Source: Lonsdalea britannica | GTDB taxonomy: Bacteria > Pseudomonadota > Gammaproteobacteria > Enterobacterales > Enterobacteriaceae | Reading direction: 5' to 3' | Length of the DNA stretch: 64,000 nt | NCBI RefSeq assembly: GCF_002111595.1 | Contig: NZ_LUTN01000012.1 | Coordinates: 61,327 to 125,326, forward strand | Part shown: positions 1-64,000 of the stretch, piece after piece | Layout of the letters: the number at the start of each line of letters is the position of its first letter | Position numbering within the stretch: the stretch's first letter is position 1 | Translations under genes and position numbers: made by a program | The notes under the pieces: generated by a model | What the model was told of the DNA's origin: nothing | The model's database searches: none | The model's input: only the letters and a program-made list of their open reading frames with translations

Positions 1-468
1 CATCCGATTAAATGAAGCGCTGAAGCTTTTTTCCCCACTCAAAATAATAACAGGAAATTGATAACCATTATCGTCCATACGACAAGCCAGATTAACGGCG
101 CTCAGGCCTGACGCACAATGATTCATGCTCAGCGTAAAATACCGCCAGTGGGGAATTCCACATTCACTTGCAATTTCCCCCAGCCACTCATCATCGAAAA
201 AGGTATTATGTGTTTGCGTTTTTGTATAAATAACCATTCCGAAACCACGGCGTAGCTCAGGATATTTATCCAATAATCTCGCCATCGTTTCTAAATGCAT
301 CTGCTTATGATAAAGCCGATTCATTACCACGCTATCTAGCGAAAAAATTCGCTTGAACACCTTGATATCCCTATCATTAACCTGATGCGTCACGTTAAGC
401 GCATCCAGATTGCAGCACTGCTGATAACGCATGTCGCTACATTGAATATCTTTGATGAAGAGCGTCAT
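1..468 (-). CDS. FabH-like 3-oxoacyl-ACP synthase III family protein (N-terminal part, cut by window edge)
   Basis: An open frame runs on the minus strand from an ATG at 468 to the window edge without a stop, giving 156 codons. Near residue 118 the translation has MNHCASGLSAV, the nucleophilic-cysteine segment of KAS III (FabH-like) thiolase-fold enzymes, followed by a FPVIILSGEKSF strand like those of the complete FabH-like proteins at 3174, 11682 and 14685. An AGGG element lies upstream of the ATG. The gene is transcribed divergently from the carrier-protein gene at 727, so both promoters should lie in the 258-base gap between them. The C-terminal half with the catalytic histidines is outside the window. 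Family assignment is firm, substrate unknown. It is probably a fourth condensing enzyme of the same pathway. Confidence 0.8.
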   Translation of the reverse strand, partial: MTLFIKDIQCSDMRYQQCCNLDALNVTHQVNDRDIKVFKRIFSLDSVVMNRLYHKQMHLETMARLLDKYPELRRGFGMVIYTKTQTHNTFFDDEWLGEIASECGIPHWRYFTLSMNHCASGLSAVNLACRMDDNGYQFPVIILSGEKSFSASFNRM

Positions 469-726
469 CAATTACCATCCCTGTCTAATTTCAGCCGTTA
501 AATAGCTCTTCACAAATAGTTTACGTCGCAGGCGACCTATTAGATTCACGATGGCGAAAGTATCATCTTTTATTGTGAGCACTTGACTGAGATTGCCTGT
601 AAATAAGTTAACTCAGTTTCATTCAATGACAATTTCAGTCAAATCCACTTAAAAATGACAGCGTAGTCTTCAGCCTAAATAGCAATATAAAAATGACAGG
701 GTGAATTCATTCATCAGGGAGAGGCA
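469..726. promoter_or_regulatory. Divergent intergenic region
   Basis: This AT-rich gap of 258 bases separates the leftward FabH-like gene from the rightward carrier-protein gene and must hold the start signals for both. A ribosome-binding site GGGAGAGG lies just ahead of the ATG at 727. I did not find a convincing pair of -35/-10 hexamers or a clear operator palindrome by eye, so no individual site is called. Confidence 0.4.
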
Positions 727-1026
727 ATGGCTGACATTATTAATGATTTAATAACAATCATTACCAGCGAACTTGAGAGTCTTGGTCTGGATGAGCACCG
801 AATCAACCTGGTGCTATCCGGCCGAGAATTATATGGTTTTTCCGGCGTTCTCGACTCCGTGAAATTAGTCGAGCTGATTGCAGGACTGAATGATCGCATT
901 GAGAAAATCACTGGAAAGAATATTGATCTTTTCGAACGAATGGATAATGAGTTTTTTGGTAATTTTTTAAACATTAATGCATTGAGCCATTACCTGGCAG
1001 AGAGCATTCAGCATGCACCACTGTAA
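727..1026 (+). CDS. Acyl/peptidyl carrier protein (free-standing)
   Basis: This 99-residue acidic helical protein has the phosphopantetheine attachment motif VLDSVKLVELI, with Ser44 as the likely attachment site. It is the first gene of a rightward run of overlapping genes and has a good ribosome-binding site (GGGAGAGG, 5-6 bases before ATG). Its 3' end overlaps the start of the PLP decarboxylase at 1013. The position suggests that it carries the starter or an intermediate for the condensing enzymes downstream. It is longer than a typical AcpP (about 78 aa), with a C-terminal tail. Carrier identity is well supported; the cargo is unknown. Confidence 0.85.
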   Translation: MADIINDLITIITSELESLGLDEHRINLVLSGRELYGFSGVLDSVKLVELIAGLNDRIEKITGKNIDLFERMDNEFFGNFLNINALSHYLAESIQHAPL

Positions 1027-2341
1027 ATACGACAGCAGATACATAACAAAAAATAATATTGAAGGGGTCGAGTATAATAAGCTCGCCGAAGCCATTGGTA
1101 CGCCCTGTTATATTTATAGCGCTAATCAAATAAAGGACGACCTGCGACAACTCAAAGCCGCTTTGCCGCCCGAACTGCATTTTTTCTATTCGCTCAAAGC
1201 GAACCCGAACCTGTCATTGGTCAGCCTGATCCGTCAACAGCAGGTGGGCTGTGAAGTGTGTTCGCTGCCGGAGCTGGAAACGGCGTTGATGGCGGGCGTC
1301 CAGTCCGACGACATCATCTTCGTGGGGCCGGCGAAGTCTGATGCGGAACTCCAACGGAGCGTCGAGCTGGGGATCCACGCGGTGGTGGTGGAATCCCGGG
1401 ATGAGCTGGACAGGCTTAATCAGATTGCCGCGCAACAGAATAAACGGCAGCGATTTGCCCTACGCATCAACCCGGACTTCGCGCCCGCCAAAGCGCGCCT
1501 GGTCATGAGCGGCAAACCCCGGCAGTTTGGGATGGACGAATCACAGGCGCTGAGCCTGATGGCGCAACGACACGCTTACTCACACTTGCAGCTGTGCGGC
1601 ATTCATATTTATCTGGGTACGCGGATTCTGGATGCGGAAGCCGTTGCCCACAACACCCTCAACATCCTGCGCACCGCCGAAAAATGTCAGCAAGCGACCG
1701 GCGTTGCGCTGGAGTTTGTCGATATCGGCGGCGGGCTGGGGATCGCCTACCACGAGAAAGAGACGCCGCTGGACCTCGCCTTGCTGGGGAGATTGTTGCA
1801 GGCGCCCATCAGCCAGTTTCAGCAACGTCACCCGCACGTTCGACTGGTGATGGAGTTAGGTCGATTCATCGTCGCTCGCAGCGGCGTGTTTGTGACGCGC
1901 GTCCGCGACGTGAAGTCGTCGCGGGATAAGCGTTTTGCCATCTGTGACGGCGGCTCCAACTGTCACGGCGCCGCCGCCGGTTTGGGCGCGGTGATCCGAA
2001 AAAACTTCCCCGTGGAGCGGCTCGGGGTAGCGCCGCCGGGCGCCCCGCTACAGCGTTACGATCTGACCGGCCCGCTGTGTACGCCGACCGATATCATCGG
2101 CGAAAATGTCTTGTTGCCCACGCTTGAGGCCGGGGATCTTATCGGCCTGTTCAACTCGGGCGCTTACGGCCCCACTGCCTCTCCCGTCTATTTTCTGAGT
2201 TTCGGCTACCCCGCCGAGGCGTTGGTCGATGGCGATCGCGTCGTCCTGATCCGGCGACCTGACGATATGGCCCATCTGCTGCGTCAGCAGCAGGCCGAGC
2301 CCATCGTATTGTCCCCGCCGCTTATCAAACAGCGAGCGTAA
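1013..2341 (+). CDS. PLP-dependent decarboxylase, fold type III (diaminopimelate/ornithine decarboxylase-like)
   Basis: The 442-residue protein has the hallmarks of alanine-racemase-fold group IV decarboxylases. These are FYSLKANPN with the PLP-binding Lys62, a glycine loop DIGGGLGIAY, the ELGRFIV segment, and C-terminal GPLCTPTD and SGAYG motifs that supply the Cys and Tyr of the two-subunit active site. Family members decarboxylate amino acids such as diaminopimelate, ornithine, lysine or carboxynorspermidine, and biosynthetic paralogues act on carrier-linked or unusual substrates. It overlaps the carrier-protein gene by 14 bases and is followed after 2 bases by the next gene, so it is in the same transcript. 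A lysA duplicate is unlikely given the context. Substrate cannot be read from the sequence. Confidence 0.85.
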   Translation: MHHCKYDSRYITKNNIEGVEYNKLAEAIGTPCYIYSANQIKDDLRQLKAALPPELHFFYSLKANPNLSLVSLIRQQQVGCEVCSLPELETALMAGVQSDDIIFVGPAKSDAELQRSVELGIHAVVVESRDELDRLNQIAAQQNKRQRFALRINPDFAPAKARLVMSGKPRQFGMDESQALSLMAQRHAYSHLQLCGIHIYLGTRILDAEAVAHNTLNILRTAEKCQQATGVALEFVDIGGGLGIAYHEKETPLDLALLGRLLQAPISQFQQRHPHVRLVMELGRFIVARSGVFVTRVRDVKSSRDKRFAICDGGSNCHGAAAGLGAVIRKNFPVERLGVAPPGAPLQRYDLTGPLCTPTDIIGENVLLPTLEAGDLIGLFNSGAYGPTASPVYFLSFGYPAEALVDGDRVVLIRRPDDMAHLLRQQQAEPIVLSPPLIKQRA

Positions 2342-2343
2342 TC

Positions 2344-3177
2344 ATGCCGTTGTATTTCGATATCGCGGGCCTGCAATGCTTTCAGGCAGATAGCGTTCAC
2401 CTCTGGCGCGATGCCGTCGCTGACGCGCCTGAGATCGTGACCGACTGGTTGAAGGGCTTCTACGCCTCCAACGGGAAAGCGCACGGCGCCATGACGGAAG
2501 TCCAGAGCTGGCTGGCGTCTCCGGAGCGCGTCAGCTTTCAGCAAATCGCCTCGCACCTGATGGATCAGCTGGCGCCCTACCACGATCTACAAACGGTTGA
2601 TGTGGTCGTCGTCGCCCACTGGACCCCTGACTGTGTGATGGGCGGTTCGGTCACCAATTACATTCTGCACCGCATCGAAGCCCGCCATGCCTACGCCTTT
2701 GCCGTCAGCGACTGTGGGTTGACCGCGCCCTTTCAGGCGCTCGCAATGATCGATCGCTACCTTCCTCCCCACCAAGGTAAAGCCCTGCTGATGAGCCTCG
2801 ATCAACCGTTGCTGCTTCACCCCAGCGCCAGTTTCAATCGGGGAGACGTGAGGACCAGCGGCGCGACGTTATGCCTTGACCGACAGCCCGCTCAGGGACG
2901 CATCGCGCTATCGCCTTATCCGTGGCCGCAACACGGTGAGGATCGAAACGACACGCCGCCGGAACCGATCGTGGTGATTGGCTCGCCGCCGCCCGGTTTT
3001 CCGCCGGAGGCGGTTATCTCAACGATCACGCCCGATCCCTCACGCCTCTGCGCCGCCCCGTTTTATGCCCTGGCGGACTTTCTGCGGGCGAATCCCACGG
3101 GGCCTGCGGCCCTGCTGTCTGTCGCCCATGGGCAAACATCTCCCGTGGTTTACAGAGCAAAGAGGGAAATGGCATGA
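2344..3177 (+). CDS. Thiolase-fold KAS-like partner protein (beta-ketoacyl synthase-like, short)
   Basis: I do not recognise a named family for this 277-residue protein, but it is clearly related to the products at 13834 and 10210. The shared core reads DVVVVAHWTPD, then SVTNYI, AVSDCGLTAPFQAL and a hydrophobic strand. This resembles the first half of a thiolase fold, with SDCG at the place of the nucleophilic cysteine. The relatives have Arg or Pro there, and the C-terminal catalytic His motifs of KAS III are absent. It overlaps the FabH-like gene at 3174 by 4 bases, and this pairing recurs at 13834/14685. My inference is a heterodimer partner, comparable in principle to a chain-length-factor subunit. 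Confidence 0.6.
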   Translation: MPLYFDIAGLQCFQADSVHLWRDAVADAPEIVTDWLKGFYASNGKAHGAMTEVQSWLASPERVSFQQIASHLMDQLAPYHDLQTVDVVVVAHWTPDCVMGGSVTNYILHRIEARHAYAFAVSDCGLTAPFQALAMIDRYLPPHQGKALLMSLDQPLLLHPSASFNRGDVRTSGATLCLDRQPAQGRIALSPYPWPQHGEDRNDTPPEPIVVIGSPPPGFPPEAVISTITPDPSRLCAAPFYALADFLRANPTGPAALLSVAHGQTSPVVYRAKREMA

Positions 3178-4142
3178 ACATTATTGATGTCGCCACCATG
3201 ATCAATCCGGAGCTCACGCCTCTGGATGCGCTCCAGGCGCGTTATCAGTGGGGAGAACGCAATCACAAAATCTTCTCCCGTTTTTTAAAGCTGGAGTCGG
3301 CCTGCCTGTTCCCGGACGCCTCGTTGCCGCAGTTGCTGAAAGGCAGCCTTGAAAAGCTGCTCCGCCGTCATCCCGACAAGCGCGGACAGATACGGTATCT
3401 GGCCTACGCGCACTCGCTGAACAGTACCTTTCCCTTTGGCACGGAGGGCCTGAGAAACATGGCGGCGTCGCTCCTGCCCGCTCAGACAGAAATTCTGTCC
3501 GCGACGCAAAACTCCTGCGCCTCGTCGTTTAACGCACTTTCGCTGCTGGCGAGCCTCTTGCCGGGCGAACACAAGGAGGACGGCCCGCGTTACGCCGTCC
3601 TGCTGACGGGCGAGAAGTGTTTTCATCGGACGATTCAGTACGCCAATCAAAACGGCATCTTCGGCGAGGGCGGAACGGCGCTGCTGCTGGCGGAGGATGA
3701 CACGCTGCCGGGCTGTACGGTGCAAGGCGTCGGGCAGGCGATGATCGGCGGCATCGGCAGCCGGACCTACCACAGCAGTCCGTCGCTCGAAAATCGTTAC
3801 GATCATGATTTCATGCCCACGATGATGCGCGCCATCCATCGTGCGCTGGCCGACGCCGGGATCGGCGCCGATCGACTCGACGGCATCCTTCCCTATCACA
3901 TGAGTCCGATCACCTTCGATCGCATCGCCGACCAGTTGAACGTGCCGCGCGATCGCGTGTTCCGCACCCATCTCTATCGGCTTGGCCACTGTTTTTGCGG
4001 CGACGGTTTTATCAACCTGCACGATTGCTGTTTCAGCCCGTCAGCCCCGCGTTCAGGCTACTTTCTGGCGGTAGCGGCAGGCGTCGCCGGCACCTTTGGC
4101 GCACGGGTCTTCCATCGACAACAGGAGCGGTCACCGCGATGA
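3174..4142 (+). CDS. FabH-like condensing enzyme (KAS III family)
   Basis: The 322-residue protein has the KAS III layout. Cys115 lies in ATQNSCASSFNAL, followed by a GEGGTALLLAED strand, His242 in LPYHMSPITF, and a C-terminal LGHCFCGDGFINL segment with His272. In FabH the last position is Asn in a GNTSAAS loop; here and in the paralogues at 11682, 14685 and 41186 it is GHC. The apparent triad is therefore Cys-His-His. The family performs decarboxylative condensation or acyl transfer on carrier-bound substrates. It overlaps the KAS-like gene upstream and the adenylating enzyme downstream (ATGA), so translation is coupled. Substrate unknown. Confidence 0.85.
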   Translation: MNIIDVATMINPELTPLDALQARYQWGERNHKIFSRFLKLESACLFPDASLPQLLKGSLEKLLRRHPDKRGQIRYLAYAHSLNSTFPFGTEGLRNMAASLLPAQTEILSATQNSCASSFNALSLLASLLPGEHKEDGPRYAVLLTGEKCFHRTIQYANQNGIFGEGGTALLLAEDDTLPGCTVQGVGQAMIGGIGSRTYHSSPSLENRYDHDFMPTMMRAIHRALADAGIGADRLDGILPYHMSPITFDRIADQLNVPRDRVFRTHLYRLGHCFCGDGFINLHDCCFSPSAPRSGYFLAVAAGVAGTFGARVFHRQQERSPR

Positions 4143-5695
4143 ATCATCAGGCTCTTAGTCAATATCTGGACGTACGCTGCCAGCAGGCTCCCGACCACGT
4201 CGCGCTAATCGGCGAAAACGCCGCCCTCAGCTACGCCGCACTGCGCCAACGGGCGGACAGGCTCGCGGGCTGGATGCAGCATCACGCGCTTGCTCGCGGC
4301 GACCGGGTGATTGTGCTGATGCATAACAGCCTCGATCTGATCGTCTGTTTCTGGGCGACCCAACGCTGCGGCGCCGTCTATGTCCCGCTCCATCCCGACA
4401 CCAAAGCGGAAAAGCTGGCGTGGATCGCCGACGACTGCACGGCCAGCCTGCTCATTGTGGATGCGGCGTGTGAAGAGGAAGCGCGCCGTGCCGCTCCCCT
4501 GATGAAACACCGTCCGCCGCACTGGGTGGCGACTGACGCCGCGTTCGCTGAGGTCGCCCGCGGCGCGTACGCCTGCTCGTTACCGCTGCCGTTAAGCCTC
4601 GATCTGGCGAGCATTATTTATACCTCCGGCTCCACGGGACACCCCAAGGGCGTCATGCTGACCCAGCGCAATATGATCGCCGCGTCGCAGTCCGTCGCCC
4701 ACTATTTGCAGCTGGATGCCCACGACCGCATCTACTGCGCTCTGCCGCTGAGCTTCGACTATGGCCTGCATCAGATCACGATGGCGGCTTTGACCGGCGC
4801 GACGGTCATCATCGAGAAAAACTTCAGCCGACCGCTGTTCGCGCTCAACCGACTTGTCCAACAAGGCGCGACCGTCTTTCCCTTGGTGCCGACAATGGTC
4901 AGCCTGATTGCGCGATTAAGTCGCCGCTTCGACTTCTCCGCCATCAAAACGGTGACCAGCACCTCGGCGGCGCTGCATCCCGGCGATATCGCCACGCTGA
5001 CAACGGTGTTTCCGCAGGCGCGCCTCTTTTCCATGTACGGCCTGACCGAGTGCCATCGCTGTACCTGGCTGGACCCAAGTGAACTCAGCGCCAGAACGCA
5101 GAGCGTGGGCAAGGCGATCCCTGGGACCGAACTGTGGGTCGTGGATGCCGACGGAAAAACGCACCGCCACAACGCGACCGGTGAACTGGTGATTCGCGGT
5201 GAAACCGTCATGCGAGGCTACTGGAACAATCCGCAAAAAACGGCCGGCAAGTTACGGCCGGGGCGCTTTCCCGGCGAGAGCGTGTTGTACACGGGCGATC
5301 TCTGCCGTCTTGATGAGGACGGCTTTGTCTATTTTATCAGCCGAATGGATGACGTATTGAACGCCTGTGGCGAGAAGGTCGCCCCGCGGGAAGTCGAAAG
5401 CCTCCTGTCCCTCCATCCGCTCGTGATTCAGGTCGCCGTCGTCGGCGTTCCGCATGCCGTTTACGGTGATGAAATCGTTGCCTGGATTGAAACCCGTCAG
5501 GCGATGGAACCCCGCCAGCTGCGCGACTGGTGTAAGACCAGAATGGAACATTACCTGATCCCCCATCGCTTCCTTTTTTGCGACGCACTGCCCAAAAACA
5601 GCAACCACAAGATCGATCGCCGGCGGTTGTGCGCGTTGAGCCAGACCGCATCCCCCACCGCCGGTCTTTCAGGAGAGAAACATGCCGAACTATGA
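4139..5695 (+). CDS. Stand-alone AMP-forming adenylating enzyme (amino/acyl-AMP ligase, PigI/PltF-like)
   Basis: The start is set at the ATG at 4139, which overlaps the previous stop (ATGA) and has AGGAG 11 bases upstream. The 518-residue product has all ANL-superfamily cores: IIYTSGSTGHPKGVM, FDYGLHQ, the acceptor loop YGLTECHRCTWL, GKAIPGTELW, LYTGDLCR and C-terminal NHKIDRR with the catalytic Lys. The GLTEC-RC loop and FDYG segment recall, from memory, prolyl-AMP ligases of pyrrole pathways (PigI, PltF) and related ligases. It likely loads the carrier protein encoded immediately downstream (14-base overlap). With the acyl-CoA-dehydrogenase-like genes nearby, activation of proline followed by oxidation to a pyrrolyl thioester is a testable idea, not a conclusion. 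Confidence 0.85.
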   Translation: MNHQALSQYLDVRCQQAPDHVALIGENAALSYAALRQRADRLAGWMQHHALARGDRVIVLMHNSLDLIVCFWATQRCGAVYVPLHPDTKAEKLAWIADDCTASLLIVDAACEEEARRAAPLMKHRPPHWVATDAAFAEVARGAYACSLPLPLSLDLASIIYTSGSTGHPKGVMLTQRNMIAASQSVAHYLQLDAHDRIYCALPLSFDYGLHQITMAALTGATVIIEKNFSRPLFALNRLVQQGATVFPLVPTMVSLIARLSRRFDFSAIKTVTSTSAALHPGDIATLTTVFPQARLFSMYGLTECHRCTWLDPSELSARTQSVGKAIPGTELWVVDADGKTHRHNATGELVIRGETVMRGYWNNPQKTAGKLRPGRFPGESVLYTGDLCRLDEDGFVYFISRMDDVLNACGEKVAPREVESLLSLHPLVIQVAVVGVPHAVYGDEIVAWIETRQAMEPRQLRDWCKTRMEHYLIPHRFLFCDALPKNSNHKIDRRRLCALSQTASPTAGLSGEKHAEL

Positions 5696-5945
5696 ATCCC
5701 AGGTCATCGCCGCTATCGCGCTGGTGTTGGACATCGACGATACCTCAGAGCTGCATCGAAACACCCAGATAGAGCGGGATTTGGGTTTTGACAGCGGGTT
5801 GTATATCGAACTGATCATGTATCTGGAAGATACGATCGAGACGCTGCATTTGGATCCCGCGACGCTGGACATCAAACATTTTGAGTCCGTCGGCACCATC
5901 GCGGACTACCTCGCCGCCTGCATGCCTTCTCCGGCCTCCGCCTGA
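5682..5945 (+). CDS. Acyl/peptidyl carrier protein
   Basis: This 87-residue protein has LGFDSGLYIELIMYLED, with Ser38 as the phosphopantetheine site. It starts inside the end of the adenylating enzyme gene (GGAGAG ahead of the ATG) and ends in a TGATG junction at 5943-5947. It is the natural carrier partner for the adenylating enzyme upstream. Its sequence differs clearly from the carrier at 727, suggesting separate cargo or separate partner enzymes. Confidence 0.85.
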   Translation: MPNYESQVIAAIALVLDIDDTSELHRNTQIERDLGFDSGLYIELIMYLEDTIETLHLDPATLDIKHFESVGTIADYLAACMPSPASA

Positions 5946-7503
5946 TGAAAGGACAGTCGGCACTGCTGGCGATCTTCGCCCGATTCCGCGGTTGTCATCA
6001 ACCGCCGCCTGGCTGGGCGAGCGCAGCATCACGTTTGACGCGCTCTACCACAGCGCCGCGCGGCTGGCCGTGACGCTGCGTGCGCAGGGTGACGCGCCCG
6101 TCCTCATTTATGGTCACAAAGACTTACGCTACCTGACGGCGATGTGGGCCTGCATTCTGGCGGGCAGAACGTTTGTTCCCACGGAAGATGAAAACAGCGA
6201 CGCACGGATTCAGCAGATCCAGCACAGCGCGCAGGCGTCTCTCCTGCTCAATACCACCGCGCGGGCTAACCCGGCGACGTGTCGGCAGCTCGCGGTGCGC
6301 GACGGAGGCACGCGGTCAGCGGCGGCGCCGGATCTCTCCCACGTCGTCAGAGCGGTCGCTCCGGAACAAAACATGTACATCCTGTTTTCGTCCGGGACGA
6401 CGGGACAGCCCAAAGGCATCGGCGTGAGCTACGCCAATGTCGCCGACTTCATCGACTGGATCCGCCGCGAGTTTCCGCTGGAGGGCGCGGTCAGCGGCAA
6501 TATTCGCTACGGCTTTGACGTGTCGCTCTACGAGCTGTGGCTTTCCTGGCTGTGCCTGAAACCCATGGTCGTCCTCGACCAGCCGAATTTTTTTAACACC
6601 CGTCTGACGATTCAGCGCCACGCGGCGGCGGGCACGACCTGCTGGGTCTCGACCCCGAGCCTCACACGGTGTTATCTCAACGACCGGCAGTTCAATGCAG
6701 ACGCGCTCCCGACGATCAGGCAGTTTATTTTCTGCGGCGAGGTGTTGACGAAAACGCTGGTCAACGCAGTGTGGCAGCGCTTTCCCAATGCGCGGATCAC
6801 CAATACCTACGGCCCGACCGAATGCACCGTCGCCGTCACCGCCGTCGATATCCACCCTCACCATGTCGATGATGACGAGCCGCTACCGCTCGGCGTCGCG
6901 CGTCCCGGAACCCGTATCACGCTGTCGCCGGGCGAAGACGCGGTCGGGGAACTGATCATCAGCGGCAAGGCGGTGGGCTCAGGCTACCTCAACGCCTCGC
7001 CCGAGCAGCAGGCCCGTTTTTTCATCAATGACCGGGGCGAAAAAGCCTATCGGACCGGGGACCGAGGCGTCATCCGGGACGGTCTGGTCTATTTTCACGG
7101 TCGGGACGACCGCGAGATCAAACTGCAGGGCTATCGCATCAATCTCAACGATATTGAACAGGTTCTTCTGGGTCAGCCCGGCGTGCGCGAGGCGTTTGTC
7201 GATACCTGGCGCCGACAAGGTTCTTTGCAAGGGATCTGCGCATTCGTGCTGTTTGACGGCGACGATGAAGGCGGCGACGCGAACTTTGCGCGGTTAGGAA
7301 AAGCGCTGGCGACGCGCATGCCGCCCTGGATGATCCCCAGACGCTGGTACGCCATCAGTGAACCGTGTCTGAATGTCAACAGCAAGCTGGATCGGCACGC
7401 GATAAGCGCCGCGACTCAGTCAAAAGGGAAATACTATGTTTACGTCCATGATGCGGATGATCGGTCGGCAGCTTCTCAGCAGCCGCCGGATTGCCATTGT
7501 TAA
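5881..7503 (+). CDS. DltA-like stand-alone adenylating enzyme, 5' end possibly frameshifted
   Basis: The body has ANL cores MYILFSSGTTGQPKGI, GFDVSLYELW, QFIFCGEVL, NTYGPTECTVAVT, YRTGDRG and a C-terminal NSKLDRHA Lys. FCGEVL and NTYGPTE-TVAVT are typical of DltA (D-alanine:carrier ligase), so a small amino acid such as alanine is a reasonable substrate guess. The start is uncertain. The only in-frame ATG (5881) lies deep inside the carrier gene and yields a low-complexity leader. The natural TGATG-coupled ATG at 5945 opens a plausible N-terminus (MKGQSALLAIFARF) but in another frame. A one-base indel around 5990-6015 would join that N-terminus to the body, which begins near AWLGERSITFD. Confidence 0.75.
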   Translation: MSPSAPSRTTSPPACLLRPPPDERTVGTAGDLRPIPRLSSTAAWLGERSITFDALYHSAARLAVTLRAQGDAPVLIYGHKDLRYLTAMWACILAGRTFVPTEDENSDARIQQIQHSAQASLLLNTTARANPATCRQLAVRDGGTRSAAAPDLSHVVRAVAPEQNMYILFSSGTTGQPKGIGVSYANVADFIDWIRREFPLEGAVSGNIRYGFDVSLYELWLSWLCLKPMVVLDQPNFFNTRLTIQRHAAAGTTCWVSTPSLTRCYLNDRQFNADALPTIRQFIFCGEVLTKTLVNAVWQRFPNARITNTYGPTECTVAVTAVDIHPHHVDDDEPLPLGVARPGTRITLSPGEDAVGELIISGKAVGSGYLNASPEQQARFFINDRGEKAYRTGDRGVIRDGLVYFHGRDDREIKLQGYRINLNDIEQVLLGQPGVREAFVDTWRRQGSLQGICAFVLFDGDDEGGDANFARLGKALATRMPPWMIPRRWYAISEPCLNVNSKLDRHAISAATQSKGKYYVYVHDADDRSAASQQPPDCHC

Positions 7504-8989
7504 CACGCAGGGAAGCTGGCGTTATGCCGACATCGCGTCGCGCGTTGGCGCTATTTGCGTCGAGTTAGCGCGAATTCAGCCGCAACGTGCGCTCATCTAC
7601 GGTCATAAAGAGCGCGATACGGCGGCGGCGCTGCTGGCCTGCGCCTGGTGCGGCGTCCCATTTACCGTCGTCGACAGCGTCAACCCGCCGCTGCGTATGG
7701 CGCGCATCGCCGCCCTTTACGGGACAGAGCTGATTCTGGACGGGCGCGAACATCCAGACACGGCGCCGATCGCCCATGAGCGCTATCGCTGTCTGTGGCT
7801 GCCCGCCCTGCCGGACGGCGACTTTACGGGCGGCTACGTCCCGCCCTCCTCGGTCAATCCGCTGTTTTATATCCTTTCCACCTCCGGCAGCACCGGGCAG
7901 CCCAAGGGCGTGCAGATCGGATGCGATAATTTCGGCGCGTTTTTTGGCTGGTATCACCGCGTGATGCAAGCCGCGGGCGCGGAGGATGAAGGGCATCTCA
8001 ATCATGCCCGGCTATCGTTTGATATGGGGCTGCTGGACTTCTTTACCTGTTTCGCCTTGGGCAAACCGCTCATCATGCTGCCGCACGCGTACAACGCGCT
8101 GCCCCGCCTGAACCTCAACATGATGGTTTCCGAACCGGAGGTCAGCCTGTCGAGTGGGTTTTCCACCCCCAGCTTTCTGGAAATCATGTGCAACGATCCG
8201 CGCTTTAACGCAGCAACGTTGCCGCATCTTCGCACCCTGATGGTCGGGGGCGAAAGCGTCTCCCCACCACTGGTCGAACGCCTGTTGGCCCGCTTTCCGT
8301 CGCTCAAGATCCTACATGCCTACGGCCCGACGGAGACGACCTGTCTGACTCACCTGCATCCGGTGGACGGCACCACCGCGCAGGACGCGGGCCTGCTCCC
8401 GCTGGGGCGGCCTCGCGGCACGCTGCGGGTCGCCATTGAGGATGCGCAGCACATGTCGCTGCCGGAAGGTGAAATCGGCGAAGTCGTCGTCTACGGCGAT
8501 CAGGTCGGGCGGGGCTATCTGCCGGAGTCACACCCTAACAATGTCGCCTTTGGCTCACGTCACGGCGTCGCCTTCTATCGCACCGGCGATCTCGGCTGGC
8601 TGGATGCGCAAGGTCATCTGTTCATCAAAGGACGCCTGGACTCACAGGTCAAATGGCACGGCAATCGCGTCGATCTTCAGGAAATCGATGCCGCGGCGTG
8701 CAGTTTCGCCCACACGGTCATGGCGACGACGCTGCCCGTCTATCAACAGCAGAAATTGGCCGACGTGCTGTTATTGGTGCAGCTCCGTTCCCACCTCGAA
8801 AACGGGGAATATGACTTACGGGTTCATTTATCTCAGCTGTTGCCCAACTATATGGTTCCCACCAGCATTCGCTTTATTTCCGAATTCCCCCTTAATCAAA
8901 ACGGAAAAATTGATCGTCAGGCGCTATTGCACCTTTTCACCGCCGCGAATAAAGACGGTCAGCCGCCCCGCTCATTGCAAGCCGGGTAA
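7436..8989 (+). CDS. Second DltA-like stand-alone adenylating enzyme
   Basis: The 517-residue protein begins at an ATG with AAGGGA upstream, inside the last 68 bases of the preceding gene. ANL cores are LSTSGSTGQPKGV, FDMGLLDF, TLMVGGESV, HAYGPTETTCLTHLHP, YRTGDLGW and C-terminal NGKIDRQ. It is a paralogue of its neighbour: both share an LIYGHK segment and the DltA-type organisation, but the binding-pocket stretches differ (FDVSLYELW versus FDMGLLDFF). The two may therefore activate different amino acids, or one may be a regulatory or accessory copy. No carrier domain is attached, so it must act on one of the free carriers of the cluster. Confidence 0.85.
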   Translation: MFTSMMRMIGRQLLSSRRIAIVNTQGSWRYADIASRVGAICVELARIQPQRALIYGHKERDTAAALLACAWCGVPFTVVDSVNPPLRMARIAALYGTELILDGREHPDTAPIAHERYRCLWLPALPDGDFTGGYVPPSSVNPLFYILSTSGSTGQPKGVQIGCDNFGAFFGWYHRVMQAAGAEDEGHLNHARLSFDMGLLDFFTCFALGKPLIMLPHAYNALPRLNLNMMVSEPEVSLSSGFSTPSFLEIMCNDPRFNAATLPHLRTLMVGGESVSPPLVERLLARFPSLKILHAYGPTETTCLTHLHPVDGTTAQDAGLLPLGRPRGTLRVAIEDAQHMSLPEGEIGEVVVYGDQVGRGYLPESHPNNVAFGSRHGVAFYRTGDLGWLDAQGHLFIKGRLDSQVKWHGNRVDLQEIDAAACSFAHTVMATTLPVYQQQKLADVLLLVQLRSHLENGEYDLRVHLSQLLPNYMVPTSIRFISEFPLNQNGKIDRQALLHLFTAANKDGQPPRSLQAG

Positions 8990-9068
8990 AAAAATTTTTA
9001 TTTATCACTCTATTCTGTCACGTCTCAAAGGTCATGAGCCTGCCGCCTGAATAGACAAAGGAAATGTC

Positions 9069-10217
9069 ATGGAAATCAGTTCAACACATCATGCGCTTCG
9101 AGTATTAGCGATGACGACTTTCGATTCAGGCCGGTATATCGGGCGACTCCTGGAGGCCGACGCCGACAATTACCTGCGTACCAATGACTACGCGTTAGCG
9201 CCGCAGCTCAATCGTTTGGGATTGCCTGAAAAATGGAATCCCACGCCCTTGGTTTTGGAAAATGGCGACGTCTTATATGAATTAACGGTTTCTCAACGCT
9301 GTTATTTCTATGAAGCGCTGGGATATATCGATCCCAATCTTATTTTCGCCAGTCCCACGCCCGGCATGTCAGGATTTGTGATTGAAGCCATCGGCAGCGC
9401 AGCGCAGCAGGAGACCTTCTTCAGCCACTTCAAAACGAAACTCAGCCGCAGCTGTTTTGCCATGAGCGAACCGGAACGCGGATCGGACGCGAGCGATCTT
9501 CGAACGCGGGCAACCAAGGTCGATGGCGGATGGCGTATCAGCGGGGAAAAATATTTCATCGGCAACGGACACATCACTGATGTCGGTATCGTGTTCGCCC
9601 GCACGGCTGAAGGCCCTTTGGGGCTGAATATGTTTCTGTTTGAACCGGCCAAGGTCGATGGGTTTAGCGCCACTCGCCAGCCCGTCTTTGGGGTTCCCGG
9701 CAGCAATATCTCGCACCTGCGCTTTGAAGACATGTTGCTGCCGGAGGAGGCGCTGGTCGGCGCGCATCTGAACCCCGCGCAGCGCTTTTCTTCCGCCACG
9801 CTCGCAACGTTCGATCATCTGCGCCCCTGTGTCGGCGCGCTGGCGCTAGGGGTGGTCCGGGCGCTACTGGATCACGTCGTCGAAGTGGGTTATTTACCGC
9901 GTACTCAGGCTGCGCGCCTGCGTACGATGCGCAGGCGGTTATCCGCCGGACTTGATCGTCTTCTGACCATCGCGGAGCGGATGGACCGCGGAGAGCGCAT
10001 CAGTCGGCACATCGGCCTCGCCAAAGCGGAGACCACCCTGCTGGCGGAGCAGTTGGTGCATGAGCTGGTTCACGCCTGCGACCCGGCGGTGGTTTGCGAC
10101 CCTTTCTTTTGCAAAGCCTGGCGCGATATCAGCGGTTTCGAATACACGGAAGGGACACGAAATATCCACCTGCTGAACGCCAGTCACGTCTTCAAAAGCG
10201 AGCGGGTTCATGCGTGA
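9069..10217 (+). CDS. Acyl-CoA dehydrogenase-like flavoenzyme (probably carrier-bound substrate)
   Basis: The 382-residue protein shows the acyl-CoA dehydrogenase fold: the FAD/substrate motif FAMSEPERGSDASDLRT, a beta-domain stretch ISGEKYFIGNGHITDVGIV, and C-terminal FEYTEGTRNIHLL with the usual Glu of the YEG motif position. It follows a 79-base gap holding AAAGGAAA before the ATG, the largest gap so far in this run of genes. In natural-product pathways such enzymes oxidise aminoacyl or acyl groups tethered to carrier proteins, for example prolyl to pyrrolyl in prodigiosin and pyoluteorin synthesis. A second copy lies at 12725. Role in FAD-dependent desaturation is well supported; the substrate is inferred only. 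Confidence 0.85.
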   Translation: MEISSTHHALRVLAMTTFDSGRYIGRLLEADADNYLRTNDYALAPQLNRLGLPEKWNPTPLVLENGDVLYELTVSQRCYFYEALGYIDPNLIFASPTPGMSGFVIEAIGSAAQQETFFSHFKTKLSRSCFAMSEPERGSDASDLRTRATKVDGGWRISGEKYFIGNGHITDVGIVFARTAEGPLGLNMFLFEPAKVDGFSATRQPVFGVPGSNISHLRFEDMLLPEEALVGAHLNPAQRFSSATLATFDHLRPCVGALALGVVRALLDHVVEVGYLPRTQAARLRTMRRRLSAGLDRLLTIAERMDRGERISRHIGLAKAETTLLAEQLVHELVHACDPAVVCDPFFCKAWRDISGFEYTEGTRNIHLLNASHVFKSERVHA

Positions 10218-10892
10218 TATTGCCCCGTTCTGGATCGATCTGGCGGGCCTGTTGCACCCAAAAATCTTGTGGCGGGCGGCAAACGACTTCGACCTGGCTG
10301 GTCTGAGTTGCTGGCACGCATTGCACCCGAATGTCGAGGAACAGGCCATACGCATCGCGACGTGCCTTATGCGTTCAACAACGTCCACATCCCCCATCAC
10401 CCGGCGGTGGTTGAGGCCATCCAAAACCTGAAAAAAGATGAAACGGATGCGCTGCTGTATCTGCATACCGATCTGGCAAAAGAGTGCAAGTCCGCCATGC
10501 TGCCCAGCTTTATCTGGCAGACGGGCCACTACCGTGAAGTCCTCGGACTGGCGGTGGACCCGCCGATGCCGGGCTGGTCTGAGATGCAGCTGGCGGCCGC
10601 GATGGCGCAAGAGCACGGCGGCTGCTGGCTGGTGTTGGACGCCATCACCCGCTTCACGCCCCATCCCGAGCAGGCGCTGTCTCATTTGCTGTATCTGCAT
10701 TTCACTTCCGAAGCGGCGCTCCTCGACGCCGGAGGCTGGCGCTGGGATATCGCCACGCAGCCCGAAGAAGAGTGCCAACGTCTGCCCGACTGGCTGGCGT
10801 CGCCCTCGGAAGGACACGTTCTGCTCGATGCCGTGGGCGGCCGTCCGCCGGTTGCCATGAAAATCCAGCGCGTGACGGGGCAGAGAGGTTGA
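10210..10892 (+). pseudogene. Third KAS-like partner gene, apparent frameshift near 10360
   Basis: Translation starts at an ATG at 10210, overlapping the dehydrogenase stop. The first ~48 codons (MRDIAPFWIDL to AIRIA) look natural and then turn to noise. The continuation DVPYAFNNVHIPHHPAVVEAI lies one base back in frame and runs to a stop at 10892. Aligned over the join, the protein matches the short KAS-like proteins at 2344 and 13834: TDALLYLHTD with IDVVMLAHWTPD, and GLAVDPPMPGW with LAISDRGLSAP. It has no cysteine at the nucleophile position. No slippery heptamer is visible at the junction, so an indel (real or assembly) is likelier than programmed frameshifting. It overlaps the hydrolase start (TGATG). 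Confidence 0.6.
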
Positions 10893-11698
10893 TGAGAGAC
10901 GTCAAACTCGCCGCGTTGCTGTCGGATTTCGCGTGTCCTCGTCCCCGCCCGTTGCGCAGGCAGGAAATCGCGTGGCGACAGACGACGCCCGCCTCGCGCC
11001 TGACCATTGCCGACGGACAGGGCTGCTGGCGTGAACGGGGGGCGACGCATGAACCAAAGGCGCTACTTCTGCATGGTTGGGGAGGCGATGCCTCGTTGTT
11101 CGGCCCGTTGGCGGACGCTTTGTCGGCCATCGGCTGGCACGTGATCATCCCCGACCTGCTGGGGCATGGCGACGCCAGCGCCACTTCGTGTGGGTACACC
11201 GCTCAGTTGCAGTGGCTCAACGCCCTTGAGTGTCGCTTCGGCCATTTTGACCTCATCGTCGCTCACTCCGCGGGGGCCTTGCTGGTAGAAATCGCGCGGG
11301 CTCAGGGGGCATTGATGAGTCGCGCTCGCCTGTCACTGGCGGGGCCGGTCACGCTGATCTCGCTATTCGAATGCTACCTAAGCCAGACCCTTCAGGCCGG
11401 TTTTGACGCCGCAGAGCTGGCGGCGGCCTATCTGGATGACCAGCATCTTCCCCCATCGCTACTGGTCTCGGAACCGTGTTCATCCGACGACAAGCTGTTG
11501 ATCTGCCATGGAAACAACGACGAGGTCATTCCGGTGAAGGACGCGAAACGCTTAGCCGCCAGGCATCCCCACAGTACGCTCTGGCTTCCCGCCGACACGG
11601 GACACATGGGGCTGGTGCAGCATCCCGAGCTGGCGCAGCGGGTGGCGCGTTTTTGTCCCCTGCCGGAGGGGAGGACCGCTGATGCGCTTGACGCTTAA
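10892..11698 (+). CDS. Alpha/beta hydrolase
   Basis: The start is placed at the ATG at 10892 in a TGATG overlap with the preceding gene, giving 268 residues. The fold is shown by LLLHGWGGD (oxyanion loop), DLLGHGDAS, the nucleophile elbow AHSAGA with Ser126, Asp210 in HGNNDEVIP, and His238 in DTGHMG. The closest general type is the BioH/esterase-like group. In a carrier-protein pathway it could release the product from a thioester or hydrolyse a side product. The gene overlaps the next condensing-enzyme gene by 17 bases. The catalytic triad is complete, so activity is expected; substrate unknown. Confidence 0.8.
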   Translation: MRDVKLAALLSDFACPRPRPLRRQEIAWRQTTPASRLTIADGQGCWRERGATHEPKALLLHGWGGDASLFGPLADALSAIGWHVIIPDLLGHGDASATSCGYTAQLQWLNALECRFGHFDLIVAHSAGALLVEIARAQGALMSRARLSLAGPVTLISLFECYLSQTLQAGFDAAELAAAYLDDQHLPPSLLVSEPCSSDDKLLICHGNNDEVIPVKDAKRLAARHPHSTLWLPADTGHMGLVQHPELAQRVARFCPLPEGRTADALDA

Positions 11699-12626
11699 CG
11701 ACATGGAAATTGCCTTCGCGCCGAAGATGCAGACATTGGACGAGGCGGCGCGCACGCTGGGGCTGACGCGCATCGAAGCCAGAATGTTTGAGCGCTTCTA
11801 TGGACTGCGGCAGTTTCCTCATGACAAAAGTCAGGATCTGGCCGGTCTTATCGCGCCCGCGCTACAGAGCATCGTTCGACGCCACGCGGCGATTGTGGAT
11901 AACATCAGGCTCTGCGTGCATTGCCATACCATTCCCTCCGTCACGCCCTTTGGCGCGCCGATTTTGCCCGCGCTCGTCAGGCAGATCGTCGGGGATCACG
12001 CCGAGTACGCGGGATACACCATGAGCCATTGCGCCACCGGACTCGTGGCGCTGGAGCAAATTGCCACCTGGCTCGGTGACGAGGAATACGCGCTGGTGAT
12101 CATCGCGGAGAAGGCGTTCCATCCCAAAGTCCAGTTCATCGCCGACACGACTATCATGGGCGAGGCCGCGTGCGTGCTGCTGGTATCGAGACGCCCCGGT
12201 CCGGTGCGCCTGATCGGGACGACAACAACGCGCGATGGCCGGTTCAGCATCAATAGCGGCCACTTTACGGACACCTGCCCGGTGCATTTTTCCCATATCT
12301 ACACCGATTTTGTGTGCCGCCACATCACCGAGAGCCTGGCCAACGTCGGTCTGGACTTTGAGGATATAGCTTATATTGCGCCTCATAACGTTAACCTGGC
12401 GTCCTGGAAAGAAATTGAAAGAACGTTGTCTTTGCCATCCGGCAAAATAGTGATGGAGAATATTCCTTTGTACGGCCACTGTTTCGGCGCCGATCCATTT
12501 ATCAATTTGCAGCACCTGATAAAAACAAAACAAATAAAACCCGGCGACAAAGTCCTATTAATGAGTATTGGTTTAGGGGTTACAGCGGCCTCCGTTATTG
12601 TGGAATATGCTCCTGAGATGAATTAA
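11682..12626 (+). CDS. FabH-like condensing enzyme (KAS III family)
   Basis: This 314-residue protein has Cys117 in MSHCATGLVAL, His235 in APHNVNLASW and His266 in YGHCFGADPFINL. Its layout matches the products of 3174 and 14685, with low overall identity to either, so each enzyme probably handles a different step or partner. The start overlaps the hydrolase gene and is preceded by GGAGGGGAGG. The 98 bases after it contain no gene and lead to the GTG of the second dehydrogenase. The base composition of its last third is more AT-rich than the surrounding genes. Confidence 0.85.
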   Translation: MRLTLNDMEIAFAPKMQTLDEAARTLGLTRIEARMFERFYGLRQFPHDKSQDLAGLIAPALQSIVRRHAAIVDNIRLCVHCHTIPSVTPFGAPILPALVRQIVGDHAEYAGYTMSHCATGLVALEQIATWLGDEEYALVIIAEKAFHPKVQFIADTTIMGEAACVLLVSRRPGPVRLIGTTTTRDGRFSINSGHFTDTCPVHFSHIYTDFVCRHITESLANVGLDFEDIAYIAPHNVNLASWKEIERTLSLPSGKIVMENIPLYGHCFGADPFINLQHLIKTKQIKPGDKVLLMSIGLGVTAASVIVEYAPEMN

Positions 12627-12724
12627 CGCGCCGTGCGCAATCTGAATCAATTCAATAACTCGACAAGGATTAGACTGCAGTCAGGAAATAGAGTGCAGCG
12701 TCATTGATCGGCTGAGGGATAATA

Positions 12725-13834
12725 GTGAAAAAGGATGAATATCACCTGAACGTATTGGATAAAAGCCTGGAGAAATTTTATTCCGCAGGTTTAATGCTCG
12801 AAGATAACGTTCAGGAAGGCGTCAATTATATTAAGGATGATCTCTTATTAACGTTATCTCATACCGGCTTGCCCGATAAATATAATCCCTGGCGAGATCA
12901 TGCTGCGGCATTGCCGTTCGATATGCGTCACTTCCCCACCTATTTACGCGTCGTGGAATATATTTCGCGTTCGGACGCCAGCTGTTTACTCTCTCTGCCG
13001 GGCACTTCTCTCGCCTGCCGGGCCGTGCAGATGCTGGGCAACGACGCGCAGCAGGAACATTTTTTTTCCCGTTTCCTGACGCAGCCCTCCTGGACCTTTT
13101 TCGCGGTGAGCGAACCAGAGATTGGCTCTGATGCCGCGTCGATTACGACGCGCCTCGACAGCAGTGAACAGGGGCTGACGCTGACGGGCAGCAAAATGTT
13201 TATCGGCGGCGCGCAGATTGCCAGCATTGGTCTGGTGTTTGCGCGACACGGCGACAGAACGCAACTGATCATGGTGGAGCCGAAACAAGCGCCCGCAGCC
13301 ATCGCCGTCGAACCGCTGGCCGCCTACGGACTTGCCGGTGCGGGGTTATCGCAGATAACCTTTGACGCGTTCCCCGTTCAGCCTGAACACATCCTGGGAT
13401 TCACCGCCAGCCCCCTGCGACAGGGCATGAATGCGCTGACGCAGGTCTTCGAGAAGCATCGCCCCCTCGTCGCCGCGATGGCGCTGGGCACCGCGCGCGG
13501 TTTTCTGGAGGCGCTCGACCGGGAAAATATCCCTGAAACCGCGCTGTGGCGGGAGTACCACTCGCTGTACGTCCGCCTGATGGAAGTGGGTGAACACTTT
13601 CAGCAACAGCGTTCACGCGTCTGGCAAACCAGTCAGATCAAACGACAGGCCACGGCGTTCGTCGAACGGGTCGCTCACCGGCTTCCTCATCTTCTGCCCA
13701 CGGAACAGTGGGTGAATCAGCCGGGCCTCATGAAACGATACCGCGATGCTTTCGCCTTTGAATACATGGAAGGGACGTCTCATATCCAGTTGCTCAACGG
13801 CTGGCGCGGCTTCCTTGCCGATAAGGAGCAGTGA
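12725..13834 (+). CDS. Second acyl-CoA dehydrogenase-like flavoenzyme
   Basis: Translation probably begins at a GTG (12725) preceded by GAGGGAT, giving 369 residues. Motifs are FFAVSEPEIGSDAASITT, LTGSKMFIGGAQIASIGLVF and C-terminal FEYMEGTSHIQLL. It is paralogous to the protein at 9069 but shorter and divergent, and both have FEY-EG near the C-terminus. Two such flavoenzymes in one pathway suggest two oxidations of tethered intermediates, or two different carriers served. The gene ends in a TGATG overlap with the next start, so it belongs to the same operon. Confidence 0.85.
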   Translation: MKKDEYHLNVLDKSLEKFYSAGLMLEDNVQEGVNYIKDDLLLTLSHTGLPDKYNPWRDHAAALPFDMRHFPTYLRVVEYISRSDASCLLSLPGTSLACRAVQMLGNDAQQEHFFSRFLTQPSWTFFAVSEPEIGSDAASITTRLDSSEQGLTLTGSKMFIGGAQIASIGLVFARHGDRTQLIMVEPKQAPAAIAVEPLAAYGLAGAGLSQITFDAFPVQPEHILGFTASPLRQGMNALTQVFEKHRPLVAAMALGTARGFLEALDRENIPETALWREYHSLYVRLMEVGEHFQQQRSRVWQTSQIKRQATAFVERVAHRLPHLLPTEQWVNQPGLMKRYRDAFAFEYMEGTSHIQLLNGWRGFLADKEQ

Positions 13835-14694
13835 TGAGCCTGAGCCTGCATCCCCGGCACATCATCTGGAATACGTTTGGCGAACTGGAGCCGTTTAATC
13901 CCGCCTGGCTGGATGAAGTCGATCACTGGGAGGATTACGTCGCCGCGTTTTTTCAGTCGAACGGGCTGCCGTGGGATCCCGCTCAAAGCCAGGTGGTCGA
14001 GTGCATTACCGCCGAAGACAAAGCGCCGTTCGTCCGCATGATGGATCGTTTATTGCCGTCGCTACAGGCCGTCACCGACTGCCGGGATATCGATGTAGTG
14101 ATGCTGGCGCACTGGACGCCAGATCTTCATCTGGGAACGTCCGTCGTCAATCATGTTATCCACCAGTTGGATCTCAGCGAACAGAGTTTTGCGCTGGCCA
14201 TCAGCGACCGTGGGCTGTCCGCCCCGCTTTTCGCCTTTGACGCACTGCATCGTTATCTTCGGCAAAACGCCCGACGAGGCTTGCTGCTGATTGCCGACCA
14301 AAAACATTTGCTCTATCGCTCCCCGCTAATGCGCCGTCTCGCGCCGCATAACAGCGCCAGCATTGTCGCCGTGAATCGGGACGACGAGGGCTGGCGCTAT
14401 CTGGGTTATCAACGCAGCGAGCTAAATGCCTCAGGAATAGCGGCACATTGCGACGGGATAAAACAGCATTTCGGTCTAACGGATCACTATCGTCTCGTCG
14501 CCAGTCCCACCGTGCTGTCGCTGCTGCCCGCACACGAACACCCTCTCCCGGCGGACGATCGCCTGTTGTGCACCTCGCTGTTTGCGGCCCTGGCGCAAGG
14601 CGACACGCGCTACGATCACCTGCTGCTGCTGCAGGAAGAGACGACGATCACCGCATTGGCGTTTCAGGGAACGGAGAACAGAGCATGCGACTGA
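13834..14694 (+). CDS. Thiolase-fold KAS-like partner protein (short, active-site Cys replaced)
   Basis: Start at ATG 13834 (AAGGAG five bases upstream), overlapping the previous stop; 286 residues. It matches the protein at 2344 through DIDVVMLAHWTPD, TSVVNHVIHQL, LAISDRGLSAPLFAFDAL and the following RGLLLIAD strand. The nucleophile position is Arg (SDRG) where 2344 has Cys (SDCG), so it should be unable to form an acyl-enzyme. It overlaps the FabH-like gene at 14685 by 10 bases, repeating the arrangement of 2344 and 3174. I infer a non-catalytic subunit paired with the neighbouring condensing enzyme. No named family is recognised. Confidence 0.6.
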   Translation: MSLSLHPRHIIWNTFGELEPFNPAWLDEVDHWEDYVAAFFQSNGLPWDPAQSQVVECITAEDKAPFVRMMDRLLPSLQAVTDCRDIDVVMLAHWTPDLHLGTSVVNHVIHQLDLSEQSFALAISDRGLSAPLFAFDALHRYLRQNARRGLLLIADQKHLLYRSPLMRRLAPHNSASIVAVNRDDEGWRYLGYQRSELNASGIAAHCDGIKQHFGLTDHYRLVASPTVLSLLPAHEHPLPADDRLLCTSLFAALAQGDTRYDHLLLLQEETTITALAFQGTENRACD

Positions 14695-15626
14695 CCCGCA
14701 TGGCGGATGACATCCCTACGGCGCGCGTAGACGCAGTCGATATCATTCAAGCGGCCGGCGGCAGCCGCAGCGAGGCTCGCGTATTCAGCAAACTCTTCGG
14801 TATCGAACATGTCGCCGCGCTGCCGCGTACGGACTCGCTCCTTAATACCTTTTTGTCTCTGCTGGACAGGCTTGATGTGAGCGCCGACGAGACGCCGATC
14901 GATACGCTGATTTACGTACATGCCCTGCCGATTCAGCCCATCGAAGGGGAAGGCCTGACGACAGCGCTGATCCGTCGTCATCCGGCGTTAACACAGGTGA
15001 AGCACCGCTACGAGATTGATCAACACAACTGCGGCGGCGGATTTTGGGGACTCAAGATGCTCCAGTCTCTTTTTCGGGCCGGGCTGTCGCAGCGGGCGCT
15101 GCTGGTGTTAGGCGACTCGCTCAGCACGTTCGCGCTGGGGGAGCGTTATATTCCCGGCTGCACGATTCTTGGCGACGGCTTCGTCGTCATGCTGCTGGAC
15201 AATCAGGATGACGGGATACAGTTGACGCCTCCTTTTATAGAACATCGCGCTGAATTCTGGCCTGGACTCTTTGTCGAATCGCAGCAAAAAAGCGCCTTTT
15301 ATGCCGAGCACAACGCGATGATGGATCACGCGCTGAAAGAAATTGAGTTTTCATTTCAGACCCATGACACGTTGCTACCGCACAATATCAACCGTCTGAC
15401 CTGGCTCAACTTCACACGGCTCCATCCTGAATTCGAAGCGCGTATCGATACCCGGTTATTGCCGGAGGTGGGCCATTGCTGTGCGGCAGATCCCTTTTTG
15501 CTGTTGAGCCGCCGACTGGAAAATAGTCAGCCCTTATCAAAACGCTGCGGCCTGCTGTCCATCGGCGCGGGTGCCTTTATCGGGGCGTGCAGCGTCCTCC
15601 CAGACCCACAGCGCATTGCCGGATGA
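14685..15626 (+). CDS. FabH-like condensing enzyme (KAS III family)
   Basis: The start is the ATG at 14685, ten bases inside the previous gene; a longer in-frame reading upstream only shadows that gene. The 313 residues include Cys116 in DQHNCGGGFWGL, His233 in LPHNINRLTW and His264 in VGHCCAADPFLLL, again the Cys-His-His arrangement with GHC. It is the third complete FabH-like enzyme of region A. The stop is followed by AAGGAG and the P450 GTG, so it is in the same transcript. Condensation or acyl transfer is expected; substrate unknown. Confidence 0.85.
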   Translation: MRLTRMADDIPTARVDAVDIIQAAGGSRSEARVFSKLFGIEHVAALPRTDSLLNTFLSLLDRLDVSADETPIDTLIYVHALPIQPIEGEGLTTALIRRHPALTQVKHRYEIDQHNCGGGFWGLKMLQSLFRAGLSQRALLVLGDSLSTFALGERYIPGCTILGDGFVVMLLDNQDDGIQLTPPFIEHRAEFWPGLFVESQQKSAFYAEHNAMMDHALKEIEFSFQTHDTLLPHNINRLTWLNFTRLHPEFEARIDTRLLPEVGHCCAADPFLLLSRRLENSQPLSKRCGLLSIGAGAFIGACSVLPDPQRIAG

Positions 15627-15638
15627 TAAGGAGCAAAC

Positions 15639-16976
15639 GTGATACGACCTTATACCGCCCTACCCACCGTTGACGTTGAGGAAAAGCGTCTACGTGCGAT
15701 CGGCATTTTAAAGACGGTGGAGGAAGCGGTCGCCGCCAAGGGCGATGTGGTCCGGCTTCGATTCGTCAACAGCGCCGATTTGGTCGTGCTGGGCGGCGCC
15801 CGTCATGTGCGCTATTGGCAGCAAAATGACGATCTTTTCGGTAAGGACGTCATGACTCTTCCGTCCTCCGCGGCCGTTGGCCGCCTGCTGCTGGGAGATG
15901 CCCTCACGTTTGCTCAGGATGGCGATGAATGGCGGCAGCGCAGAAAACTCACCGTGCCGCGTGTCAATCCGAAATGCGCGTCGTTGCAGCAGTCTGTGAC
16001 AGAAAGCGCGGACTGGCTCGTCAGCCAGTTCGCCACATCGGCGCCCGTGGCACTGCGCGATCTGACGCTTGAGTGGGCGGTGCGCGCGGTGATGCCGCCC
16101 TTTATCGGCCATCTCTGTTCGCGCCGGGAAGGCCAGCGCTTCGCCACGGAAACCCATCAGGCGTTCTACGCGCTGATCCAGAAAGCCGCTACCGTTGATC
16201 GAGAGACGTTGCTTCGCGATCCCATCCTGCTGAATTATCGTCAGCGCCTGCATACGCTAGTGGAAGCGAGCCTGCTCGGCATTGCCGACGAGCCGGATAC
16301 GATGCTGGCACAGCTTTACCATGCCCTCGACGTCGCCCGCTACCCGGAGCGCAAAGCCTCGCTGGTGAATCAGGTGATGGGCAATTTGTCAGGCAGCATT
16401 GATAATCCGGCCACCAGCCTTCAATGGTGTCTGATCCATCTGGCCCGGCATCCCGACGTGCAGGCGCGGATCGCTCAGGAAACGCGCGCGCTGCCCCCCG
16501 ACGAGATCAGCCTGCAAAAATGCCCGGTTACGCTGGCCGCCGTCAAAGAATCGCTGCGGCTGACGCCGGTCTCATCGCTGGTGGAACGGACGGTATTACA
16601 GGAGATTGAGATCGCGGGTTACCGCATCCCCACCGGCACCGCGATCCTGTTCTCCCCCTGGCTGGTGCATCATGACGCCCGCCTCTGGCCCGAACCGATG
16701 CAGTTCAATATCGATCGTTTTCTCCAGGGACCTATCCCGCCCTACCACTACTTTCCTTTTGGGACGGGTAAACGCCACTGCGTAGGGATGTCACTTTCGC
16801 TGCATCAGTTGGTGATAACACTGGCTCGACTCTCGCGACGCTGCCGATTCCAACTGGCCCCCGGAACGCGACCGGTGGATCTGCGCCCGGAATTTGGTCT
16901 CAGCCTCGCGCCGCGGGGCGATGTGTCCTTGACGGCCTCGCCTCTGGCGACCCCGCTTTCTCATGGTTCTTTTTAA
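15639..16976 (+). CDS. Cytochrome P450
   Basis: Translation starts at GTG 15639 with TAAGGAGC upstream; 445 residues. The haem-binding loop FPFGTGKRHCVG places the thiolate ligand at Cys381. The ExxR of helix K is seen in KESLRLTP, and the PERF-like stretch in QFNIDRFLQG. The I-helix region reads GNLSGSIDNPATSLQW, lacking the usual acid-Thr pair in its standard spacing, which hints at altered oxygen activation or an unusual reaction. It closes the GC-rich biosynthetic run and probably tailors the product. It needs ferredoxin partners that are not encoded nearby. Confidence 0.9.
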   Translation: MIRPYTALPTVDVEEKRLRAIGILKTVEEAVAAKGDVVRLRFVNSADLVVLGGARHVRYWQQNDDLFGKDVMTLPSSAAVGRLLLGDALTFAQDGDEWRQRRKLTVPRVNPKCASLQQSVTESADWLVSQFATSAPVALRDLTLEWAVRAVMPPFIGHLCSRREGQRFATETHQAFYALIQKAATVDRETLLRDPILLNYRQRLHTLVEASLLGIADEPDTMLAQLYHALDVARYPERKASLVNQVMGNLSGSIDNPATSLQWCLIHLARHPDVQARIAQETRALPPDEISLQKCPVTLAAVKESLRLTPVSSLVERTVLQEIEIAGYRIPTGTAILFSPWLVHHDARLWPEPMQFNIDRFLQGPIPPYHYFPFGTGKRHCVGMSLSLHQLVITLARLSRRCRFQLAPGTRPVDLRPEFGLSLAPRGDVSLTASPLATPLSHGSF

Positions 16977-16996
16977 ATACGCGCTACGGAGGTCCT

Positions 16997-17665
16997 ATGA
17001 CCCGCTTAAACACTGTTTTTTCCCTCGCGTTGCTTTTTAGCGCCACCCTCAACGTCGCTTCTGCGGCCGACATTGAGAAACAGATAGCCCTGTCTTCTTT
17101 TGACGAACTGGAATTATCGAAAGGGCTTTCCGTCACACTCAAATGCGCGGATAAGCCTTATGCCGTGGCCATCGCATCTCAAAAGGTATTGGATCAATTG
17201 CAGGTCAATTCGGCGAGCAAGAAGCTAAGTTTGACGGGCGTGACCCGCGACATAGACGGATGGGATCTCTCAGACAATAAAACAGACCTGACGATTTTTA
17301 CGGACAAACCCGTGCGGTCGATTAAAACCACCTTTGGCGTCAACCTGAAGGTTGATGCCTGCGCCCTCAGTACGGAGCAGGTGACGGTGGAGGGCAGCAT
17401 GGGCTCCACGATAGCGTTGAGCGGCAACCTTCATCGTCTGGATGCCAAGCTGGCGATGGGCGCGAAACTGGTCAACGACACCCATGATCTGGTGGTCCAG
17501 TCAGCCCACATGAGCGTGGCGATGGGCGCGGAAGCGGACCTGTGCCGCGCGCGGGAAGTCTCGGGCAGCGCCGCGATGGGCGGACTCGTCTATATAGGGA
17601 CAGATACGCACAACACATTGACCAGCGAGATGGGCGCGACGGTGCTGACCCGCGATTGCCAATAA
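16997..17665 (+). CDS. Secreted GIN-domain (DUF2807-like) protein
   Basis: A 222-residue protein with an N-terminal signal peptide (LNTVFSLALLFSATLNVASA, cleavage near AAD). The mature part is a repetitive beta-rich chain with ELELSKGLSVTL, LTIFTDKP and repeated MGA/AMG segments, typical of the putative head GIN domain (DUF2807). GGAGGT lies ahead of the ATG, 20 bases after the P450 stop, so it could be cotranscribed. A direct role in the pathway is not evident; it may be an envelope protein. Confidence 0.75.
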   Translation: MTRLNTVFSLALLFSATLNVASAADIEKQIALSSFDELELSKGLSVTLKCADKPYAVAIASQKVLDQLQVNSASKKLSLTGVTRDIDGWDLSDNKTDLTIFTDKPVRSIKTTFGVNLKVDACALSTEQVTVEGSMGSTIALSGNLHRLDAKLAMGAKLVNDTHDLVVQSAHMSVAMGAEADLCRAREVSGSAAMGGLVYIGTDTHNTLTSEMGATVLTRDCQ

Positions 17666-18462
17666 TCCCCCGCGATAGGCACGCGGCGCTCCCGTCCAGC
17701 GGAGGATACGGACACTGATGAGAGGCTGACGCAGACAATGAAGCCTCAAACTCTCCGTAGCGCTCTCCCTATCCGTGGAGCGCTATCGCGCTAAACCTTC
17801 GCCCATCCCCCACACTAAAACGGCATGATATTCGCCTTTTTATACATCATGCCGTTCATCCCCAGAATAAATTCCCCTGCTGAATTCGACAATCACGAAT
17901 GATGGCCCGATATTCTCTTCGACGCCTGGGAGACCCGGTCACCCATAGCCATTAATTAAAATATAAATAATGACCCGACTTAGTTTCCCCGTGACATGAG
18001 ACGCGAATTAACAATAAGACAAGGCGTATTTCATCTCTGTGGAGATAATATAAATTCACTCTCAATAAAAATAAAATCAACCTCATTATTTTCGCTTTAT
18101 TTTTAGAAATAACTCTCGACAATACTGATTATTTCCGGATTAGCTGGATATCTATTGGCTATTTATTCCCTTCTCCAAACTCAAAAACACCTGATATCTC
18201 GTGCCCTTGCAGCAAGTTTTGTTATTTATTTTTCTCACATCATGAAAAATAAATAAATTCATTCAATCCAATGTTGATTATCAGAATAGCCAATGCTAAT
18301 TATGTATTAAGCGTAAATATTCTCGTGGGGTGACATCATGTCACCCTAGTCCGTTTATTGCTTATGACTAGACAATATATGCCCCTTGTTTGCCTTCGCG
18401 GTCACGTTATTCGCAAGCGGGTGATGTTTATTTGAAATATTCTTCCATGGAAAGGAGGCAAC
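17666..18462. other. Long AT-rich intergenic region with two inverted repeats
   Basis: No credible gene is seen in these 797 bases. Two hairpins follow the GIN-protein gene: TAGCGCT/AGCGCTA at 17758-17764 and 17779-17785, and a perfect 11-base repeat AACGGCATGAT/ATCATGCCGTT at 17819-17829 and 17846-17856. Either could end transcription of region A, though neither has a strong T-tract directly after it. The rest is strongly AT-rich and probably contains the promoter of the sulfotransferase gene, which has a very strong ribosome-binding site, AAAGGAGG. Confidence 0.5.
17819..17856. repeat. Perfect 11-bp inverted repeat
   Basis: AACGGCATGAT at 17819-17829 pairs with ATCATGCCGTT at 17846-17856 around a 16-base T-rich loop. 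It lies 154 bases downstream of the GIN-protein stop. It may be a transcription end hairpin or an operator; the sequence alone does not decide. Confidence 0.55.
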
Positions 18463-19398
18463 ATGTCGGGTCCATCCGCCGCCGTCACGTCTTGTGAACT
18501 CACGACCAACCCGGTGCTGCTGGGAGGGGAAAACCGCTCGGGCACCACGCTGCTCAGCGTCATTCTCGATTCACATCCGGACCTCGTGGTCGGCCCGGAG
18601 CTCGACTTCACGGAACCGGTCAATCTGGGGCCGCATATTCTGGCCGTTTGCGACTATTTGGATGCCAACGAACACCTGCTCGTTGGCGCTACGAAGGAAA
18701 CGTTCGCCCCCGAGTGGTACGACGGGGTGCATTTTGTGGTTCAGTGTGAACGCTTCGGTCTCGATCGTCATGAAGTCAGAGCACAGGTGAAGAGCCTGAT
18801 GGCCAAGTGCGGACGGGATCTTTCCGCACTGGACGATCGCTGCCGTCTTATCGAGTCGATGGGAGAGCGTCGACGCCAACAAACGGGAACGCAGCGATGG
18901 GGGCTGAAACTACAGCGAAGAATCAAGGATATCGGCACCTATGCGGCAATCTGGCCTGAGGCCCGATTTATCCATATCGTGCGCGATGGGCGGGATCTGG
19001 CGGCCTCTCACCTCAAGACCGTTCCCGACTGGGGATACCAGACGATTGCCGAAGCCGCCAACGGCTGGCTCGAGATCGTCGCCCACGCGCGTCTCACCGC
19101 ACCGGACTCACGTTATCTGGAAATCCGCTATGAAGATCTGGTGAACCATCCGCGCGAGACGATTGCGCAGATGCTGGATTTTCTGGGGCTGCCGTGGAAT
19201 GAAGCGGTCATGCGCCATGCCGATCAGAACCATGCCCTGTTCGACAAACCCTGGGGCCATCCTTCCGCTGATACGGCGCGTCAACCGCTCTACCGGGGGC
19301 GGAATGGACGCTATTTGCAGGATCTCAGCCCAACGCAAATTGCTGAATTCGAGCACATCGCGGGTGCCGAACTAAAACGTCTGGGCTACGAGCTGTAA
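18463..19398 (+). CDS. Sulfotransferase family protein
   Basis: The 311-residue protein has the PAPS-binding loop LLGGENRSGTTLL near residue 20 and the 3'-phosphate motif RFIHIVRDGRDLAASHL further on, both diagnostic of the sulfotransferase fold. It should transfer sulfate from PAPS to a hydroxyl or amine. A paralogue with the same motifs is encoded at 55772. An AAAGGAGG site eight bases ahead of the ATG predicts strong translation. It begins a three-gene unit with an exporter and a condensation-type protein, so it may sulfate the product of region A or a separate one. Confidence 0.85.
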   Translation: MSGPSAAVTSCELTTNPVLLGGENRSGTTLLSVILDSHPDLVVGPELDFTEPVNLGPHILAVCDYLDANEHLLVGATKETFAPEWYDGVHFVVQCERFGLDRHEVRAQVKSLMAKCGRDLSALDDRCRLIESMGERRRQQTGTQRWGLKLQRRIKDIGTYAAIWPEARFIHIVRDGRDLAASHLKTVPDWGYQTIAEAANGWLEIVAHARLTAPDSRYLEIRYEDLVNHPRETIAQMLDFLGLPWNEAVMRHADQNHALFDKPWGHPSADTARQPLYRGRNGRYLQDLSPTQIAEFEHIAGAELKRLGYEL

Positions 19399-19428
19399 GC
19401 TCATCAACGATCCGTGGAGAGCATGGCG

Positions 19429-20721
19429 ATGCAGGGTTTACAGGATGTCTCACAGCGGCTGCCACGCAGCTTCCACCTTCTTCTCACGGGCCAGTCGCTC
19501 TCTTTGGTGGGGACGCAGGTCACGCACCTCGCTCTCCCACTGACGGCGATCAACCTCAATCATGCCAGCCCGTTCGAAACCGGCGTTCTGCTTGCCTGTA
19601 GCAGAACGCCGTACCTGTTGCTCGGGCTGTTTGCCGGTCTGCTCGTCGACAGCTACTCGCACCGTCTGCTGCTGATGACGGCCAACATCATCATGGCGCT
19701 AACGCTGGCTAGCGTGCCGCTGGTTTTTTTTCTGTCCGGACAGGTCAGTATGTGGCACCTCTATACCGTCGCCACGCTGACCGGCGCCGCGATGGTGGTC
19801 GCCGACGTCACCTTTCTGGCCTGGGTACCCGCGCTGGTGCCTTACCTGCAACTGACAAAGGCGCAAAGCAGGCTGGAGCTCGGGCAATCCGCCGTCATGG
19901 TGATCGGCCTGCCGATCGCCGGATGGCTGATTGCCGCCACGTCGCCCGCCGTGGCGATACTGGCGGACTCCTTTTCCTTCCTGCTGATGTCGGCCCTGCT
20001 GCCCTTCGTCGCCACCGCGTCGGCGCGTCGGCGGCTTAGCGTCAGCACTGTCAGTGACGCCCCCACAGGCGGCGCGCTGGCGCGTATTTTGAAGGAGGCG
20101 GCCGAGGGCATCCGATTTTTGATTCAGACGCCGCCGCTGCGCGCGTCCACGTTCGCCACCGTCACGCTGATTTTCTTCTACAGCGCCTATTCCGCCGTTT
20201 TTATTCTCTATCTCTCCGACCAGTTGAAACTGACCTCGACCGAGATTGGCATCGTCACCAGCGTTGCCGCCATCGGCTGCGTCGTGGGCGCTCTGCTGGC
20301 CCGCCCGATAGCAAGAGTTCTGGGACTGGGCCGCACGCTGGTCGCGGCGATCCTCATCAGCGCCGTCGGCGCCATGCTCTGTCCGCTGCTGCCGAACATC
20401 CTCGTCGTCGGATTATCCCAATGCATCATGTGGATCGGCATACAGACCTACAACGTCCATCAGGTCCCCATCCGTTATGCGTTGGCGCCAGCAGAAATCC
20501 ACGGACGGGTAAACGCCAGTATCCGTACGCTGGTCTGGGGCCTGGCGCCGTTAGGCGCGGTGGTCGGTGGCGCCTGCGGGATGCTGCTGGGAACGCGAAC
20601 GACGCTGTTTGTGACGGGCGTGCTGATCGCCGCCGCCGCCGTGTGGATTGTCATGTCGCCGCTGTGGGCGGTGCGCGAACCTCAACTGGCCGCGCTCCGA
20701 AACGAAACCGCCCCCGCCTGA
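19429..20721 (+). CDS. MFS transporter (probable exporter)
   Basis: A hydrophobic protein of about 430 residues with some 12 predicted membrane helices, for example LLLGLFAGLLVDSYSHRLLL with the loop 2-3 signature, and VGLSQCIMWIGIQTYNVHQ. It resembles the MFS_3 (enterobactin-exporter-like) group. The start is set at the ATG at 19429 because GGAGAG lies seven bases upstream; GTG 19414 and ATG 19423 are in-frame alternatives. It follows the sulfotransferase after about 30 bases and precedes the condensation protein by 35. It probably exports the finished metabolite. Confidence 0.8.
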   Translation: MQGLQDVSQRLPRSFHLLLTGQSLSLVGTQVTHLALPLTAINLNHASPFETGVLLACSRTPYLLLGLFAGLLVDSYSHRLLLMTANIIMALTLASVPLVFFLSGQVSMWHLYTVATLTGAAMVVADVTFLAWVPALVPYLQLTKAQSRLELGQSAVMVIGLPIAGWLIAATSPAVAILADSFSFLLMSALLPFVATASARRRLSVSTVSDAPTGGALARILKEAAEGIRFLIQTPPLRASTFATVTLIFFYSAYSAVFILYLSDQLKLTSTEIGIVTSVAAIGCVVGALLARPIARVLGLGRTLVAAILISAVGAMLCPLLPNILVVGLSQCIMWIGIQTYNVHQVPIRYALAPAEIHGRVNASIRTLVWGLAPLGAVVGGACGMLLGTRTTLFVTGVLIAAAAVWIVMSPLWAVREPQLAALRNETAPA

Positions 20722-20756
20722 GCCTTTTCATCCTTCACCGATACAGGGAAACGTTC

Positions 20757-22163
20757 ATGAAGTTCACTGATATAGCCTCACTTAATCTGCCTGCGGGACG
20801 CCTCACCGCCTGGCGCGTACACGGCCCTTCCGCCACCGACGCCCGCTGGGTCAAAGATTCTCGCCGGGCCTCCTGCCTTCAGGAAGCGAGCATCATGGGT
20901 GCGCTGGATGACAGAGACAACGGCTTGTCCACGGCGGCCTGGCTGGGATGCGCCTTCGATATGTCGGCCGACTTGAACGCTTCGGCCTTCATGACAGCTA
21001 TCCGTCAATGGATTGACCGTCATGAAACCTTGCGCAGCCACCTGATCCCCGTCGGCCCCTCTCACGCCGACCGGCGGTTAACACGGATAACGCTGGAACC
21101 CGACGCTATTGAGATAACCCCCGGCGAGGCGGGCGATTTTACCGACGCGACAGCGTTGGCGAGCCATCTCGAGTCGCTGTTCGATGGTGAAGTCGGCCCC
21201 CTGCACTGGCCGGGCTATCTCTTTACCACCCTCAGTCATTCTGAAGCCACGACCGTCTGCCTCGCGGTGGATCACACGCTGATCGACGGCTATTCCCTTT
21301 TCCAGATCCCCGGCGAGATCCATACCTTGTACGCCGCCGCCCTGTCCGCATCGGATGAGAATCCCTCTCAGCCCGCCCTTCCCGGCGTCGCCAGCTATCT
21401 CGACTTCGCCGAGGCGGAACGAAAGGCGTCGGAGGCGCTTACCGCCAGCCATGAAGGCATTCTGCGCTGGAAGACCTTTGTGGCGGAGGGAGACGGTCGT
21501 CTGCCGCCGTTTCCTCTCCCTTTGGGCGCCGCGGGCGATGGTGTGACCGAGCAACCGAGCGGCCACGCCAGAGTGTTCGATAAAGAGGAGGCCAACACAT
21601 TTGCACAGATTTGCCGGTCTGCCGGAGGCGACATTTTTTCCGGACTACTGGCCTGTCTGGCAAAGTCCGCCAGTGAACGCACAGGCCAGGACGCCTTTCG
21701 CACCATGGTCCCCTTCCAGACGCAGACCGCGCAGCGCCAGCCGTCGGTGGGCTGGTATGTTGGAATGGGACCGGTGGCTTTTCCAATCGATGTAAATCGC
21801 TCATTTGCGCAGACACTCCGTGCGGCGGCAGACGGACTGGTAGGCGTCAAAGCGTTGGCCCAGATACCCATGACCCGCGTGGCCGAGCTTCTCGACCAGC
21901 CTCTGCGCGATCCCTTTATGATCTCCTACATGGAGCTGCGGCGTATCGCAGGCGCGCGCGAGTGGAAGACGTGGCAGGTCAAAAGCTTCCGCAGCCGCAG
22001 CGTCGACCCTGACGAGGTGTGTCTATGGTATGTCCGCACGCATGAGGGTCTGTTCATCAACTATCGCCATCCCGCCACTCAGCAGGCCGCCGAGACCATC
22101 GCCGACTATCTCGCACGGACACAAGCGCTTCTGGCGTCGATTATCGCCACCGGCGATGGGTAA
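20757..22163 (+). CDS. Free-standing condensation-domain protein (NRPS C / acyltransferase-like)
   Basis: The ATG at 20757 with AGGGAA upstream is chosen; the open frame extends much further back but only over the transporter gene. The 468 residues resemble NRPS condensation domains and PapA-type acyltransferases. The active site reads VDHTLIDGYS (Asp172, His173, Asp177), so the first His of the usual HHxxxDG is Asp and the catalytic second His is kept. A later FRTMVPFQTQTAQRQPSVGWYVG segment fits the bridging region. It may join a tethered acyl group to an amine or alcohol as a last step. The substrate is unknown. Confidence 0.75.
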   Translation: MKFTDIASLNLPAGRLTAWRVHGPSATDARWVKDSRRASCLQEASIMGALDDRDNGLSTAAWLGCAFDMSADLNASAFMTAIRQWIDRHETLRSHLIPVGPSHADRRLTRITLEPDAIEITPGEAGDFTDATALASHLESLFDGEVGPLHWPGYLFTTLSHSEATTVCLAVDHTLIDGYSLFQIPGEIHTLYAAALSASDENPSQPALPGVASYLDFAEAERKASEALTASHEGILRWKTFVAEGDGRLPPFPLPLGAAGDGVTEQPSGHARVFDKEEANTFAQICRSAGGDIFSGLLACLAKSASERTGQDAFRTMVPFQTQTAQRQPSVGWYVGMGPVAFPIDVNRSFAQTLRAAADGLVGVKALAQIPMTRVAELLDQPLRDPFMISYMELRRIAGAREWKTWQVKSFRSRSVDPDEVCLWYVRTHEGLFINYRHPATQQAAETIADYLARTQALLASIIATGDG

Positions 22164-22596
22164 GGCGTCTCCTCTTTTTTGAGGGGAAACCTGTTTCTCA
22201 GGGATGAAACAGGCGCGGTCGGCAATAAAAAGTCGACCGCGGAGCTTAAGACTGGATGCGGGCATATCATAGGCTCTGTGGAAAAAGATCGCTTCGGGAG
22301 TGACGGTCCGTCGTTTATTGATTCAAACACAGAGCCTGTGCTTCCTGGCATTAGAAGCGCTCGCCTCTGCCAAGTCGGCGGCCGTCGGCCATGGTATGGA
22401 AGAGAAGCCCGGCAATCCGGTAGGAATCAACACTTAGCGGAGTCGTTCGAGCAGGCCGATCTCCGCCGAAGAGTCGCTTCGAGATCAAAAAGTTTTCGCG
22501 TCTGCCAATCGGAAACTCGCGCCATAACGAGATCATTCACGATTCCACTTCATCTTCATGGACTCCCCCTGAACAGGGTCCTCTAGCTGGATGGTA
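22164..22596. other. Intergenic region between convergent gene runs, possibly a decayed element
   Basis: This 433-base stretch separates the rightward run ending at 22163 from the leftward run ending at 22597. A 10-base inverted repeat AGGCTCTGTG/CACAGAGCCT lies at 22271-22280 and 22328-22337. Both strands carry short frames with protein-like fragments (for example WREFPIGRRENF on the minus strand), but none is intact, and I cannot name them. A remnant of an insertion sequence is possible but not shown. No clear terminator was found for either gene run. Confidence 0.35.
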
Positions 22597-23628
22597 TCAG
22601 TCCAGAGAGAAAAAGAGTGTGTCAGAAAGCGAAGGATTACCGGTACGCAACAGCATAGTCCCTTGCAGGGGCTGCAACACTACCGCCGCCACAGTGCGCT
22701 CACGCCTGATATCACCGCTGTCCGCCACACAAACCGGCGGCGTACTGAAAAGATCAAAGCACATGTCAGGCCTGATCGCCGGCTGTTGCAGAAACTCTCT
22801 GGTCTGATCCAGCCGCAGTTGAGAGGAGTTTCGGGCGAAGATATTGATCTCATCCTGTGGGATAAAGTCCGCGTGCAGAAAATGATTCGTGTGCGCAGTC
22901 ACCGTGCCTTGCTCTGCTACACGCAGCTTATTATCAAGGCTTTCCACACAAACCGCCCGCCGACCATCGCAAAAGGTAAAAGATCGCGAGCTGGATAAGG
23001 GCAGTGTTGCAAGAGTTTCGAGAGCCTCGTCAACGCTGGCGCAGTTGTCCAGCAGATGACGGACGGCTAGATAAGGCGGAATACCTTCCTGCCATTTCCC
23101 CCCCAGCACCATATTCAGCCCGATGGCGAGGCCCGCGCTGTTCACCCCGAGGTAACCCAACAGCCCGGCAAAACTCAGCACCAATGAACGTCGCTGTGGG
23201 GTGATTATGTGCAGAACGCGAATAAAATCATCCAGATTGCCGTTAAGATCGACAGTTTGCGCCAGCAGAGGTTCGCCTTTGTGCGACGCCAGAGTCGAGC
23301 AATCGCCGCCGGTATTGATACGGTTATAACCCAAGATTTCCCGTCGAAGTTGCAACAGCCAGGCGAGATCGCTAGGAATGCCCGCTCCGATCGACAACCC
23401 ATTAATTTCTTCGGAAATATCAGGGAGCCAATGGCTCACCATCGCTCGGTAAGCAGCGATTTTTTCACGGAGGCAGTCCAGCGATATTGGGCGGTCACTC
23501 AGGGGTTGTAGGCGGCATAGCCCTTCATTAACAAACTGCCGCAGCGCGTCGCAACAGCGTTCACCGTGTTGAATGCCCCGTGACAGGGCATCTCCTTCCA
23601 GATGAATAATGAGATTGTCGCGACTCAT
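22597..23628 (-). CDS. C45-family acyltransferase/amidase (acyl-CoA:isopenicillin N acyltransferase-like)
   Basis: The 343-residue protein resembles the self-processing Ntn-hydrolase family of isopenicillin N acyltransferase. It has NTGGDCSTLA with the candidate N-terminal nucleophile Cys110, then LAQTVDLNGN, a GYLGVNSAGLAIGLN core and TAHTNHFL. These enzymes cleave their own chain before the Cys and then hydrolyse or exchange amides or thioesters. It is the last gene of the leftward run and overlaps the GNAT gene by four bases. In this pathway it could exchange an acyl group, remove a protecting acyl group, or release the product. Family placement is good; the reaction is inferred. Confidence 0.75.
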   Translation of the reverse strand: MSRDNLIIHLEGDALSRGIQHGERCCDALRQFVNEGLCRLQPLSDRPISLDCLREKIAAYRAMVSHWLPDISEEINGLSIGAGIPSDLAWLLQLRREILGYNRINTGGDCSTLASHKGEPLLAQTVDLNGNLDDFIRVLHIITPQRRSLVLSFAGLLGYLGVNSAGLAIGLNMVLGGKWQEGIPPYLAVRHLLDNCASVDEALETLATLPLSSSRSFTFCDGRRAVCVESLDNKLRVAEQGTVTAHTNHFLHADFIPQDEINIFARNSSQLRLDQTREFLQQPAIRPDMCFDLFSTPPVCVADSGDIRRERTVAAVVLQPLQGTMLLRTGNPSLSDTLFFSLD

Positions 23629-24239
23629 TCTGCTTTCGTCTCTTGGGAGGCGGACTGAGCAGCCTGCAACATAGCTTTAACGTCGGGCCATTCATGCGCC
23701 AATACACTGTAAAAGATCGCGTCACGGCGGCGATTGTCCGGCATAAAGTTAAAGCTACGCAGCGTTCCTTCTTCCGTGGCACCAATGTTGCGAAGCCCGG
23801 CACGAGCACGGGTATTCAGCACATCCGTTTTGAACTCCACTCGGATGGCCTTCAGCGTTTCGAACGCATGGCACAACAGCAGATATTTCGCGTGACGGTT
23901 GATGCCAGTACCGCGAAAGGCTTGCCCCAACCACGACCAGCCGATCTCCAACCGAGCCTCCTGCTCCGCCATCGAGCCAATGCTCATACTTCCGGCAACC
24001 TGCCCGGAAAGTTTGTCGATGATGGTGAACACCGCTCGGCTGCCGGACGCCTGATCGCGTAACATGGCATCAAAAAACGTCGAAAACTGCGCATCCGTAT
24101 CGACGCGGAACACAAAGTATTGCCAAATCTGGCTGTCACGCGCCAATTCGCGCATGGCTTGACGATCGCTTTCCTGTACTGCTCTTAGTAGTACTCGGTC
24201 ATTTTCCAGCGTTGCTGTAGCGTTCTGATTCCAGCTCAT
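23625..24239 (-). CDS. GNAT-family N-acetyltransferase (RimJ/RimL type)
   Basis: The 204-residue protein has the GNAT pattern: an N-terminal LRAVQESDRQAM, EIGWSWLGQAFRGTGINRHA containing the acetyl-CoA loop (QAFRGTG), and an ALNTRARAGLRNIGATEEG-like segment with the N-x-R-S helix. RimJ-type members acetylate amines, protein N-termini or antibiotics. Within this cluster it could acetylate a hydrazine or amine, as a protecting step or as self-protection, paired with the deacylase-like C45 enzyme that overlaps it. It lies 24 bases after the carrier-protein gene. Confidence 0.8.
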   Translation of the reverse strand: MSWNQNATATLENDRVLLRAVQESDRQAMRELARDSQIWQYFVFRVDTDAQFSTFFDAMLRDQASGSRAVFTIIDKLSGQVAGSMSIGSMAEQEARLEIGWSWLGQAFRGTGINRHAKYLLLCHAFETLKAIRVEFKTDVLNTRARAGLRNIGATEEGTLRSFNFMPDNRRRDAIFYSVLAHEWPDVKAMLQAAQSASQETKAE

Positions 24240-24263
24240 TTTTTCTGCCCTCTCTCGGTGGGT

Positions 24264-24536
24264 TTATACAGCAATGTATTTGCTCAAAATCTGAGTAACA
24301 TCGGCCAGGCTATTCATCCTGGCGAGGTCATCTTCGGTCAGAAAAGCCAGACTGATGTTCATCTCATGACAGAGTGACGTAATAAATAAGATCTTGTTCA
24401 ATGAGGTGAGTCCGTAGGCATCGCGCATATTCAGCGAAGCGTCTATCTGTTCAGCCGCTAACGGTGTCGTCAACGTGGCAGAGAGGCTTTTACGGGCAGC
24501 AGGTTCCAGCGCAGCAAAGGCGGTTTCAGCGTTCAT
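24264..24536 (-). CDS. Acyl/peptidyl carrier protein
   Basis: A 90-residue helical protein with AYGLTSLNKILFITSLC, where Ser45 is the likely phosphopantetheine site (LTSLNK in place of the common DS motif). It follows the acyl-AMP ligase gene by 11 bases. The pair is the natural loading unit for a small acid such as hydrazinoacetate. The tethered acid would then be open to the acyl-CoA-dehydrogenase-like enzyme at 37738. Confidence 0.8.
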   Translation of the reverse strand: MNAETAFAALEPAARKSLSATLTTPLAAEQIDASLNMRDAYGLTSLNKILFITSLCHEMNISLAFLTEDDLARMNSLADVTQILSKYIAV

Positions 24537-24547
24537 AGACAGTTTCC

Positions 24548-26044
24548 TTAAACAGAGGTGATGAGTTGTTGCTGGTAACGCTCAAAAATTATTTTACGCA
24601 ACGGCTTGAACTGTGATGACAGCAGGCCGTTTTCAATGGTGAACGGCTGTTCAGCAATAATGTAACGGGCGACATATTCATCTTTTTCTGCCGCCGTATT
24701 GGCTTTCTTTACTCCATCGTCGATGCCGGCAGCATCGGCAACGACACTAACCGGCGAGATCACTGCCACCAGCTCAGTTTGCTTCGGGCTGAAAATCACA
24801 CACTCCGCAATCAAATCACAGTTTTTCAGACGCGTTTCAATGGGATGTACATCGATCTTTTTGCCGTTACCCAGCACGATGACATTGTCAGCTCGTCCCC
24901 GGATATAGAGAAAGCCCTCTTCATCGACATAGCCCAAATCCCCGGTACGCACTCCGCCGTCGGCAGTGAACATTTTTTCCGACGCACCCGGATCCGCATA
25001 GAGATAGTGGGTGTTGACCGGGTAGCGGCTGTATACAATGATCGCGCCTTCCGTATCTATCTCCACCCGCTTATCTGACAGTACTTGCCCTACACTGCCG
25101 GGGCGGCTAGCGGCCGGGTGATTCTTGCTTACGATGCAGGTCTCGTTCATGCCATAGCCTTCGAACAATGGCAGCCCAATCTGATGAAACAGTCGCACTG
25201 TCGCAGGATCAGCCGGTGCGGATCCGGTCCACAAATAGCGGATCTTATTACCAAACAGACGCTGGCCTTGCGTCGTCATCGTTGCCACATCACCGTCCGC
25301 CTTCTCGATATGACGCCGAGCGGCATCAAAGACCGCTGGAACCCCCATCACCACGGTCGGGTTAAGCTGTGGCATAACGAAAAACGCCGCCTGATAGTTG
25401 GTTAGAATTATGTCGTGTCCAAATTTTAACGCGGAATAAATCCAGTAACGCTGTTGCAACAAGGACAGAGGCAGAAACACCAACAGGCTATCTTGTGGAC
25501 CATGAGTAAACAGGGTTTGCACATCGCGCAAAGAAGAATCGATACTGCCAACAGTGGCAGCCAGCCCTTTTGGCACGCCGGTGGAGCCAGAGGTGAATTT
25601 GACCGTTGTGGTTTCATCAGCGGCATAGCTGACCGGCGGTAATGTGGAGGGGTGTTGCGTGAGAAAAACATGAATTTCATCAATATAGCGGAGACTAGCT
25701 ATCTCGTGATTATGCGGCTTATCGGTGAAAAGCCATTTCAGTTGATAGCGTTGGACCAACGCTTCCGTCGCCTCAAATTTGCCCGGGTCAAACCCTGCGG
25801 TACGTACTTTGATACGCAGCGCCGCCAGGTCGAGCAACACCCATTCAAGGCAGTTATCTGCCAGAATACCTATCGTATCTCCGGCACGAACCCCTTGTGC
25901 CAGCAGGCCATTCGCCACCTGCCCTACCTTGTCGTAAAGCGCCGTCAGCGGGATGGTTTTGCGCTCGCTGAGGGTGGCGATAATTAGGTTTCCATCCGGC
26001 GAAGGCGGATGATTAACGATGTCATTAATCAGGGATGCACTCAT
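24548..26044 (-). CDS. Acyl-AMP ligase (FadD/ANL superfamily)
   Basis: The 498-residue enzyme has VKFTSGSTGVPKGLA, FEGYGMNETCIVS, VRTGDLGYVDEEGFLYIRGR and KKIDVHPIETRL, as in AMP-forming acyl-CoA and acyl-carrier ligases. The C-terminus ends KPLRKIIFERY rather than the amino-acid type NGKxDR. It overlaps the NRPS gene by four bases and precedes the carrier-protein gene, so it very likely loads that carrier. In the azaserine pathway, as I recall, a comparable enzyme activates hydrazinoacetate. That substrate is a reasonable hypothesis here because the hydrazinoacetate genes are in the same operon. Confidence 0.8.
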   Translation of the reverse strand: MSASLINDIVNHPPSPDGNLIIATLSERKTIPLTALYDKVGQVANGLLAQGVRAGDTIGILADNCLEWVLLDLAALRIKVRTAGFDPGKFEATEALVQRYQLKWLFTDKPHNHEIASLRYIDEIHVFLTQHPSTLPPVSYAADETTTVKFTSGSTGVPKGLAATVGSIDSSLRDVQTLFTHGPQDSLLVFLPLSLLQQRYWIYSALKFGHDIILTNYQAAFFVMPQLNPTVVMGVPAVFDAARRHIEKADGDVATMTTQGQRLFGNKIRYLWTGSAPADPATVRLFHQIGLPLFEGYGMNETCIVSKNHPAASRPGSVGQVLSDKRVEIDTEGAIIVYSRYPVNTHYLYADPGASEKMFTADGGVRTGDLGYVDEEGFLYIRGRADNVIVLGNGKKIDVHPIETRLKNCDLIAECVIFSPKQTELVAVISPVSVVADAAGIDDGVKKANTAAEKDEYVARYIIAEQPFTIENGLLSSQFKPLRKIIFERYQQQLITSV

Positions 26045-29000
26045 TCGCTCGTTCCTCGTGTCGCGATATGTGCAGCCATGCTCTGCACGGTATTAAACTG
26101 ATACATAGACTCCAGCGGTAGCGCCACGCCAAAGGTTTTACGCACAATAGTAAGAATGCGCAGCGCGCTCAGCGAATTACCGCCAACGCTGAAAAAATCG
26201 TGGGTACGGTTGAGCTGCCTGACTGGTAGAACAGACTGCCAGATGCTCTGCAACTGGTCTTCAATAGCACCATTTTCCTCGCTCCGTGCTTCTGGCTGCG
26301 CGACCGTATCGCTCAATGCCAGCTGGCTAAGTGCTTTGCGATCCACTTTCAGATTGCGATTCAATGGCAGCGCTTGATGCCAGCAAAAACGAGACGGGAT
26401 CATGTAATTCGGCAGATGCTGGTTGAGCGTCTGGCGTATCCGCTCCGGATTCAAACCCGCTTCGTCACCGACCAGATGTGCTACCAACATATCGCCGTTG
26501 GCACTTTTCACCGCCACCACAGCCGCCTCGTTAATCCCCGAAAGCGCTGCCAACGCGGCTTCGACGTCACCAGCCTCAATGCGGTAACCATTAACCTTGA
26601 TCTGCAAATCCACCCGCCCAAGGATCTCAATGTTGCCGTCAGGCAGATAACGTCCTAGATCGCCGGTGCGGAAGCTACGAGACCGAGTTTCCGGACTCTC
26701 AAGGTAACGCTCGCGGGTTCGCGGCTCATCACGCCAGTACCCCGGAGTAATTCCCATACCGCTGGCCAGGATCTCCCCTGCTACCCAGTCTGGGCAGAGC
26801 GTTCCGTCAGGATGGCAAATCAGGCTTTGGTTATTAGCGTTGGGACGACCGTAGGGAATTACTTGAGCTGCACAATTCTCAGCGCTAATCGGATGGCAGA
26901 TATTCCAGATGGTGGTTTCGGTAGGACCGCCGAGCGACCACTGACGGATCGCGGGCTGTTTCGCCAAGATCGCCGCAGGAAGGTTCGGAGGAATACGGTC
27001 GCCGCTCATCATCAGAAGACGCAACGATGACGGCATCGCATCGCCGTGATCGTGCATCATCCGCACAATGGCTGGCACCGAATTCCACACGCTAACCCGG
27101 TATTGAGCACACAGCTGCGCCCAATGTTCAGTATCGCCGCTTTTATCCGCATCAGGGATCACTAGCGCCGCACCCACCGACAGGGCACCGAAAAGATCCC
27201 ACACAGAGAGATCGAAATTTAAGGCACTGATGGCAAAAAAGCGATCTTCCGGTGTGATGTCAAAACGACGCTGGCAGTCATCCACCACATTGATCACATT
27301 GCGGTGCGTCACCATCACTCCTTTTGGCTGTCCGGTGGTGCCAGACGTATACAGCACGTAGGCCAGATCATCTGGTGTGGCCTCCGCATCACACGGCATC
27401 AGTGTCCAGGTTCCCGGCTGAGGACGGCGTAGATCGAACTGCGGCAGGCCGCAGTCTATATCGACATTCGTCAACACCAGTCTCACTTCACCATCTTGCA
27501 ACATATAATCGCGGCGAGCAGCGGGCAAGTGGGCGTCGATAGGCAAATAAGCTGCCCCTGCCAACACTATGGCCAGGATACCAATGACATGTTCCGGCGA
27601 TCGTTCTACCACCAGCCCCACCAGCGTATTGCGTTGCACGCCCTGTGATTTCAGCCACTGCACAACTTCAGCTACGCGATTGTAGAGCTCGCCGTAGCTT
27701 AACTGGCGGTCCAGCGTGCAAAGCGCCTGTGCGGCGGGCTGCTGTCGTGCACGGAGGACAAAATCATCCCCCAGCATACGCGGCGTCACTGCCGACTGAG
27801 TTGCGTTAACCGCTTCACGTCGCTGACGCTGATCGTCCGGTAGTAGGTCAAACTGCGACTGGTGCCAACTTTTCGCCTGGCAAAGCAGACTGATCATCCG
27901 CTGATAACCTGCCGCCAGTGCCGTAAAGAAGCCCTCAGGGAAGCTTTCCTCAACACCATCCAGCCGGATAATTAACTTGTCATGCTGTTCAAAAACGAAG
28001 ACATCTATCAGTACTTGCGGCGTTTGACTAAGGGTAAAAACTTCCTCACCAAACAGCTCCAGCGCATCTCCGTTTACCCCTTCCAGCGCGCCCAACGTGC
28101 AGTTAAACGTGTAGGGCGTTCGGGCGGCCGCCAGCCCGCGTTGACGGGCTAACTCCTGCATCACCTCAATGCCGGAAAAATGGCGATGGTCCACATCCTG
28201 ATGCAGGCGATGTTGTAGTGCGCTCGCTCGCTCGGAGAAAGTCAGTTGTGCATCGCGCATCACTTCCACCAACAGCGGAGCGGAGAAAGGCCCAATGGAG
28301 CGAAACGCCTGTGGGTGGATAGGACGGCGTTCTGAAACGGTAACATTCAGGGTGAAGTGATCCTGAGCCCCCCAGTAGTGGAGGGTCTCGGACCATGCGG
28401 TCATCAGCACAGCAGCGGGTGTCAGCTGATGCGCATGAATTTGTATCTTTAACGCTTGCCAGGGACCGGCTTCCAGCGACACTACCCGCTGGCTGAAACG
28501 TGATGTCAGATCGCTCGGCTTCGTGGTCTGCGGCAAATTGGGCGCAGGCGGCAGCATAGGGATGCGGGCCAGCCAGTAATCGCGTGAACGCTGCCAGGCG
28601 GGCTTCCCACGCTCATTTTGCAGAGCATCAATATGGTCGTTAAATGTCAAGTAACCGACCGCGTCCTCCTCCCCCTGATAATAGCGATACCAGTGATGGA
28701 ACAGCAGAAACATGCTGATACCGTCAACAATCATACCGTCGTGATTGATGAACAGTACCATCCGATCATCGGCGAGCAGCGCAACATTTACCTGCAACAG
28801 CGCGCCTTCTGTCGACAACATCAGATGGGATTTCTCGTCACGTAGACACGCCCGTGTCCGCTGTCGCTGTTCCTCCGGTAACCCACGCAAATCGTGGCGG
28901 ATAATCACGGGGACGTCATCACTGATAAACTGGGCATTGTCGTCTAAGATGCGTAGGCGCAGCGCAGAATGCGCCGCCACCACTTGCTGAAGCGCCTGTT

Positions 29001-29295
29001 CCAACCGCGCAACGTCCCAACATCCTTCGATTTCATGGCAGACTTGATTCGCCACTCCGCCACCGTCAAAAAGCCGTGAACGTCCGCGGTAATAGGCTTG
29101 CTGTAATGGCGTCAGTGAGAAACTGTCCGCACGCTGTTGCAGCCATCCCAACAGCGCTGCCTTATTTTCGCGCAGCGCCGCCACCAAAGACGGCGTAATA
29201 TTTTGCGTGGCGCCTTCCAGTTTCAGATTACCGTCTAGCTGGCTGATTTTCAGACCAGCCTCTTCAACTTGCTTTAACAGTTCTGCTGGGGTCAT
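26041..29295 (-). CDS. NRPS module TubC-Cy-A-T (predicted cysteine, heterocyclising)
   Basis: Domains of this 1084-residue protein in order: an N-terminal TubC-type docking domain (about 1-55), a heterocyclisation (Cy) domain (about 58-480), an adenylation domain (about 500-1000) and a carrier domain with Ser1041 in SVGGNSLSAL. The Cy signature DxxxxDxxS is Asp186, Asp191 and Ser194, in place of HHxxxDG. Reading the A-domain pocket by eye (FDLSVW, VWNSVP, LLMMSGD, WSLGGPTETTIW) gives about DLWNMSLIW(K), close to the cysteine code DLYNLSLIWK. Known Cy domains condense Cys, Ser or Thr and cyclise to thiazoline or oxazoline. No terminal TE domain is present; a separate type II TE is encoded at 43003. 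Confidence 0.9.
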   Translation of the reverse strand: MTPAELLKQVEEAGLKISQLDGNLKLEGATQNITPSLVAALRENKAALLGWLQQRADSFSLTPLQQAYYRGRSRLFDGGGVANQVCHEIEGCWDVARLEQALQQVVAAHSALRLRILDDNAQFISDDVPVIIRHDLRGLPEEQRQRTRACLRDEKSHLMLSTEGALLQVNVALLADDRMVLFINHDGMIVDGISMFLLFHHWYRYYQGEEDAVGYLTFNDHIDALQNERGKPAWQRSRDYWLARIPMLPPAPNLPQTTKPSDLTSRFSQRVVSLEAGPWQALKIQIHAHQLTPAAVLMTAWSETLHYWGAQDHFTLNVTVSERRPIHPQAFRSIGPFSAPLLVEVMRDAQLTFSERASALQHRLHQDVDHRHFSGIEVMQELARQRGLAAARTPYTFNCTLGALEGVNGDALELFGEEVFTLSQTPQVLIDVFVFEQHDKLIIRLDGVEESFPEGFFTALAAGYQRMISLLCQAKSWHQSQFDLLPDDQRQRREAVNATQSAVTPRMLGDDFVLRARQQPAAQALCTLDRQLSYGELYNRVAEVVQWLKSQGVQRNTLVGLVVERSPEHVIGILAIVLAGAAYLPIDAHLPAARRDYMLQDGEVRLVLTNVDIDCGLPQFDLRRPQPGTWTLMPCDAEATPDDLAYVLYTSGTTGQPKGVMVTHRNVINVVDDCQRRFDITPEDRFFAISALNFDLSVWDLFGALSVGAALVIPDADKSGDTEHWAQLCAQYRVSVWNSVPAIVRMMHDHGDAMPSSLRLLMMSGDRIPPNLPAAILAKQPAIRQWSLGGPTETTIWNICHPISAENCAAQVIPYGRPNANNQSLICHPDGTLCPDWVAGEILASGMGITPGYWRDEPRTRERYLESPETRSRSFRTGDLGRYLPDGNIEILGRVDLQIKVNGYRIEAGDVEAALAALSGINEAAVVAVKSANGDMLVAHLVGDEAGLNPERIRQTLNQHLPNYMIPSRFCWHQALPLNRNLKVDRKALSQLALSDTVAQPEARSEENGAIEDQLQSIWQSVLPVRQLNRTHDFFSVGGNSLSALRILTIVRKTFGVALPLESMYQFNTVQSMAAHIATRGTSE

Positions 29296-31523
29296 TCGGT
29301 GACTCCCTTCGCTGCACTGCTCTGCTGACGCGCAGCCTCATCCGCGACTTTGCCTAACGGCTGGTTAAGCAATAAGTCCAACGGGATATCCGCCTGCATC
29401 TCGTTTAGCAAATAATATTGCAACGTGACCGCCATCAGTGAGGTGGCCCCCAACTCTGACAGTCGCTGTGAAGGTTGGGGGTTGACGTTGGGCAACAGCG
29501 TCGTTAATTTCCCGGCCAGCCAGGCCCAGTGAGGCGTATCCAGCGATGCGTCAGGATCGCTAAAGAAATTGATTTGATGCAGGGTAATTGCGTTGCCCGG
29601 CGTAACAATCTCCGCCTGCTGCGGCCAGTCATCCGCTACCGGATTACCCAATGCCGCCGCCAGATGGCCAGAAAAACGCGGCATCAGCGGTTGAGCAATG
29701 CGTGAAAGTAGCTGCGCCGCCGCCAATTCCAGCGCCAGCGAGGTACGATATTCGTCTTTCCAGTCAGGGATGGCCGCCAGTTGCTGCTGGGATTGCGAAA
29801 AGATCAGGGTATCCTGTACCAGCAATTTCAGCTGTTGCGCCGCACGGCGCAGTGAAAAACCATCACTGTTCAGCGCGTTCTTCATGCATTGCAGATGACC
29901 GTTAAGCTGTGCCCAGAACGCGACCTGCTCTTTGGTCCAGATCCCGGCATCTGGCGCCTGCCCCGCAAAAAGGCGGGCAGTACGTTGACCAAGCTCGTGC
30001 AACCAGCCTTGCCATTCGCCAATTAAGGTCTGACGTAGCTCCGTCAGGTAGGCCGCGAGTTGGAAATTGGTGCGCTCCTGCTCCGGGCGAGTCAGACAGA
30101 GATAAAAACGTACCGCATCAACGCTTTCCGGAGTGAGGATCTCTTTGCCCCAGACTGCATGGCGGCGACTGGTAGAGAATTTTTTACCGTCAAGCAGATA
30201 GAATTCATTGTGATGATAATCGATATCCGGTTGCCATTCTGGGTAAGCCAGCCGATATAGCACGGGGTAAAGAATGCTGTGATAAAAGCTGTTGTCATAG
30301 CCAAAAAAGTGAATAATTTTCCAGTTGGAATCAGGTTGGTCCGCTTTCCACGGCTGGCTAACTTTTTTTCCTAACTGTTCAATATCCCACAAAAATCCGT
30401 AGCTCATCTCTGGCCATACCCAGATAACCTGACCTTCACCTTCCACCTCAGCAGGAGTAATCCCCCAATCTGATAGATGAGAGAGCGGCACATCCAGTGA
30501 ATCACGGCTGAAAACCCGCTGCGCCAGCTCGCGCATTCTTGCGGGTACCCGGCCTACTTTGTGGTGCGCTTTGACTGTTTCGGCAAACTGATGTAGCGGC
30601 AGCATATAACGCTTAACCATGGCCTTCAGCGGCGGAAGCTGGCTGGCTTTGCTGACGGGCATGTCGAGGTCAGTCACCACATTTGGCTCACCACACTCCT
30701 CACAGATGTTGCCGTTAGTGGCATGACCGCAGCCCGGACAGGCACCGGCGACATCCACTTCATACAGATAGTGCCCGCTGTCCTTATCGCACAGTGCTGG
30801 CGCTTCTCGCATTTGGACCTGACCACTCGCCACCAGCCGACTGAAAAAGCGCTGCGCACCTTCGGCATAGCCGTCCGCATCGTTAGTCATCGTGTAGTGA
30901 TCAAGTTCGATATCCATCATGCTCAGCGTCTGGCGGATCTCCTGGGAGTAATGACGCGCCACTTCCGCTGGAGTTGAGCCTTCGCGATTGGCCAGCGCCG
31001 CGACATAACTTTGGAAATCGTCGGAACCTGTCATGTGCCACGCCGGATGACCCAACAGTCGCTGGTAGCGCACATAGACATCCGCGCCAAGGTAAGGGCC
31101 AGAAAGATGTCCAAGATGCAAATCCCCGTTCGGCGTTGGTGGCGTCGAGAATACAAACTGTGGGCGTGCCGGGTTCTGGCGCTCTTGTGACGATGCAGAA
31201 CGTGCTGAACTGGCGGCATCACGGCGATATTGCAAAAAGAAAATCAGATCTACCTCGCCGGTGTTTTCCAACACATGGGATTCAAAGGGCGCAAATTGCG
31301 CCACACTACCGGCTTTCACTGCATGAACATGGCTGTCAACCAGTAAGGTGCCTTCGCCGCTGACGATAACGAACATCTCTGTTTCATCGTGCTGATGGCT
31401 AGCGGAGCGCTCGCCTGGCGCAACCTTGCCCAAGCCTGCCGGAAAATCAAGCCCGTCAAGATGACTGATATCAATGTCAAACATCTGGGCCATATCTGCA
31501 TTTTCTAAATGATGGATCACCAT
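29292..31523 (-). CDS. Cupin-MetRS-like hydrazine-forming enzyme with C-terminal carrier-like domain
   Basis: Three parts are visible in 743 residues. The cupin (1-105) has the metal motif G-x5-HxH-x3-E exactly (Gly37, His43, His45, Glu49). The class I synthetase body (120-620) has HLGH at 136-139, KKFSTSR at 447-453 and a zinc knuckle (Cys262, 265, 274, 277) like MetRS. The C-terminal ~85 residues end in a carrier-like segment ELGATSLMAV with Ser695. Cupin-MetRS fusions (Spb40 in s56-p1 synthesis, and triacsin and azaserine relatives) join N6-hydroxylysine and glycine into a hydrazine. The matching hydroxylase and oxidase are the next two genes. The added carrier domain is not part of the fusion as I know it. 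Confidence 0.88.
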   Translation of the reverse strand: MVIHHLENADMAQMFDIDISHLDGLDFPAGLGKVAPGERSASHQHDETEMFVIVSGEGTLLVDSHVHAVKAGSVAQFAPFESHVLENTGEVDLIFFLQYRRDAASSARSASSQERQNPARPQFVFSTPPTPNGDLHLGHLSGPYLGADVYVRYQRLLGHPAWHMTGSDDFQSYVAALANREGSTPAEVARHYSQEIRQTLSMMDIELDHYTMTNDADGYAEGAQRFFSRLVASGQVQMREAPALCDKDSGHYLYEVDVAGACPGCGHATNGNICEECGEPNVVTDLDMPVSKASQLPPLKAMVKRYMLPLHQFAETVKAHHKVGRVPARMRELAQRVFSRDSLDVPLSHLSDWGITPAEVEGEGQVIWVWPEMSYGFLWDIEQLGKKVSQPWKADQPDSNWKIIHFFGYDNSFYHSILYPVLYRLAYPEWQPDIDYHHNEFYLLDGKKFSTSRRHAVWGKEILTPESVDAVRFYLCLTRPEQERTNFQLAAYLTELRQTLIGEWQGWLHELGQRTARLFAGQAPDAGIWTKEQVAFWAQLNGHLQCMKNALNSDGFSLRRAAQQLKLLVQDTLIFSQSQQQLAAIPDWKDEYRTSLALELAAAQLLSRIAQPLMPRFSGHLAAALGNPVADDWPQQAEIVTPGNAITLHQINFFSDPDASLDTPHWAWLAGKLTTLLPNVNPQPSQRLSELGATSLMAVTLQYYLLNEMQADIPLDLLLNQPLGKVADEAARQQSSAAKGVTE

Positions 31524-32581
31524 ATTTTTTTCTCCAGTCCTGACAGATGTGGAATTAATTTGATCACTTCAGCGGCGATCGCTGGCGCCAGACGGTAGCC
31601 GGAACCATTGCAGCCTGCGGCGTAGATCACACCGTCATCTGCACGAATCACTGTCGGTTCACTGCCGGGGCTATAGGCGTCACAAAATACCCGACCATCG
31701 TGAATCTGTTCGGCTAGCGCCGGGGCATATTTCGCGAGGGTTTCGCGCGCGTTAGCGAGGTCGGCTGGAGTGAGTGAGCCGACAGATTCCGGGTCAACAT
31801 CCCACTCTTTGCAGGTGTAACTGAACAGCCACTGTTTACGGTGATGGCACGGAAGCAAAAAGGCGTCTTCTTTATCAAAGACGACAAGCGGTGCCTGCAT
31901 TGTCGGCTTGACGTTGATATGCGCAGCAACAATCTTTTTTATCCGCAGGCCTCTGGAGGAAAGGGTTTCACCGTTCAGGGGATGGTTAATCCACGGGCCA
32001 GGCACAATAATTGCCTGACGCGCCTGAATATCCACCCCGGAACGTAAGGACAGCCGATAGCACGGCCCTTCTCGCCTCAGTGCCTCTACTTCAGTCCCTT
32101 CGAGATAATCAATTTTGTCGCGCAGTTTTTCCATATAATAATTAACCAGCGCAAACACATTGGCATAATTTGCCCCGCCGCCTTTTAATACGCGCAAGTC
32201 ATTACCAGCTGCCGCATTTAAATCAATCAGATCACTAATGCAATTTATCCTCTGATGAAACCCCACACTCGGAAGATATTTTCCCTCTACGCTTGGGATA
32301 TTGCGACTTTCCGTTATTAATTCCATCGCAAGCGGATATATCGGCGCACAGTCGTTTATTAACCGCTGATAATAATCATGGCTGTATTCCGACATCTGTC
32401 TCACTCTTTCACTACCGCCACGTGGAAAATGCACACCTGCGGAATAAAAAGAGGCACCAGAACCGGAAAGGTTTTTATCAATAATCGCAAGTTTTAAATT
32501 AGGGTGATTATTTATCAGTTCTCTGGCGATGGTAGACCCAAGAATGCCCCCACCGACAAGCGCGATGTCATATTTCAGCAT
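31517..32581 (-). CDS. DAO-type FAD oxidoreductase (hydrazine-cleaving oxidase, Spb39-like)
   Basis: The 354-residue flavoprotein begins with a Rossmann FAD site, IALVGGGILGSTIAREL, and ends with IYAAGCNGSGYRLAPAI, as in the D-amino-acid/glycine oxidase family. In the s56-p1 pathway a homologous enzyme oxidatively splits the lysine-glycine hydrazine to give hydrazinoacetate and 2-aminoadipate semialdehyde. Here it lies between the hydroxylase and the cupin-MetRS gene, overlapping the latter by 7 bases, which supports that role. On its own the family is broad, so the function rests on context. Confidence 0.82.
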   Translation of the reverse strand: MLKYDIALVGGGILGSTIARELINNHPNLKLAIIDKNLSGSGASFYSAGVHFPRGGSERVRQMSEYSHDYYQRLINDCAPIYPLAMELITESRNIPSVEGKYLPSVGFHQRINCISDLIDLNAAAGNDLRVLKGGGANYANVFALVNYYMEKLRDKIDYLEGTEVEALRREGPCYRLSLRSGVDIQARQAIIVPGPWINHPLNGETLSSRGLRIKKIVAAHINVKPTMQAPLVVFDKEDAFLLPCHHRKQWLFSYTCKEWDVDPESVGSLTPADLANARETLAKYAPALAEQIHDGRVFCDAYSPGSEPTVIRADDGVIYAAGCNGSGYRLAPAIAAEVIKLIPHLSGLEKKIW

Positions 32582-32611
32582 AATGTTTCGTTCCTAGAAA
32601 AATGCTGCGAC

Positions 32612-33988
32612 TTAACTCAAGAAACCATGTGAAATTCGCTTATATTCTTTTTCATCAATATTCGGGTCTTCCTGCGGGTTATTTTCCGCTGGCGGAGCCC
32701 AGTCGATAAAAGAAGGATGTTGAAGCGAAGGATATTCGCCGCACAGTCGGCCCACAATGCGCTGCGCGCGCCATGCATTTAGGCTGAGGTTTAAATCCGG
32801 TAGGCCGCGTTGTCCCCGTACCGCATTTTGAACAAAAATATTATTTCCCTTAGGGCCATCCCATTTTACGGCGAAGTCTTTATCCACTACGAATTCTTCT
32901 TTTTCGCGGTGAATACGCTCGACCAGCGTGCCGAGAAAACGCTTTTCAGTAGGGGAATAGCCGGTAGCCCAGACCACCACATCAGCTTCTTGGATCTCCG
33001 TGCCTAATGAATCAAGATGACAATATTCGAGCTGCCAGCTGTTTCTCCCAGTCGGTTTTACGTTGCTGACTGAGCGACTGGTCTGCATGACAATGCGAGT
33101 TTTCCCTGGCGTAATAAAGTTGAGGCTGTAAAGTTTCTGGTAAATTTGGCGCAGCGTCGATTCTGAAATACCGTCGGAGGTTAGAATATTTTCCCGATTG
33201 GTACTCTGTCGCAGATGCAACGGCAGCTTGTTAAAATAGTCTGAATAATACGGCATATAAAAATCATTGGTGAAAGTCGAATCATCAATAGGAAAGAAAT
33301 TACGCCGTCGTGAAATCCAGTGAATGCTGGTCGGCCGGTCACTATCGGGCTTCGACAGTAAATCCAGAAAAACTTCCGCCCCTGATTGTCCACCACCAAT
33401 AATAATCACCCGTTTTCCGGCCATTAAGCTACTTCTCTGCATATACTGGCTGACATGAAACTGCGTCTTCCCAATATACGCCGTGGCGAATTCCGGCACC
33501 CACGGTTGAGTGCCTACACCGATGGAAATATTTTCAGCGGTCAGTTCTCTTTTATCGGTGACAATTTTAAAAACCTTGTCGAAATCAATATTGAGCACCT
33601 TCTCACCAAATATAACATTCTCATTTTTTTCAGCGGCCCAGGCTAGATAATTACGGAATTCCCGGCGAGGAACTTCATCGAACTGGGCATTGAGAAAGTG
33701 ATAAATACGTCCTTTTTCATGCAAATAAGCCAGAAAAGTAAATATATTTGTTGGATCGGCTAGCGTGCTGAGATCTTTAAACAGTGAAACTTGTAACGTA
33801 GCCCCCTCGATCATCTGATCGTCATGCCAGGAAAAAGAGGATTTTCCGTCGAGGAAAATATTTTTAATCCCCTGCTTTCCATATAATAGCGACGCCAAAC
33901 TTAAATTGGCCGGTCCCGCACCAATTCCCAGCAGTTTAAAATGTGGCTGTACATCCTTGCATGATCCGGTCATATATTCTTCCTTCAT
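32612..33988 (-). CDS. L-lysine/L-ornithine N-hydroxylating monooxygenase (Spb38-like)
   Basis: The 458-residue protein has the three motifs of the IucD/PvdA/SidA family: FAD site LGIGAGPANLSLASLL, NADPH site VIIIGGGQSGAEVFLDLL and the C-terminal VVVWATGYSP. QVSLFKDLSTLADPTN is also typical. It should hydroxylate the side-chain amine of lysine or ornithine. No IucA/C-type or hydroxamate-forming synthetase is nearby, and the next two genes fit the hydrazine-forming set. N6-hydroxylysine for N-N bond formation is therefore the best reading rather than a siderophore precursor. Confidence 0.9.
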   Translation of the reverse strand: MKEEYMTGSCKDVQPHFKLLGIGAGPANLSLASLLYGKQGIKNIFLDGKSSFSWHDDQMIEGATLQVSLFKDLSTLADPTNIFTFLAYLHEKGRIYHFLNAQFDEVPRREFRNYLAWAAEKNENVIFGEKVLNIDFDKVFKIVTDKRELTAENISIGVGTQPWVPEFATAYIGKTQFHVSQYMQRSSLMAGKRVIIIGGGQSGAEVFLDLLSKPDSDRPTSIHWISRRRNFFPIDDSTFTNDFYMPYYSDYFNKLPLHLRQSTNRENILTSDGISESTLRQIYQKLYSLNFITPGKTRIVMQTSRSVSNVKPTGRNSWQLEYCHLDSLGTEIQEADVVVWATGYSPTEKRFLGTLVERIHREKEEFVVDKDFAVKWDGPKGNNIFVQNAVRGQRGLPDLNLSLNAWRAQRIVGRLCGEYPSLQHPSFIDWAPPAENNPQEDPNIDEKEYKRISHGFLS

Positions 33989-34004
33989 ACATAATCAAAG
34001 ATAG

Positions 34005-35267
34005 TTATTCAGCAACTTTGCTTGCATCGACATTTTCAGCAGGGCTGTGTTGATTTTTTCCTATCGAGGTCTCCGTAGCGCAATATCCGCAAACCACCGC
34101 GGCGAAAAATGATCCGAGCGAAATAACCGGCCAGATGGCAGTACCAAGTTGCAAATAAAGCCAACCACCAACCACCGGCCCCAACGCGATACCCATGCTA
34201 AACATAAAGTGAAAGCTGCCTAGGTAGTGTGCTTTGAGATGTTTCGGTCCGGCATTAGCAGGGAAGGCAAAAAATGCGGGGCCGGAGATGATCTCGCCAA
34301 CCGACCAGATCAGCGTGCCGACAATCAGCGCCGCAGGGCCGATCGGCACAGCATAAAACGCGACGCCACTGCCAATCAGCGCAAATCCCAGCGCCAGCAT
34401 TTTACGTCTGGCGTAGTTCTGTGTGATTTTGGTTATAAGCAATTCAAAGCAGATAACAATTACGCCGTTCAACGACACCGCCAGCGTGTACCAAAACAGG
34501 CCAATGTTCTGATCTTCTACGTACATGGGCAACGTGGTAATGTACTGCACAAATACAGCTGAATGGCACAGGGTTGCCAGCAAAAAGAGCACAATTCGGC
34601 GGTCCGCCAACACGTCCAGATAGCTGCCTCCACATTGTGTGGCAGGTAATGGTGATCCCTCGGTCCTACGGGGTTTACCGGGTAAAGTCAGCATTGCCAG
34701 CAGCGCATATAGCCCGGCGATGATCGCCTCGCCCCAGAACAGCCAGGTAAAGCTTTCTCCGCCCCAATGATACAGCGCGTAGCCAATCAGCGGCGCGCCC
34801 GTCGCTCCCAAATTTAACCCCAGCCGATAGATGGCGAAAATCATCGTCTGTCGCTCAGTTGGCGTTTGCTGCGAAAGCAGCGTCGAGGACGCCGGTCGAA
34901 ATAATTGGGCGCAGAGACTAGCTAACGCCACCACCAACAAAATCGTCGTAAAATGATGCAAATAAAGCAGCGCTGCTGTCAGCACCGCCGTGGCACCCAT
35001 GCTGATCATGGTGGCAGTACGAGCCCCCAGCCGCTCGCTGAGGCTACCGCCCATCAACGCGCCCATTACCGCACCGGTGCCGTAAACAAATAGCGCGATG
35101 ATAGTCTGCTGATGGGTGTACCCCAGAGAAAGAAGAAACAGCACAATAAAAATCTGTAAAAAGCCCGAAAGGCGATTAATCATCACACCGAACAGAATGA
35201 CCTTCGATGATAGCGGGCTTTGCGCAAAGGTTTCCCATACGCCAGGCATGGCGGAATGATTAGTCAT
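34005..35267 (-). CDS. MFS transporter (probable product exporter)
   Basis: A 420-residue protein with about 12 hydrophobic helices and the MFS loop signature GGSLSERLGARTA after helix 2. It overlaps the ATP-grasp gene by 8 bases and lies 16 bases ahead of the hydroxylase, inside the operon, which suggests export of the metabolite and self-protection. Resemblance is to the MdtH/drug-exporter branch; specificity cannot be read. Confidence 0.85.
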   Translation of the reverse strand: MTNHSAMPGVWETFAQSPLSSKVILFGVMINRLSGFLQIFIVLFLLSLGYTHQQTIIALFVYGTGAVMGALMGGSLSERLGARTATMISMGATAVLTAALLYLHHFTTILLVVALASLCAQLFRPASSTLLSQQTPTERQTMIFAIYRLGLNLGATGAPLIGYALYHWGGESFTWLFWGEAIIAGLYALLAMLTLPGKPRRTEGSPLPATQCGGSYLDVLADRRIVLFLLATLCHSAVFVQYITTLPMYVEDQNIGLFWYTLAVSLNGVIVICFELLITKITQNYARRKMLALGFALIGSGVAFYAVPIGPAALIVGTLIWSVGEIISGPAFFAFPANAGPKHLKAHYLGSFHFMFSMGIALGPVVGGWLYLQLGTAIWPVISLGSFFAAVVCGYCATETSIGKNQHSPAENVDASKVAE

Positions 35268-36582
35268 GGTCTACCTCAATATCTACAGTGATGGATGCAC
35301 GAACGTCTGCTTCCAGTAGGTTGAGCTCCGCCTCACTAGCAGCATCGATAAAGAAGGTAACGGCGCGATCGTCGGAAGAACGCAGCGCTGTGAGCGATTC
35401 GCCGCGTTGCTTGTGAACAAAAACAGCGCGTAATACCGGCGGATCCTGAAGCTGTCCCGGAAGAATTTCCGGCCAGGTCTGGTTATCCTCAATCCAACTT
35501 ACCTGTACATCAGGCCATCGCACATGCACGTCCCTTAGCACACCCGGCGTATGTTCCAGATAAACCTGGCGCGCTACACGCATTGGTATCGGATAACGCG
35601 CTTTCTCACCAAGCATGATTTTGATAATGGCGGACTCCAACGGCTCCCCACAGGCCAGCCGGTAAAGTGGCAGAATGCCGTCTCCCGGCGTGCGGGCAGC
35701 AATTTCCATCAGGTAAGGTTTGCCATCAAGGCTTACGCGCCACTCGGAATGGGCAATACCATCAGAAAACGCCAGCGCACTCAGCACCTGCCGGGTAGAT
35801 TGCAATAGCAGGGCATTTTCGAATCCCAATCCGGGCACGGTATGTGCTAGCTCCACAAAGGTGTTGCTGTGCTGGTCGGTGGTCATTTTGTGCGTTACGG
35901 AAGAGAATATGATTTCGCCATCCTGCACCAATGACTCCACCGAATACTCCTGCCCTTCTATCCGTTGTTCCAGCAGCAGGGTTTCATAAGCTGGATAATC
36001 CACCAGCGCCGCGCGTGCCTGCCGTTCGTTATCCACAGAAATGACGCCTGATGAGGAGTGCCGCGTCGCCGGTTTTACGATCAATGGCCAAGGCAGCGTA
36101 CTCCAGTCAATTTCCTCGCGCTTTTCCGGTGCAATCACTCGCGAAGGCGGGCTGAATGGACTTAAGTAAAAACGCTGCAAATATTTACTGCGGCACACGC
36201 GGGTTGCCCGCAGACCTGGGCTGTTCAGGCCTAACGCATCGGCAATGATTCCGGTCGGTTCCACCAAGGTTTCTCCTACCGCAAAAGCCCCCACGATATG
36301 GTACTGCTGCTGCCACTGTTGCAGCGCGGCCACGACACTGGGGTTAAAAGACGCTTCCCGATCCAGCGCTCCCTGAACATAGGCAATATCGGCGATCAAC
36401 CCAGTGATGCTGTGCTTATTCTGACGAGCGGCCTCAGCCCCCTGACGATAGGATTCCGGCGTGACGACCAGAATGGTAATGTCCCGGTTCGCCAGCTCAC
36501 GCAGGTAAAGTGAATTGCGGCATATGACCCAAAATGCGCCAGTCAGCACGAAAGCACAGGGCAAATCTTTTTCAGCGTTCAT
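35260..36582 (-). CDS. ATP-grasp ligase
   Basis: The 440-residue protein has the ATP-grasp pattern: PLIVKPATRHSSSGVISV (phosphate loop), LLEQRIEGQEYSVESLV, HSEWRVSLDGKPYLMEIAAR with the metal-binding Glu, and GDGILPLY. It resembles the carboxylate-amine ligases that make dipeptides and amides in natural products (BacD/DdaF-like). It should activate a carboxylate as acyl phosphate and join it to an amine or hydrazine. It follows the P450 by 19 bases and overlaps the transporter gene. The acid and amine partners are unknown. Confidence 0.85.
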   Translation of the reverse strand: MNAEKDLPCAFVLTGAFWVICRNSLYLRELANRDITILVVTPESYRQGAEAARQNKHSITGLIADIAYVQGALDREASFNPSVVAALQQWQQQYHIVGAFAVGETLVEPTGIIADALGLNSPGLRATRVCRSKYLQRFYLSPFSPPSRVIAPEKREEIDWSTLPWPLIVKPATRHSSSGVISVDNERQARAALVDYPAYETLLLEQRIEGQEYSVESLVQDGEIIFSSVTHKMTTDQHSNTFVELAHTVPGLGFENALLLQSTRQVLSALAFSDGIAHSEWRVSLDGKPYLMEIAARTPGDGILPLYRLACGEPLESAIIKIMLGEKARYPIPMRVARQVYLEHTPGVLRDVHVRWPDVQVSWIEDNQTWPEILPGQLQDPPVLRAVFVHKQRGESLTALRSSDDRAVTFFIDAASEAELNLLEADVRASITVDIEVDHD

Positions 36583-36601
36583 AAATAAACCTTGTAAGCC
36601 G

Positions 36602-37741
36602 TTAAAGGATCAGTTTGGGGATACGCGCGTTGCCAGATGGCAGATAGCCGGTGCAATGGAGCGACTTAATCGCTACAGCGTCATGCTGCCGCACCGCATC
36701 GAGAAAACCACTGGCAATCGCCACCGCCACACCTTGACCCGGGCAACGATGGCGTCCATTGCTAAAGGTGAAACAACGGCGGTCAGTGCGGTTTGGGATA
36801 AATAAGTCCGCCTGCGGGTTGGCCTGGGGATCTCGGTTGGCGGCAGCCAGCAACAGTAGTACTGTATCGCCCGCGGCGATTTCCTCACCGCGCCACCGGA
36901 ATGGCGCGGCGGCGAAGCGGCGGGTGTTCTGGATCGGCGCATCAAATCGCGCGACTTCTTCCACAAAGTCGTTCAGCGAGGCCTCGATGAATGATTGCGG
37001 ATAGCGCTGTGCTGCCAGTAGAGCATTGCCGATCAATCCGGCGGTGGCATCATACGTTTGCGAAAGTAAACCGATGCTATTTGCAATCAGTGCAGCCTGG
37101 TGCGTCCAGTCATCGGCCACCGCCGCATGCAGTAGCGCGGCCAGCAAGGTCCCTTCTTTGACCTGCTCAAGCTGACTGCCATAACGCGTGAGCAGTTGCT
37201 CCGCGGCTAAACTGGCTCGAGCCTGCTGTTCAGCGCTGGCAGAAGCAGGAATACAAAGTACAAATTCGGCGATTAATGCGCTCATTTCCGGCAGAGCGTC
37301 ATCACTAAAACCGCACAGCGACGCGACTATTGCGGCCGGAAGGGTAAATACCAGATCGTTAATTTCACCGTGCTGTTGCAAACCGCGAAGAGCGTTCGCA
37401 AATGCCTTTTGCTGCACCTGCTGCAAATCTGCGGAGGCGATCGCCTGCACGATAATGCTTTTCAACCGCTGTTGGTGCTCTCCTTCGCGCATCCGCACCA
37501 GATTACCGAAAATGTCGCCTGCCGCAGTGCCGACGAGGCCAACCGGAACGGGTTCCGAAATAGGACGCACCTGAAGCTGTGACGCCTCGAGAACCGCCGT
37601 GACCGAGGCCGCATCCGCAGCGATCCACAACTTTAGCTCCGGATCAAAACTGAACGGCTGCTCACGCGTCAGCATGGCGTACCAGCCATAAGGATTTTCA
37701 TGCTGAATCGCGCTGAAGGGATTAAGTGCAATATGGCTCAT
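36602..37741 (-). CDS. Cytochrome P450
   Basis: The 379-residue P450 has the haem loop FSNGRHRCPGQG with Cys333 as ligand, and the helix I region SQTYDATAGLIGNAL. The length is typical of soluble bacterial P450s. It is four-base-overlapped with the dehydrogenase gene. P450s in N-N pathways oxidise carbon or nitrogen; which is the case here is open. It differs strongly from the P450 at 15639. No ferredoxin gene is nearby. Confidence 0.9.
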   Translation of the reverse strand: MSHIALNPFSAIQHENPYGWYAMLTREQPFSFDPELKLWIAADAASVTAVLEASQLQVRPISEPVPVGLVGTAAGDIFGNLVRMREGEHQQRLKSIIVQAIASADLQQVQQKAFANALRGLQQHGEINDLVFTLPAAIVASLCGFSDDALPEMSALIAEFVLCIPASASAEQQARASLAAEQLLTRYGSQLEQVKEGTLLAALLHAAVADDWTHQAALIANSIGLLSQTYDATAGLIGNALLAAQRYPQSFIEASLNDFVEEVARFDAPIQNTRRFAAAPFRWRGEEIAAGDTVLLLLAAANRDPQANPQADLFIPNRTDRRCFTFSNGRHRCPGQGVAVAIASGFLDAVRQHDAVAIKSLHCTGYLPSGNARIPKLIL

Positions 37742-38931
37742 AGCAGATCCTCCCGGAGCTTAAGACGGTGGGTATCCAGTGCCGAGGCGATATTCATCAG
37801 CAGCGTTTCCGACGCACCTTCATAAATACGCAGTGGACGGATCTGCAGATAAAGCCGAGCAATAGCGCTGTCAGCCACCACACCAGCGGCCCCTAGCATT
37901 TGCAATGCATCATCAACAATGCGGCTCGCCTGTTCCGTGGAGAAGTATTTCGCCATTGCCGAGCTTTTACCAAACCCCGGCTCACTGTTGTCCATCTGCC
38001 AGGCTGCATGTGCCGTCATCAGCGTAGCTGCAGACAGTGTGATCTCCATTTTTGCCAAGGTGGCTTTCACCAGTTGTAAGTCAATGAGCCGCCCCTGGTA
38101 GATTTTTCTGAGCGAGGCGTGGCGTAGCGCAATATCCGCCGCGCGGCGGGCAAAACCGATAGCCGCGCTGGCGACCGTCATGCGAAAGCGATCCAGGGTA
38201 TCCAGCGCGATGATGAACCCCTGCCCCGGCTTACCCAGCAGGTTTTCCGCAGGAACCCTGACGCGATCGAAGTGCAGATGCGCCCAAGAGCGCGGAGCAA
38301 GGGCTTCCAGCGGCCTGTTGCAGATACCTGCCAGCGAGGCATCGACGATAAAGGCGCTCAGGCCTAATGGTCCCGGGCCTTCACCTGTGCGAGCAATGAC
38401 AATGAGGCAACCGGCAATGTCGCCTTGCGCAATCCAGGCTTTATCGCCACTCAGCAGATAATGGTCACCTTCACGTTCAGCGACAAGTGCCACTGCGGAG
38501 ACATCCGATCCCGCCTCCGGCTCTGATATGGCGAAAGCAGCCGCACAGTCACCGCTAGCGAGCCGGGGCAAATACAACTGGCGCTGCGCGTCGTTACCGT
38601 AACGGCGAATCACACTTCCGCTTAAGGTTTGAATCGACCAAGCGAAGTCCAGCAAATCATTGTGATAAGCCAGCGTCTGGCGAAATAAACACGCGCTACG
38701 CGCATCGGTGCTAAAGTGATGCTCCGGTCCGTCAAGGTGCGCCAGCCAACCAGCTCGGCCCAGCAGTTGCAGCAGACGTTTGCCCTGCGTCGCAGGATCC
38801 GCGCCGTCTTGTTGCCATGCAAATTGTTGGTGCTGGCACCAGCTATCCAGCGCCGCGATCTGTTCAATATGCTCTGGTTGGTAAAAAGGCACCGTTAACA
38901 TTGCATTATCATGACTGAATAGATTATCCAT
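37738..38931 (-). CDS. Acyl-CoA dehydrogenase-like flavoenzyme
   Basis: The 397-residue protein has FAISEPEAGSDVSAVAL, LLSGDKAWIAQGDIAG and LRIYEGASETLLMNIA, with the catalytic-type Glu of the YEG motif. In azaserine biosynthesis, as I recall, a dehydrogenase of this family oxidises carrier-bound hydrazinoacetate to the hydrazone. The same step is plausible here, with the carrier at 24264 or the carrier domain of the cupin-MetRS protein. The 77-base gap to the diiron oxidase gene is the largest in the operon and may hold an internal start signal. Confidence 0.88.
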   Translation of the reverse strand: MDNLFSHDNAMLTVPFYQPEHIEQIAALDSWCQHQQFAWQQDGADPATQGKRLLQLLGRAGWLAHLDGPEHHFSTDARSACLFRQTLAYHNDLLDFAWSIQTLSGSVIRRYGNDAQRQLYLPRLASGDCAAAFAISEPEAGSDVSAVALVAEREGDHYLLSGDKAWIAQGDIAGCLIVIARTGEGPGPLGLSAFIVDASLAGICNRPLEALAPRSWAHLHFDRVRVPAENLLGKPGQGFIIALDTLDRFRMTVASAAIGFARRAADIALRHASLRKIYQGRLIDLQLVKATLAKMEITLSAATLMTAHAAWQMDNSEPGFGKSSAMAKYFSTEQASRIVDDALQMLGAAGVVADSAIARLYLQIRPLRIYEGASETLLMNIASALDTHRLKLREDLL

Positions 38932-39008
38932 TGCGCAGCCCTGTATCCATGCTCTTCTCCGCAGCGTTGCCCTGTGAGATCGGCTGTTAAATGATTGTGG
39001 TGTGAAGA

Positions 39009-41189
39009 TCAGATCAGTAATTCGCTGTGATTTGTATTTTCAGGCACGTTCTCTGTTGGCAGATCAGTTTCAACATAAAGCGCAAAGGAAGCGTAGCCGC
39101 GCCAGATGCGCCGCCAGCGCTGCTGAACTTCGTCCTCGCTTAGACCGAGTTTACTGTCATCCAAATGGTCAATAATCAGATCAACCGCCTGCCGGGAATG
39201 CCCTGCGGAGAAATTATCAATAGTCAAATGCGCTTCTTCATAAATGGTGTCGAAACCATAGCGACGCAGCTTCTGGATCTCATGCATGCGCATTTCGCCT
39301 AGTCCCAGCATTTCAATCCCTAGGTTGTAGCCAAGCAGTTCTTCATAAAAAGTGTCGGGAAACTGCGATATTGCCAACTGATGCAGCGAAAAATCGTAGA
39401 TATCGGGCAGTTCTTCCTGCTGGCAGAAGGCTTTTTCACGGATGTGCGGCAGGCTGATATCCATGCTTTTCAGCACCCGCAGGATCAGAGTGATGTGATT
39501 TTTCTCATATTCACCCAGCCCCATTTCGTCGGCGTAGATCGCCAGCATTTTGCCATCAACGCGCCGGTGATTACGCAGGGTTCCACCGAACCGGTGCGCC
39601 CAAGCGCCATCGATCATGCTACCTAGCGCCATCAATTTTTGGCCAAAGAGCACACTTTCTCGATCGGGGATTTCCGTCAGGCGTTCATAAGGGTGCACCA
39701 GTTTTTCCCAGTAAATTTTTTCCATGCGCGCCAACAGCGCTTCCGGGGTGTAACTGAAATAGCTGGCGTCTGTGTAGCGCCCACTGCTGCCGGTGGTGAA
39801 AAGCGCTTCTGCTTGTTGCAACGTTTGCTCAACCCGCAGTTTTAATCGCGCCAGATGACAGGGGTAATGCTCGATATTCACCAGGCGCCACAACAGCTCC
39901 CGGTGATCGGGCAACTGCGCACTCTGCCAGACAACGTGCGATTGTAGAGAAGTATCTCGGCAGCGTTTTAGCCAGACTGCTGACTGCTCACTTCCTGCGT
40001 CCGTAAAGTCGCTGAGACAAATGTCATCCCCGCTTTGCGAATTGGCTATCCAGCGAGCCATGGTTGCCGCTTCTTGGGGGCTGAAAATACCAAACATTGA
40101 TCCGCCAAAACGGATCGCTTTCTGAAAACTGCATTCACCTGACGGTAACTGGCGAAAGTAAGGCGAGGCGCGTAGGGCGCGTAAAAATGTCTCCGTATCA
40201 GATAATTGCTCCGGACACTCCGCTAGGCTGCATTTTTCCAGACGGATACGCTTATGATGTTTACCTGCCAGCGGCAGATGACGACGAACAATCTCCGCCA
40301 TGCGGTCGTCCGGCGTGCGTTGCGCCAGTTGGCTTTGCAGCGCCAACAACATCTCGCTGTTGGCTAGCTCTAGATCTACGGCACGAACCACAGCATTCAG
40401 CATGCGTTTTTCGCTGACCGCCCCTTGCTCATCCTGCTGACAGTGGCGCAAGAATGTGGCCATCAGCGTATCAAGCTGCACCTGAGCGATAGGCGCGGGC
40501 AACCCCAGCAGCGCATCATCAAAACCGAGGCAGTAGTAAGCGTAATGAAGCCCCACCACTTCTGGCAGATGGCTGGCGGGCAAGCGGGACAACGCCAACC
40601 AGAAAGACGCCTGCCAGGCGGTGAGTTCAACACTTCCGAGGCATTCTGTGATGCCAGAAGTGTAAACTTCAGGTATGGCGATACCCATCGCGGCGAACTG
40701 GCGGTAACGCAGCCTTTGCTGGCTGTTGGCTATTTCACCATGCCCTTTCAGCGCAAAATTTTGTCCACCAAGGAGGCAAACCACTTCAGCGGGTTCGGTG
40801 GCGGGCTGCGAAACATAATCCAACCAACAGCCTGCAATCAGTGCTAACAGAGCACGCTGACGCAGTAGCTGTTTACGATCGTCATCATTCGCCTGCGACA
40901 GTCGCTCGACCCGCTTGAACAACGTGGTCTTTGCCGTGGCAATAAATGCGGGCAGTTCTACGGCGGTCAGCGGCGGAAAATCCGCTGTTGTACTGGCCAA
41001 TAAGGTCTCAGTTAACTGGAGGGCCAGCAGCTGTTGCCCTTCGCTCTCAATATCGCTGGCAAACGCTTTATACAGCGTCTTCGCGGACCCTTGTTCTAGC
41101 CACGCATCCAGCACAGGCTTCGCCTCCGGCGAAAAATGAAACTGTAAATAAGGAAGTGCCGTGGTGCAGTCCCTGATTGTCGTATTCAC
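39009..41189 (-). CDS. Large haem-oxygenase-like diiron oxidase (HDO)
   Basis: The last ~250 residues of this 726-residue protein carry the ligand set of iron-containing HDO enzymes: YADEMGLGEYEKNH, LLGYNLGIEMLG, and the terminal helix AHLTIDNFSAGH with His654, Asp658 and His664. Such enzymes (SznF, BesC, UndA types) N-oxygenate amines or guanidines, or cleave C-C bonds. In azaserine synthesis, as I recall, an HDO helps convert hydrazone to diazo. The N-terminal ~400 residues match nothing I recognise; they include two YYCLGFDDALLG-like helical stretches and may be a second, inactive helical domain. It overlaps the FabH-like gene. Confidence 0.8.
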   Translation of the reverse strand: MNTTIRDCTTALPYLQFHFSPEAKPVLDAWLEQGSAKTLYKAFASDIESEGQQLLALQLTETLLASTTADFPPLTAVELPAFIATAKTTLFKRVERLSQANDDDRKQLLRQRALLALIAGCWLDYVSQPATEPAEVVCLLGGQNFALKGHGEIANSQQRLRYRQFAAMGIAIPEVYTSGITECLGSVELTAWQASFWLALSRLPASHLPEVVGLHYAYYCLGFDDALLGLPAPIAQVQLDTLMATFLRHCQQDEQGAVSEKRMLNAVVRAVDLELANSEMLLALQSQLAQRTPDDRMAEIVRRHLPLAGKHHKRIRLEKCSLAECPEQLSDTETFLRALRASPYFRQLPSGECSFQKAIRFGGSMFGIFSPQEAATMARWIANSQSGDDICLSDFTDAGSEQSAVWLKRCRDTSLQSHVVWQSAQLPDHRELLWRLVNIEHYPCHLARLKLRVEQTLQQAEALFTTGSSGRYTDASYFSYTPEALLARMEKIYWEKLVHPYERLTEIPDRESVLFGQKLMALGSMIDGAWAHRFGGTLRNHRRVDGKMLAIYADEMGLGEYEKNHITLILRVLKSMDISLPHIREKAFCQQEELPDIYDFSLHQLAISQFPDTFYEELLGYNLGIEMLGLGEMRMHEIQKLRRYGFDTIYEEAHLTIDNFSAGHSRQAVDLIIDHLDDSKLGLSEDEVQQRWRRIWRGYASFALYVETDLPTENVPENTNHSELLI

Positions 41190-42109
41190 TTTTCTTTCCT
41201 TTTTTGCAACAGAACTGACGCTCGTGCGCCGGGAATACTCGCAGCCAGTTGGAAGATACCCTGAGCGGGGAGTCGTCCACTGACTTCAGCATCAATAAGA
41301 TTGATCAACGGATCGGCGGAAAAACAGTGGCCAATTCGGGCGATGTTGTCAGTGAACAGCTGTCCAGCGGCGTAGCCTGCCTGGCGTTCTTTCAAATTAC
41401 ACAGCGGCAGGTAAACGTTGGTATGAAATAAAAGGCTAATATCGCTGATATTAATTTGCGTCTCGGCAAACAATTGCTGATTAACTGCGATTGCCAGTGT
41501 TGAAGACAGTCCGTCGGCAACCGTGGAGAGATCCTGTTTTTCTGCACTGGCTAAGATGGTGAATCCCTCGCTGGGATGGCCGCTGCCAGTTATCACACAG
41601 CTTGCCGCCCCGTCAGAGAACAAGGCAAAATTTTCCAACCGTGGTTTTGCATCTGCCATGCAATCACTGGCCACTAGGAGAATCGCGTTTGATTGCCCAC
41701 TCGCAATCCGCGCCTGGGCCAGCCGTACGCCTTTCAGTAAATTGGTACAGCGCCCCAGCGTCACACCTGTTATTTCGGCCTGATTCAGCTGCAAAGCATC
41801 GGCAAAAGTACAAAGCATGCGGGTTTGCTCATCGGCATTGGCGGCCAGTGAGCTGCTGCAAAAAATGACCGTGTCTATGGGTTCAACCGAATCAGCTAAA
41901 GTTTTACGCGCACTTTCCAACGCCAACTGCATAAATGAGGATGTAGTCTTGCGTACCTCTCCCCATCCCCACATTTCAGGCAGCTCAGGCATAGAAAACA
42001 TTGCGGCACGCTGCTGCCAGCCTGGGAGCTGATCGTAAGGCAGTGTTTCCTCGCCCAGTTCATAATGGAGGGCGGTCATTTTTATCTGCGCAAAAACATC
42101 GCCAACCAT
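41186..42109 (-). CDS. FabH-like condensing enzyme/acyltransferase (KAS III family)
   Basis: The 307-residue protein has Cys121 in LGRCTNLLKG, His229 in FHTNVYLP and His261 in GHCFSADPLINL, the same GHC variant seen in region A. It shares a single base with the preceding lyase-family gene and four bases with the HDO gene. It could condense a tethered acyl group with a malonyl unit or act as an acyl transferase, as some KAS III relatives do. Its presence links regions A and B by enzyme type, although the genes are not close in sequence. Confidence 0.85.
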   Translation of the reverse strand: MVGDVFAQIKMTALHYELGEETLPYDQLPGWQQRAAMFSMPELPEMWGWGEVRKTTSSFMQLALESARKTLADSVEPIDTVIFCSSSLAANADEQTRMLCTFADALQLNQAEITGVTLGRCTNLLKGVRLAQARIASGQSNAILLVASDCMADAKPRLENFALFSDGAASCVITGSGHPSEGFTILASAEKQDLSTVADGLSSTLAIAVNQQLFAETQINISDISLLFHTNVYLPLCNLKERQAGYAAGQLFTDNIARIGHCFSADPLINLIDAEVSGRLPAQGIFQLAASIPGARASVLLQKRKEK

Positions 42110-42972
42110 CAGAGTTTTCCTTTCGTGAGAAGCTTCGCCACGTCAAAATAGCCGACAGACCGGTCAAGAAAAGTACAGCTTCCGTTTTGTTGAAGCTCCT
42201 GTAGCGCAGAGAAACAGCCGCCCAGCGCCGCGCGGGATAAGGCCGATCCCAGGCTAACGCGTGTGACGCCAAGGGCAAACAACTCGGATACGGTCAGCCG
42301 ATTCCCTGCGCCTAGCAGCACGTTTACCGGCACATTGACCGCACGACATACCGTTTTAATTGATTCAGCATCCGGCAGCGCCGGGGCATACACCACATCC
42401 GCACCTGCTTTTTCAAAGGCTTTCAGCCGTGCAATGGTGTCCTGAAGATCGTGGATGCCGTACAGAAAGTTTTCAGCACGTGCCGTTAAGGTAAAGGGGA
42501 AAGGTAGTCTTCTGGCCGCCTCCACAGCGGCTTCGACACGCATTAGTGAGGTGGAGAAATCTCTGATGGGTTGCTGTTCGTCGCCGGAATAATCTTCGAT
42601 AGAACAACCCACGGCCCCGGTGGCCGCTGCTGCCATGATGTTGCTGATAATGCCATCGGCATCGCTGGCAAAACCATCTTCCAAGTCGACAGAAAGGGGC
42701 AAATCGGTCACGCTGACTATCTGACTGGCATTTTCCAGAGTTTCTTCCAAGGTTACCGCCGCGGTGCGGTCAAGCTTTCCGAGGGAAAAAGCTAGTCCGG
42801 CGCTGGTGGTGCCGAGCGCAATAAATCCCGCCTTTTCCATTAAAATAGCCGTGCCGCGATCCCATGGATTGGGCATAACGAAAGGCACGCCGTTGGCATG
42901 CAGGCGTTTAAATAATTCACCTTTTAGTTTTTGTGTTTTAATAAACTGACTTGCCTCAATATTGACAGTCAT
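42109..42972 (-). CDS. Isocitrate lyase/PEP mutase superfamily enzyme
   Basis: The 287-residue TIM-barrel protein has VDLEDGFASD, CSIEDYSGD, TARAENFLYG and a C-terminal GVTRVSLGSALSRA. These fit the isocitrate lyase/PEP mutase superfamily (methylisocitrate-lyase or oxaloacetate-hydrolase-like branch). The PEP mutase signature EDKxxxxxNS is absent (SIEDYSGDEQQ here), so phosphonate chemistry is not supported. It might cleave or make a C-C bond to supply a small acid such as glyoxylate, from which glycine can be made. The assignment to a reaction is inference. Confidence 0.75.
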   Translation of the reverse strand: MTVNIEASQFIKTQKLKGELFKRLHANGVPFVMPNPWDRGTAILMEKAGFIALGTTSAGLAFSLGKLDRTAAVTLEETLENASQIVSVTDLPLSVDLEDGFASDADGIISNIMAAAATGAVGCSIEDYSGDEQQPIRDFSTSLMRVEAAVEAARRLPFPFTLTARAENFLYGIHDLQDTIARLKAFEKAGADVVYAPALPDAESIKTVCRAVNVPVNVLLGAGNRLTVSELFALGVTRVSLGSALSRAALGGCFSALQELQQNGSCTFLDRSVGYFDVAKLLTKGKL

Positions 42973-43002
42973 AGTTTTACCCTAATCTTTTCTTTAATAG
43001 AT

Positions 43003-43773
43003 TTATATTATTAAAGACTGGTGAAATATCTCACTATTGTTTTCGCTACTGATACAATCTCTAATAACAGAAGCGATTAGCTCGGGATTTTCGTTGAAGT
43101 AAAAATGATTTCCAGGAACGATATGGTTTTTATATTCCGTCGTTGTAACTTTCTTCCATTGCGTTATTGCTTCGAGCGAAACATGAGAATCATTGTCTCC
43201 GACAACGCTATAGATAGGTATTGAAAGTTTATTTTTAGGTTGATACTTATATCTACCTATCAATTCGAAGTCTTTCCGGATTTTTTTTAGAAAAAAACTG
43301 ATGAGCTCTTCCGTTATAGCACCTTCTTCCATTCCATTAAAAAAAAGGATTTCTTTAGAAAATTCTTGGTCTGACATAGCGTTCATCTTCAGAACTCTGG
43401 ATGAAGGCACGCCGGCTGGGGCTGCGCTAGAGGATACGATTAGCCCTTTTGGAGAAGCCCTCACCTTGAGAGCGACTTCATATGCCAATATTGCTCCCAT
43501 ACTATGGCCGAAAAGGTAATAATTATTAATGCCCGACCGGTCTATATTCTTAGCAATCTCTTCAGTCAGCGATTCCACACTGGAAGGATATTTTTCAGAA
43601 AAACGACGTCCTGTCCCAGGTAGACACATAGCCATGAGAGTGGCATCCAATTCCAAAAATTCTTGCCACTTCAAATAATCTTCTGAATTCCCTCCGGCAT
43701 GAGGAAAGCATAATATAAGAGGTTTAGAATCATTGTTTACTGGGAAGCTTTTAAAAAATTTTAGGTTTTCCAT
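43003..43773 (-). CDS. Type II thioesterase
   Basis: The 256-residue protein has CFPHAGGNSEDY near the N-terminus, the nucleophile elbow FGHSMGAI with Ser91, VVGDNDSHVS (Asp) and VPGNHFYF (His), the standard external thioesterase set (GrsT/YbtT-like). It removes stalled acyl groups from carrier domains or releases product. It is the first gene of the 21-kb leftward run. The upstream region is AT-rich with a candidate promoter. Its base composition is more AT-rich than the rest of the operon. Confidence 0.88.
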   Translation of the reverse strand: MENLKFFKSFPVNNDSKPLILCFPHAGGNSEDYLKWQEFLELDATLMAMCLPGTGRRFSEKYPSSVESLTEEIAKNIDRSGINNYYLFGHSMGAILAYEVALKVRASPKGLIVSSSAAPAGVPSSRVLKMNAMSDQEFSKEILFFNGMEEGAITEELISFFLKKIRKDFELIGRYKYQPKNKLSIPIYSVVGDNDSHVSLEAITQWKKVTTTEYKNHIVPGNHFYFNENPELIASVIRDCISSENNSEIFHQSLII

Positions 43774-43835
43774 AAACCATCCTGCCTATTTAAATATTTA
43801 CTGATTTTTATTTAAATTCATGCAAGGTGTAATCG

Positions 43836-43864
43836 AACCTATCACCTCAATTTTTTTATGTCAA
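43836..43864 (-). promoter_or_regulatory. Candidate promoter of the leftward biosynthetic operon
   Basis: On the minus strand TTGACA (43859-43864) is followed, after 17 bases, by TAGGTT (43836-43841). This is about 65 bases upstream of the thioesterase start. The -35 is perfect; the -10 is weak, which would fit an activated promoter. No regulator gene is present in the operon. Confidence 0.35.
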
Positions 43865-44774
43865 TAACACTTCTATTTCACTAAACTATCTCCAACCTAT
43901 TAAATACAGAAAAAAACCAAAGATTTTAAATATTACATATTAAAATCAATGATATAAAAGATTAAAAAATAAGTAAAATTTATGTTAAGTTTTTGTTCTT
44001 ACTTAGATAATAATAAACATCATTGATTAGTTAACTAACTTTTAAGTGTGTGTATGGGGGATAGCAGTTTTAGCGAAAAATGAAGCGCTTGAGAAAGGGA
44101 AAGAGGGATCATCGTGTTGATGAGCAAAGTGTCTGTCAAATCTATGCACAAATTATACAGAAGCAAACAAGATGTCCTGTGGTGAAGCGTTGCCGTTCCT
44201 ACTGGATTTAACATACGGTGCCCCCTCAATACTTCCCCATCGGGTGGATGTAGATAGTGTGGTTTCATCCTTTTTAGATGCAGACACGCAGCATACCGTG
44301 CGATAAGTTCGAAAAACGCGCCGTAAAGCGTGGTCTGTTTTGGGCGAAGTTTTTGGTCAAAAAAACAATATATTCATCGTGTAGGGTACGCGTGGCAACC
44401 AGCGTCATAGCGGGATAATGGCCTGGCATGATGCTAGTACGCGTTGAGGAATTGGGTGCTGGTATCGAAAACGCCAGATTTTCTTACCCGTAGTTCTGAT
44501 AGAAAGTTCAGGCCATGCCAATAAGACAGCTCATCATTTTTAGTTGCTAGTTTTGCTTCTCAAACTACCTCGACATAAAGCAGGAAGCGAATGGTGGCCA
44601 CCATTGACTCCTTGCTCTTCGGTAAAAACTGAATAATGGGAATGCCGTGATGTCCTGAGCCCCCTTTTGTCAGCCTCAGAGCCCAAATGACCTATGAAAT
44701 TTCTCTTTCCGATGCGAGTGCCATTTAAGGGCTATTTCGCGTCGGATATACGGCTATGTCGGGGATTATCGAGA
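43865..44774. other. AT-rich intergenic region upstream of the operon, no gene seen
   Basis: About 900 bases without a credible gene. The first part (to about 44040) is very AT-rich and holds a 12-base palindrome TTAGTTAACTAA at 44027-44038. The remainder contains only short frames that match nothing I recognise and looks like decayed sequence next to a tRNA gene. No integrase or attachment repeat is visible. Confidence 0.4.
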
Positions 44775-44817
44775 CGAAAAAAAACCGCATACCCTTTTAA
44801 AGGTATGCGGTTTTTTC
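44775..44817 (-). terminator. Rho-independent terminator of tRNA-Asp
   Basis: A stem ACCGCATACC-TTT/AAA-GGTATGCGGT (44784-44812) is flanked by A-runs on the left and T-runs on the right. It ends aspV transcription on the minus strand and could also stop plus-strand transcription. A near-identical arrangement lies at 63926-63964. Confidence 0.85.
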
Positions 44818-44853
44818 ATCCAGGATGTTGAACAACACCCTGGGAAAGATAAG

Positions 44854-44930
44854 TGGCGGAACGGACGGGACTCGAACCCGCGACCCCCTGCGTGACAGGC
44901 AGGTATTCTAACCAACTGAACTACCGCTCC
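44854..44930 (-). tRNA. aspV: tRNA-Asp (GTC), aspV position
   Basis: The 77-base cloverleaf with encoded CCA reads GGAGCGGTAGTTCAGTTGG at its 5' end (minus strand), with anticodon GTC in the loop CTGTCAC and a T-arm GGTTCGAGTCC. It lies next to dnaQ, as aspV does in E. coli. This tRNA is a known insertion hotspot in enterobacteria, and the biosynthetic region to its left fits that. Confidence 0.97.
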
Positions 44931-44955
44931 ACTCTGCGCTCTGTGAGCGGGTTGA

Positions 44956-44984
44956 ATACTAAAATGGTGCCCTAATCACGTCAA
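44956..44984 (-). promoter_or_regulatory. Promoter of tRNA-Asp
   Basis: Minus-strand TTGACG (44979-44984) and TAGTAT (44956-44961) are separated by 17 bases, with a GC-rich discriminator before the tRNA start 25 bases further on, typical of stable RNA promoters. Confidence 0.7.
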
Positions 44985-45055
44985 TGCTTTTTCACGCTAA
45001 CCGACTCTGTTTGCTCAGATTTCCAGCGCAGAGTCTGTTTTCGCTCAGGCGATGT

Positions 45056-45790
45056 TCAATCACGCCACAGGCAGCTGCCGCCTTTTTTCACAATCAGATC
45101 GAGCCGCTGTTCATGCGCCATTACCTCGTCATCGCTGGCGTAGATCACCGGCAACGCTGACGCCGGACGCGCGATGCGCTGAATAGTGTCTCCCTGATTC
45201 GCCTGCTGCGACCCTTCGTTATCCGTGGAAAACGCGAGCGAACGCTGGCCGCCGGTCATCGCCAGATAGACTTCCGCCAGAATTTCGGCATCGAGTAACG
45301 CGCCGTGTAGCGTACGCTTGCTGTTGTCGATCAGATAACGGTCGCACAACGCATCCAGGTTGTTACGCTTGCCGGGGAAAAGCTTACGGGCCAACAGCAG
45401 GCTATCCGTGATTTTGCAGAAAGTTTCCGTCTTGGGAATATCTCGCTGCAGCATCCGGAACTCGTAGTCCATAAAGCCGATATCAAACGCCGCGTTATGG
45501 ATGACCAGCTCGGCGCCACGGATAAAGTCCATGAAGTCGTCGGCAATGTCGGCATAAGTAGGTTTATCGACCAGGAACTCGTCGCTGATCCCGTGAACGT
45601 TATAGGCTTCCGGGTCGATCAGGCGATCGGGCTTGAGGTAAACATGATAGTTGCGGCCGGTTAGACGACGGTTAATCACCTCAACGGCACCGATTTCGAT
45701 GATGCGATGACCTTCGTAATGAACACCCAACTTGTTCATACCCGTGGTTTCGGTATCCAGGACGATTTGTCGTGTTATTTCAGTGCTCAT
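45056..45790 (-). CDS. dnaQ: DNA polymerase III epsilon subunit (3'-5' proofreading exonuclease)
   Basis: The 244-residue protein has Exo[12 protein letters not shown], Exo[17 protein letters not shown] and Exo[21 protein letters not shown] of DEDDh exonucleases, and a C-terminal part for binding the polymerase alpha subunit. It proofreads during chromosome replication. It is divergent from rnhA with 55 bases between starts, as in E. coli, where their promoters overlap. Confidence 0.97.
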
Positions 45791-45845
45791 CGTTTTCGTT
45801 TATGTCAGACTTGTGGTTTTCAGCATGGACAAGAGTCTACCAGAG

Positions 45846-46310
45846 ATGCGTAAACAGGTAGAAATTTTCACCGACGGCTCCTGCCTCGGCAACCCCGGCC
45901 CCGGGGGCTACGGCGCGGTGTTGCGCTATAAACAGCACGAAAAAGAGCTCAGCGCCGGTTACCGTCTCACGACGAATAATCGCATGGAGTTGATGGCGGC
46001 GATTGTATCGCTGGAGTCGCTGACCACACCGTGCGACGTGACGCTCAGTACGGACAGCCAATACGTCCGTCAGGGGATCACCAGTTGGATTCACAACTGG
46101 AAAAAACGCGGATGGAAAACCGCCGACAAAAAGCCGGTAAAAAATGTCGATCTCTGGCAGCGGCTGGATTTAGCGATCCACCACCACACCATCCAGTGGG
46201 AATGGGTGAAAGGCCATGCCGGTCACCCGGAAAACGAACGTTGCGATCAGCTAGCGCGTGAAGCGGCAGGCTCTCCAACACAGGATGACGTCGGTTACAA
46301 ACAGGATTAA
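45846..46310 (+). CDS. rnhA: Ribonuclease HI
   Basis: The start is placed at ATG 45846 (MRKQVEIF), matching the usual 155-residue enzyme; the open frame extends back over dnaQ. The four catalytic acids are in [27 protein letters not shown] and NERCDQLA. It degrades RNA in RNA-DNA hybrids in the cytoplasm. Confidence 0.97.
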
Positions 46311-47028
46311 TCCGGGCCGCGACGATAACTTTTCGTCACGCCCACCGGACTGCGCATCGGTGTTTTTTTCAGTCTGGAACGCATCGGCGTAAACGTTAGC
46401 GGCACAGTGCGTTTACGCGCCACAATCAGGTTCAAACATCCCAGCAGCGGCAGATGGTTGTTCCAACGGCCCTGCCCTTGCTGACGCCAGGGCAAGGCAT
46501 GCAGCTGGTGTGATGCACGATTTCATAGTTGAGCAGATTCAGCCAGTCCTGCAGCCGCATCTGGCTGAACATTCGACTGCAATACGGCTGTCGACGCCGG
46601 ATCCCCGGCACCACCTTTCCCAATCCCATCAAACTCATCGGATTAAAACCGCTGATGATGAGCCAGCCATCGTTGATCAACACACGATCCACTTCCCGCA
46701 GCACGCGATGGGGATCGCTGGAGTACGCCAGGGCGTGAATCAGTAGACAGGCATCCACAGATTTCTCGATAAACGGCAGTTGGCACGGGTCGGCGATGAC
46801 ATCCGCACAGGCACGGTTCTGGGTAACGTTAATCTGATGGGGGATGGCGCAGTCCGCGCTATTCAATTCTGCGCTCAGCGCGCCTACCCTCACCAGGTGA
46901 AAACCAAAAATCTTCGGCCACCACGGCTGTAGCGCATCGTCGAGCGTATCGCGATAGGATGTCCCCCAGGGGATGGAGTCCCATGAATCAGGAGCCTCTA
47001 CAGTCTGGACAGTTTGTGCTGGCTTCAT
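46307..47028 (-). pseudogene. yafS: YafS-like SAM methyltransferase, apparent frameshift near 46497
   Basis: The first frame (from ATG 47028) reads as the YafS/class I methyltransferase family (DVIADPCQLPF, LLIHALAYSSDPHRVLREVDRVL, GFNPMSLMGLG) to HHTSCMP. It then runs into non-homologous residues. The true C-terminus (LPWRQQGQG, HLPLLGCLNLIVARKRTVPL) continues one frame over to a stop at 46307. A single-base loss in the CCTTGCCC stretch accounts for it. The position between rnhA and gloB matches E. coli yafS. Whether the break is real or an assembly error cannot be told. Confidence 0.8.
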
Positions 47029-47071
47029 GTTCTAGTATCTTCCACAGGTAACGGCAAACAGAGGACTCACC

Positions 47072-47827
47072 ATGAATCTTATCAGTGTTCCCGCACTCAA
47101 AGATAACTACATTTGGTTACTGATCAATCAACACAAGGCGTGTGTGATCGTCGACCCCGGAGAAGCCGCGCCGGTGCTGGCGGCGCTGGAAGCGCAGCAG
47201 CTTACGCCGGTGGCTATTCTGTTAACCCACCACCATCAGGACCACGTCGGCGGCGTAAAAGCCTTGAAGGAACGCTTTCCCCACATCGACATTTACGGTC
47301 CGCAGGAAACTTCCCGCAGCGGAACGACACATATCTTAAACGAGGGCGACCGCCTGACGTTGCTGGACTCGGAATTTTCTATTTTTTCCGTCCCAGGGCA
47401 TACAGCGGGACATATCGCGTATTATAGCGCTCCATACCTGTTTTGCGGCGACACGCTGTTTTCCGCTGGATGCGGACGTATTTTTGAAGGCACACCGGAA
47501 CAAATGTTTGAATCGGTAAGCAAACTTTCCCGGCTACCGAATGAGACATTGGTGTGTTGCGCTCACGAATATACGTTGTCAAACCTGGAGTTCGCCCATC
47601 GGTTATGGCCAGAGGAACCGACAATTGCCGACTATCTGCTAAAAGTCAGACAATTAAGGGAAAAAGGGCTGTCAACAGTCCCGACAAACCTCGGTTTTGA
47701 GCGAAATATTAATCTTTTTTTACGTTGTCATAACACTGATTTACAAAGAAAAATATTTAACGATGTGAGCACCAGGGGCGATTGGCAGACATTTGCGCAA
47801 CTAAGGGCTATGAAGGACCACTTCTGA
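47072..47827 (+). CDS. gloB: Hydroxyacylglutathione hydrolase (glyoxalase II)
   Basis: The 251-residue metallo-beta-lactamase-fold protein has [10 protein letters not shown] as the metal site, [24 protein letters not shown] and [13 protein letters not shown]. It hydrolyses S-lactoylglutathione in methylglyoxal detoxification. Divergent from yafS, as in E. coli. Confidence 0.96.
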
Positions 47828-47897
47828 AGGTTTTAGTTGTACGCATTGACCAATCAAAGTATGATCGTTCGTCTTTTGAGCAACTGTTGACAAAAAT

Positions 47898-49286
47898 ATG
47901 AAGGCTAAAGCGATACTTATCGCCTCGGTCTTGTTGGCAGGCTGCCAGGTTTCACCCCATGATACCTCCCAGCCCAAACAACATGCACAGAGTCTGTCTT
48001 CGGCCAGTCAAAGTGAAGCAGGAAAGTATGCCGAAGGTCGAGAGACCGGGGCGCGATGGTTGGATGATGACAGCCTCGCGCAGCAGGACCTGTGGAACTT
48101 AATTAGTCGTGAGCTGAAGATGGAGGTTCCGGAAAACGCCCGGATCCGCGAGCAGAAACAGCGTTATTTGAAAAATAAGAGCTATCTCCACGATGTAACA
48201 TTACGGGCAGAGCCGTACATGTACTGGATAGTCGAGCAGATTAAGCAACGTAAAATGCCGATGGAACTGGTACTGCTACCCATAGTGGAGAGCGCTTTTA
48301 ATCCAAACGCCCAATCGTCGGCCAACGCCGTTGGATTGTGGCAGATTGTCCCAGGAACGGGACGTCATTATGGATTGCAGCAAGATAAATGGTACGACGG
48401 ACGCCGCGATGTCGCCGCTTCCACGACAGCCGCATTAAACATGATGCAGCGCCTTAACCGGATGTTTGATGGAGACTGGTTGCTGACCATCGCCGCCTAT
48501 AACAGTGGTGAAGGTCGTGTGATGCAAGCCATCAAAGCGAATAAGGCAAAGGGCCGCCCAACGAATTACTGGTCATTGGCGCTCCCTTACGAAACGTCGA
48601 TTTACGTGCCCAAGATGCTGGCTTTAAGCGACATTTTAAAGCATAGCAAAAAATACGGCCTTGACCTGCCGAAAACGAATGAAGAACGTGCCCTGGCGCA
48701 AGTGGATTTAGGACAGCAGATGCAGCTGACCCAAGCCGCCGAGCTAGCCGGTTTACCCGTCACAAAATTGAAAAGCTACAATACGGGTTATAAACAGAAT
48801 GTGACTGCGCCAAACGGGCCGCATTACATTATGGTACCGAAGGCACATGTCGAGCAGTTGAAAGACTCGCTGGCAGAAGTAGATATTGCGGCGGTTCAGC
48901 CGACGCGTCTGGCACAAACAACCCGGGGTTCTGAATATAAAGTCCGTACAGGCGATACGTTATCCGCCATCGCCAAACGGCTCAATGTCAGCACCAAAGA
49001 CCTGCAGAACTGGAATAACCTTCGTGGCAATACGGTGAAAGCAGGTCAAACGCTTCAGGTCGCGAAAGCATCTTTCGCCACGGCAGGGTCTGATGCCAGC
49101 AGTAAAAGTGGCTCGATCATCTACCATGTTCGCAAAGGTGACTCGCTGGCAAGTATCGCCAAACGTCACGGCGTCGACATCGCAGATGTGATGCGCTGGA
49201 ATACGGTCATTAACAAGAATGCCAATATCCAGCCGGGCGACAGACTGACGCTGTTCGTCAGCAAAAAACAATCTCCCGATTCCTGA
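47898..49286 (+). CDS. mltD: Membrane-bound lytic murein transglycosylase D
   Basis: The 462-residue lipoprotein has a signal peptide with lipobox LLAGC (Cys16), an SLT domain with the catalytic Glu in VESAFNPNA and the GLWQIVPGTGRHYGL segment, and two LysM domains at the C-terminus (YKVRTGDTLSAIAKRLNV and YHVRKGDSLASIAKRHGV). It cleaves peptidoglycan from the outer membrane. A terminator follows. Confidence 0.96.
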   Translation: MKAKAILIASVLLAGCQVSPHDTSQPKQHAQSLSSASQSEAGKYAEGRETGARWLDDDSLAQQDLWNLISRELKMEVPENARIREQKQRYLKNKSYLHDVTLRAEPYMYWIVEQIKQRKMPMELVLLPIVESAFNPNAQSSANAVGLWQIVPGTGRHYGLQQDKWYDGRRDVAASTTAALNMMQRLNRMFDGDWLLTIAAYNSGEGRVMQAIKANKAKGRPTNYWSLALPYETSIYVPKMLALSDILKHSKKYGLDLPKTNEERALAQVDLGQQMQLTQAAELAGLPVTKLKSYNTGYKQNVTAPNGPHYIMVPKAHVEQLKDSLAEVDIAAVQPTRLAQTTRGSEYKVRTGDTLSAIAKRLNVSTKDLQNWNNLRGNTVKAGQTLQVAKASFATAGSDASSKSGSIIYHVRKGDSLASIAKRHGVDIADVMRWNTVINKNANIQPGDRLTLFVSKKQSPDS

Positions 49287-49301
49287 TCGGTCACGTAAAG
49301 C

Positions 49302-49329
49302 AAAAACCTCTCTTCGGAGAGGTTTTTTT
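49302..49329 (+). terminator. Rho-independent terminator of mltD
   Basis: AAAACCTCTC-TTCG-GAGAGGTTTTTTT forms a tight hairpin with a tetraloop and T-tract 16 bases after the mltD stop. Confidence 0.92.
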
Positions 49330-49411
49330 ATGGGCGTAACGCCGTGACAGCAACAGAAACGAGGGAAAGCGAAGGCCGTTCATTCAAACCCCAGGCCATC
49401 GGCCGAAGCGC

Positions 49412-50197
49412 CTAGAGATTGAACTCCACCCGCAGCGGGTTGTGATCGGAAGCATCGGTGACCAGCACGGAGGCGTGCGCCACGTCGAGCTCGCGGTAGA
49501 AAACGAAATCCAGTGGACGACCAAACGCCCTGCGCCGCTGATCGTTGCTAAACATCACCTCTTTTAACCCCATTACCCCGGCAAAACGGTAGAGCGCATT
49601 GCTTCTCGGCTGGCTCCAGGCGTTGAAATCCCCCGCCATAATCACGGGTCCGCTGTGATGATTCAGATGTTCTCCAATAGCCTGCAGCTGTTTGGTATAG
49701 ACCTCGACGCCGAAGCTGAAATTGACGGCGTGAATGTTCACGACCATCAATGAACGTCCATCGTGTAGGCGGTAGATCGTCACCAGCGCGGATTTGGACA
49801 GGCGCAGCAGCGGCTCACGCTCACGCAAAGGACAGCAATACATTGGTTGCGCGGCAGAGAGCGTCATTACGCCTGAAGCATGCTGCGGAAGGGAAAAAGC
49901 GGGAACCTGATCGGCGGCAGGATAGTGGGAGGTGGCGAACTGAATCAACGCCGGCGAACTCTGCGCTTCCTGTAGGAGCATCAGTTGAGCGTTCTGGCCA
50001 AAGCCTTTCAGCACCGACAGCCAATCCATCCGCTGTTGTTTAAAAATATTCCACACCAGCAGACGTAAAACACCGTCCTCCAAAGGCAGCGGACCGGATA
50101 ATACCGGCTGCCCGGAATAATGCATCACCACCGGCTGGAAAATTCTCTCCACAGGCTGCCCGGCTACATATCTCATGGCATAAGTTTTCTTTCGCAC
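49412..50197 (-). CDS. yafD: Endonuclease/exonuclease/phosphatase family protein YafD
   Basis: The 261-residue protein has [32 protein letters not shown] and SDHNPLRV, the DNase I-like fold signatures. It matches E. coli YafD in length and position. The natural substrate is not established. Confidence 0.92.
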
Positions 50198-50639
50198 GTC
50201 TCGCCTGCTATCAAGATGACTGAGTGTCAGCGACTGCTTACTGCAACAGTGATAGTCCAGTTATAGGGCTTTGCCGATGAGTTTCAACAGCGGATTGGAA
50301 AACGAGGGGAGCCAGTTGGGGCAAAATGCGGGATCAAAACAGTCAGGATTCTTGCCCATAAAAAAGAAAAAATACTCCATATTGCAATCACATACGTGAC
50401 ATGAGCGCAGCAGAGCAATCGTTACTGTGTCACCCCATCACTTATAATGTAATAAGAAACTACGTCTGTTCGTCATGACAGCGACCGCCAGCGGTTCTGA
50501 TGCAGATGATCAACATGGTCTATAGAGCACGGTCGAATACGCCGTCAACAAGATAAAAAAGCCCTGAACAAAGTGTTCAGGCTATCGGGTTCGCCGTGTG
50601 CCGCACCAGACATACAACGGCACCTAACGTGAAGGCGTG
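50198..50639. other. Intergenic region at the boundary of the core block
   Basis: No gene seen in 442 bases. A minus-strand terminator at 50555-50581 closes the transcript entering from the right. In E. coli the next genes here are yafC and dkgB, which are absent, so this is the left edge of the region C insertion or replacement. Confidence 0.6.
50555..50581 (-). terminator. Rho-independent terminator of region C operon
   Basis: CCTGAACA/TGTTCAGG (50563-50570, 50574-50581) is followed on the minus strand by GGGC and a run of six T. It lies about 60 bases downstream of the stop of the duplicated-barrel gene. Confidence 0.75.
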
Positions 50640-51452
50640 CTAGTCACAGGTTCCGCATTCGGCGACGGAGATGTAGTCCGTATAAATCTGCGGCGAGCCA
50701 GAGAACGAGGCCAGTTTTTTCCACTCTTCATACATCTGCTTCGTATCGCGATGCGCCTGAGCGAACTTGTCCGTTTCCTGAGTGCCGATATCCGCCTCCG
50801 GATAAAACACCGTCAATGCCTCCACGCTCTCAATCTCCATCATGACGACGTATTGATCCAGCCGGTTGCCGCGCTCCCCTTTCAACAAATGAAATTTCCA
50901 GCCGGGATAGTCCTCTATGCGGTGGTGATTCTCCGCGATAAAGGACTCGAACTCCGCGGGGGTAACCCCCGTTCGCAAGGCCAGATTATGAATGCCGATG
51001 ACTCGCGCAGTCTCGTCCCCCTCCTCCCCTTGATGATAGCGAGGGCCGGGTTTCACCGTACTTTTGTTGTTTTCCGCCAAAAGCTGGTAGTCGGTGAACA
51101 ACGTGGGCAATTCCGCGAAAGTGGCCAGATGTTTCCACACTTCGAGGATCTCCTGCGCCTCAGGCGCATCCTGCCAGAACTGCCGAGCCAGCGCCGTGAG
51201 GTTGCCGTTTTCATCGACGTACAGATCGCGCGCCTCGGCATTTTTCATTTCGAACAACATCAGATATTGGTCGGTACGTTCCCCGCGCAGCCCGCGCAAC
51301 AAGGTCCAACGCCATCCCGGATAAATCGGCAGTTGAACGCCTTTATCACGCACAAAGGCTTCAAACTGTGCGTTAGTGACCCCCGCTTCGGTATCAATAC
51401 CAATGTAATAAAAACTGAATACACGAGAAGAGAAGTTTTGCATCACACTCAT
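50640..51452 (-). CDS. Tandem-duplicated dimeric alpha-beta barrel-like protein
   Basis: The 270-residue protein consists of two homologous halves. Half one has GVTNAQFEAFVRDKG, YPGWRWTLLRGLRGERTDQYL and EVWKHLATF-TDYQ. Half two has GVTPAEFESFIAENH, YPGWKFHLLKGERGNRLDQYV and EEWKKLASF-TDYI. The pattern suggests an ABM/dimeric alpha-beta barrel fold fused into a pseudo-dimer. I know no named family for it. It ends CGTCD. It is the last gene of the operon with the radical SAM enzyme and two glycosyltransferases, so a role as accessory or tailoring protein is possible. Confidence 0.6.
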   Translation of the reverse strand: MSVMQNFSSRVFSFYYIGIDTEAGVTNAQFEAFVRDKGVQLPIYPGWRWTLLRGLRGERTDQYLMLFEMKNAEARDLYVDENGNLTALARQFWQDAPEAQEILEVWKHLATFAELPTLFTDYQLLAENNKSTVKPGPRYHQGEEGDETARVIGIHNLALRTGVTPAEFESFIAENHHRIEDYPGWKFHLLKGERGNRLDQYVVMMEIESVEALTVFYPEADIGTQETDKFAQAHRDTKQMYEEWKKLASFSGSPQIYTDYISVAECGTCD

Positions 51453-51562
51453 CCTTACACGCCTGAACCGCGCCGACGGGCTAAGTCACCGGCGGCGGGT
51501 TTTCGGCGTACGTTCCGTATTTTTAAGCTCCCTCATTTGACGCCCTGAGGCGTCAGAGTCGC

Positions 51563-52990
51563 TTACTCAAACTGCGTGTTGATAATGGCTTCCACCAGCA
51601 CTCGTCCTGCGGGCGTTAAGGTCACCACGGCGTTGTCCACGGTCACCAACCCTTTCTCTTCAAGTTGGGGCAACGCCGCCGAGATGGTGGGATTATCAAA
51701 GAAGCTTTCCCCATCAAATCGTTGTTTGTAGACCGCATCGTCAACCGGGATCAGCGTCGATAGCGCCATTTTGAAAGCATTGACACGCTGCTGATGCGGG
51801 GAGAAGCCACGTATCGATCCGCAGGGCAGACGTCCCTCGTTCAGGGCATCGCGATACTCTCCGTACTCCGTCAGGTTAATCATCTCGGAGCGACGCGACT
51901 TAGAGCTTCCGCCCAGCCCTATCGCGACCTCGGGATATTGCTTGTCGAGATCGGTGATCAGGCTTTTCCATTTCTCCGGCGGCAAATCACGTTTGTGGAA
52001 ATACATCGTGGGATGTTCGAGGTAGTCGTCGGCCAGATAGCCCTCCACCAGCTGACGCATCTGGTACTGTTTTCCCAGACTCGGCATTTCGTTATCGCCC
52101 AGCGAGATCAGCTTGCGTTGCCAGAGGTTTTTACGTTTCCCCGACACGCCGCTGCGGGTTTCCATAAACTCTTTCATGTGCAGCTTGGTGCAAACCACAT
52201 GCGACAGGTCGTACTTCTTCACCATCTCCATGTCGTAGGCCACATCATCCACCGTCTGTCCCATCAGCCCATACATCAGGTCGATCGTGATCAGCTCGTA
52301 CCCCATCGCTTTGGCATTTTCCAACGTAGAAAAACACTCCGCCGCCGTATGTCTTCTGCCGCAGGCATGGATGAGGCGATCGTTGAACGACTGAGCGCCG
52401 AACGACAACTTGGTGAATCCCAACTCTTTCAAGATGCTCAGATAGTTTTCAGGCAGGCTGCCCGGCTCGCCTTCAAACCGCAGCGTGGCGGAGGAGAAGT
52501 TGAAGTTCTCCATGTAAAACGCCATCAGCCGACGCAATTCGGCCTCCGGCAACAGCGAAGGCGTGCCGCCGAAAATGTTGAATTCACCGACGGGCGTACG
52601 AGCGAGGCTGGGAACATGCTTCAGCCACAGCTGCGCCTCTTTTATATTCAGATCCACCACTTCGGTGAACAGCGCGCCCGCTTTGGCTGATTCCGGGTTG
52701 AGGATCACCGTAGGGAACTGGCAAAAGTGACACTTATAGCGGCAAGTTGGGATATAAGCCCAGAGGTGGATCCGCTCTGCTTTGCCCACTTCCACATCCA
52801 TGTCTGCATGAAAATCAGAGAGCGGGTAATCCTCAATATCGCCGGGGAAAACGTGGCACCCAAAGGGGTCTTTGACGACATAGTCGAGCAGCTTCGCATT
52901 CTCTTCCTTCGCCAGCACCTCACACACTATCGGTGTGGGATACCGGCTATCGAGATCGAGCAAGGTATCAAGATGGCTCTTATTCATCAA
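51563..52990 (-). CDS. HemN-like radical SAM enzyme
   Basis: The 475-residue protein has the cluster motif CRYKCHFC (Cys83, Cys87, Cys90; CxxxCxxC), followed by FNIFGGTPSLLP and MYGLMGQTVDD, as in coproporphyrinogen-oxidase-like radical SAM proteins. The C-terminal ~60 residues look like a HemN-type winged helix. Biosynthetic HemN-like enzymes do methyl transfers, cyclopropanations and C-C bond reactions rather than haem synthesis. It is 4-base-overlapped with the glycosyltransferase gene, so haem synthesis is unlikely to be its job here. Confidence 0.85.
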   Translation of the reverse strand: MMNKSHLDTLLDLDSRYPTPIVCEVLAKEENAKLLDYVVKDPFGCHVFPGDIEDYPLSDFHADMDVEVGKAERIHLWAYIPTCRYKCHFCQFPTVILNPESAKAGALFTEVVDLNIKEAQLWLKHVPSLARTPVGEFNIFGGTPSLLPEAELRRLMAFYMENFNFSSATLRFEGEPGSLPENYLSILKELGFTKLSFGAQSFNDRLIHACGRRHTAAECFSTLENAKAMGYELITIDLMYGLMGQTVDDVAYDMEMVKKYDLSHVVCTKLHMKEFMETRSGVSGKRKNLWQRKLISLGDNEMPSLGKQYQMRQLVEGYLADDYLEHPTMYFHKRDLPPEKWKSLITDLDKQYPEVAIGLGGSSKSRRSEMINLTEYGEYRDALNEGRLPCGSIRGFSPHQQRVNAFKMALSTLIPVDDAVYKQRFDGESFFDNPTISAALPQLEEKGLVTVDNAVVTLTPAGRVLVEAIINTQFE

Positions 52991-54261
52991 AACACCCCGC
53001 CATTGGCAAAATAGTTATGCGCTTCGCCCGACTCGCGGTCTTCGCAGAAGTAGTACACAAAGCGCAGGAAGTCTTTTTCATCCACGGTATCGAAACAGGC
53101 TGGCAGCGGCGGTGCTGAGCCGATATCCTCACCGACAAAACGCCGCAGCGAATTGAATATCTCGTGTCGGAATTCAAAATAGAGGCGGAAGGCGGGCGTT
53201 TTATATGCGTGGATCGGCTTGAAGTCGACGACGCTGGTTTCATACTTGATTTGATAGATACGGCGGTACAAACTTTCCGCCACTTCCGGCGTGAAGAACT
53301 CGATCACCTCTGGGTTATCAACTAGCAGCGACGGATTCAATAAGACCGGCAATACGATATTTTTCGGTATGTAGTCTTTGATCGAGTTAAACCATGAGAT
53401 TTCAGCCTGTTCAGGCGACAAATCCTGATAGTTTTCCAGCGCGTGCTCCGTAGGGCGAACATCTTTCATGATGATGATGCCGTCTTTTCCGTAAGCGGTC
53501 CCGTTCATCACCTCGTACAGCAGCGTGTCCACGCGTCGGCTGTTGATTTTGACGTAAGCGTCCGGCGCATAGACCGGCTTACCGCCGCAGGCAATGACCT
53601 TGATGCCAAAGTCCCAGTCGTCGGAGAGGTGTTCGACAAAGCGTCCCCCTTCCAACTGGTAAAAAATCTCGATGCCGCCTACCGCATCGTACATCCGTTT
53701 TTCGACCGCGAAACCTTTACCGTCAGGGAAACCGCCGAACAGCGAGAACGAAAAGTGGCGGCAACGCAGAGTTTTATCGATTTCACGATACAGATTGGGC
53801 CGCAGTTCGAAATCACTTTTGTCGTAGTAGTAATTACAGGTGCCCAAATCGCCTTGTTGTTCGATCATGGTATAAACCAGTTCGTCGATCCAATATTGAT
53901 CGACTTCGCAGTCCGCATCGGCGGAAACGATATAGTGCTTATTATTGACGCCGTATTCGATATTACGAATACTGGCGCGCTGAGAAGCGTAATCCATCCC
54001 TTTCTTTCTCGCGGAAGAGACGCCCTGCGTAGTTTCATTAATGATATGTACCGTCAGGTCTTTATATTTATCCTGAGCCACTTTCACTTTCTGAATGGAG
54101 TCATCCGTCGAATTATTATCAACGATAATTAATTCCATGTTATCCAGGGTAAATATTCCGTATTTCGATTTCTGCTGATAAATAGAATCTATGACGGCTT
54201 CGATACGATTCCCTTCATTATAAACCGGCAGCACGATGGATATATATGTTTCTTTACGCAT
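52987..54261 (-). CDS. Family 2 glycosyltransferase
   Basis: The 424-residue protein starts with ISIVLPVYNEGNRIEAVIDS, then ELIIVDNNSTDDS and IVSADADCEVDQYWID, the GT-A fold signatures (DAD as DxD). There are no obvious membrane helices, so it is probably cytoplasmic. The C-terminal ~150 residues have no recognised domain. It transfers a sugar from a nucleotide donor; acceptor unknown. It lies between another glycosyltransferase and the radical SAM gene. Confidence 0.85.
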   Translation of the reverse strand: MRKETYISIVLPVYNEGNRIEAVIDSIYQQKSKYGIFTLDNMELIIVDNNSTDDSIQKVKVAQDKYKDLTVHIINETTQGVSSARKKGMDYASQRASIRNIEYGVNNKHYIVSADADCEVDQYWIDELVYTMIEQQGDLGTCNYYYDKSDFELRPNLYREIDKTLRCRHFSFSLFGGFPDGKGFAVEKRMYDAVGGIEIFYQLEGGRFVEHLSDDWDFGIKVIACGGKPVYAPDAYVKINSRRVDTLLYEVMNGTAYGKDGIIIMKDVRPTEHALENYQDLSPEQAEISWFNSIKDYIPKNIVLPVLLNPSLLVDNPEVIEFFTPEVAESLYRRIYQIKYETSVVDFKPIHAYKTPAFRLYFEFRHEIFNSLRRFVGEDIGSAPPLPACFDTVDEKDFLRFVYYFCEDRESGEAHNYFANGGVF

Positions 54262-54273
54262 AACGACTCCCTA

Positions 54274-55641
54274 TTACACATTGAATACGTGGCCAAATAT
54301 CTTGTTGGAAATTAACTTTTCCCCGATATGGAAATTATGTTTCGCAATTAACTCTCGTTTCGACTTGTCGGCAACCAATCCATAGACCCGGTGCACAAAA
54401 TCATCATCCGGCCAGCCATCTTGATCGGCGGAAATAGCCATGAGTTCGGTTTGAAAACCGTACTGGCCGTAAACCTCGTCGTAATATTCGTAGTGGCTGG
54501 CGATATAACACCGCTGGTGGCTGATGGCCTCTCCAATCGGGTTGCCGTAGCTGTCGTAATCGTATGACGTCAGGAAGGAGACGATGTCGCAGGACTCGTA
54601 AAGATCTTGCACGGTATACGCCTCGCCGCTTTCGTCGATAAAGTCATGCTGCAAGGCGCCGATGAAATGGACAAACCGCTCCATCCCCAATTCGCTGACA
54701 TAGTCTTTCAAATAACTAAAGTAGCGAGGATCTTCATGCTCTCCTCCTGCAATAACCAAATAGACGCAGGGCTCTTGATTATTTTTGACACACAGCTCAT
54801 TGAGCTTTTTCGTCAGATAAATATCCCGTTCCAGACGTTTCACCGGTACAAGCCGGGTCGTACGCGCAATCAGAATATCGTTGTCTGACATCCCGAATTC
54901 AGGGCGCAGAGATTTCCGTGGTTTTTCGCCGCCGAAACAGTAGCAATTACGCATGACGTCGATATTCACTCCGCACCATTCGCTGAGTTTACTGGCGAGG
55001 GCATTATTTAACGTGACGTAATTGATATATTGGGTTGGGATTGGTTTAACGGCATACGGCCAAGGGTCGCCGCCATATTTCCCACAGGCGGTTTCGCTAT
55101 TCCACATCAGGTCATGATCGCGCCAAAGCACGAAACATCCGAGACGTTTCTCTTCGCCATAGGCGGTAATCGCTTTATACAGCGCGTGGGTGTAAACGAT
55201 ATTTTCAGGTAGCGTGCCATTTTCAATAACAACGTGGGTAATACCTAATTCCCGCCAGGTATCCACGATACGTTCGGATAAAACCTCGGCGACCGCGTGA
55301 ACGTCGGCCAACTTGCGCGCCTTTTTTTCTTCGCTGGCAGATAGGCTCCCATTAATCAGCATATTATTGACATCATCGATAAAATTCGGGGTATAGCCCG
55401 GTAGCTCACCGTCGCCCGTCGCTCGCACCACCGTAAAAATCTTGCCGAAAGCGCCCTTCTCTTCCTCCGTATAAGGCCTGCCGAAATTGCCCTTATCGAT
55501 CTTGATGTCGAACCCCAGATCAATGAATGACTCGAAGCCTCTCTGATTCAGGCAGGATGCCAGCTTGGCCGCTTCCACGGTGATACCGGAAACGGCGACG
55601 CCATCAAATGAAATGAATATGACTCTATTCTTTACATCCAT
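54274..55641 (-). CDS. Glycosyltransferase (GT-B, family 4-like)
   Basis: The 455-residue protein has a Rossmann N-terminus (VIFISFDGVAVSGITVEAAKLA) and a second domain with LIARTTRLVPVKRLERDIYL, VYLVIAGGEHEDPRYF, FVHFIGAL and a sugar-nucleotide site SYDYDSYGNPIGEAISH. It is first in the operon and probably acts with the GT2 on the same acceptor. Substrate is not clear. Confidence 0.78.
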   Translation of the reverse strand: MDVKNRVIFISFDGVAVSGITVEAAKLASCLNQRGFESFIDLGFDIKIDKGNFGRPYTEEEKGAFGKIFTVVRATGDGELPGYTPNFIDDVNNMLINGSLSASEEKKARKLADVHAVAEVLSERIVDTWRELGITHVVIENGTLPENIVYTHALYKAITAYGEEKRLGCFVLWRDHDLMWNSETACGKYGGDPWPYAVKPIPTQYINYVTLNNALASKLSEWCGVNIDVMRNCYCFGGEKPRKSLRPEFGMSDNDILIARTTRLVPVKRLERDIYLTKKLNELCVKNNQEPCVYLVIAGGEHEDPRYFSYLKDYVSELGMERFVHFIGALQHDFIDESGEAYTVQDLYESCDIVSFLTSYDYDSYGNPIGEAISHQRCYIASHYEYYDEVYGQYGFQTELMAISADQDGWPDDDFVHRVYGLVADKSKRELIAKHNFHIGEKLISNKIFGHVFNV

Positions 55642-55771
55642 GTGTCCTTCCTACGTTTAATTGAGTTAATTCAGAACGACCTGAGTACGGCACGCGCCGG
55701 CCCCGAGGCATGAAATAAAAACCGTCTATTACTCAGGCGATATCTCGTCAGGGCGTGTCTACCGCACTTCA

Positions 55772-56698
55772 TCAGAGACCCTCCGACAGCGGATAGCCCA
55801 GCCGTTCAAGCTGAGGCCCCGCCACCGCCTCGAACTCGGCGATCTGACGCTCTGTTAAATCACGCTTATAGCGCCCGACCGGGGAAGTAGAGATCGCTTT
55901 AGCGGCAGCTTCCGCGGCAGGATGATCCCAAGGGTTCTCAAACAACACATGCGAGACCTCATGGTGAGCCAGCACCTGGTCGCTCCACTCAACGCCGATA
56001 AAATCGGTCATCCGTTTGATCACCTTTGCCGGCGACATCACCAGATCTTCATAGCGAATCTCCAGATAGCGCCCCGGCGGCGCCACGGTCACGGGCCGAG
56101 AGACGACCTCCATCCAGCCGCGCGCCATTTCCGACGGCGTTTTATATCCCCAACGGGGGACGGATTTGAGGTGGGAAGCAAAGAGGTCTCGCCCGTCACG
56201 GACAATATGGATAAACCGGGCCTCGGGCCAAATTCGCGCAAAATCATCGATGCGGGCGATTTTTCGCTGCAACTTTTGCCCCCAGAACAGGCCGCCGTAT
56301 TTCTTGAGTCGATAGGCGCCGATCTTCTCGATCAGAAAGCAGCGATCGACAAAGCGACTGAGATCGCTTTTGCGCTCGGCCATCGCGGCCTCGACCAGTT
56401 CGATCAAATCGTCGTTCGGTACGCCCGATCGCTGACACTGCTTAACGAAGTGCGCGCCATCGAACCAGAACGGATCTTCCGTATCCGTTCCCGGGCCGAG
56501 CACCCGGGGATCGTTGGCGGAGAGCAACCGTGCCGCCTCAAGGATGTGCGGTCCCAGGTCAAGCGGCTCAAGGAAATCGATTTCAGGCGCAACGACGAGA
56601 TCGGGATGAGCATCCAAAATAATACTTTGCAGCGTCGTCCCCGACCGATTTTCGCCCCCCAGCAGCACGGGCGCTTTGACGTTAGCTTCTGGCTTCAT
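55772..56698 (-). CDS. Sulfotransferase family protein (paralogue of 18463)
   Basis: The 308-residue protein shares LLGGENRSGTTL and RFIHIVRDGRDLFASHLKS with the enzyme at 18463, along with ILDAHPDLVV, LGPHILEA and the C-terminal QIAEFE-VAGPQLERLGY. The two enzymes are alike across their length. It overlaps the aminotransferase gene by 17 bases. PAPS-dependent sulfation is expected. Confidence 0.85.
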   Translation of the reverse strand: MKPEANVKAPVLLGGENRSGTTLQSIILDAHPDLVVAPEIDFLEPLDLGPHILEAARLLSANDPRVLGPGTDTEDPFWFDGAHFVKQCQRSGVPNDDLIELVEAAMAERKSDLSRFVDRCFLIEKIGAYRLKKYGGLFWGQKLQRKIARIDDFARIWPEARFIHIVRDGRDLFASHLKSVPRWGYKTPSEMARGWMEVVSRPVTVAPPGRYLEIRYEDLVMSPAKVIKRMTDFIGVEWSDQVLAHHEVSHVLFENPWDHPAAEAAAKAISTSPVGRYKRDLTERQIAEFEAVAGPQLERLGYPLSEGL

Positions 56699-57992
56699 AA
56701 GACCCTCGGCGAAAATTCAAGGCGTGAACGACATCCGACTCGAGGTCTAACTCAAAGGCCACGCCGAACGCAGAGCGCGCATAGTCTTTCCGCCGCGCGT
56801 CGTCGATCGCGCCCCTGTCTCCCCCCACGTCTTTGCCGGACGCTTTAACGGCCTCTAGCGATGCTTTAAAAATGGAAACGGCTTGTTCCAACTCCGACTG
56901 ACCAAAGGCAAAGTTGATCATGTGCGTGCCGTTGCACTCTAAAAACAGCCCATGCGCGAAGCATTCGGTCGTGACCGCATCCGCCACCTCAGCATTGGCA
57001 AATACCGTTTTGAACATCAGCGGCGGGCCGGTCACCCAAAGCGGAACGCCGACCTGATCCGCCGCCAGCTGAAGCTGGCTCATCAGTTCAGCCCCGATGT
57101 TTAGCGCGGCGTCGTGCGGCCGCTCCTCCCTGAAGATCCGTAGCGCCACCAGCGCGGCAGCCATGGAGGTCACCTCTTTGTTGTAAGTGCCCGCCAGTCC
57201 GGCGGCGTCGTAGGCGTTAACCAGGTCCGCCTTTCCAGCCACGGTCGAGAGCGCAAAGCCATTGGCGAGGCCTTTACTGACAATCATCAAATCGGCATCC
57301 ACGCCGCCATCGCCGTGAACGCCGTGTGCGCCGTAACGCAGCCCGGACATCACTTCATCGAGGATAAAGGGAACCCCGGCGGCACGGCACAATCGCGCCA
57401 TCTCTTTGAAATGACTTTCCGGAAACCATCCTAACTCGGGTGTGACGATGACGGCGGCGATGCGGTCTCGCGCCACATCCAACGCCGTAGAGAGCGCCTG
57501 CAGGTTGTAGCCAAAATGGAAGACATCCGTTTCCGGGTCGTAGCAAAGCTGACCAAACTGACGATGCCAGTCGTGCCAACCGTGATAACCGCTGGACAGA
57601 ACGATCCGCCGTCCGGTGTAGGCTCTGGCCATCCTGATCGCGGCCGAGGTGCCGTCCGATCCCGTGCGGAAAAAAACGGCCTTTTCAACGCTGGGGTAAC
57701 GCGCCACCAGCTGTTCGGCCAGCTCAATTCGCTGCGGAGACAGCGTGGTCGGGAAGATGATGCCGCGCGACTGGATCTGATCGACCACCGCCCGATCAAT
57801 CTCGTCACGCCGATGGCCGAAAAGCACCGTGCCGTTGGAGGAGGTCATGTCCAAAATCGTTCGACCATCGCAGTCTGTCAGCCAGGCGCCCTTGGCGCTT
57901 TGCACCACGAACGGCGGGCGAGCGGAAATGTCGTACTCGCGGGCGGCGGTGGACGCGATCGCCCGTCGTAACTGCTGCTGATTATTATCCAT
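56682..57992 (-). CDS. Class III aminotransferase (glutamate-1-semialdehyde aminomutase-like)
   Basis: The ATG at 57992 (MDNNQQQL, with AGGAG ten bases upstream) is preferred to the longer open frame, giving 436 residues. Motifs are FRTGSDGTSAAIRMARAYTG, GYHGWHDW, FILDEVMSGLRYG and LMIVSKGLANGFAL, with the PLP Lys in SKGLANG. It transfers an amino group to or from a carbonyl or aldehyde. The oxidoreductase gene just upstream could provide the carbonyl substrate, and the sulfotransferase could act on the product. Confidence 0.88.
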   Translation of the reverse strand: MDNNQQQLRRAIASTAAREYDISARPPFVVQSAKGAWLTDCDGRTILDMTSSNGTVLFGHRRDEIDRAVVDQIQSRGIIFPTTLSPQRIELAEQLVARYPSVEKAVFFRTGSDGTSAAIRMARAYTGRRIVLSSGYHGWHDWHRQFGQLCYDPETDVFHFGYNLQALSTALDVARDRIAAVIVTPELGWFPESHFKEMARLCRAAGVPFILDEVMSGLRYGAHGVHGDGGVDADLMIVSKGLANGFALSTVAGKADLVNAYDAAGLAGTYNKEVTSMAAALVALRIFREERPHDAALNIGAELMSQLQLAADQVGVPLWVTGPPLMFKTVFANAEVADAVTTECFAHGLFLECNGTHMINFAFGQSELEQAVSIFKASLEAVKASGKDVGGDRGAIDDARRKDYARSAFGVAFELDLESDVVHALNFRRGSYEARS

Positions 57993-58017
57993 CGTCTTTA
58001 TCGCTCCTGAGTGAGGT

Positions 58018-59493
58018 TCAACGCATCGCCACGGCCATGCGTCGCGCATTGGCCATAATGGTGTGAGTCGGATTCGAATTTCCGGCAAAGGTCATCACAG
58101 AGGCATCCATGACGTAGATGTTGTCGTAGCCGTGAACACGACCCGAAACATCGACGACCGACCGTGTAGCATCCGTCCCTGCCCGCGCGGTGCCATGCAG
58201 GTGCGAGCCGCCTTTGTTATGCACCGACGGCTCGCGCTCGATCGTCTTAGCGCCCGCTTCCCTCAGAATTTCCTCCGCCCGGGCCGCCATAAAGCCAATG
58301 CGCGCCAAGTCGCTGTCGGAGTTTTTGTAATTGAACTTGATGAGTGGGTTGCCGAATTCATCCTGATGCTCATCCAGGGTGATTCGATTGTGTGACCACG
58401 CCTCTTCGCCCGCGAGATAGTGCAGACGGATGCGGCCGATATTGCGAAGCGGTTCCGGGGAAGCGACCTCGTACAGCAGCCCGCCAATTCCGGTCGGCAC
58501 ATCGGCGTTCTGGTAAAAATCATCGGTGTAGACGGACGCGGGCGCGCCTTGATGCGGGGCGCACAGCCCATCTTCCTTCGCCCAAGCAGGGTTAGAGCCG
58601 GTCGTGTAACCGGTGATTTTGAAGGAGAGGCCGCGACCAACCAGGTCGTGCTCATTGCCGATGCCGCGCGGGGCCAACACGGAGGTCGAACGCAACAGAA
58701 GCGCGCTGGTTTGAATCGCGTTACCGCAGCAGATGATCTTGTTGACGGGAATACTTAAATGTTCGGATGAGAACGGGATATAACACTCCGCCGATTCTGC
58801 ATGCCCTTCGTTCGAGAGCCGGATACTATTGACCATGCAGCCGAACAGTACGGTGATGGACCCCGGCAGCGCCGTATCATCGATGACCGATCGATTCAGA
58901 ATCGACGCCTTAGCGCCTGTCGTACAAGAGCGGCTATCGCAGGCCGAACAGAAGTGGCACCCGTTGTCGCTCCCCGCCGGCACGATGGCAAGCGGCATAT
59001 TTCTCGGGCGGTAACCAAGCGAAGCCATTGCATGGGCGATCTTCTTGCCGCGTGCGCTAAACGGATAGCTGCTGACATCCTGCATTCCCAGCAACGATTC
59101 GATGTAGCCGTAATGTTCTTCCAGATCTTGCAAGGTGATAGGCCAGTCCATCTCCATATCCGAATGCAGGTAGCGGCTGATCCGCATATCCACCTCGCGG
59201 TAGCGAAAGGTGATGGCGGAATAGAACTGCATACCGCCGCCGACGCAGCAGGCGGTCCACGGGTTGCCGTCCTGCAGACCGGTTCCCGTGATGGCCCGGC
59301 TGTAGATGGATTGATGTGTCCCCAGCACTTCGCCCGGCGATGCCAACCCTCCCAGCTCCAGAATCAAAACGTCCTTGCCCTGCTCCGCCAGCGTACGCGC
59401 CACCGTCGCGCCGGACGGGCCGGAGCCCACAATGACGGCATCAAATTTGTCGAAACGTCCTTGATAAGCGCTGATGTGCTTAATCATTGTCAT
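58018..59493 (-). CDS. GMC-family oxidoreductase (FAD-dependent alcohol oxidase/dehydrogenase)
   Basis: The 491-residue flavoprotein has FDAVIVGSGPSGATVARTL at the N-terminus, CCVGGGMQFYSAI, CHFCSACDSRSC (a cysteine-rich insertion), GSHLHGTARAG and the closing SNPTHTIMANARRMA of GMC enzymes. It oxidises an alcohol to a carbonyl. It is first in a three-gene unit with the aminotransferase (25 bases) and sulfotransferase, suggesting alcohol to carbonyl to amine, then sulfation. Confidence 0.85.
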   Translation of the reverse strand: MTMIKHISAYQGRFDKFDAVIVGSGPSGATVARTLAEQGKDVLILELGGLASPGEVLGTHQSIYSRAITGTGLQDGNPWTACCVGGGMQFYSAITFRYREVDMRISRYLHSDMEMDWPITLQDLEEHYGYIESLLGMQDVSSYPFSARGKKIAHAMASLGYRPRNMPLAIVPAGSDNGCHFCSACDSRSCTTGAKASILNRSVIDDTALPGSITVLFGCMVNSIRLSNEGHAESAECYIPFSSEHLSIPVNKIICCGNAIQTSALLLRSTSVLAPRGIGNEHDLVGRGLSFKITGYTTGSNPAWAKEDGLCAPHQGAPASVYTDDFYQNADVPTGIGGLLYEVASPEPLRNIGRIRLHYLAGEEAWSHNRITLDEHQDEFGNPLIKFNYKNSDSDLARIGFMAARAEEILREAGAKTIEREPSVHNKGGSHLHGTARAGTDATRSVVDVSGRVHGYDNIYVMDASVMTFAGNSNPTHTIMANARRMAVAMR

Positions 59494-59668
59494 GGTTCAT
59501 TGCTCCTTCATTCAAAATTTCATCAACACGTCGGGCCGTGTGGGCCTCGGGTCGCTGGCATTGCCGACCGTCGACAACGCATTCCTTTGCTACATACGCC
59601 GCCGAAAAATGACTCGCGCGGCGCCTCCATCCCCTTTGTCATGCGGAACGCAACCCTGCCGAGCAAGT

Positions 59669-61047
59669 TCAGGCTCTTAAACACACGCAGGGCACGCGTC
59701 CCGCGTCGCCTGCCAGGCGTTGCCGCGACAGGTCATCCACAAAACGCCGTAGCCACACGTCGATGGAGGCATGCCGCAGAATGTTCAGCATGCTCTGATG
59801 GCGCTCCACGCGTTCTTCGAGGGGCATCATTAAGGCGCGATCCAGCGCGGCGGCGACTTCGCGCGGGTCATACGGGTTGACGATCAGCGCGGCATCCAAT
59901 TCCCGCGCCGCGCCGGCGAAACAAGACAGCACCAGCACGCCGGGGTCGGTTTCCTCCTGCACCGCCACATACTCTTTCGCCACCAGATTCATCCCGTCTC
60001 GCAGCGGCGTAACGCAGGCGACGTGCGCCTGCCGGTATAGCCCCATCAGTCGCCGACGATCGCAGTTCTTATTGATGTAATTCAGAGCCAACCAGTCCAG
60101 CTCGGAATAACCGCCGTTGATGCGCCCGGCCAGCGCATCCAGCTGATCGCGTATCTGCCGGTAGCTGGAGATGTCATCCCGGGTGGTCGGCGCGAACTGG
60201 ACAAACTGAACCCGCCGCCGATGCTCGGGATAATGTTTCAGCAGCAGTTCGTAAGCGCTGAAGCGTTCGGGTAGACCTTTGGAGTAATCCAACCGGTCAA
60301 CGCTGAAGATCGCTTTACGTCCCAGATGACGGGAAACCTGATCAAGCAGGTGAAGGTCAGGTGAGTTGTCTTGCGCCAGTTGCCGAAGCGGCTCAATCGC
60401 GACGCTGATGGGATAAACACCACTTTTGACGATGTCGTCACTCATCCCCATCCGGCTGGCGTAATCAAGAAAAGCCTGATGATCTTCTTCGGTCTGAAAC
60501 CCCAGCAGATCGTAATCCGTCATGCTGGAGAACAGCTCGCGATGCGGCGGTATGGTCGTGGCGATGACGGTGGACGGGAAAGGGATATGCAGAAAGAAAC
60601 CGATACGGTTGTTGATGCCAATCGCCCGGCAAGCTTGGGCGAAAGGCAGGAGATGGTAGTCCTGTACCCAGATGATGTCGTCGGGGCGAAGCAGAGGTTT
60701 CAACATCTGCGCCAGTCGGCGATTAACGCGCAGATAGCCTGATATTCTTCATTGTCGTAGCGCGCTAGATCGACGCGGTAATGGAACGTCGGCCATAACG
60801 TGCCGTTGGAAAAGCCACAATAATATTGTTGATACTCTTCCGCAGTCAGCGCTGTCGTCGCAAAGGTGACGTTGTTGACCGTTCGCTGTTCGACGCGGGT
60901 CGGACATGTTTCTACTTCGCCATTCCATCCAAACCAGACGCCGCCGCTCAGCTCCAGCGCGGCCATCATACCGCTGGCCAAGCCTCCAGCCGGGCAATCA
61001 TCAAGCGCCGGAGGAACACGATTAGATACCACCACAAGCCGGTTCAT
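59669..61047 (-). pseudogene. otsA: Trehalose-6-phosphate synthase, apparent frameshift near 60740
   Basis: The N-terminal frame (MNRLVVVSNRV, GGVWFGWNG, TLWPTFHYR) from ATG 61047 ends at 60700. The rest (WVQDYHLLPFA, HIPFPS, RLDYSKGLPERF, VNPYDPREVAAAL) continues in another frame to 59669. Inserting one base in the CAGGCTATC stretch (about 60736-60741) gives GYLRVNRRLAQMLKPLL, the expected OtsA sequence, so this is one gene with a one-base loss. The full length of about 459 residues fits OtsA. It overlaps the end of otsB by four bases. Confidence 0.9.
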
Positions 61048-61847
61048 CGAGACACCGCCTTATCCGCACATGGCGGGTCTGCGAGCGTGGTCAACCCTGA
61101 TAACCACTCCCCGACGGCATCGACACTCGGTAACCGATGTCTTGCGCAAGTGGGGCCAGCGCCGATTTTAATCCCTATACCTCCCAGTGCCTGCGCCGCG
61201 TCAAACCCCTGCTCGTCGGTGAGATCGTCGCCGACGAAAACGGGTAAACGACCTTGAAAAGGCGCTTCCGTCATAAACGTGCGCAGAGCAGCCCCTTTAT
61301 TCACCCTCTCAGGCTTGATTTCAACAACGCACTTCCCCGGTTGGGCCGCCCACTGGGGGTAATCTTCACTCAGCGCCGAGGCAAGCCCTAACGCTTCAGG
61401 TTCACACTCTGGACACTGGCGATAGTGCAGCGCCACGGCGGTATCCCCTTTTGCTTCAAGAAAAGCGCCGGGATGCTGATCTACCCAATATTTCAGTCGC
61501 AGGCTGAGCTCAGCAGGCAGACGGGCCTCACAGCGATGAATCGTCCCATCCGCACGACGACGTTCCCCACCGTGAATTCCCGCTGCGGGAAGCAACAACG
61601 GCACCAATAACCCATCGATATCGGCTAAACGCCGTCCTGATATGATTCCCACGGCGCCATCACAGGCGCGAAACAAAGCGTGGAGAAGAGACAAGCGCCC
61701 CCGAGGGACAGTGGCCTCCTCGGGGCGGGCGCAAATTTCCGCGAGCGTACCGTCGATATCGAAAAAAAATGCTGAGTCACTGAGCCTGAATGCCGGAAAT
61801 GCGTCAGGCTGACGCATATCTTGATGTTCTTCTGGAGTCACGTTCAC
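61044..61847 (-). CDS. otsB: Trehalose-6-phosphate phosphatase
   Basis: The 267-residue HAD phosphatase has FFDIDGTLAEI (nucleophile Asp), GIISGRRLADI, and VFVGDDLTDEQGF. It dephosphorylates trehalose-6-phosphate, the product of OtsA; otsB precedes otsA as in E. coli otsBA. The operon normally answers to osmotic and stationary-phase stress. Confidence 0.95.
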   Translation of the reverse strand: MNVTPEEHQDMRQPDAFPAFRLSDSAFFFDIDGTLAEICARPEEATVPRGRLSLLHALFRACDGAVGIISGRRLADIDGLLVPLLLPAAGIHGGERRRADGTIHRCEARLPAELSLRLKYWVDQHPGAFLEAKGDTAVALHYRQCPECEPEALGLASALSEDYPQWAAQPGKCVVEIKPERVNKGAALRTFMTEAPFQGRLPVFVGDDLTDEQGFDAAQALGGIGIKIGAGPTCARHRLPSVDAVGEWLSGLTTLADPPCADKAVSR

Positions 61848-63925
61848 AATCCTCTCTTGGTGATAGCGAGTTCAGTACTGATTCGCCAAAGCAGCCGTAT
61901 TCCTGATGCCAGTGATCGATTCATCCAGACTCACCGTGAATCCAGCTCACGGCGTTTATTCCCAGGGAGAGCAAGCATCCAAGGGATTGCGTCATTGGAA
62001 ATCCTCACTGACGTGACGTATATGGGTTCCATCCCCCCAAACGAACTCCTGACTCTTGGAGATAGCCGGAGAGCATCGGGTACTGCCAGAAAATAAATGT
62101 TGAATCAGTCCTATTAAATAAAATGGCGGGACTGAGTGTTTATTCTTATTTCTTTCACCAGATTGCAAACAAGTGAGCTCCATCATCTATTTATCGCGCG
62201 GAGCTTTATAGAACATGGCGTCATTCACTTTTTTATAAATACGCGATGGCTTTACTTTGGTATTTAACAAAGCACGCCTAAATATCCCAGCGGATATTCA
62301 TCATTAGATAAATTAATTACCCTAAGTGGGATAATAATTACAACCAATCCGATATGTGTAGATTTTTCAATACGATACGCGTCACCAAATCGACATAAAA
62401 TACTAATACTTTCGTTTTCAGGATATAGGCAACCACCTTCATTGAAAATTAAGATATATCTCAATTAATCATCGAGAGAACATAAATGCGTGTTTATCTG
62501 GATTTTAGCTAAGTTAAATCACAAAGCAATTTTTATATTTTGTTTTTTTCGACACATCAAGATTACCTCGTTACATTTTCCAATAATGGTTTTTTACAAT
62601 AATGGTTTCTTATTAGGTTTCTTATTGATTATCCATTTAAATAGATAACTTATTGAGTACCACAAAAATATTTCCCGTTGCTTTGAGGCCTTTGATCGTG
62701 CCCCAATAAGAGCCATGTAGATTTAATCGCATGAAATTTATAAATAAATTAATAATCTACATATTTAATTCTCTAAAACAACATTCCCTGGGAATAGGAA
62801 CTGACTGAAAGGCTAGCATGAGTTTTTTTGTAAATATATAGCTCATAGAGAAACACCTAACTATATTAATTAATGTCACAATTAGTTATTCAGAGATAAC
62901 CAAATTTGACCCAAGTAAATTAAATATTGAGGCAGTTAAAATAAATTTAATGAGTGCATTCAATTATCATTATTAATGACGGGATAGTTTATAACGTTAA
63001 TTATATTATTCCCAACCAGAATTTTATTTTTTCAATAAACATGATCTATGTAGAGGAAAATCCATTTAACGCAGCGCGTTCAATAAGAGTCAGCGGCGTT
63101 AATAAAAAAAACCGAGAAACTTCACTATTTCATCTCAACACGCAGCGTTATCAGGATTATTATTTTTGATGTGATTGTTAGTTTTGTATGTTTGATGGGG
63201 ATCTGTAGTAGCGAGTTTTTAACGGCGGGAAATATTATAGGTTGTCTGGTAATAACGGTGACAATAAGAGACTAACGGCCCCTATAAATATTCGATTTTT
63301 GTGCAACGAAGATGGTTGGAGCTTAGATCACCGAATTCCGTTTAGAACAGCACAATGATTCTCTGTTGTTTTCTGAAAGCCGATGTGGCAAGACACATGA
63401 ATCAACACCTAAGGAACGATTCGTTGGTGGCGAGTTAACGGACTGGATATTTGAGTAAGGCGATTAGGTGGGCGTGTAGCCGTTGGGGTTGGGGTTGAAA
63501 CTTTCAGTATCAGGTGGGTTCATCGTCTAAGGTAAGTTTCCGACCGTATCCACTTCTCGCGGTCGCAGCAGATCGCCAAAGGAGAGTCTTTCAGGGAGGG
63601 TAATACTCCGTGGTATTACTCGTCGTCGTACGGGGCTGATAGCTCTATAGATTGCCCTGTATTGCGTATGAAAAGATCGATTCCCCGCAGCTTGTCCGGC
63701 ATTTAACAAGATGGAGTCTCAACTTATCAGTCCGCTCATCAGCGCGGTGCTGTCGTCATAAACATCCAAGCTAACGTCGTAAATACATCATCTTTCAGAG
63801 CGTCGTAGCGGTTGTTCAGGCACAGTCTCTGGTGCGCACATCAGGAAAGGTATAGGTGAGTTTAGCCTTGTGCGCGAGGAGTTTACTTTTGAGTATTCGT
63901 TGATTGTGGCGAGGATCTAAGGACG
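61848..63925. other. AT-rich region without intact genes, probably decayed
   Basis: About 2 kb with only short frames. A minus-strand frame at 62264-62464 (RYILIFNEGGCLYPENESI) vaguely recalls the N-terminus of ToxR/CadC-type winged-helix regulators, but the resemblance ends quickly. A plus-strand frame at 62954-63169 is unrecognised. The first part must contain the otsB promoter. Nothing else can be supported. Confidence 0.4.
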
Positions 63926-63964
63926 AAAAAAAACCGTACCCCTTTACGGTAGTACGGTTTTTTT
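63926..63964 (-). terminator. Terminator of a tRNA/rRNA transcript entering from beyond the window
   Basis: AAACCGTAC-CCCTTTACGGTA-GTACGGTTTTTT forms a hairpin like the one downstream of aspV, and the following bases (63965-64000) parallel the aspV trailer, including the small CTGGG/CCCAG stem and a final ATAAG. In the aspV copy the tRNA starts right after that. An aspU-like tRNA-Asp, probably ending an rRNA operon, is predicted at 64001. Confidence 0.8.
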
Positions 63965-64000
63965 CCATCTGGGTATGTAAACATCCCAGGACAATATAAG

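Follow-up and report, generated by a model that had tools for sequence, protein, structure and literature searches.

Azaserine is a reactive antibiotic that antagonizes glutamine and is a natural precursor of carbenes; it has been reported from a few actinomycetes. The closest described systems are the azaserine clusters azs of Streptomyces fragilis and aza of Glycomyces harbinensis, and an extra carrier domain on AzsN has been linked to azaserine clusters (PMC10445470). No enzyme for the last oxidation of azaserine has been identified in print (PMC10445470, PMC13061610), and AzsE and AzsG were both inactive in vitro for diazo formation (PMC10445470). There are 129 related clusters "spanning Actinobacteria and Proteobacteria" (PMC13061610), and about 50 clusters appear in supplementary Fig. 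S1 of PMC10445470.

We analyzed a window of 64,000 nucleotides from Lonsdalea britannica and found that 16 ORFs on the minus strand (22597-43773) form one operon with intergenic distances of -8 to +77 bases. The Pfam and NCBIfam families across it were AMP ligase, Condensation-AMP-binding-PP-binding, DAO, cupin plus tRNA-synt_1g, Haem_oxygenas_2, GNAT, C45, acyl-CoA dehydrogenase, P450, ATP-grasp, ACP_syn_III, thioesterase, MFS, and Lys/Orn N-monooxygenase. These families support the enzyme labels of the initial annotation (for example, Lys/Orn N-monooxygenase at 1.2e-95), whereas its gene inventory had overlooked the carrier domain on the cupin-MetRS protein and the following gene; for AzsC, a role in succinate supply has been suggested.

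42109..42972, minus strand: azsC-type isocitrate lyase/PEP mutase superfamily protein (PF13714 2.4e-70; nearest solved structure 4lsb, a lyase/mutase, 2.7e-71)

All 16 genes agree in family and order with azsB-G, J-Q, S, and T of S. fragilis (published table, PMC10445470), and sequence comparison with the pSA3239 cluster of S. lavendulae found collinear counterparts for every one of them at 35-63% identity. Because 16 adjacent genes have ordered counterparts in the Streptomyces azaserine cluster, we predict that the operon is of the azaserine type, collinear with azs, and that its product is azaserine (O-diazoacetyl-L-serine) or a close derivative made from lysine, glycine, and serine (probability about 0.82). 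The initial annotation had expected a new N-N compound elaborated by the 13 genes beyond the hydrazinoacetate trio, with azaserine listed as a relative; since all 16 match published azs genes in order, the operon is not a new N-N pathway, and it is the named relative whose gene content and order it reproduces. That annotation had said that a published cluster of identical gene content would speak against its own reading, and such a cluster was looked for and found in actinomycetes. Its statement that no enterobacterial cluster of this kind had been described agrees with the full-text literature on azaserine together with Erwinia, Dickeya, Photorhabdus, Serratia, or Lonsdalea, where we found none, but the 129 clusters of PMC13061610 or the roughly 50 of PMC10445470 may include some.

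Of six enterobacterial loci compared, including the window, five hold the complete 16-gene set in identical order, and the sixth, from Erwinia mallotivora, holds the first 11 genes up to the end of its contig inside azsN; an order kept in this way argues that the arrangement is not due to chance. A silent or decayed operon in L. britannica would be consistent with the lack of an identified cluster regulator (LuxR was looked for within the 16 genes), but is quite unlikely, as all 16 reading frames are intact and of full length compared with relatives, and four other enterobacterial loci keep the set intact. As a point against the azaserine prediction, the saccharopine dehydrogenases azsH/I and the PPTase azsU were matched neither in the window nor in the further gammaproteobacterial loci that we examined. 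Three ACPS-family matches above the cut-off occur in the genome, and these are possible activators of the carriers in trans.

The gene set, its order, domains, diagnostic residues, insertion, and tree were established here; the reaction steps were assigned from homologous enzymes that had been assayed in other bacteria, and we infer from sequence every reaction in L. britannica, azaserine production included. The pathway would begin with three adjacent genes.

32612..33988, minus strand: azsL-type lysine N6-monooxygenase, substrate predicted (PF13434 1.2e-95)
31517..32581, minus strand: azsM-type FAD oxidase of the DAO family, predicted to cleave off the lysyl part and release hydrazinoacetate (PF01266 9.3e-24)
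29292..31523, minus strand: azsN-type cupin-MetRS-carrier fusion (PF09334 9.2e-63, PF07883 1.7e-12)
29319..29531, minus strand: C-terminal carrier domain of azsN, residues about 665-735, Ser695 in GATSL (alignment with P0019 and others)

Family, homology, and alignment matched AzsL, AzsM, and AzsN alike, which upholds the earlier recognition of this trio as the hydrazinoacetate set. Among solved relatives of AzsL, lysine- and putrescine-hydroxylating enzymes score higher than ornithine enzymes. AzsN is 59% identical to the G. harbinensis protein (P0019), and the alignment showed that it retains the HLGH, KFSTS, and cupin HQHDE motifs. In the window protein, the carrier domain fell below significance in Pfam at 1e-3; precomputed PP-binding (PF00550) is present on close homologues, such as P0008. 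The azsN gene lies directly upstream of azsO with a 4-base overlap, and its product is predicted to form the N-N bond first and to carry the hydrazonoacetyl group afterwards. Since the genome encodes a separate MetRS (G000:C3:190799-191860; 25% identical to the cupin-MetRS protein), tRNA charging by the fusion protein is unlikely. AzsL would hydroxylate lysine at N6, AzsN would couple glycine to the hydroxylated lysine through the N-N bond, and hydrazinoacetate would be freed once AzsM removes the lysyl part.

Sequence comparison further found a complete set for the carrier-bound hydrazonoacetyl steps (AzsS, P, Q, T, and F) together with the transferase AzsD; identities are to S. lavendulae.

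23625..24239, minus strand: azsS-type GNAT, predicted N-succinyltransferase for hydrazinoacetate (PF13302 6.4e-18; 63%)
24548..26044, minus strand: azsP-type acyl ligase, predicted to attach succinyl-hydrazinoacetate to AzsQ (PF00501 6.2e-41; 53%)
24264..24536, minus strand: azsQ-type stand-alone carrier protein, 90 aa (homology and position; 46%)
22597..23628, minus strand: azsT-type C45 hydrolase, predicted desuccinylation (PF03417 1.6e-22, NF040521 3.5e-62; 53%)
37738..38931, minus strand: azsF-type acyl-CoA dehydrogenase homologue, predicted to oxidize the hydrazine on AzsQ to the hydrazone (PF00441 4.8e-37; 51%)
41186..42109, minus strand: azsD-type KAS III homologue, predicted hydrazonoacetyl transfer from AzsQ to the AzsN carrier domain (PF08545 9.5e-07; 42%)

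The azsQ-type carrier had no Pfam or NCBIfam match, and AzsD had none in PDB at 1e-3. In the proposed route, AzsS would succinylate hydrazinoacetate and AzsP would put it on the carrier AzsQ; AzsT would then take off the succinate, AzsF would oxidize the hydrazine to the hydrazone, and AzsD would shift the hydrazonoacetyl group onto the carrier domain of AzsN.

Ester formation and release are assigned to two genes.

26041..29295, minus strand: azsO-type NRPS, Cy-A-carrier, predicted ester formation to serine (D186/D191, N398, code DLWNMSLIW)
43003..43773, minus strand: azsB-type thioesterase, predicted to free the completed ester from the carrier of the NRPS (PF00975 1.5e-34)

AzsO is 53% identical to its G. 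harbinensis counterpart. Its Cy domain retains DxxxxD and has Asn398 at the position of the Thr of heterocyclising domains, a replacement shared by 119 of the 122 homologues in the alignment, including G. harbinensis P0141. The code positions of the A domain were placed by motif, following the PheA structure, and the code was compared with that of G. harbinensis. The code DLWNMSLIW is common to AzsO, P0141, and 64 of the 122 homologues; Asp431, where S. fragilis has Asn, is retained in the operon's AzsO, in G. harbinensis, and in 31 of the 122. A new N-N compound, with serine swapped for another amino acid or the scaffold extended, would draw on the residual uncertainty of substrate prediction, on the Cys-type call of AzsO by antiSMASH, and on a code that we take to resemble the Cys code. 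It is very unlikely, as the azaserine set accounts for all 16 genes and the A code is identical to that of G. harbinensis. The AzsO that antiSMASH calls Cys-type nonetheless loads serine in vitro (PMC10445470), and AzsB freed the ester from the NRPS carrier in vitro (PMC10445470). The azsB-type thioesterase is 35% identical to that of S. lavendulae and 67% to that of genome G002, and its GC content (0.381) is the operon minimum. For azaserine formation, the A domain of AzsO would load serine, the Cy domain would yield an ester and not a ring, and AzsB would set O-hydrazonoacetyl-serine free.

Two genes are candidates for the diazo-forming step.

39009..41189, minus strand: azsE-type putative diiron protein of the heme-oxygenase fold (HDO), candidate for hydrazone N-oxidation (PF14518 1.1e-13, residues 528-698)
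39060..39920, minus strand: AzsE C-terminal HDO domain, residues 424-710 (invariant E555, H565, H654, D658, H664)
40290..41147, minus strand: AzsE N-terminal half, residues 15-300, predicted second HDO-type fold
36602..37741, minus strand: azsG-type cytochrome P450 (PF00067 1.9e-07; heme-Cys stretch FSNGRHRCPG in the translation)

AzsE is 47% identical to the G. harbinensis protein and 46% to that of S. fragilis. The structure model (pLDDT 86.1) predicts a double heme-oxygenase-fold protein, and no His of the N-terminal half is conserved at 90%. Compared with the HDO N-oxygenases SznF, HrmI, and RohS (10-16% identity), AzsE has an additional N-terminal half, for which the same fold is predicted. 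The AzsG-type P450 is 47% identical to the nngJ-type P450 of S. noursei. A final two-electron N-oxidation would give the diazo group, with AzsE as the favoured catalyst.

The two remaining genes may act on the finished product.

35260..36582, minus strand: azsJ-type ATP-grasp ligase, L-amino-acid-ligase-like (PF13535 3.8e-14)
34005..35267, minus strand: azsK-type MFS transporter (PF07690 8.9e-40)

AzsK would export the product, and AzsJ would perhaps add an amino acid. For bacilysin, BacD ligates and BacE exports, which provides the model for an azaserine-containing dipeptide as end product, ligated by AzsJ and exported by AzsK. We regard this as a doubtful possibility. AzsJ matches the L-amino acid ligase BL00235 (3vot, 1.8e-13) and, weakly, the alanine-anticapsin ligase BacD (0.001); azsJ and azsK are jointly present in 8 and jointly absent in 5 of 13 azsE-bearing loci; and in two further hydrazine-synthetase loci (L048 and L049) an ATP-grasp gene adjoins a gene for an MFS protein. 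However, the co-occurrence is weak evidence because the 8 loci span just two lineages (six enterobacteria, two Streptomyces), weak azsJ-like matches occur without azsK in two azsE-less loci, and the S. fragilis cluster has both genes, yet S. albus carrying that cluster makes free azaserine (PMC10445470).

The surroundings of the operon were compared with same-genus genomes.

22164..44771, no strand: block absent from the matching site in same-genus genomes (79 bases in G004; about 1.3 kb of other sequence in G001)
44854..44930, minus strand: tRNA-Asp, 3' side towards the block, with a terminator-like hairpin at the block's right border

G002 carries the final ~400 bases of the block (44368-44771) at its dnaQ site, so the boundary of the inserted part may be near 44368. 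In the 38-row AzsE tree, a branch (100/99) separates the gammaproteobacterial rows from the others; they attach to a Glycomyces group containing the G. harbinensis protein (99/96), and the tree suggests transfer among enterobacteria. A wider scenario, which we consider unlikely as a whole, is that a complete diazo pathway has been acquired by enterobacteria living with plants and insects and passed between them, and that in this pathway AzsE, with conserved His ligands only in its C-terminal domain, is the hydrazone-to-diazo oxidase and AzsJ/AzsK produce an exported dipeptide, a bacilysin-like delivery of a glutamine analogue. Intact enterobacterial clusters would broaden the known sources of azaserine, point to a chemical weapon of bacteria associated with plants and insects, and provide pathway enzymes of Gram-negative origin.

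Among known systems, the N-nitroglycine cluster nng occurs in S. noursei and S. yunnanensis; the S. noursei version shares 13 of the 16 genes, with C, J, and K missing, and S. noursei is also an azaserine producer (PMC13274452). An operon product such as N-nitroglycine, or another nitramine or nitrosamine, formed via the hydrazonoacetyl-serine intermediate, is nevertheless highly improbable: nng encodes NngS, an additional P450, and the hydrolase NngA, both reported essential for N-nitroglycine, the sister product of azaserine, and the operon and the other enterobacterial loci as fetched have neither. The best NngS matches in the window were short P450 alignments (30-34%), including the neighbouring P450 at 15639-16976, which aligns over 81 residues only (34%); NngS was found in S. 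noursei and, at 90%, in S. ipomoeae, and NngA had no tblastn match at 1e-3 beyond S. noursei (16 loci). The triacsin cluster tri (Kitasatospora) has similar hydrazonoacetyl-carrier steps, with the homologues Tri26-31, 22, 13, and 14 (PMC10445470), but triacsin requires a polyketide synthase, and the 16 operon proteins had no PKS family at E 1e-3 besides the KAS III homologue; Tri28 also lacks a carrier domain (PMC11705231), unlike AzsN here. The s56-p1 cluster (spb38-40) has the hydrazinoacetate trio in common with the operon, whereas Spb40 lacks the carrier domain and the remaining steps differ (PMC10445470). A cluster on plasmid pSmeSM11b of Sinorhizobium meliloti has 11 of the 16 genes, including the carrier-bearing AzsN, AzsO, and AzsE, with azsB, C, G, J, and K unmatched and two extra NRPS genes alongside the azaserine core, so its product may differ. 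This plasmid cluster contains AzsE and no AzsG-like P450; together with the enterobacterial clusters, which contain both, it makes the choice between AzsE and AzsG directly testable. The azs and aza clusters differ from the operon in that azsH/I, azsU, azsR, and azsA have no counterpart here and in that the host here is an enterobacterium; they share with it the third carrier domain of AzsN, the Cy-A-carrier NRPS with Thr-to-Asn, the HDO protein AzsE, the P450 AzsG, and the thioesterase AzsB, but the three proteins compared with proven producers (AzsN, AzsO, and AzsE) show moderate identity (46-59%).

The azs operon consists of 16 genes on the minus strand, and ORF coordinates showed that the gaps between neighbouring genes, read from 43773 to 22597, range from -8 to +77 bases. 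The features of the window are as follows:
1013-22163, plus strand: second, different gene set
22597-43773, minus strand: azs operon
42109-42972, minus strand: ICL/PEPM-like gene (PF13714)
43003-43773, minus strand: thioesterase gene
44854-44930: tRNA-Asp
51563-52990, minus strand: radical SAM protein, in the minus-strand gene run at 49.4-61.8 kb

From upstream to downstream, the operon encodes a thioesterase, the ICL/PEPM-like protein, a KAS III-like protein, the diiron heme-oxygenase-fold protein (HDO), an acyl-CoA dehydrogenase, a P450, an ATP-grasp protein, an MFS transporter, an N-monooxygenase, a DAO oxidase, a cupin-MetRS-carrier protein, a Cy-A-carrier protein, a ligase, a carrier, a GNAT protein and a C45 protein. 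Domain searches of these proteins confirmed the gene labels of the initial annotation, whose list had omitted the PF13714 gene and had not seen the C-terminal carrier domain on the cupin-MetRS protein. The thioesterase gene has a GC content of 0.381 versus 0.527 for the operon, and its product has the lowest identity of the 16 (67%) to its counterpart in the same-genus genome G002; the GC content of the monooxygenase gene is also low (0.451). The thioesterase gene possibly has a different history. We rejected the PF13714 protein as a phosphonate PEP mutase: among solved structures it comes closest to 4lsb (E 2.7e-71), true PEP mutases rank far below (1e-5 to 3e-7), and azsC occupies the equivalent azs position. 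The MetRS-like protein was likewise rejected as the cell's own MetRS, a separate MetRS gene being present in the genome. PDB searches found no sequence match for AzsE at E <= 1 and none for AzsD at 1e-3.

The azs genes of Streptomyces fragilis listed in PMC10445470 are azsR, azsA, B (thioesterase), C (isocitrate lyase), D (3-oxoacyl-ACP synthase), E (iron-containing redox enzyme), F (acyl-CoA dehydrogenase), G (P450), H and I (saccharopine dehydrogenases), J (ATP-grasp), K (MFS), L (monooxygenase), M (FAD oxidoreductase), N (cupin/tRNA ligase/carrier), O (Cy-A-CP), P (AMP-binding), Q (carrier), S (acetyltransferase), T (C45) and U (PPTase). By families and order, the window operon corresponds to B-G, J-Q, S and T in the same order (16/16), whereas A, H, I, R and U are absent from it. 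The initial annotation had expected a new N-N scaffold; this gave way, as all 16 genes are part of the azaserine set. Triacsin was rejected as a product, there being no polyketide synthase in the operon. The window AzsE is 46% identical to that of S. fragilis (P0349), and identities to G. harbinensis are 59% for AzsN (P0019), 53% for AzsO (P0141) and 47% for AzsE (P0260).

The AzsO alignment comprised 122 rows: the window, S. meliloti and the best 120 database matches, among which was the window's own protein. In the Cy domain, both Asp residues of DxxxxD (186 and 191) are kept, as in all 122 rows, and Asn398 stands at the Thr site of heterocyclising domains, where Asn was found in 119 of the 122 rows built on these best 120 matches. 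At the second site, Asn occurs in 91 rows and Asp in 31, the latter including the window and G. harbinensis. According to PMC10445470, the two Asp of DxxxxD and the Asn at the Thr site are required for ester formation. The nine-letter adenylation code DLWNMSLIW, read at positions mapped by motif on the PheA structure, is shared with G. harbinensis and is found in 64 of the 122 rows. In AzsN, alignment showed that the HLGH and KFSTS synthetase motifs, the HQHDE cupin stretch and the carrier-domain Ser695 are all kept.

For the diazo-forming step, for which AzsE and the P450 AzsG are the candidates, PMC13274452 already proposes the HDO for the common N-oxidation, and to this proposal we add a P450-free cluster and a predicted double-domain model of AzsE. 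The window operon gives useful leverage on this enzymatic step. The P450-free case, from S. meliloti, is based on a search of one 181-kb plasmid. On this plasmid, pSmeSM11b (L033, 1529-31575), core azs genes stand beside two further NRPS genes and MbtH-like and PPTase genes; the cluster, which lies on a conjugative plasmid and also occurs on other Sinorhizobium plasmids, perhaps makes a longer peptide containing an azaserine-type unit. On a Mesorhizobium symbiosis plasmid (L047, 11814-16986), a hydrazine-synthetase-like gene and an N-hydroxylase were seen among nif genes.

Of the 13 loci with azsE, 8 have both azsJ and azsK and 5 have neither. AzsJ comes nearest to the L-amino acid ligase BL00235 (1.8e-13) and to BacD (0.001). 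This co-occurrence and likeness suggest a dipeptide form of azaserine, made via AzsJ, as the putative end product, but PMC10445470 reports that the azs cluster yields free azaserine in S. albus. An ATP-grasp gene also adjoins an MFS gene in two further Streptomyces loci that have a hydrazine synthetase but lack the azaserine set (L048, 7159-10015; L049, 24040-26561).

The locus comparison covered 16 loci including the window, most of them chosen via azsN or azsE, and therefore clusters with azsG but without azsE cannot show up in it. All 16 genes occur in order in the window, G002, Erwinia psidii, Enterobacillus tribolii and another enterobacterial genome (G018), and 11 were found in E. mallotivora up to the contig end. 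Pseudomonas sp. S30 and S. noursei have 13 genes (no C, J, K), S. ipomoeae 13 (no J, K, S), S. meliloti 11 (no B, C, G, J, K) and A. flavalba 10, with an A-domain-only match to AzsO left uncounted; L029-L031 are other clusters, in which azsE is absent. The two saccharopine dehydrogenase genes azsH/I, to which recycling of the lysine by-product has been ascribed, are present in 4 actinobacterial loci among the 16 and had no match in the seven gammaproteobacterial loci, including E. mallotivora, which is cut short beyond the H/I position. Source-given names among the database matches, which for AzsE were the best 120 of 471, include Dickeya zeae, D. oryzae, Pantoea stewartii, Lonsdalea, Musicola paradisiaca, Photorhabdus, Xenorhabdus bovienii and Serratia, and one AzsO match (P0135) carries the name Salmonella enterica. 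With one genome per species, a sampling of species rather than of strain-level occurrence, the window's own genome was the single one with AzsE among 394 of the order; the family had 4 such genomes among 392 and the genus 2 among 5, both counts including the window's. None of 20,395 E. coli records matched the operon in megablast. Full-text searches of open-licence PMC papers brought up no description of an azaserine cluster in Erwinia, Dickeya, Photorhabdus, Serratia or Lonsdalea; PMC13061610 places Proteobacteria among 129 related clusters, which may already include enterobacterial ones.

In the same-genus genome G004, the counterparts of window positions 22163 and 44772 are separated by 79 bases, and in G001, also of this genus, about 1.3 kb of other sequence (L088, ~5506-6801) occupies the azs-block site. 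The flanks are joined across the site in these two of four same-genus genomes; the left flank had no match within the 38 kb of G002 and the 9.4 kb of G003 that were compared, and these sites are uninformative on the left border. Because the G001 sequence is bounded by hairpins like the tRNA-Asp terminator, insertion may have recurred at this site. The tRNA-Asp adjoins the block, and 44368-44771 is common to the window and G002. An exact-match scan found no direct repeat of at least 10 bases between the two borders, and no integrase was identified among the ORFs searched for families.

The gene set at 1013-22163, which looks biosynthetic, encodes a PLP decarboxylase, three KAS III-like proteins (two weak or sub-cut-off), three AMP-ligases, an alpha/beta hydrolase, a P450 and two acyl-CoA dehydrogenase-like proteins, followed by one DUF2807, one sulfotransferase, one MFS and one condensation-domain protein. 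It occupies the equivalent position in G001 and also, within the stretch compared, in G004, which argues that it is older than the azs block.

The azs copy of G002 lies elsewhere, at 0.75 Mb versus 2.93 Mb for its dnaQ, and in the other 15 loci none of the 32 flank proteins tested had a match at 1e-15 with more than 35% identity. The window and G002 are 97% identical in mltD and 95% in DnaQ, against 67-90% for the 16 azs proteins. The G002 AzsE agrees with P0244, a Lonsdalea protein, in 726 of 728 residues, and that of G018 is identical to a Musicola paradisiaca protein; as G002 belongs to the genus of the window genome, the window probably comes from Lonsdalea. In the midpoint-rooted AzsE tree, the window sequence groups with that of Dickeya zeae (100/96), and the G002/Lonsdalea sequence with that of Pantoea stewartii (100/99); all gammaproteobacterial rows fall on one side of a branch (100/99) that joins the Glycomyces group (99/96), and S. 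meliloti, Pseudomonas, A. flavalba and Natronoglycomyces have long branches. The simplest account is that the window and G002 clusters were gained separately by transfer.

According to PMC13274452, most azs genes are shared with the N-nitroglycine cluster, in which an extra P450, NngS, and a hydrolase, NngA, are essential and the AzsG-like P450 NngJ is dispensable; since the letters for the HDO and P450s are inconsistent in the passage concerned, nngJ here denotes the azsG-like P450 and nngS the second P450. The queries, chosen by position and family on the S. noursei contig, were L067:8865-10121 for NngS and L066:5895-6650 for NngA. In tblastn against the 16 loci, NngS had a 90% match in S. 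ipomoeae and otherwise weak P450 matches only (in the window, at best 30-34% over 81-100 residues), and NngA was found in S. noursei only. N-nitroglycine was rejected as the product, as nngS and nngA are missing from the operon; because neither has a counterpart there, the window operon is, judged by its gene content, of the azaserine and not the N-nitroglycine type. Gene by gene, the sequence reference was the annotated S. lavendulae pSA3239 cluster rather than that of S. fragilis; there, each of the 16 genes has a counterpart with 35-63% identity, the order is the same, and H, I and U are additionally present.
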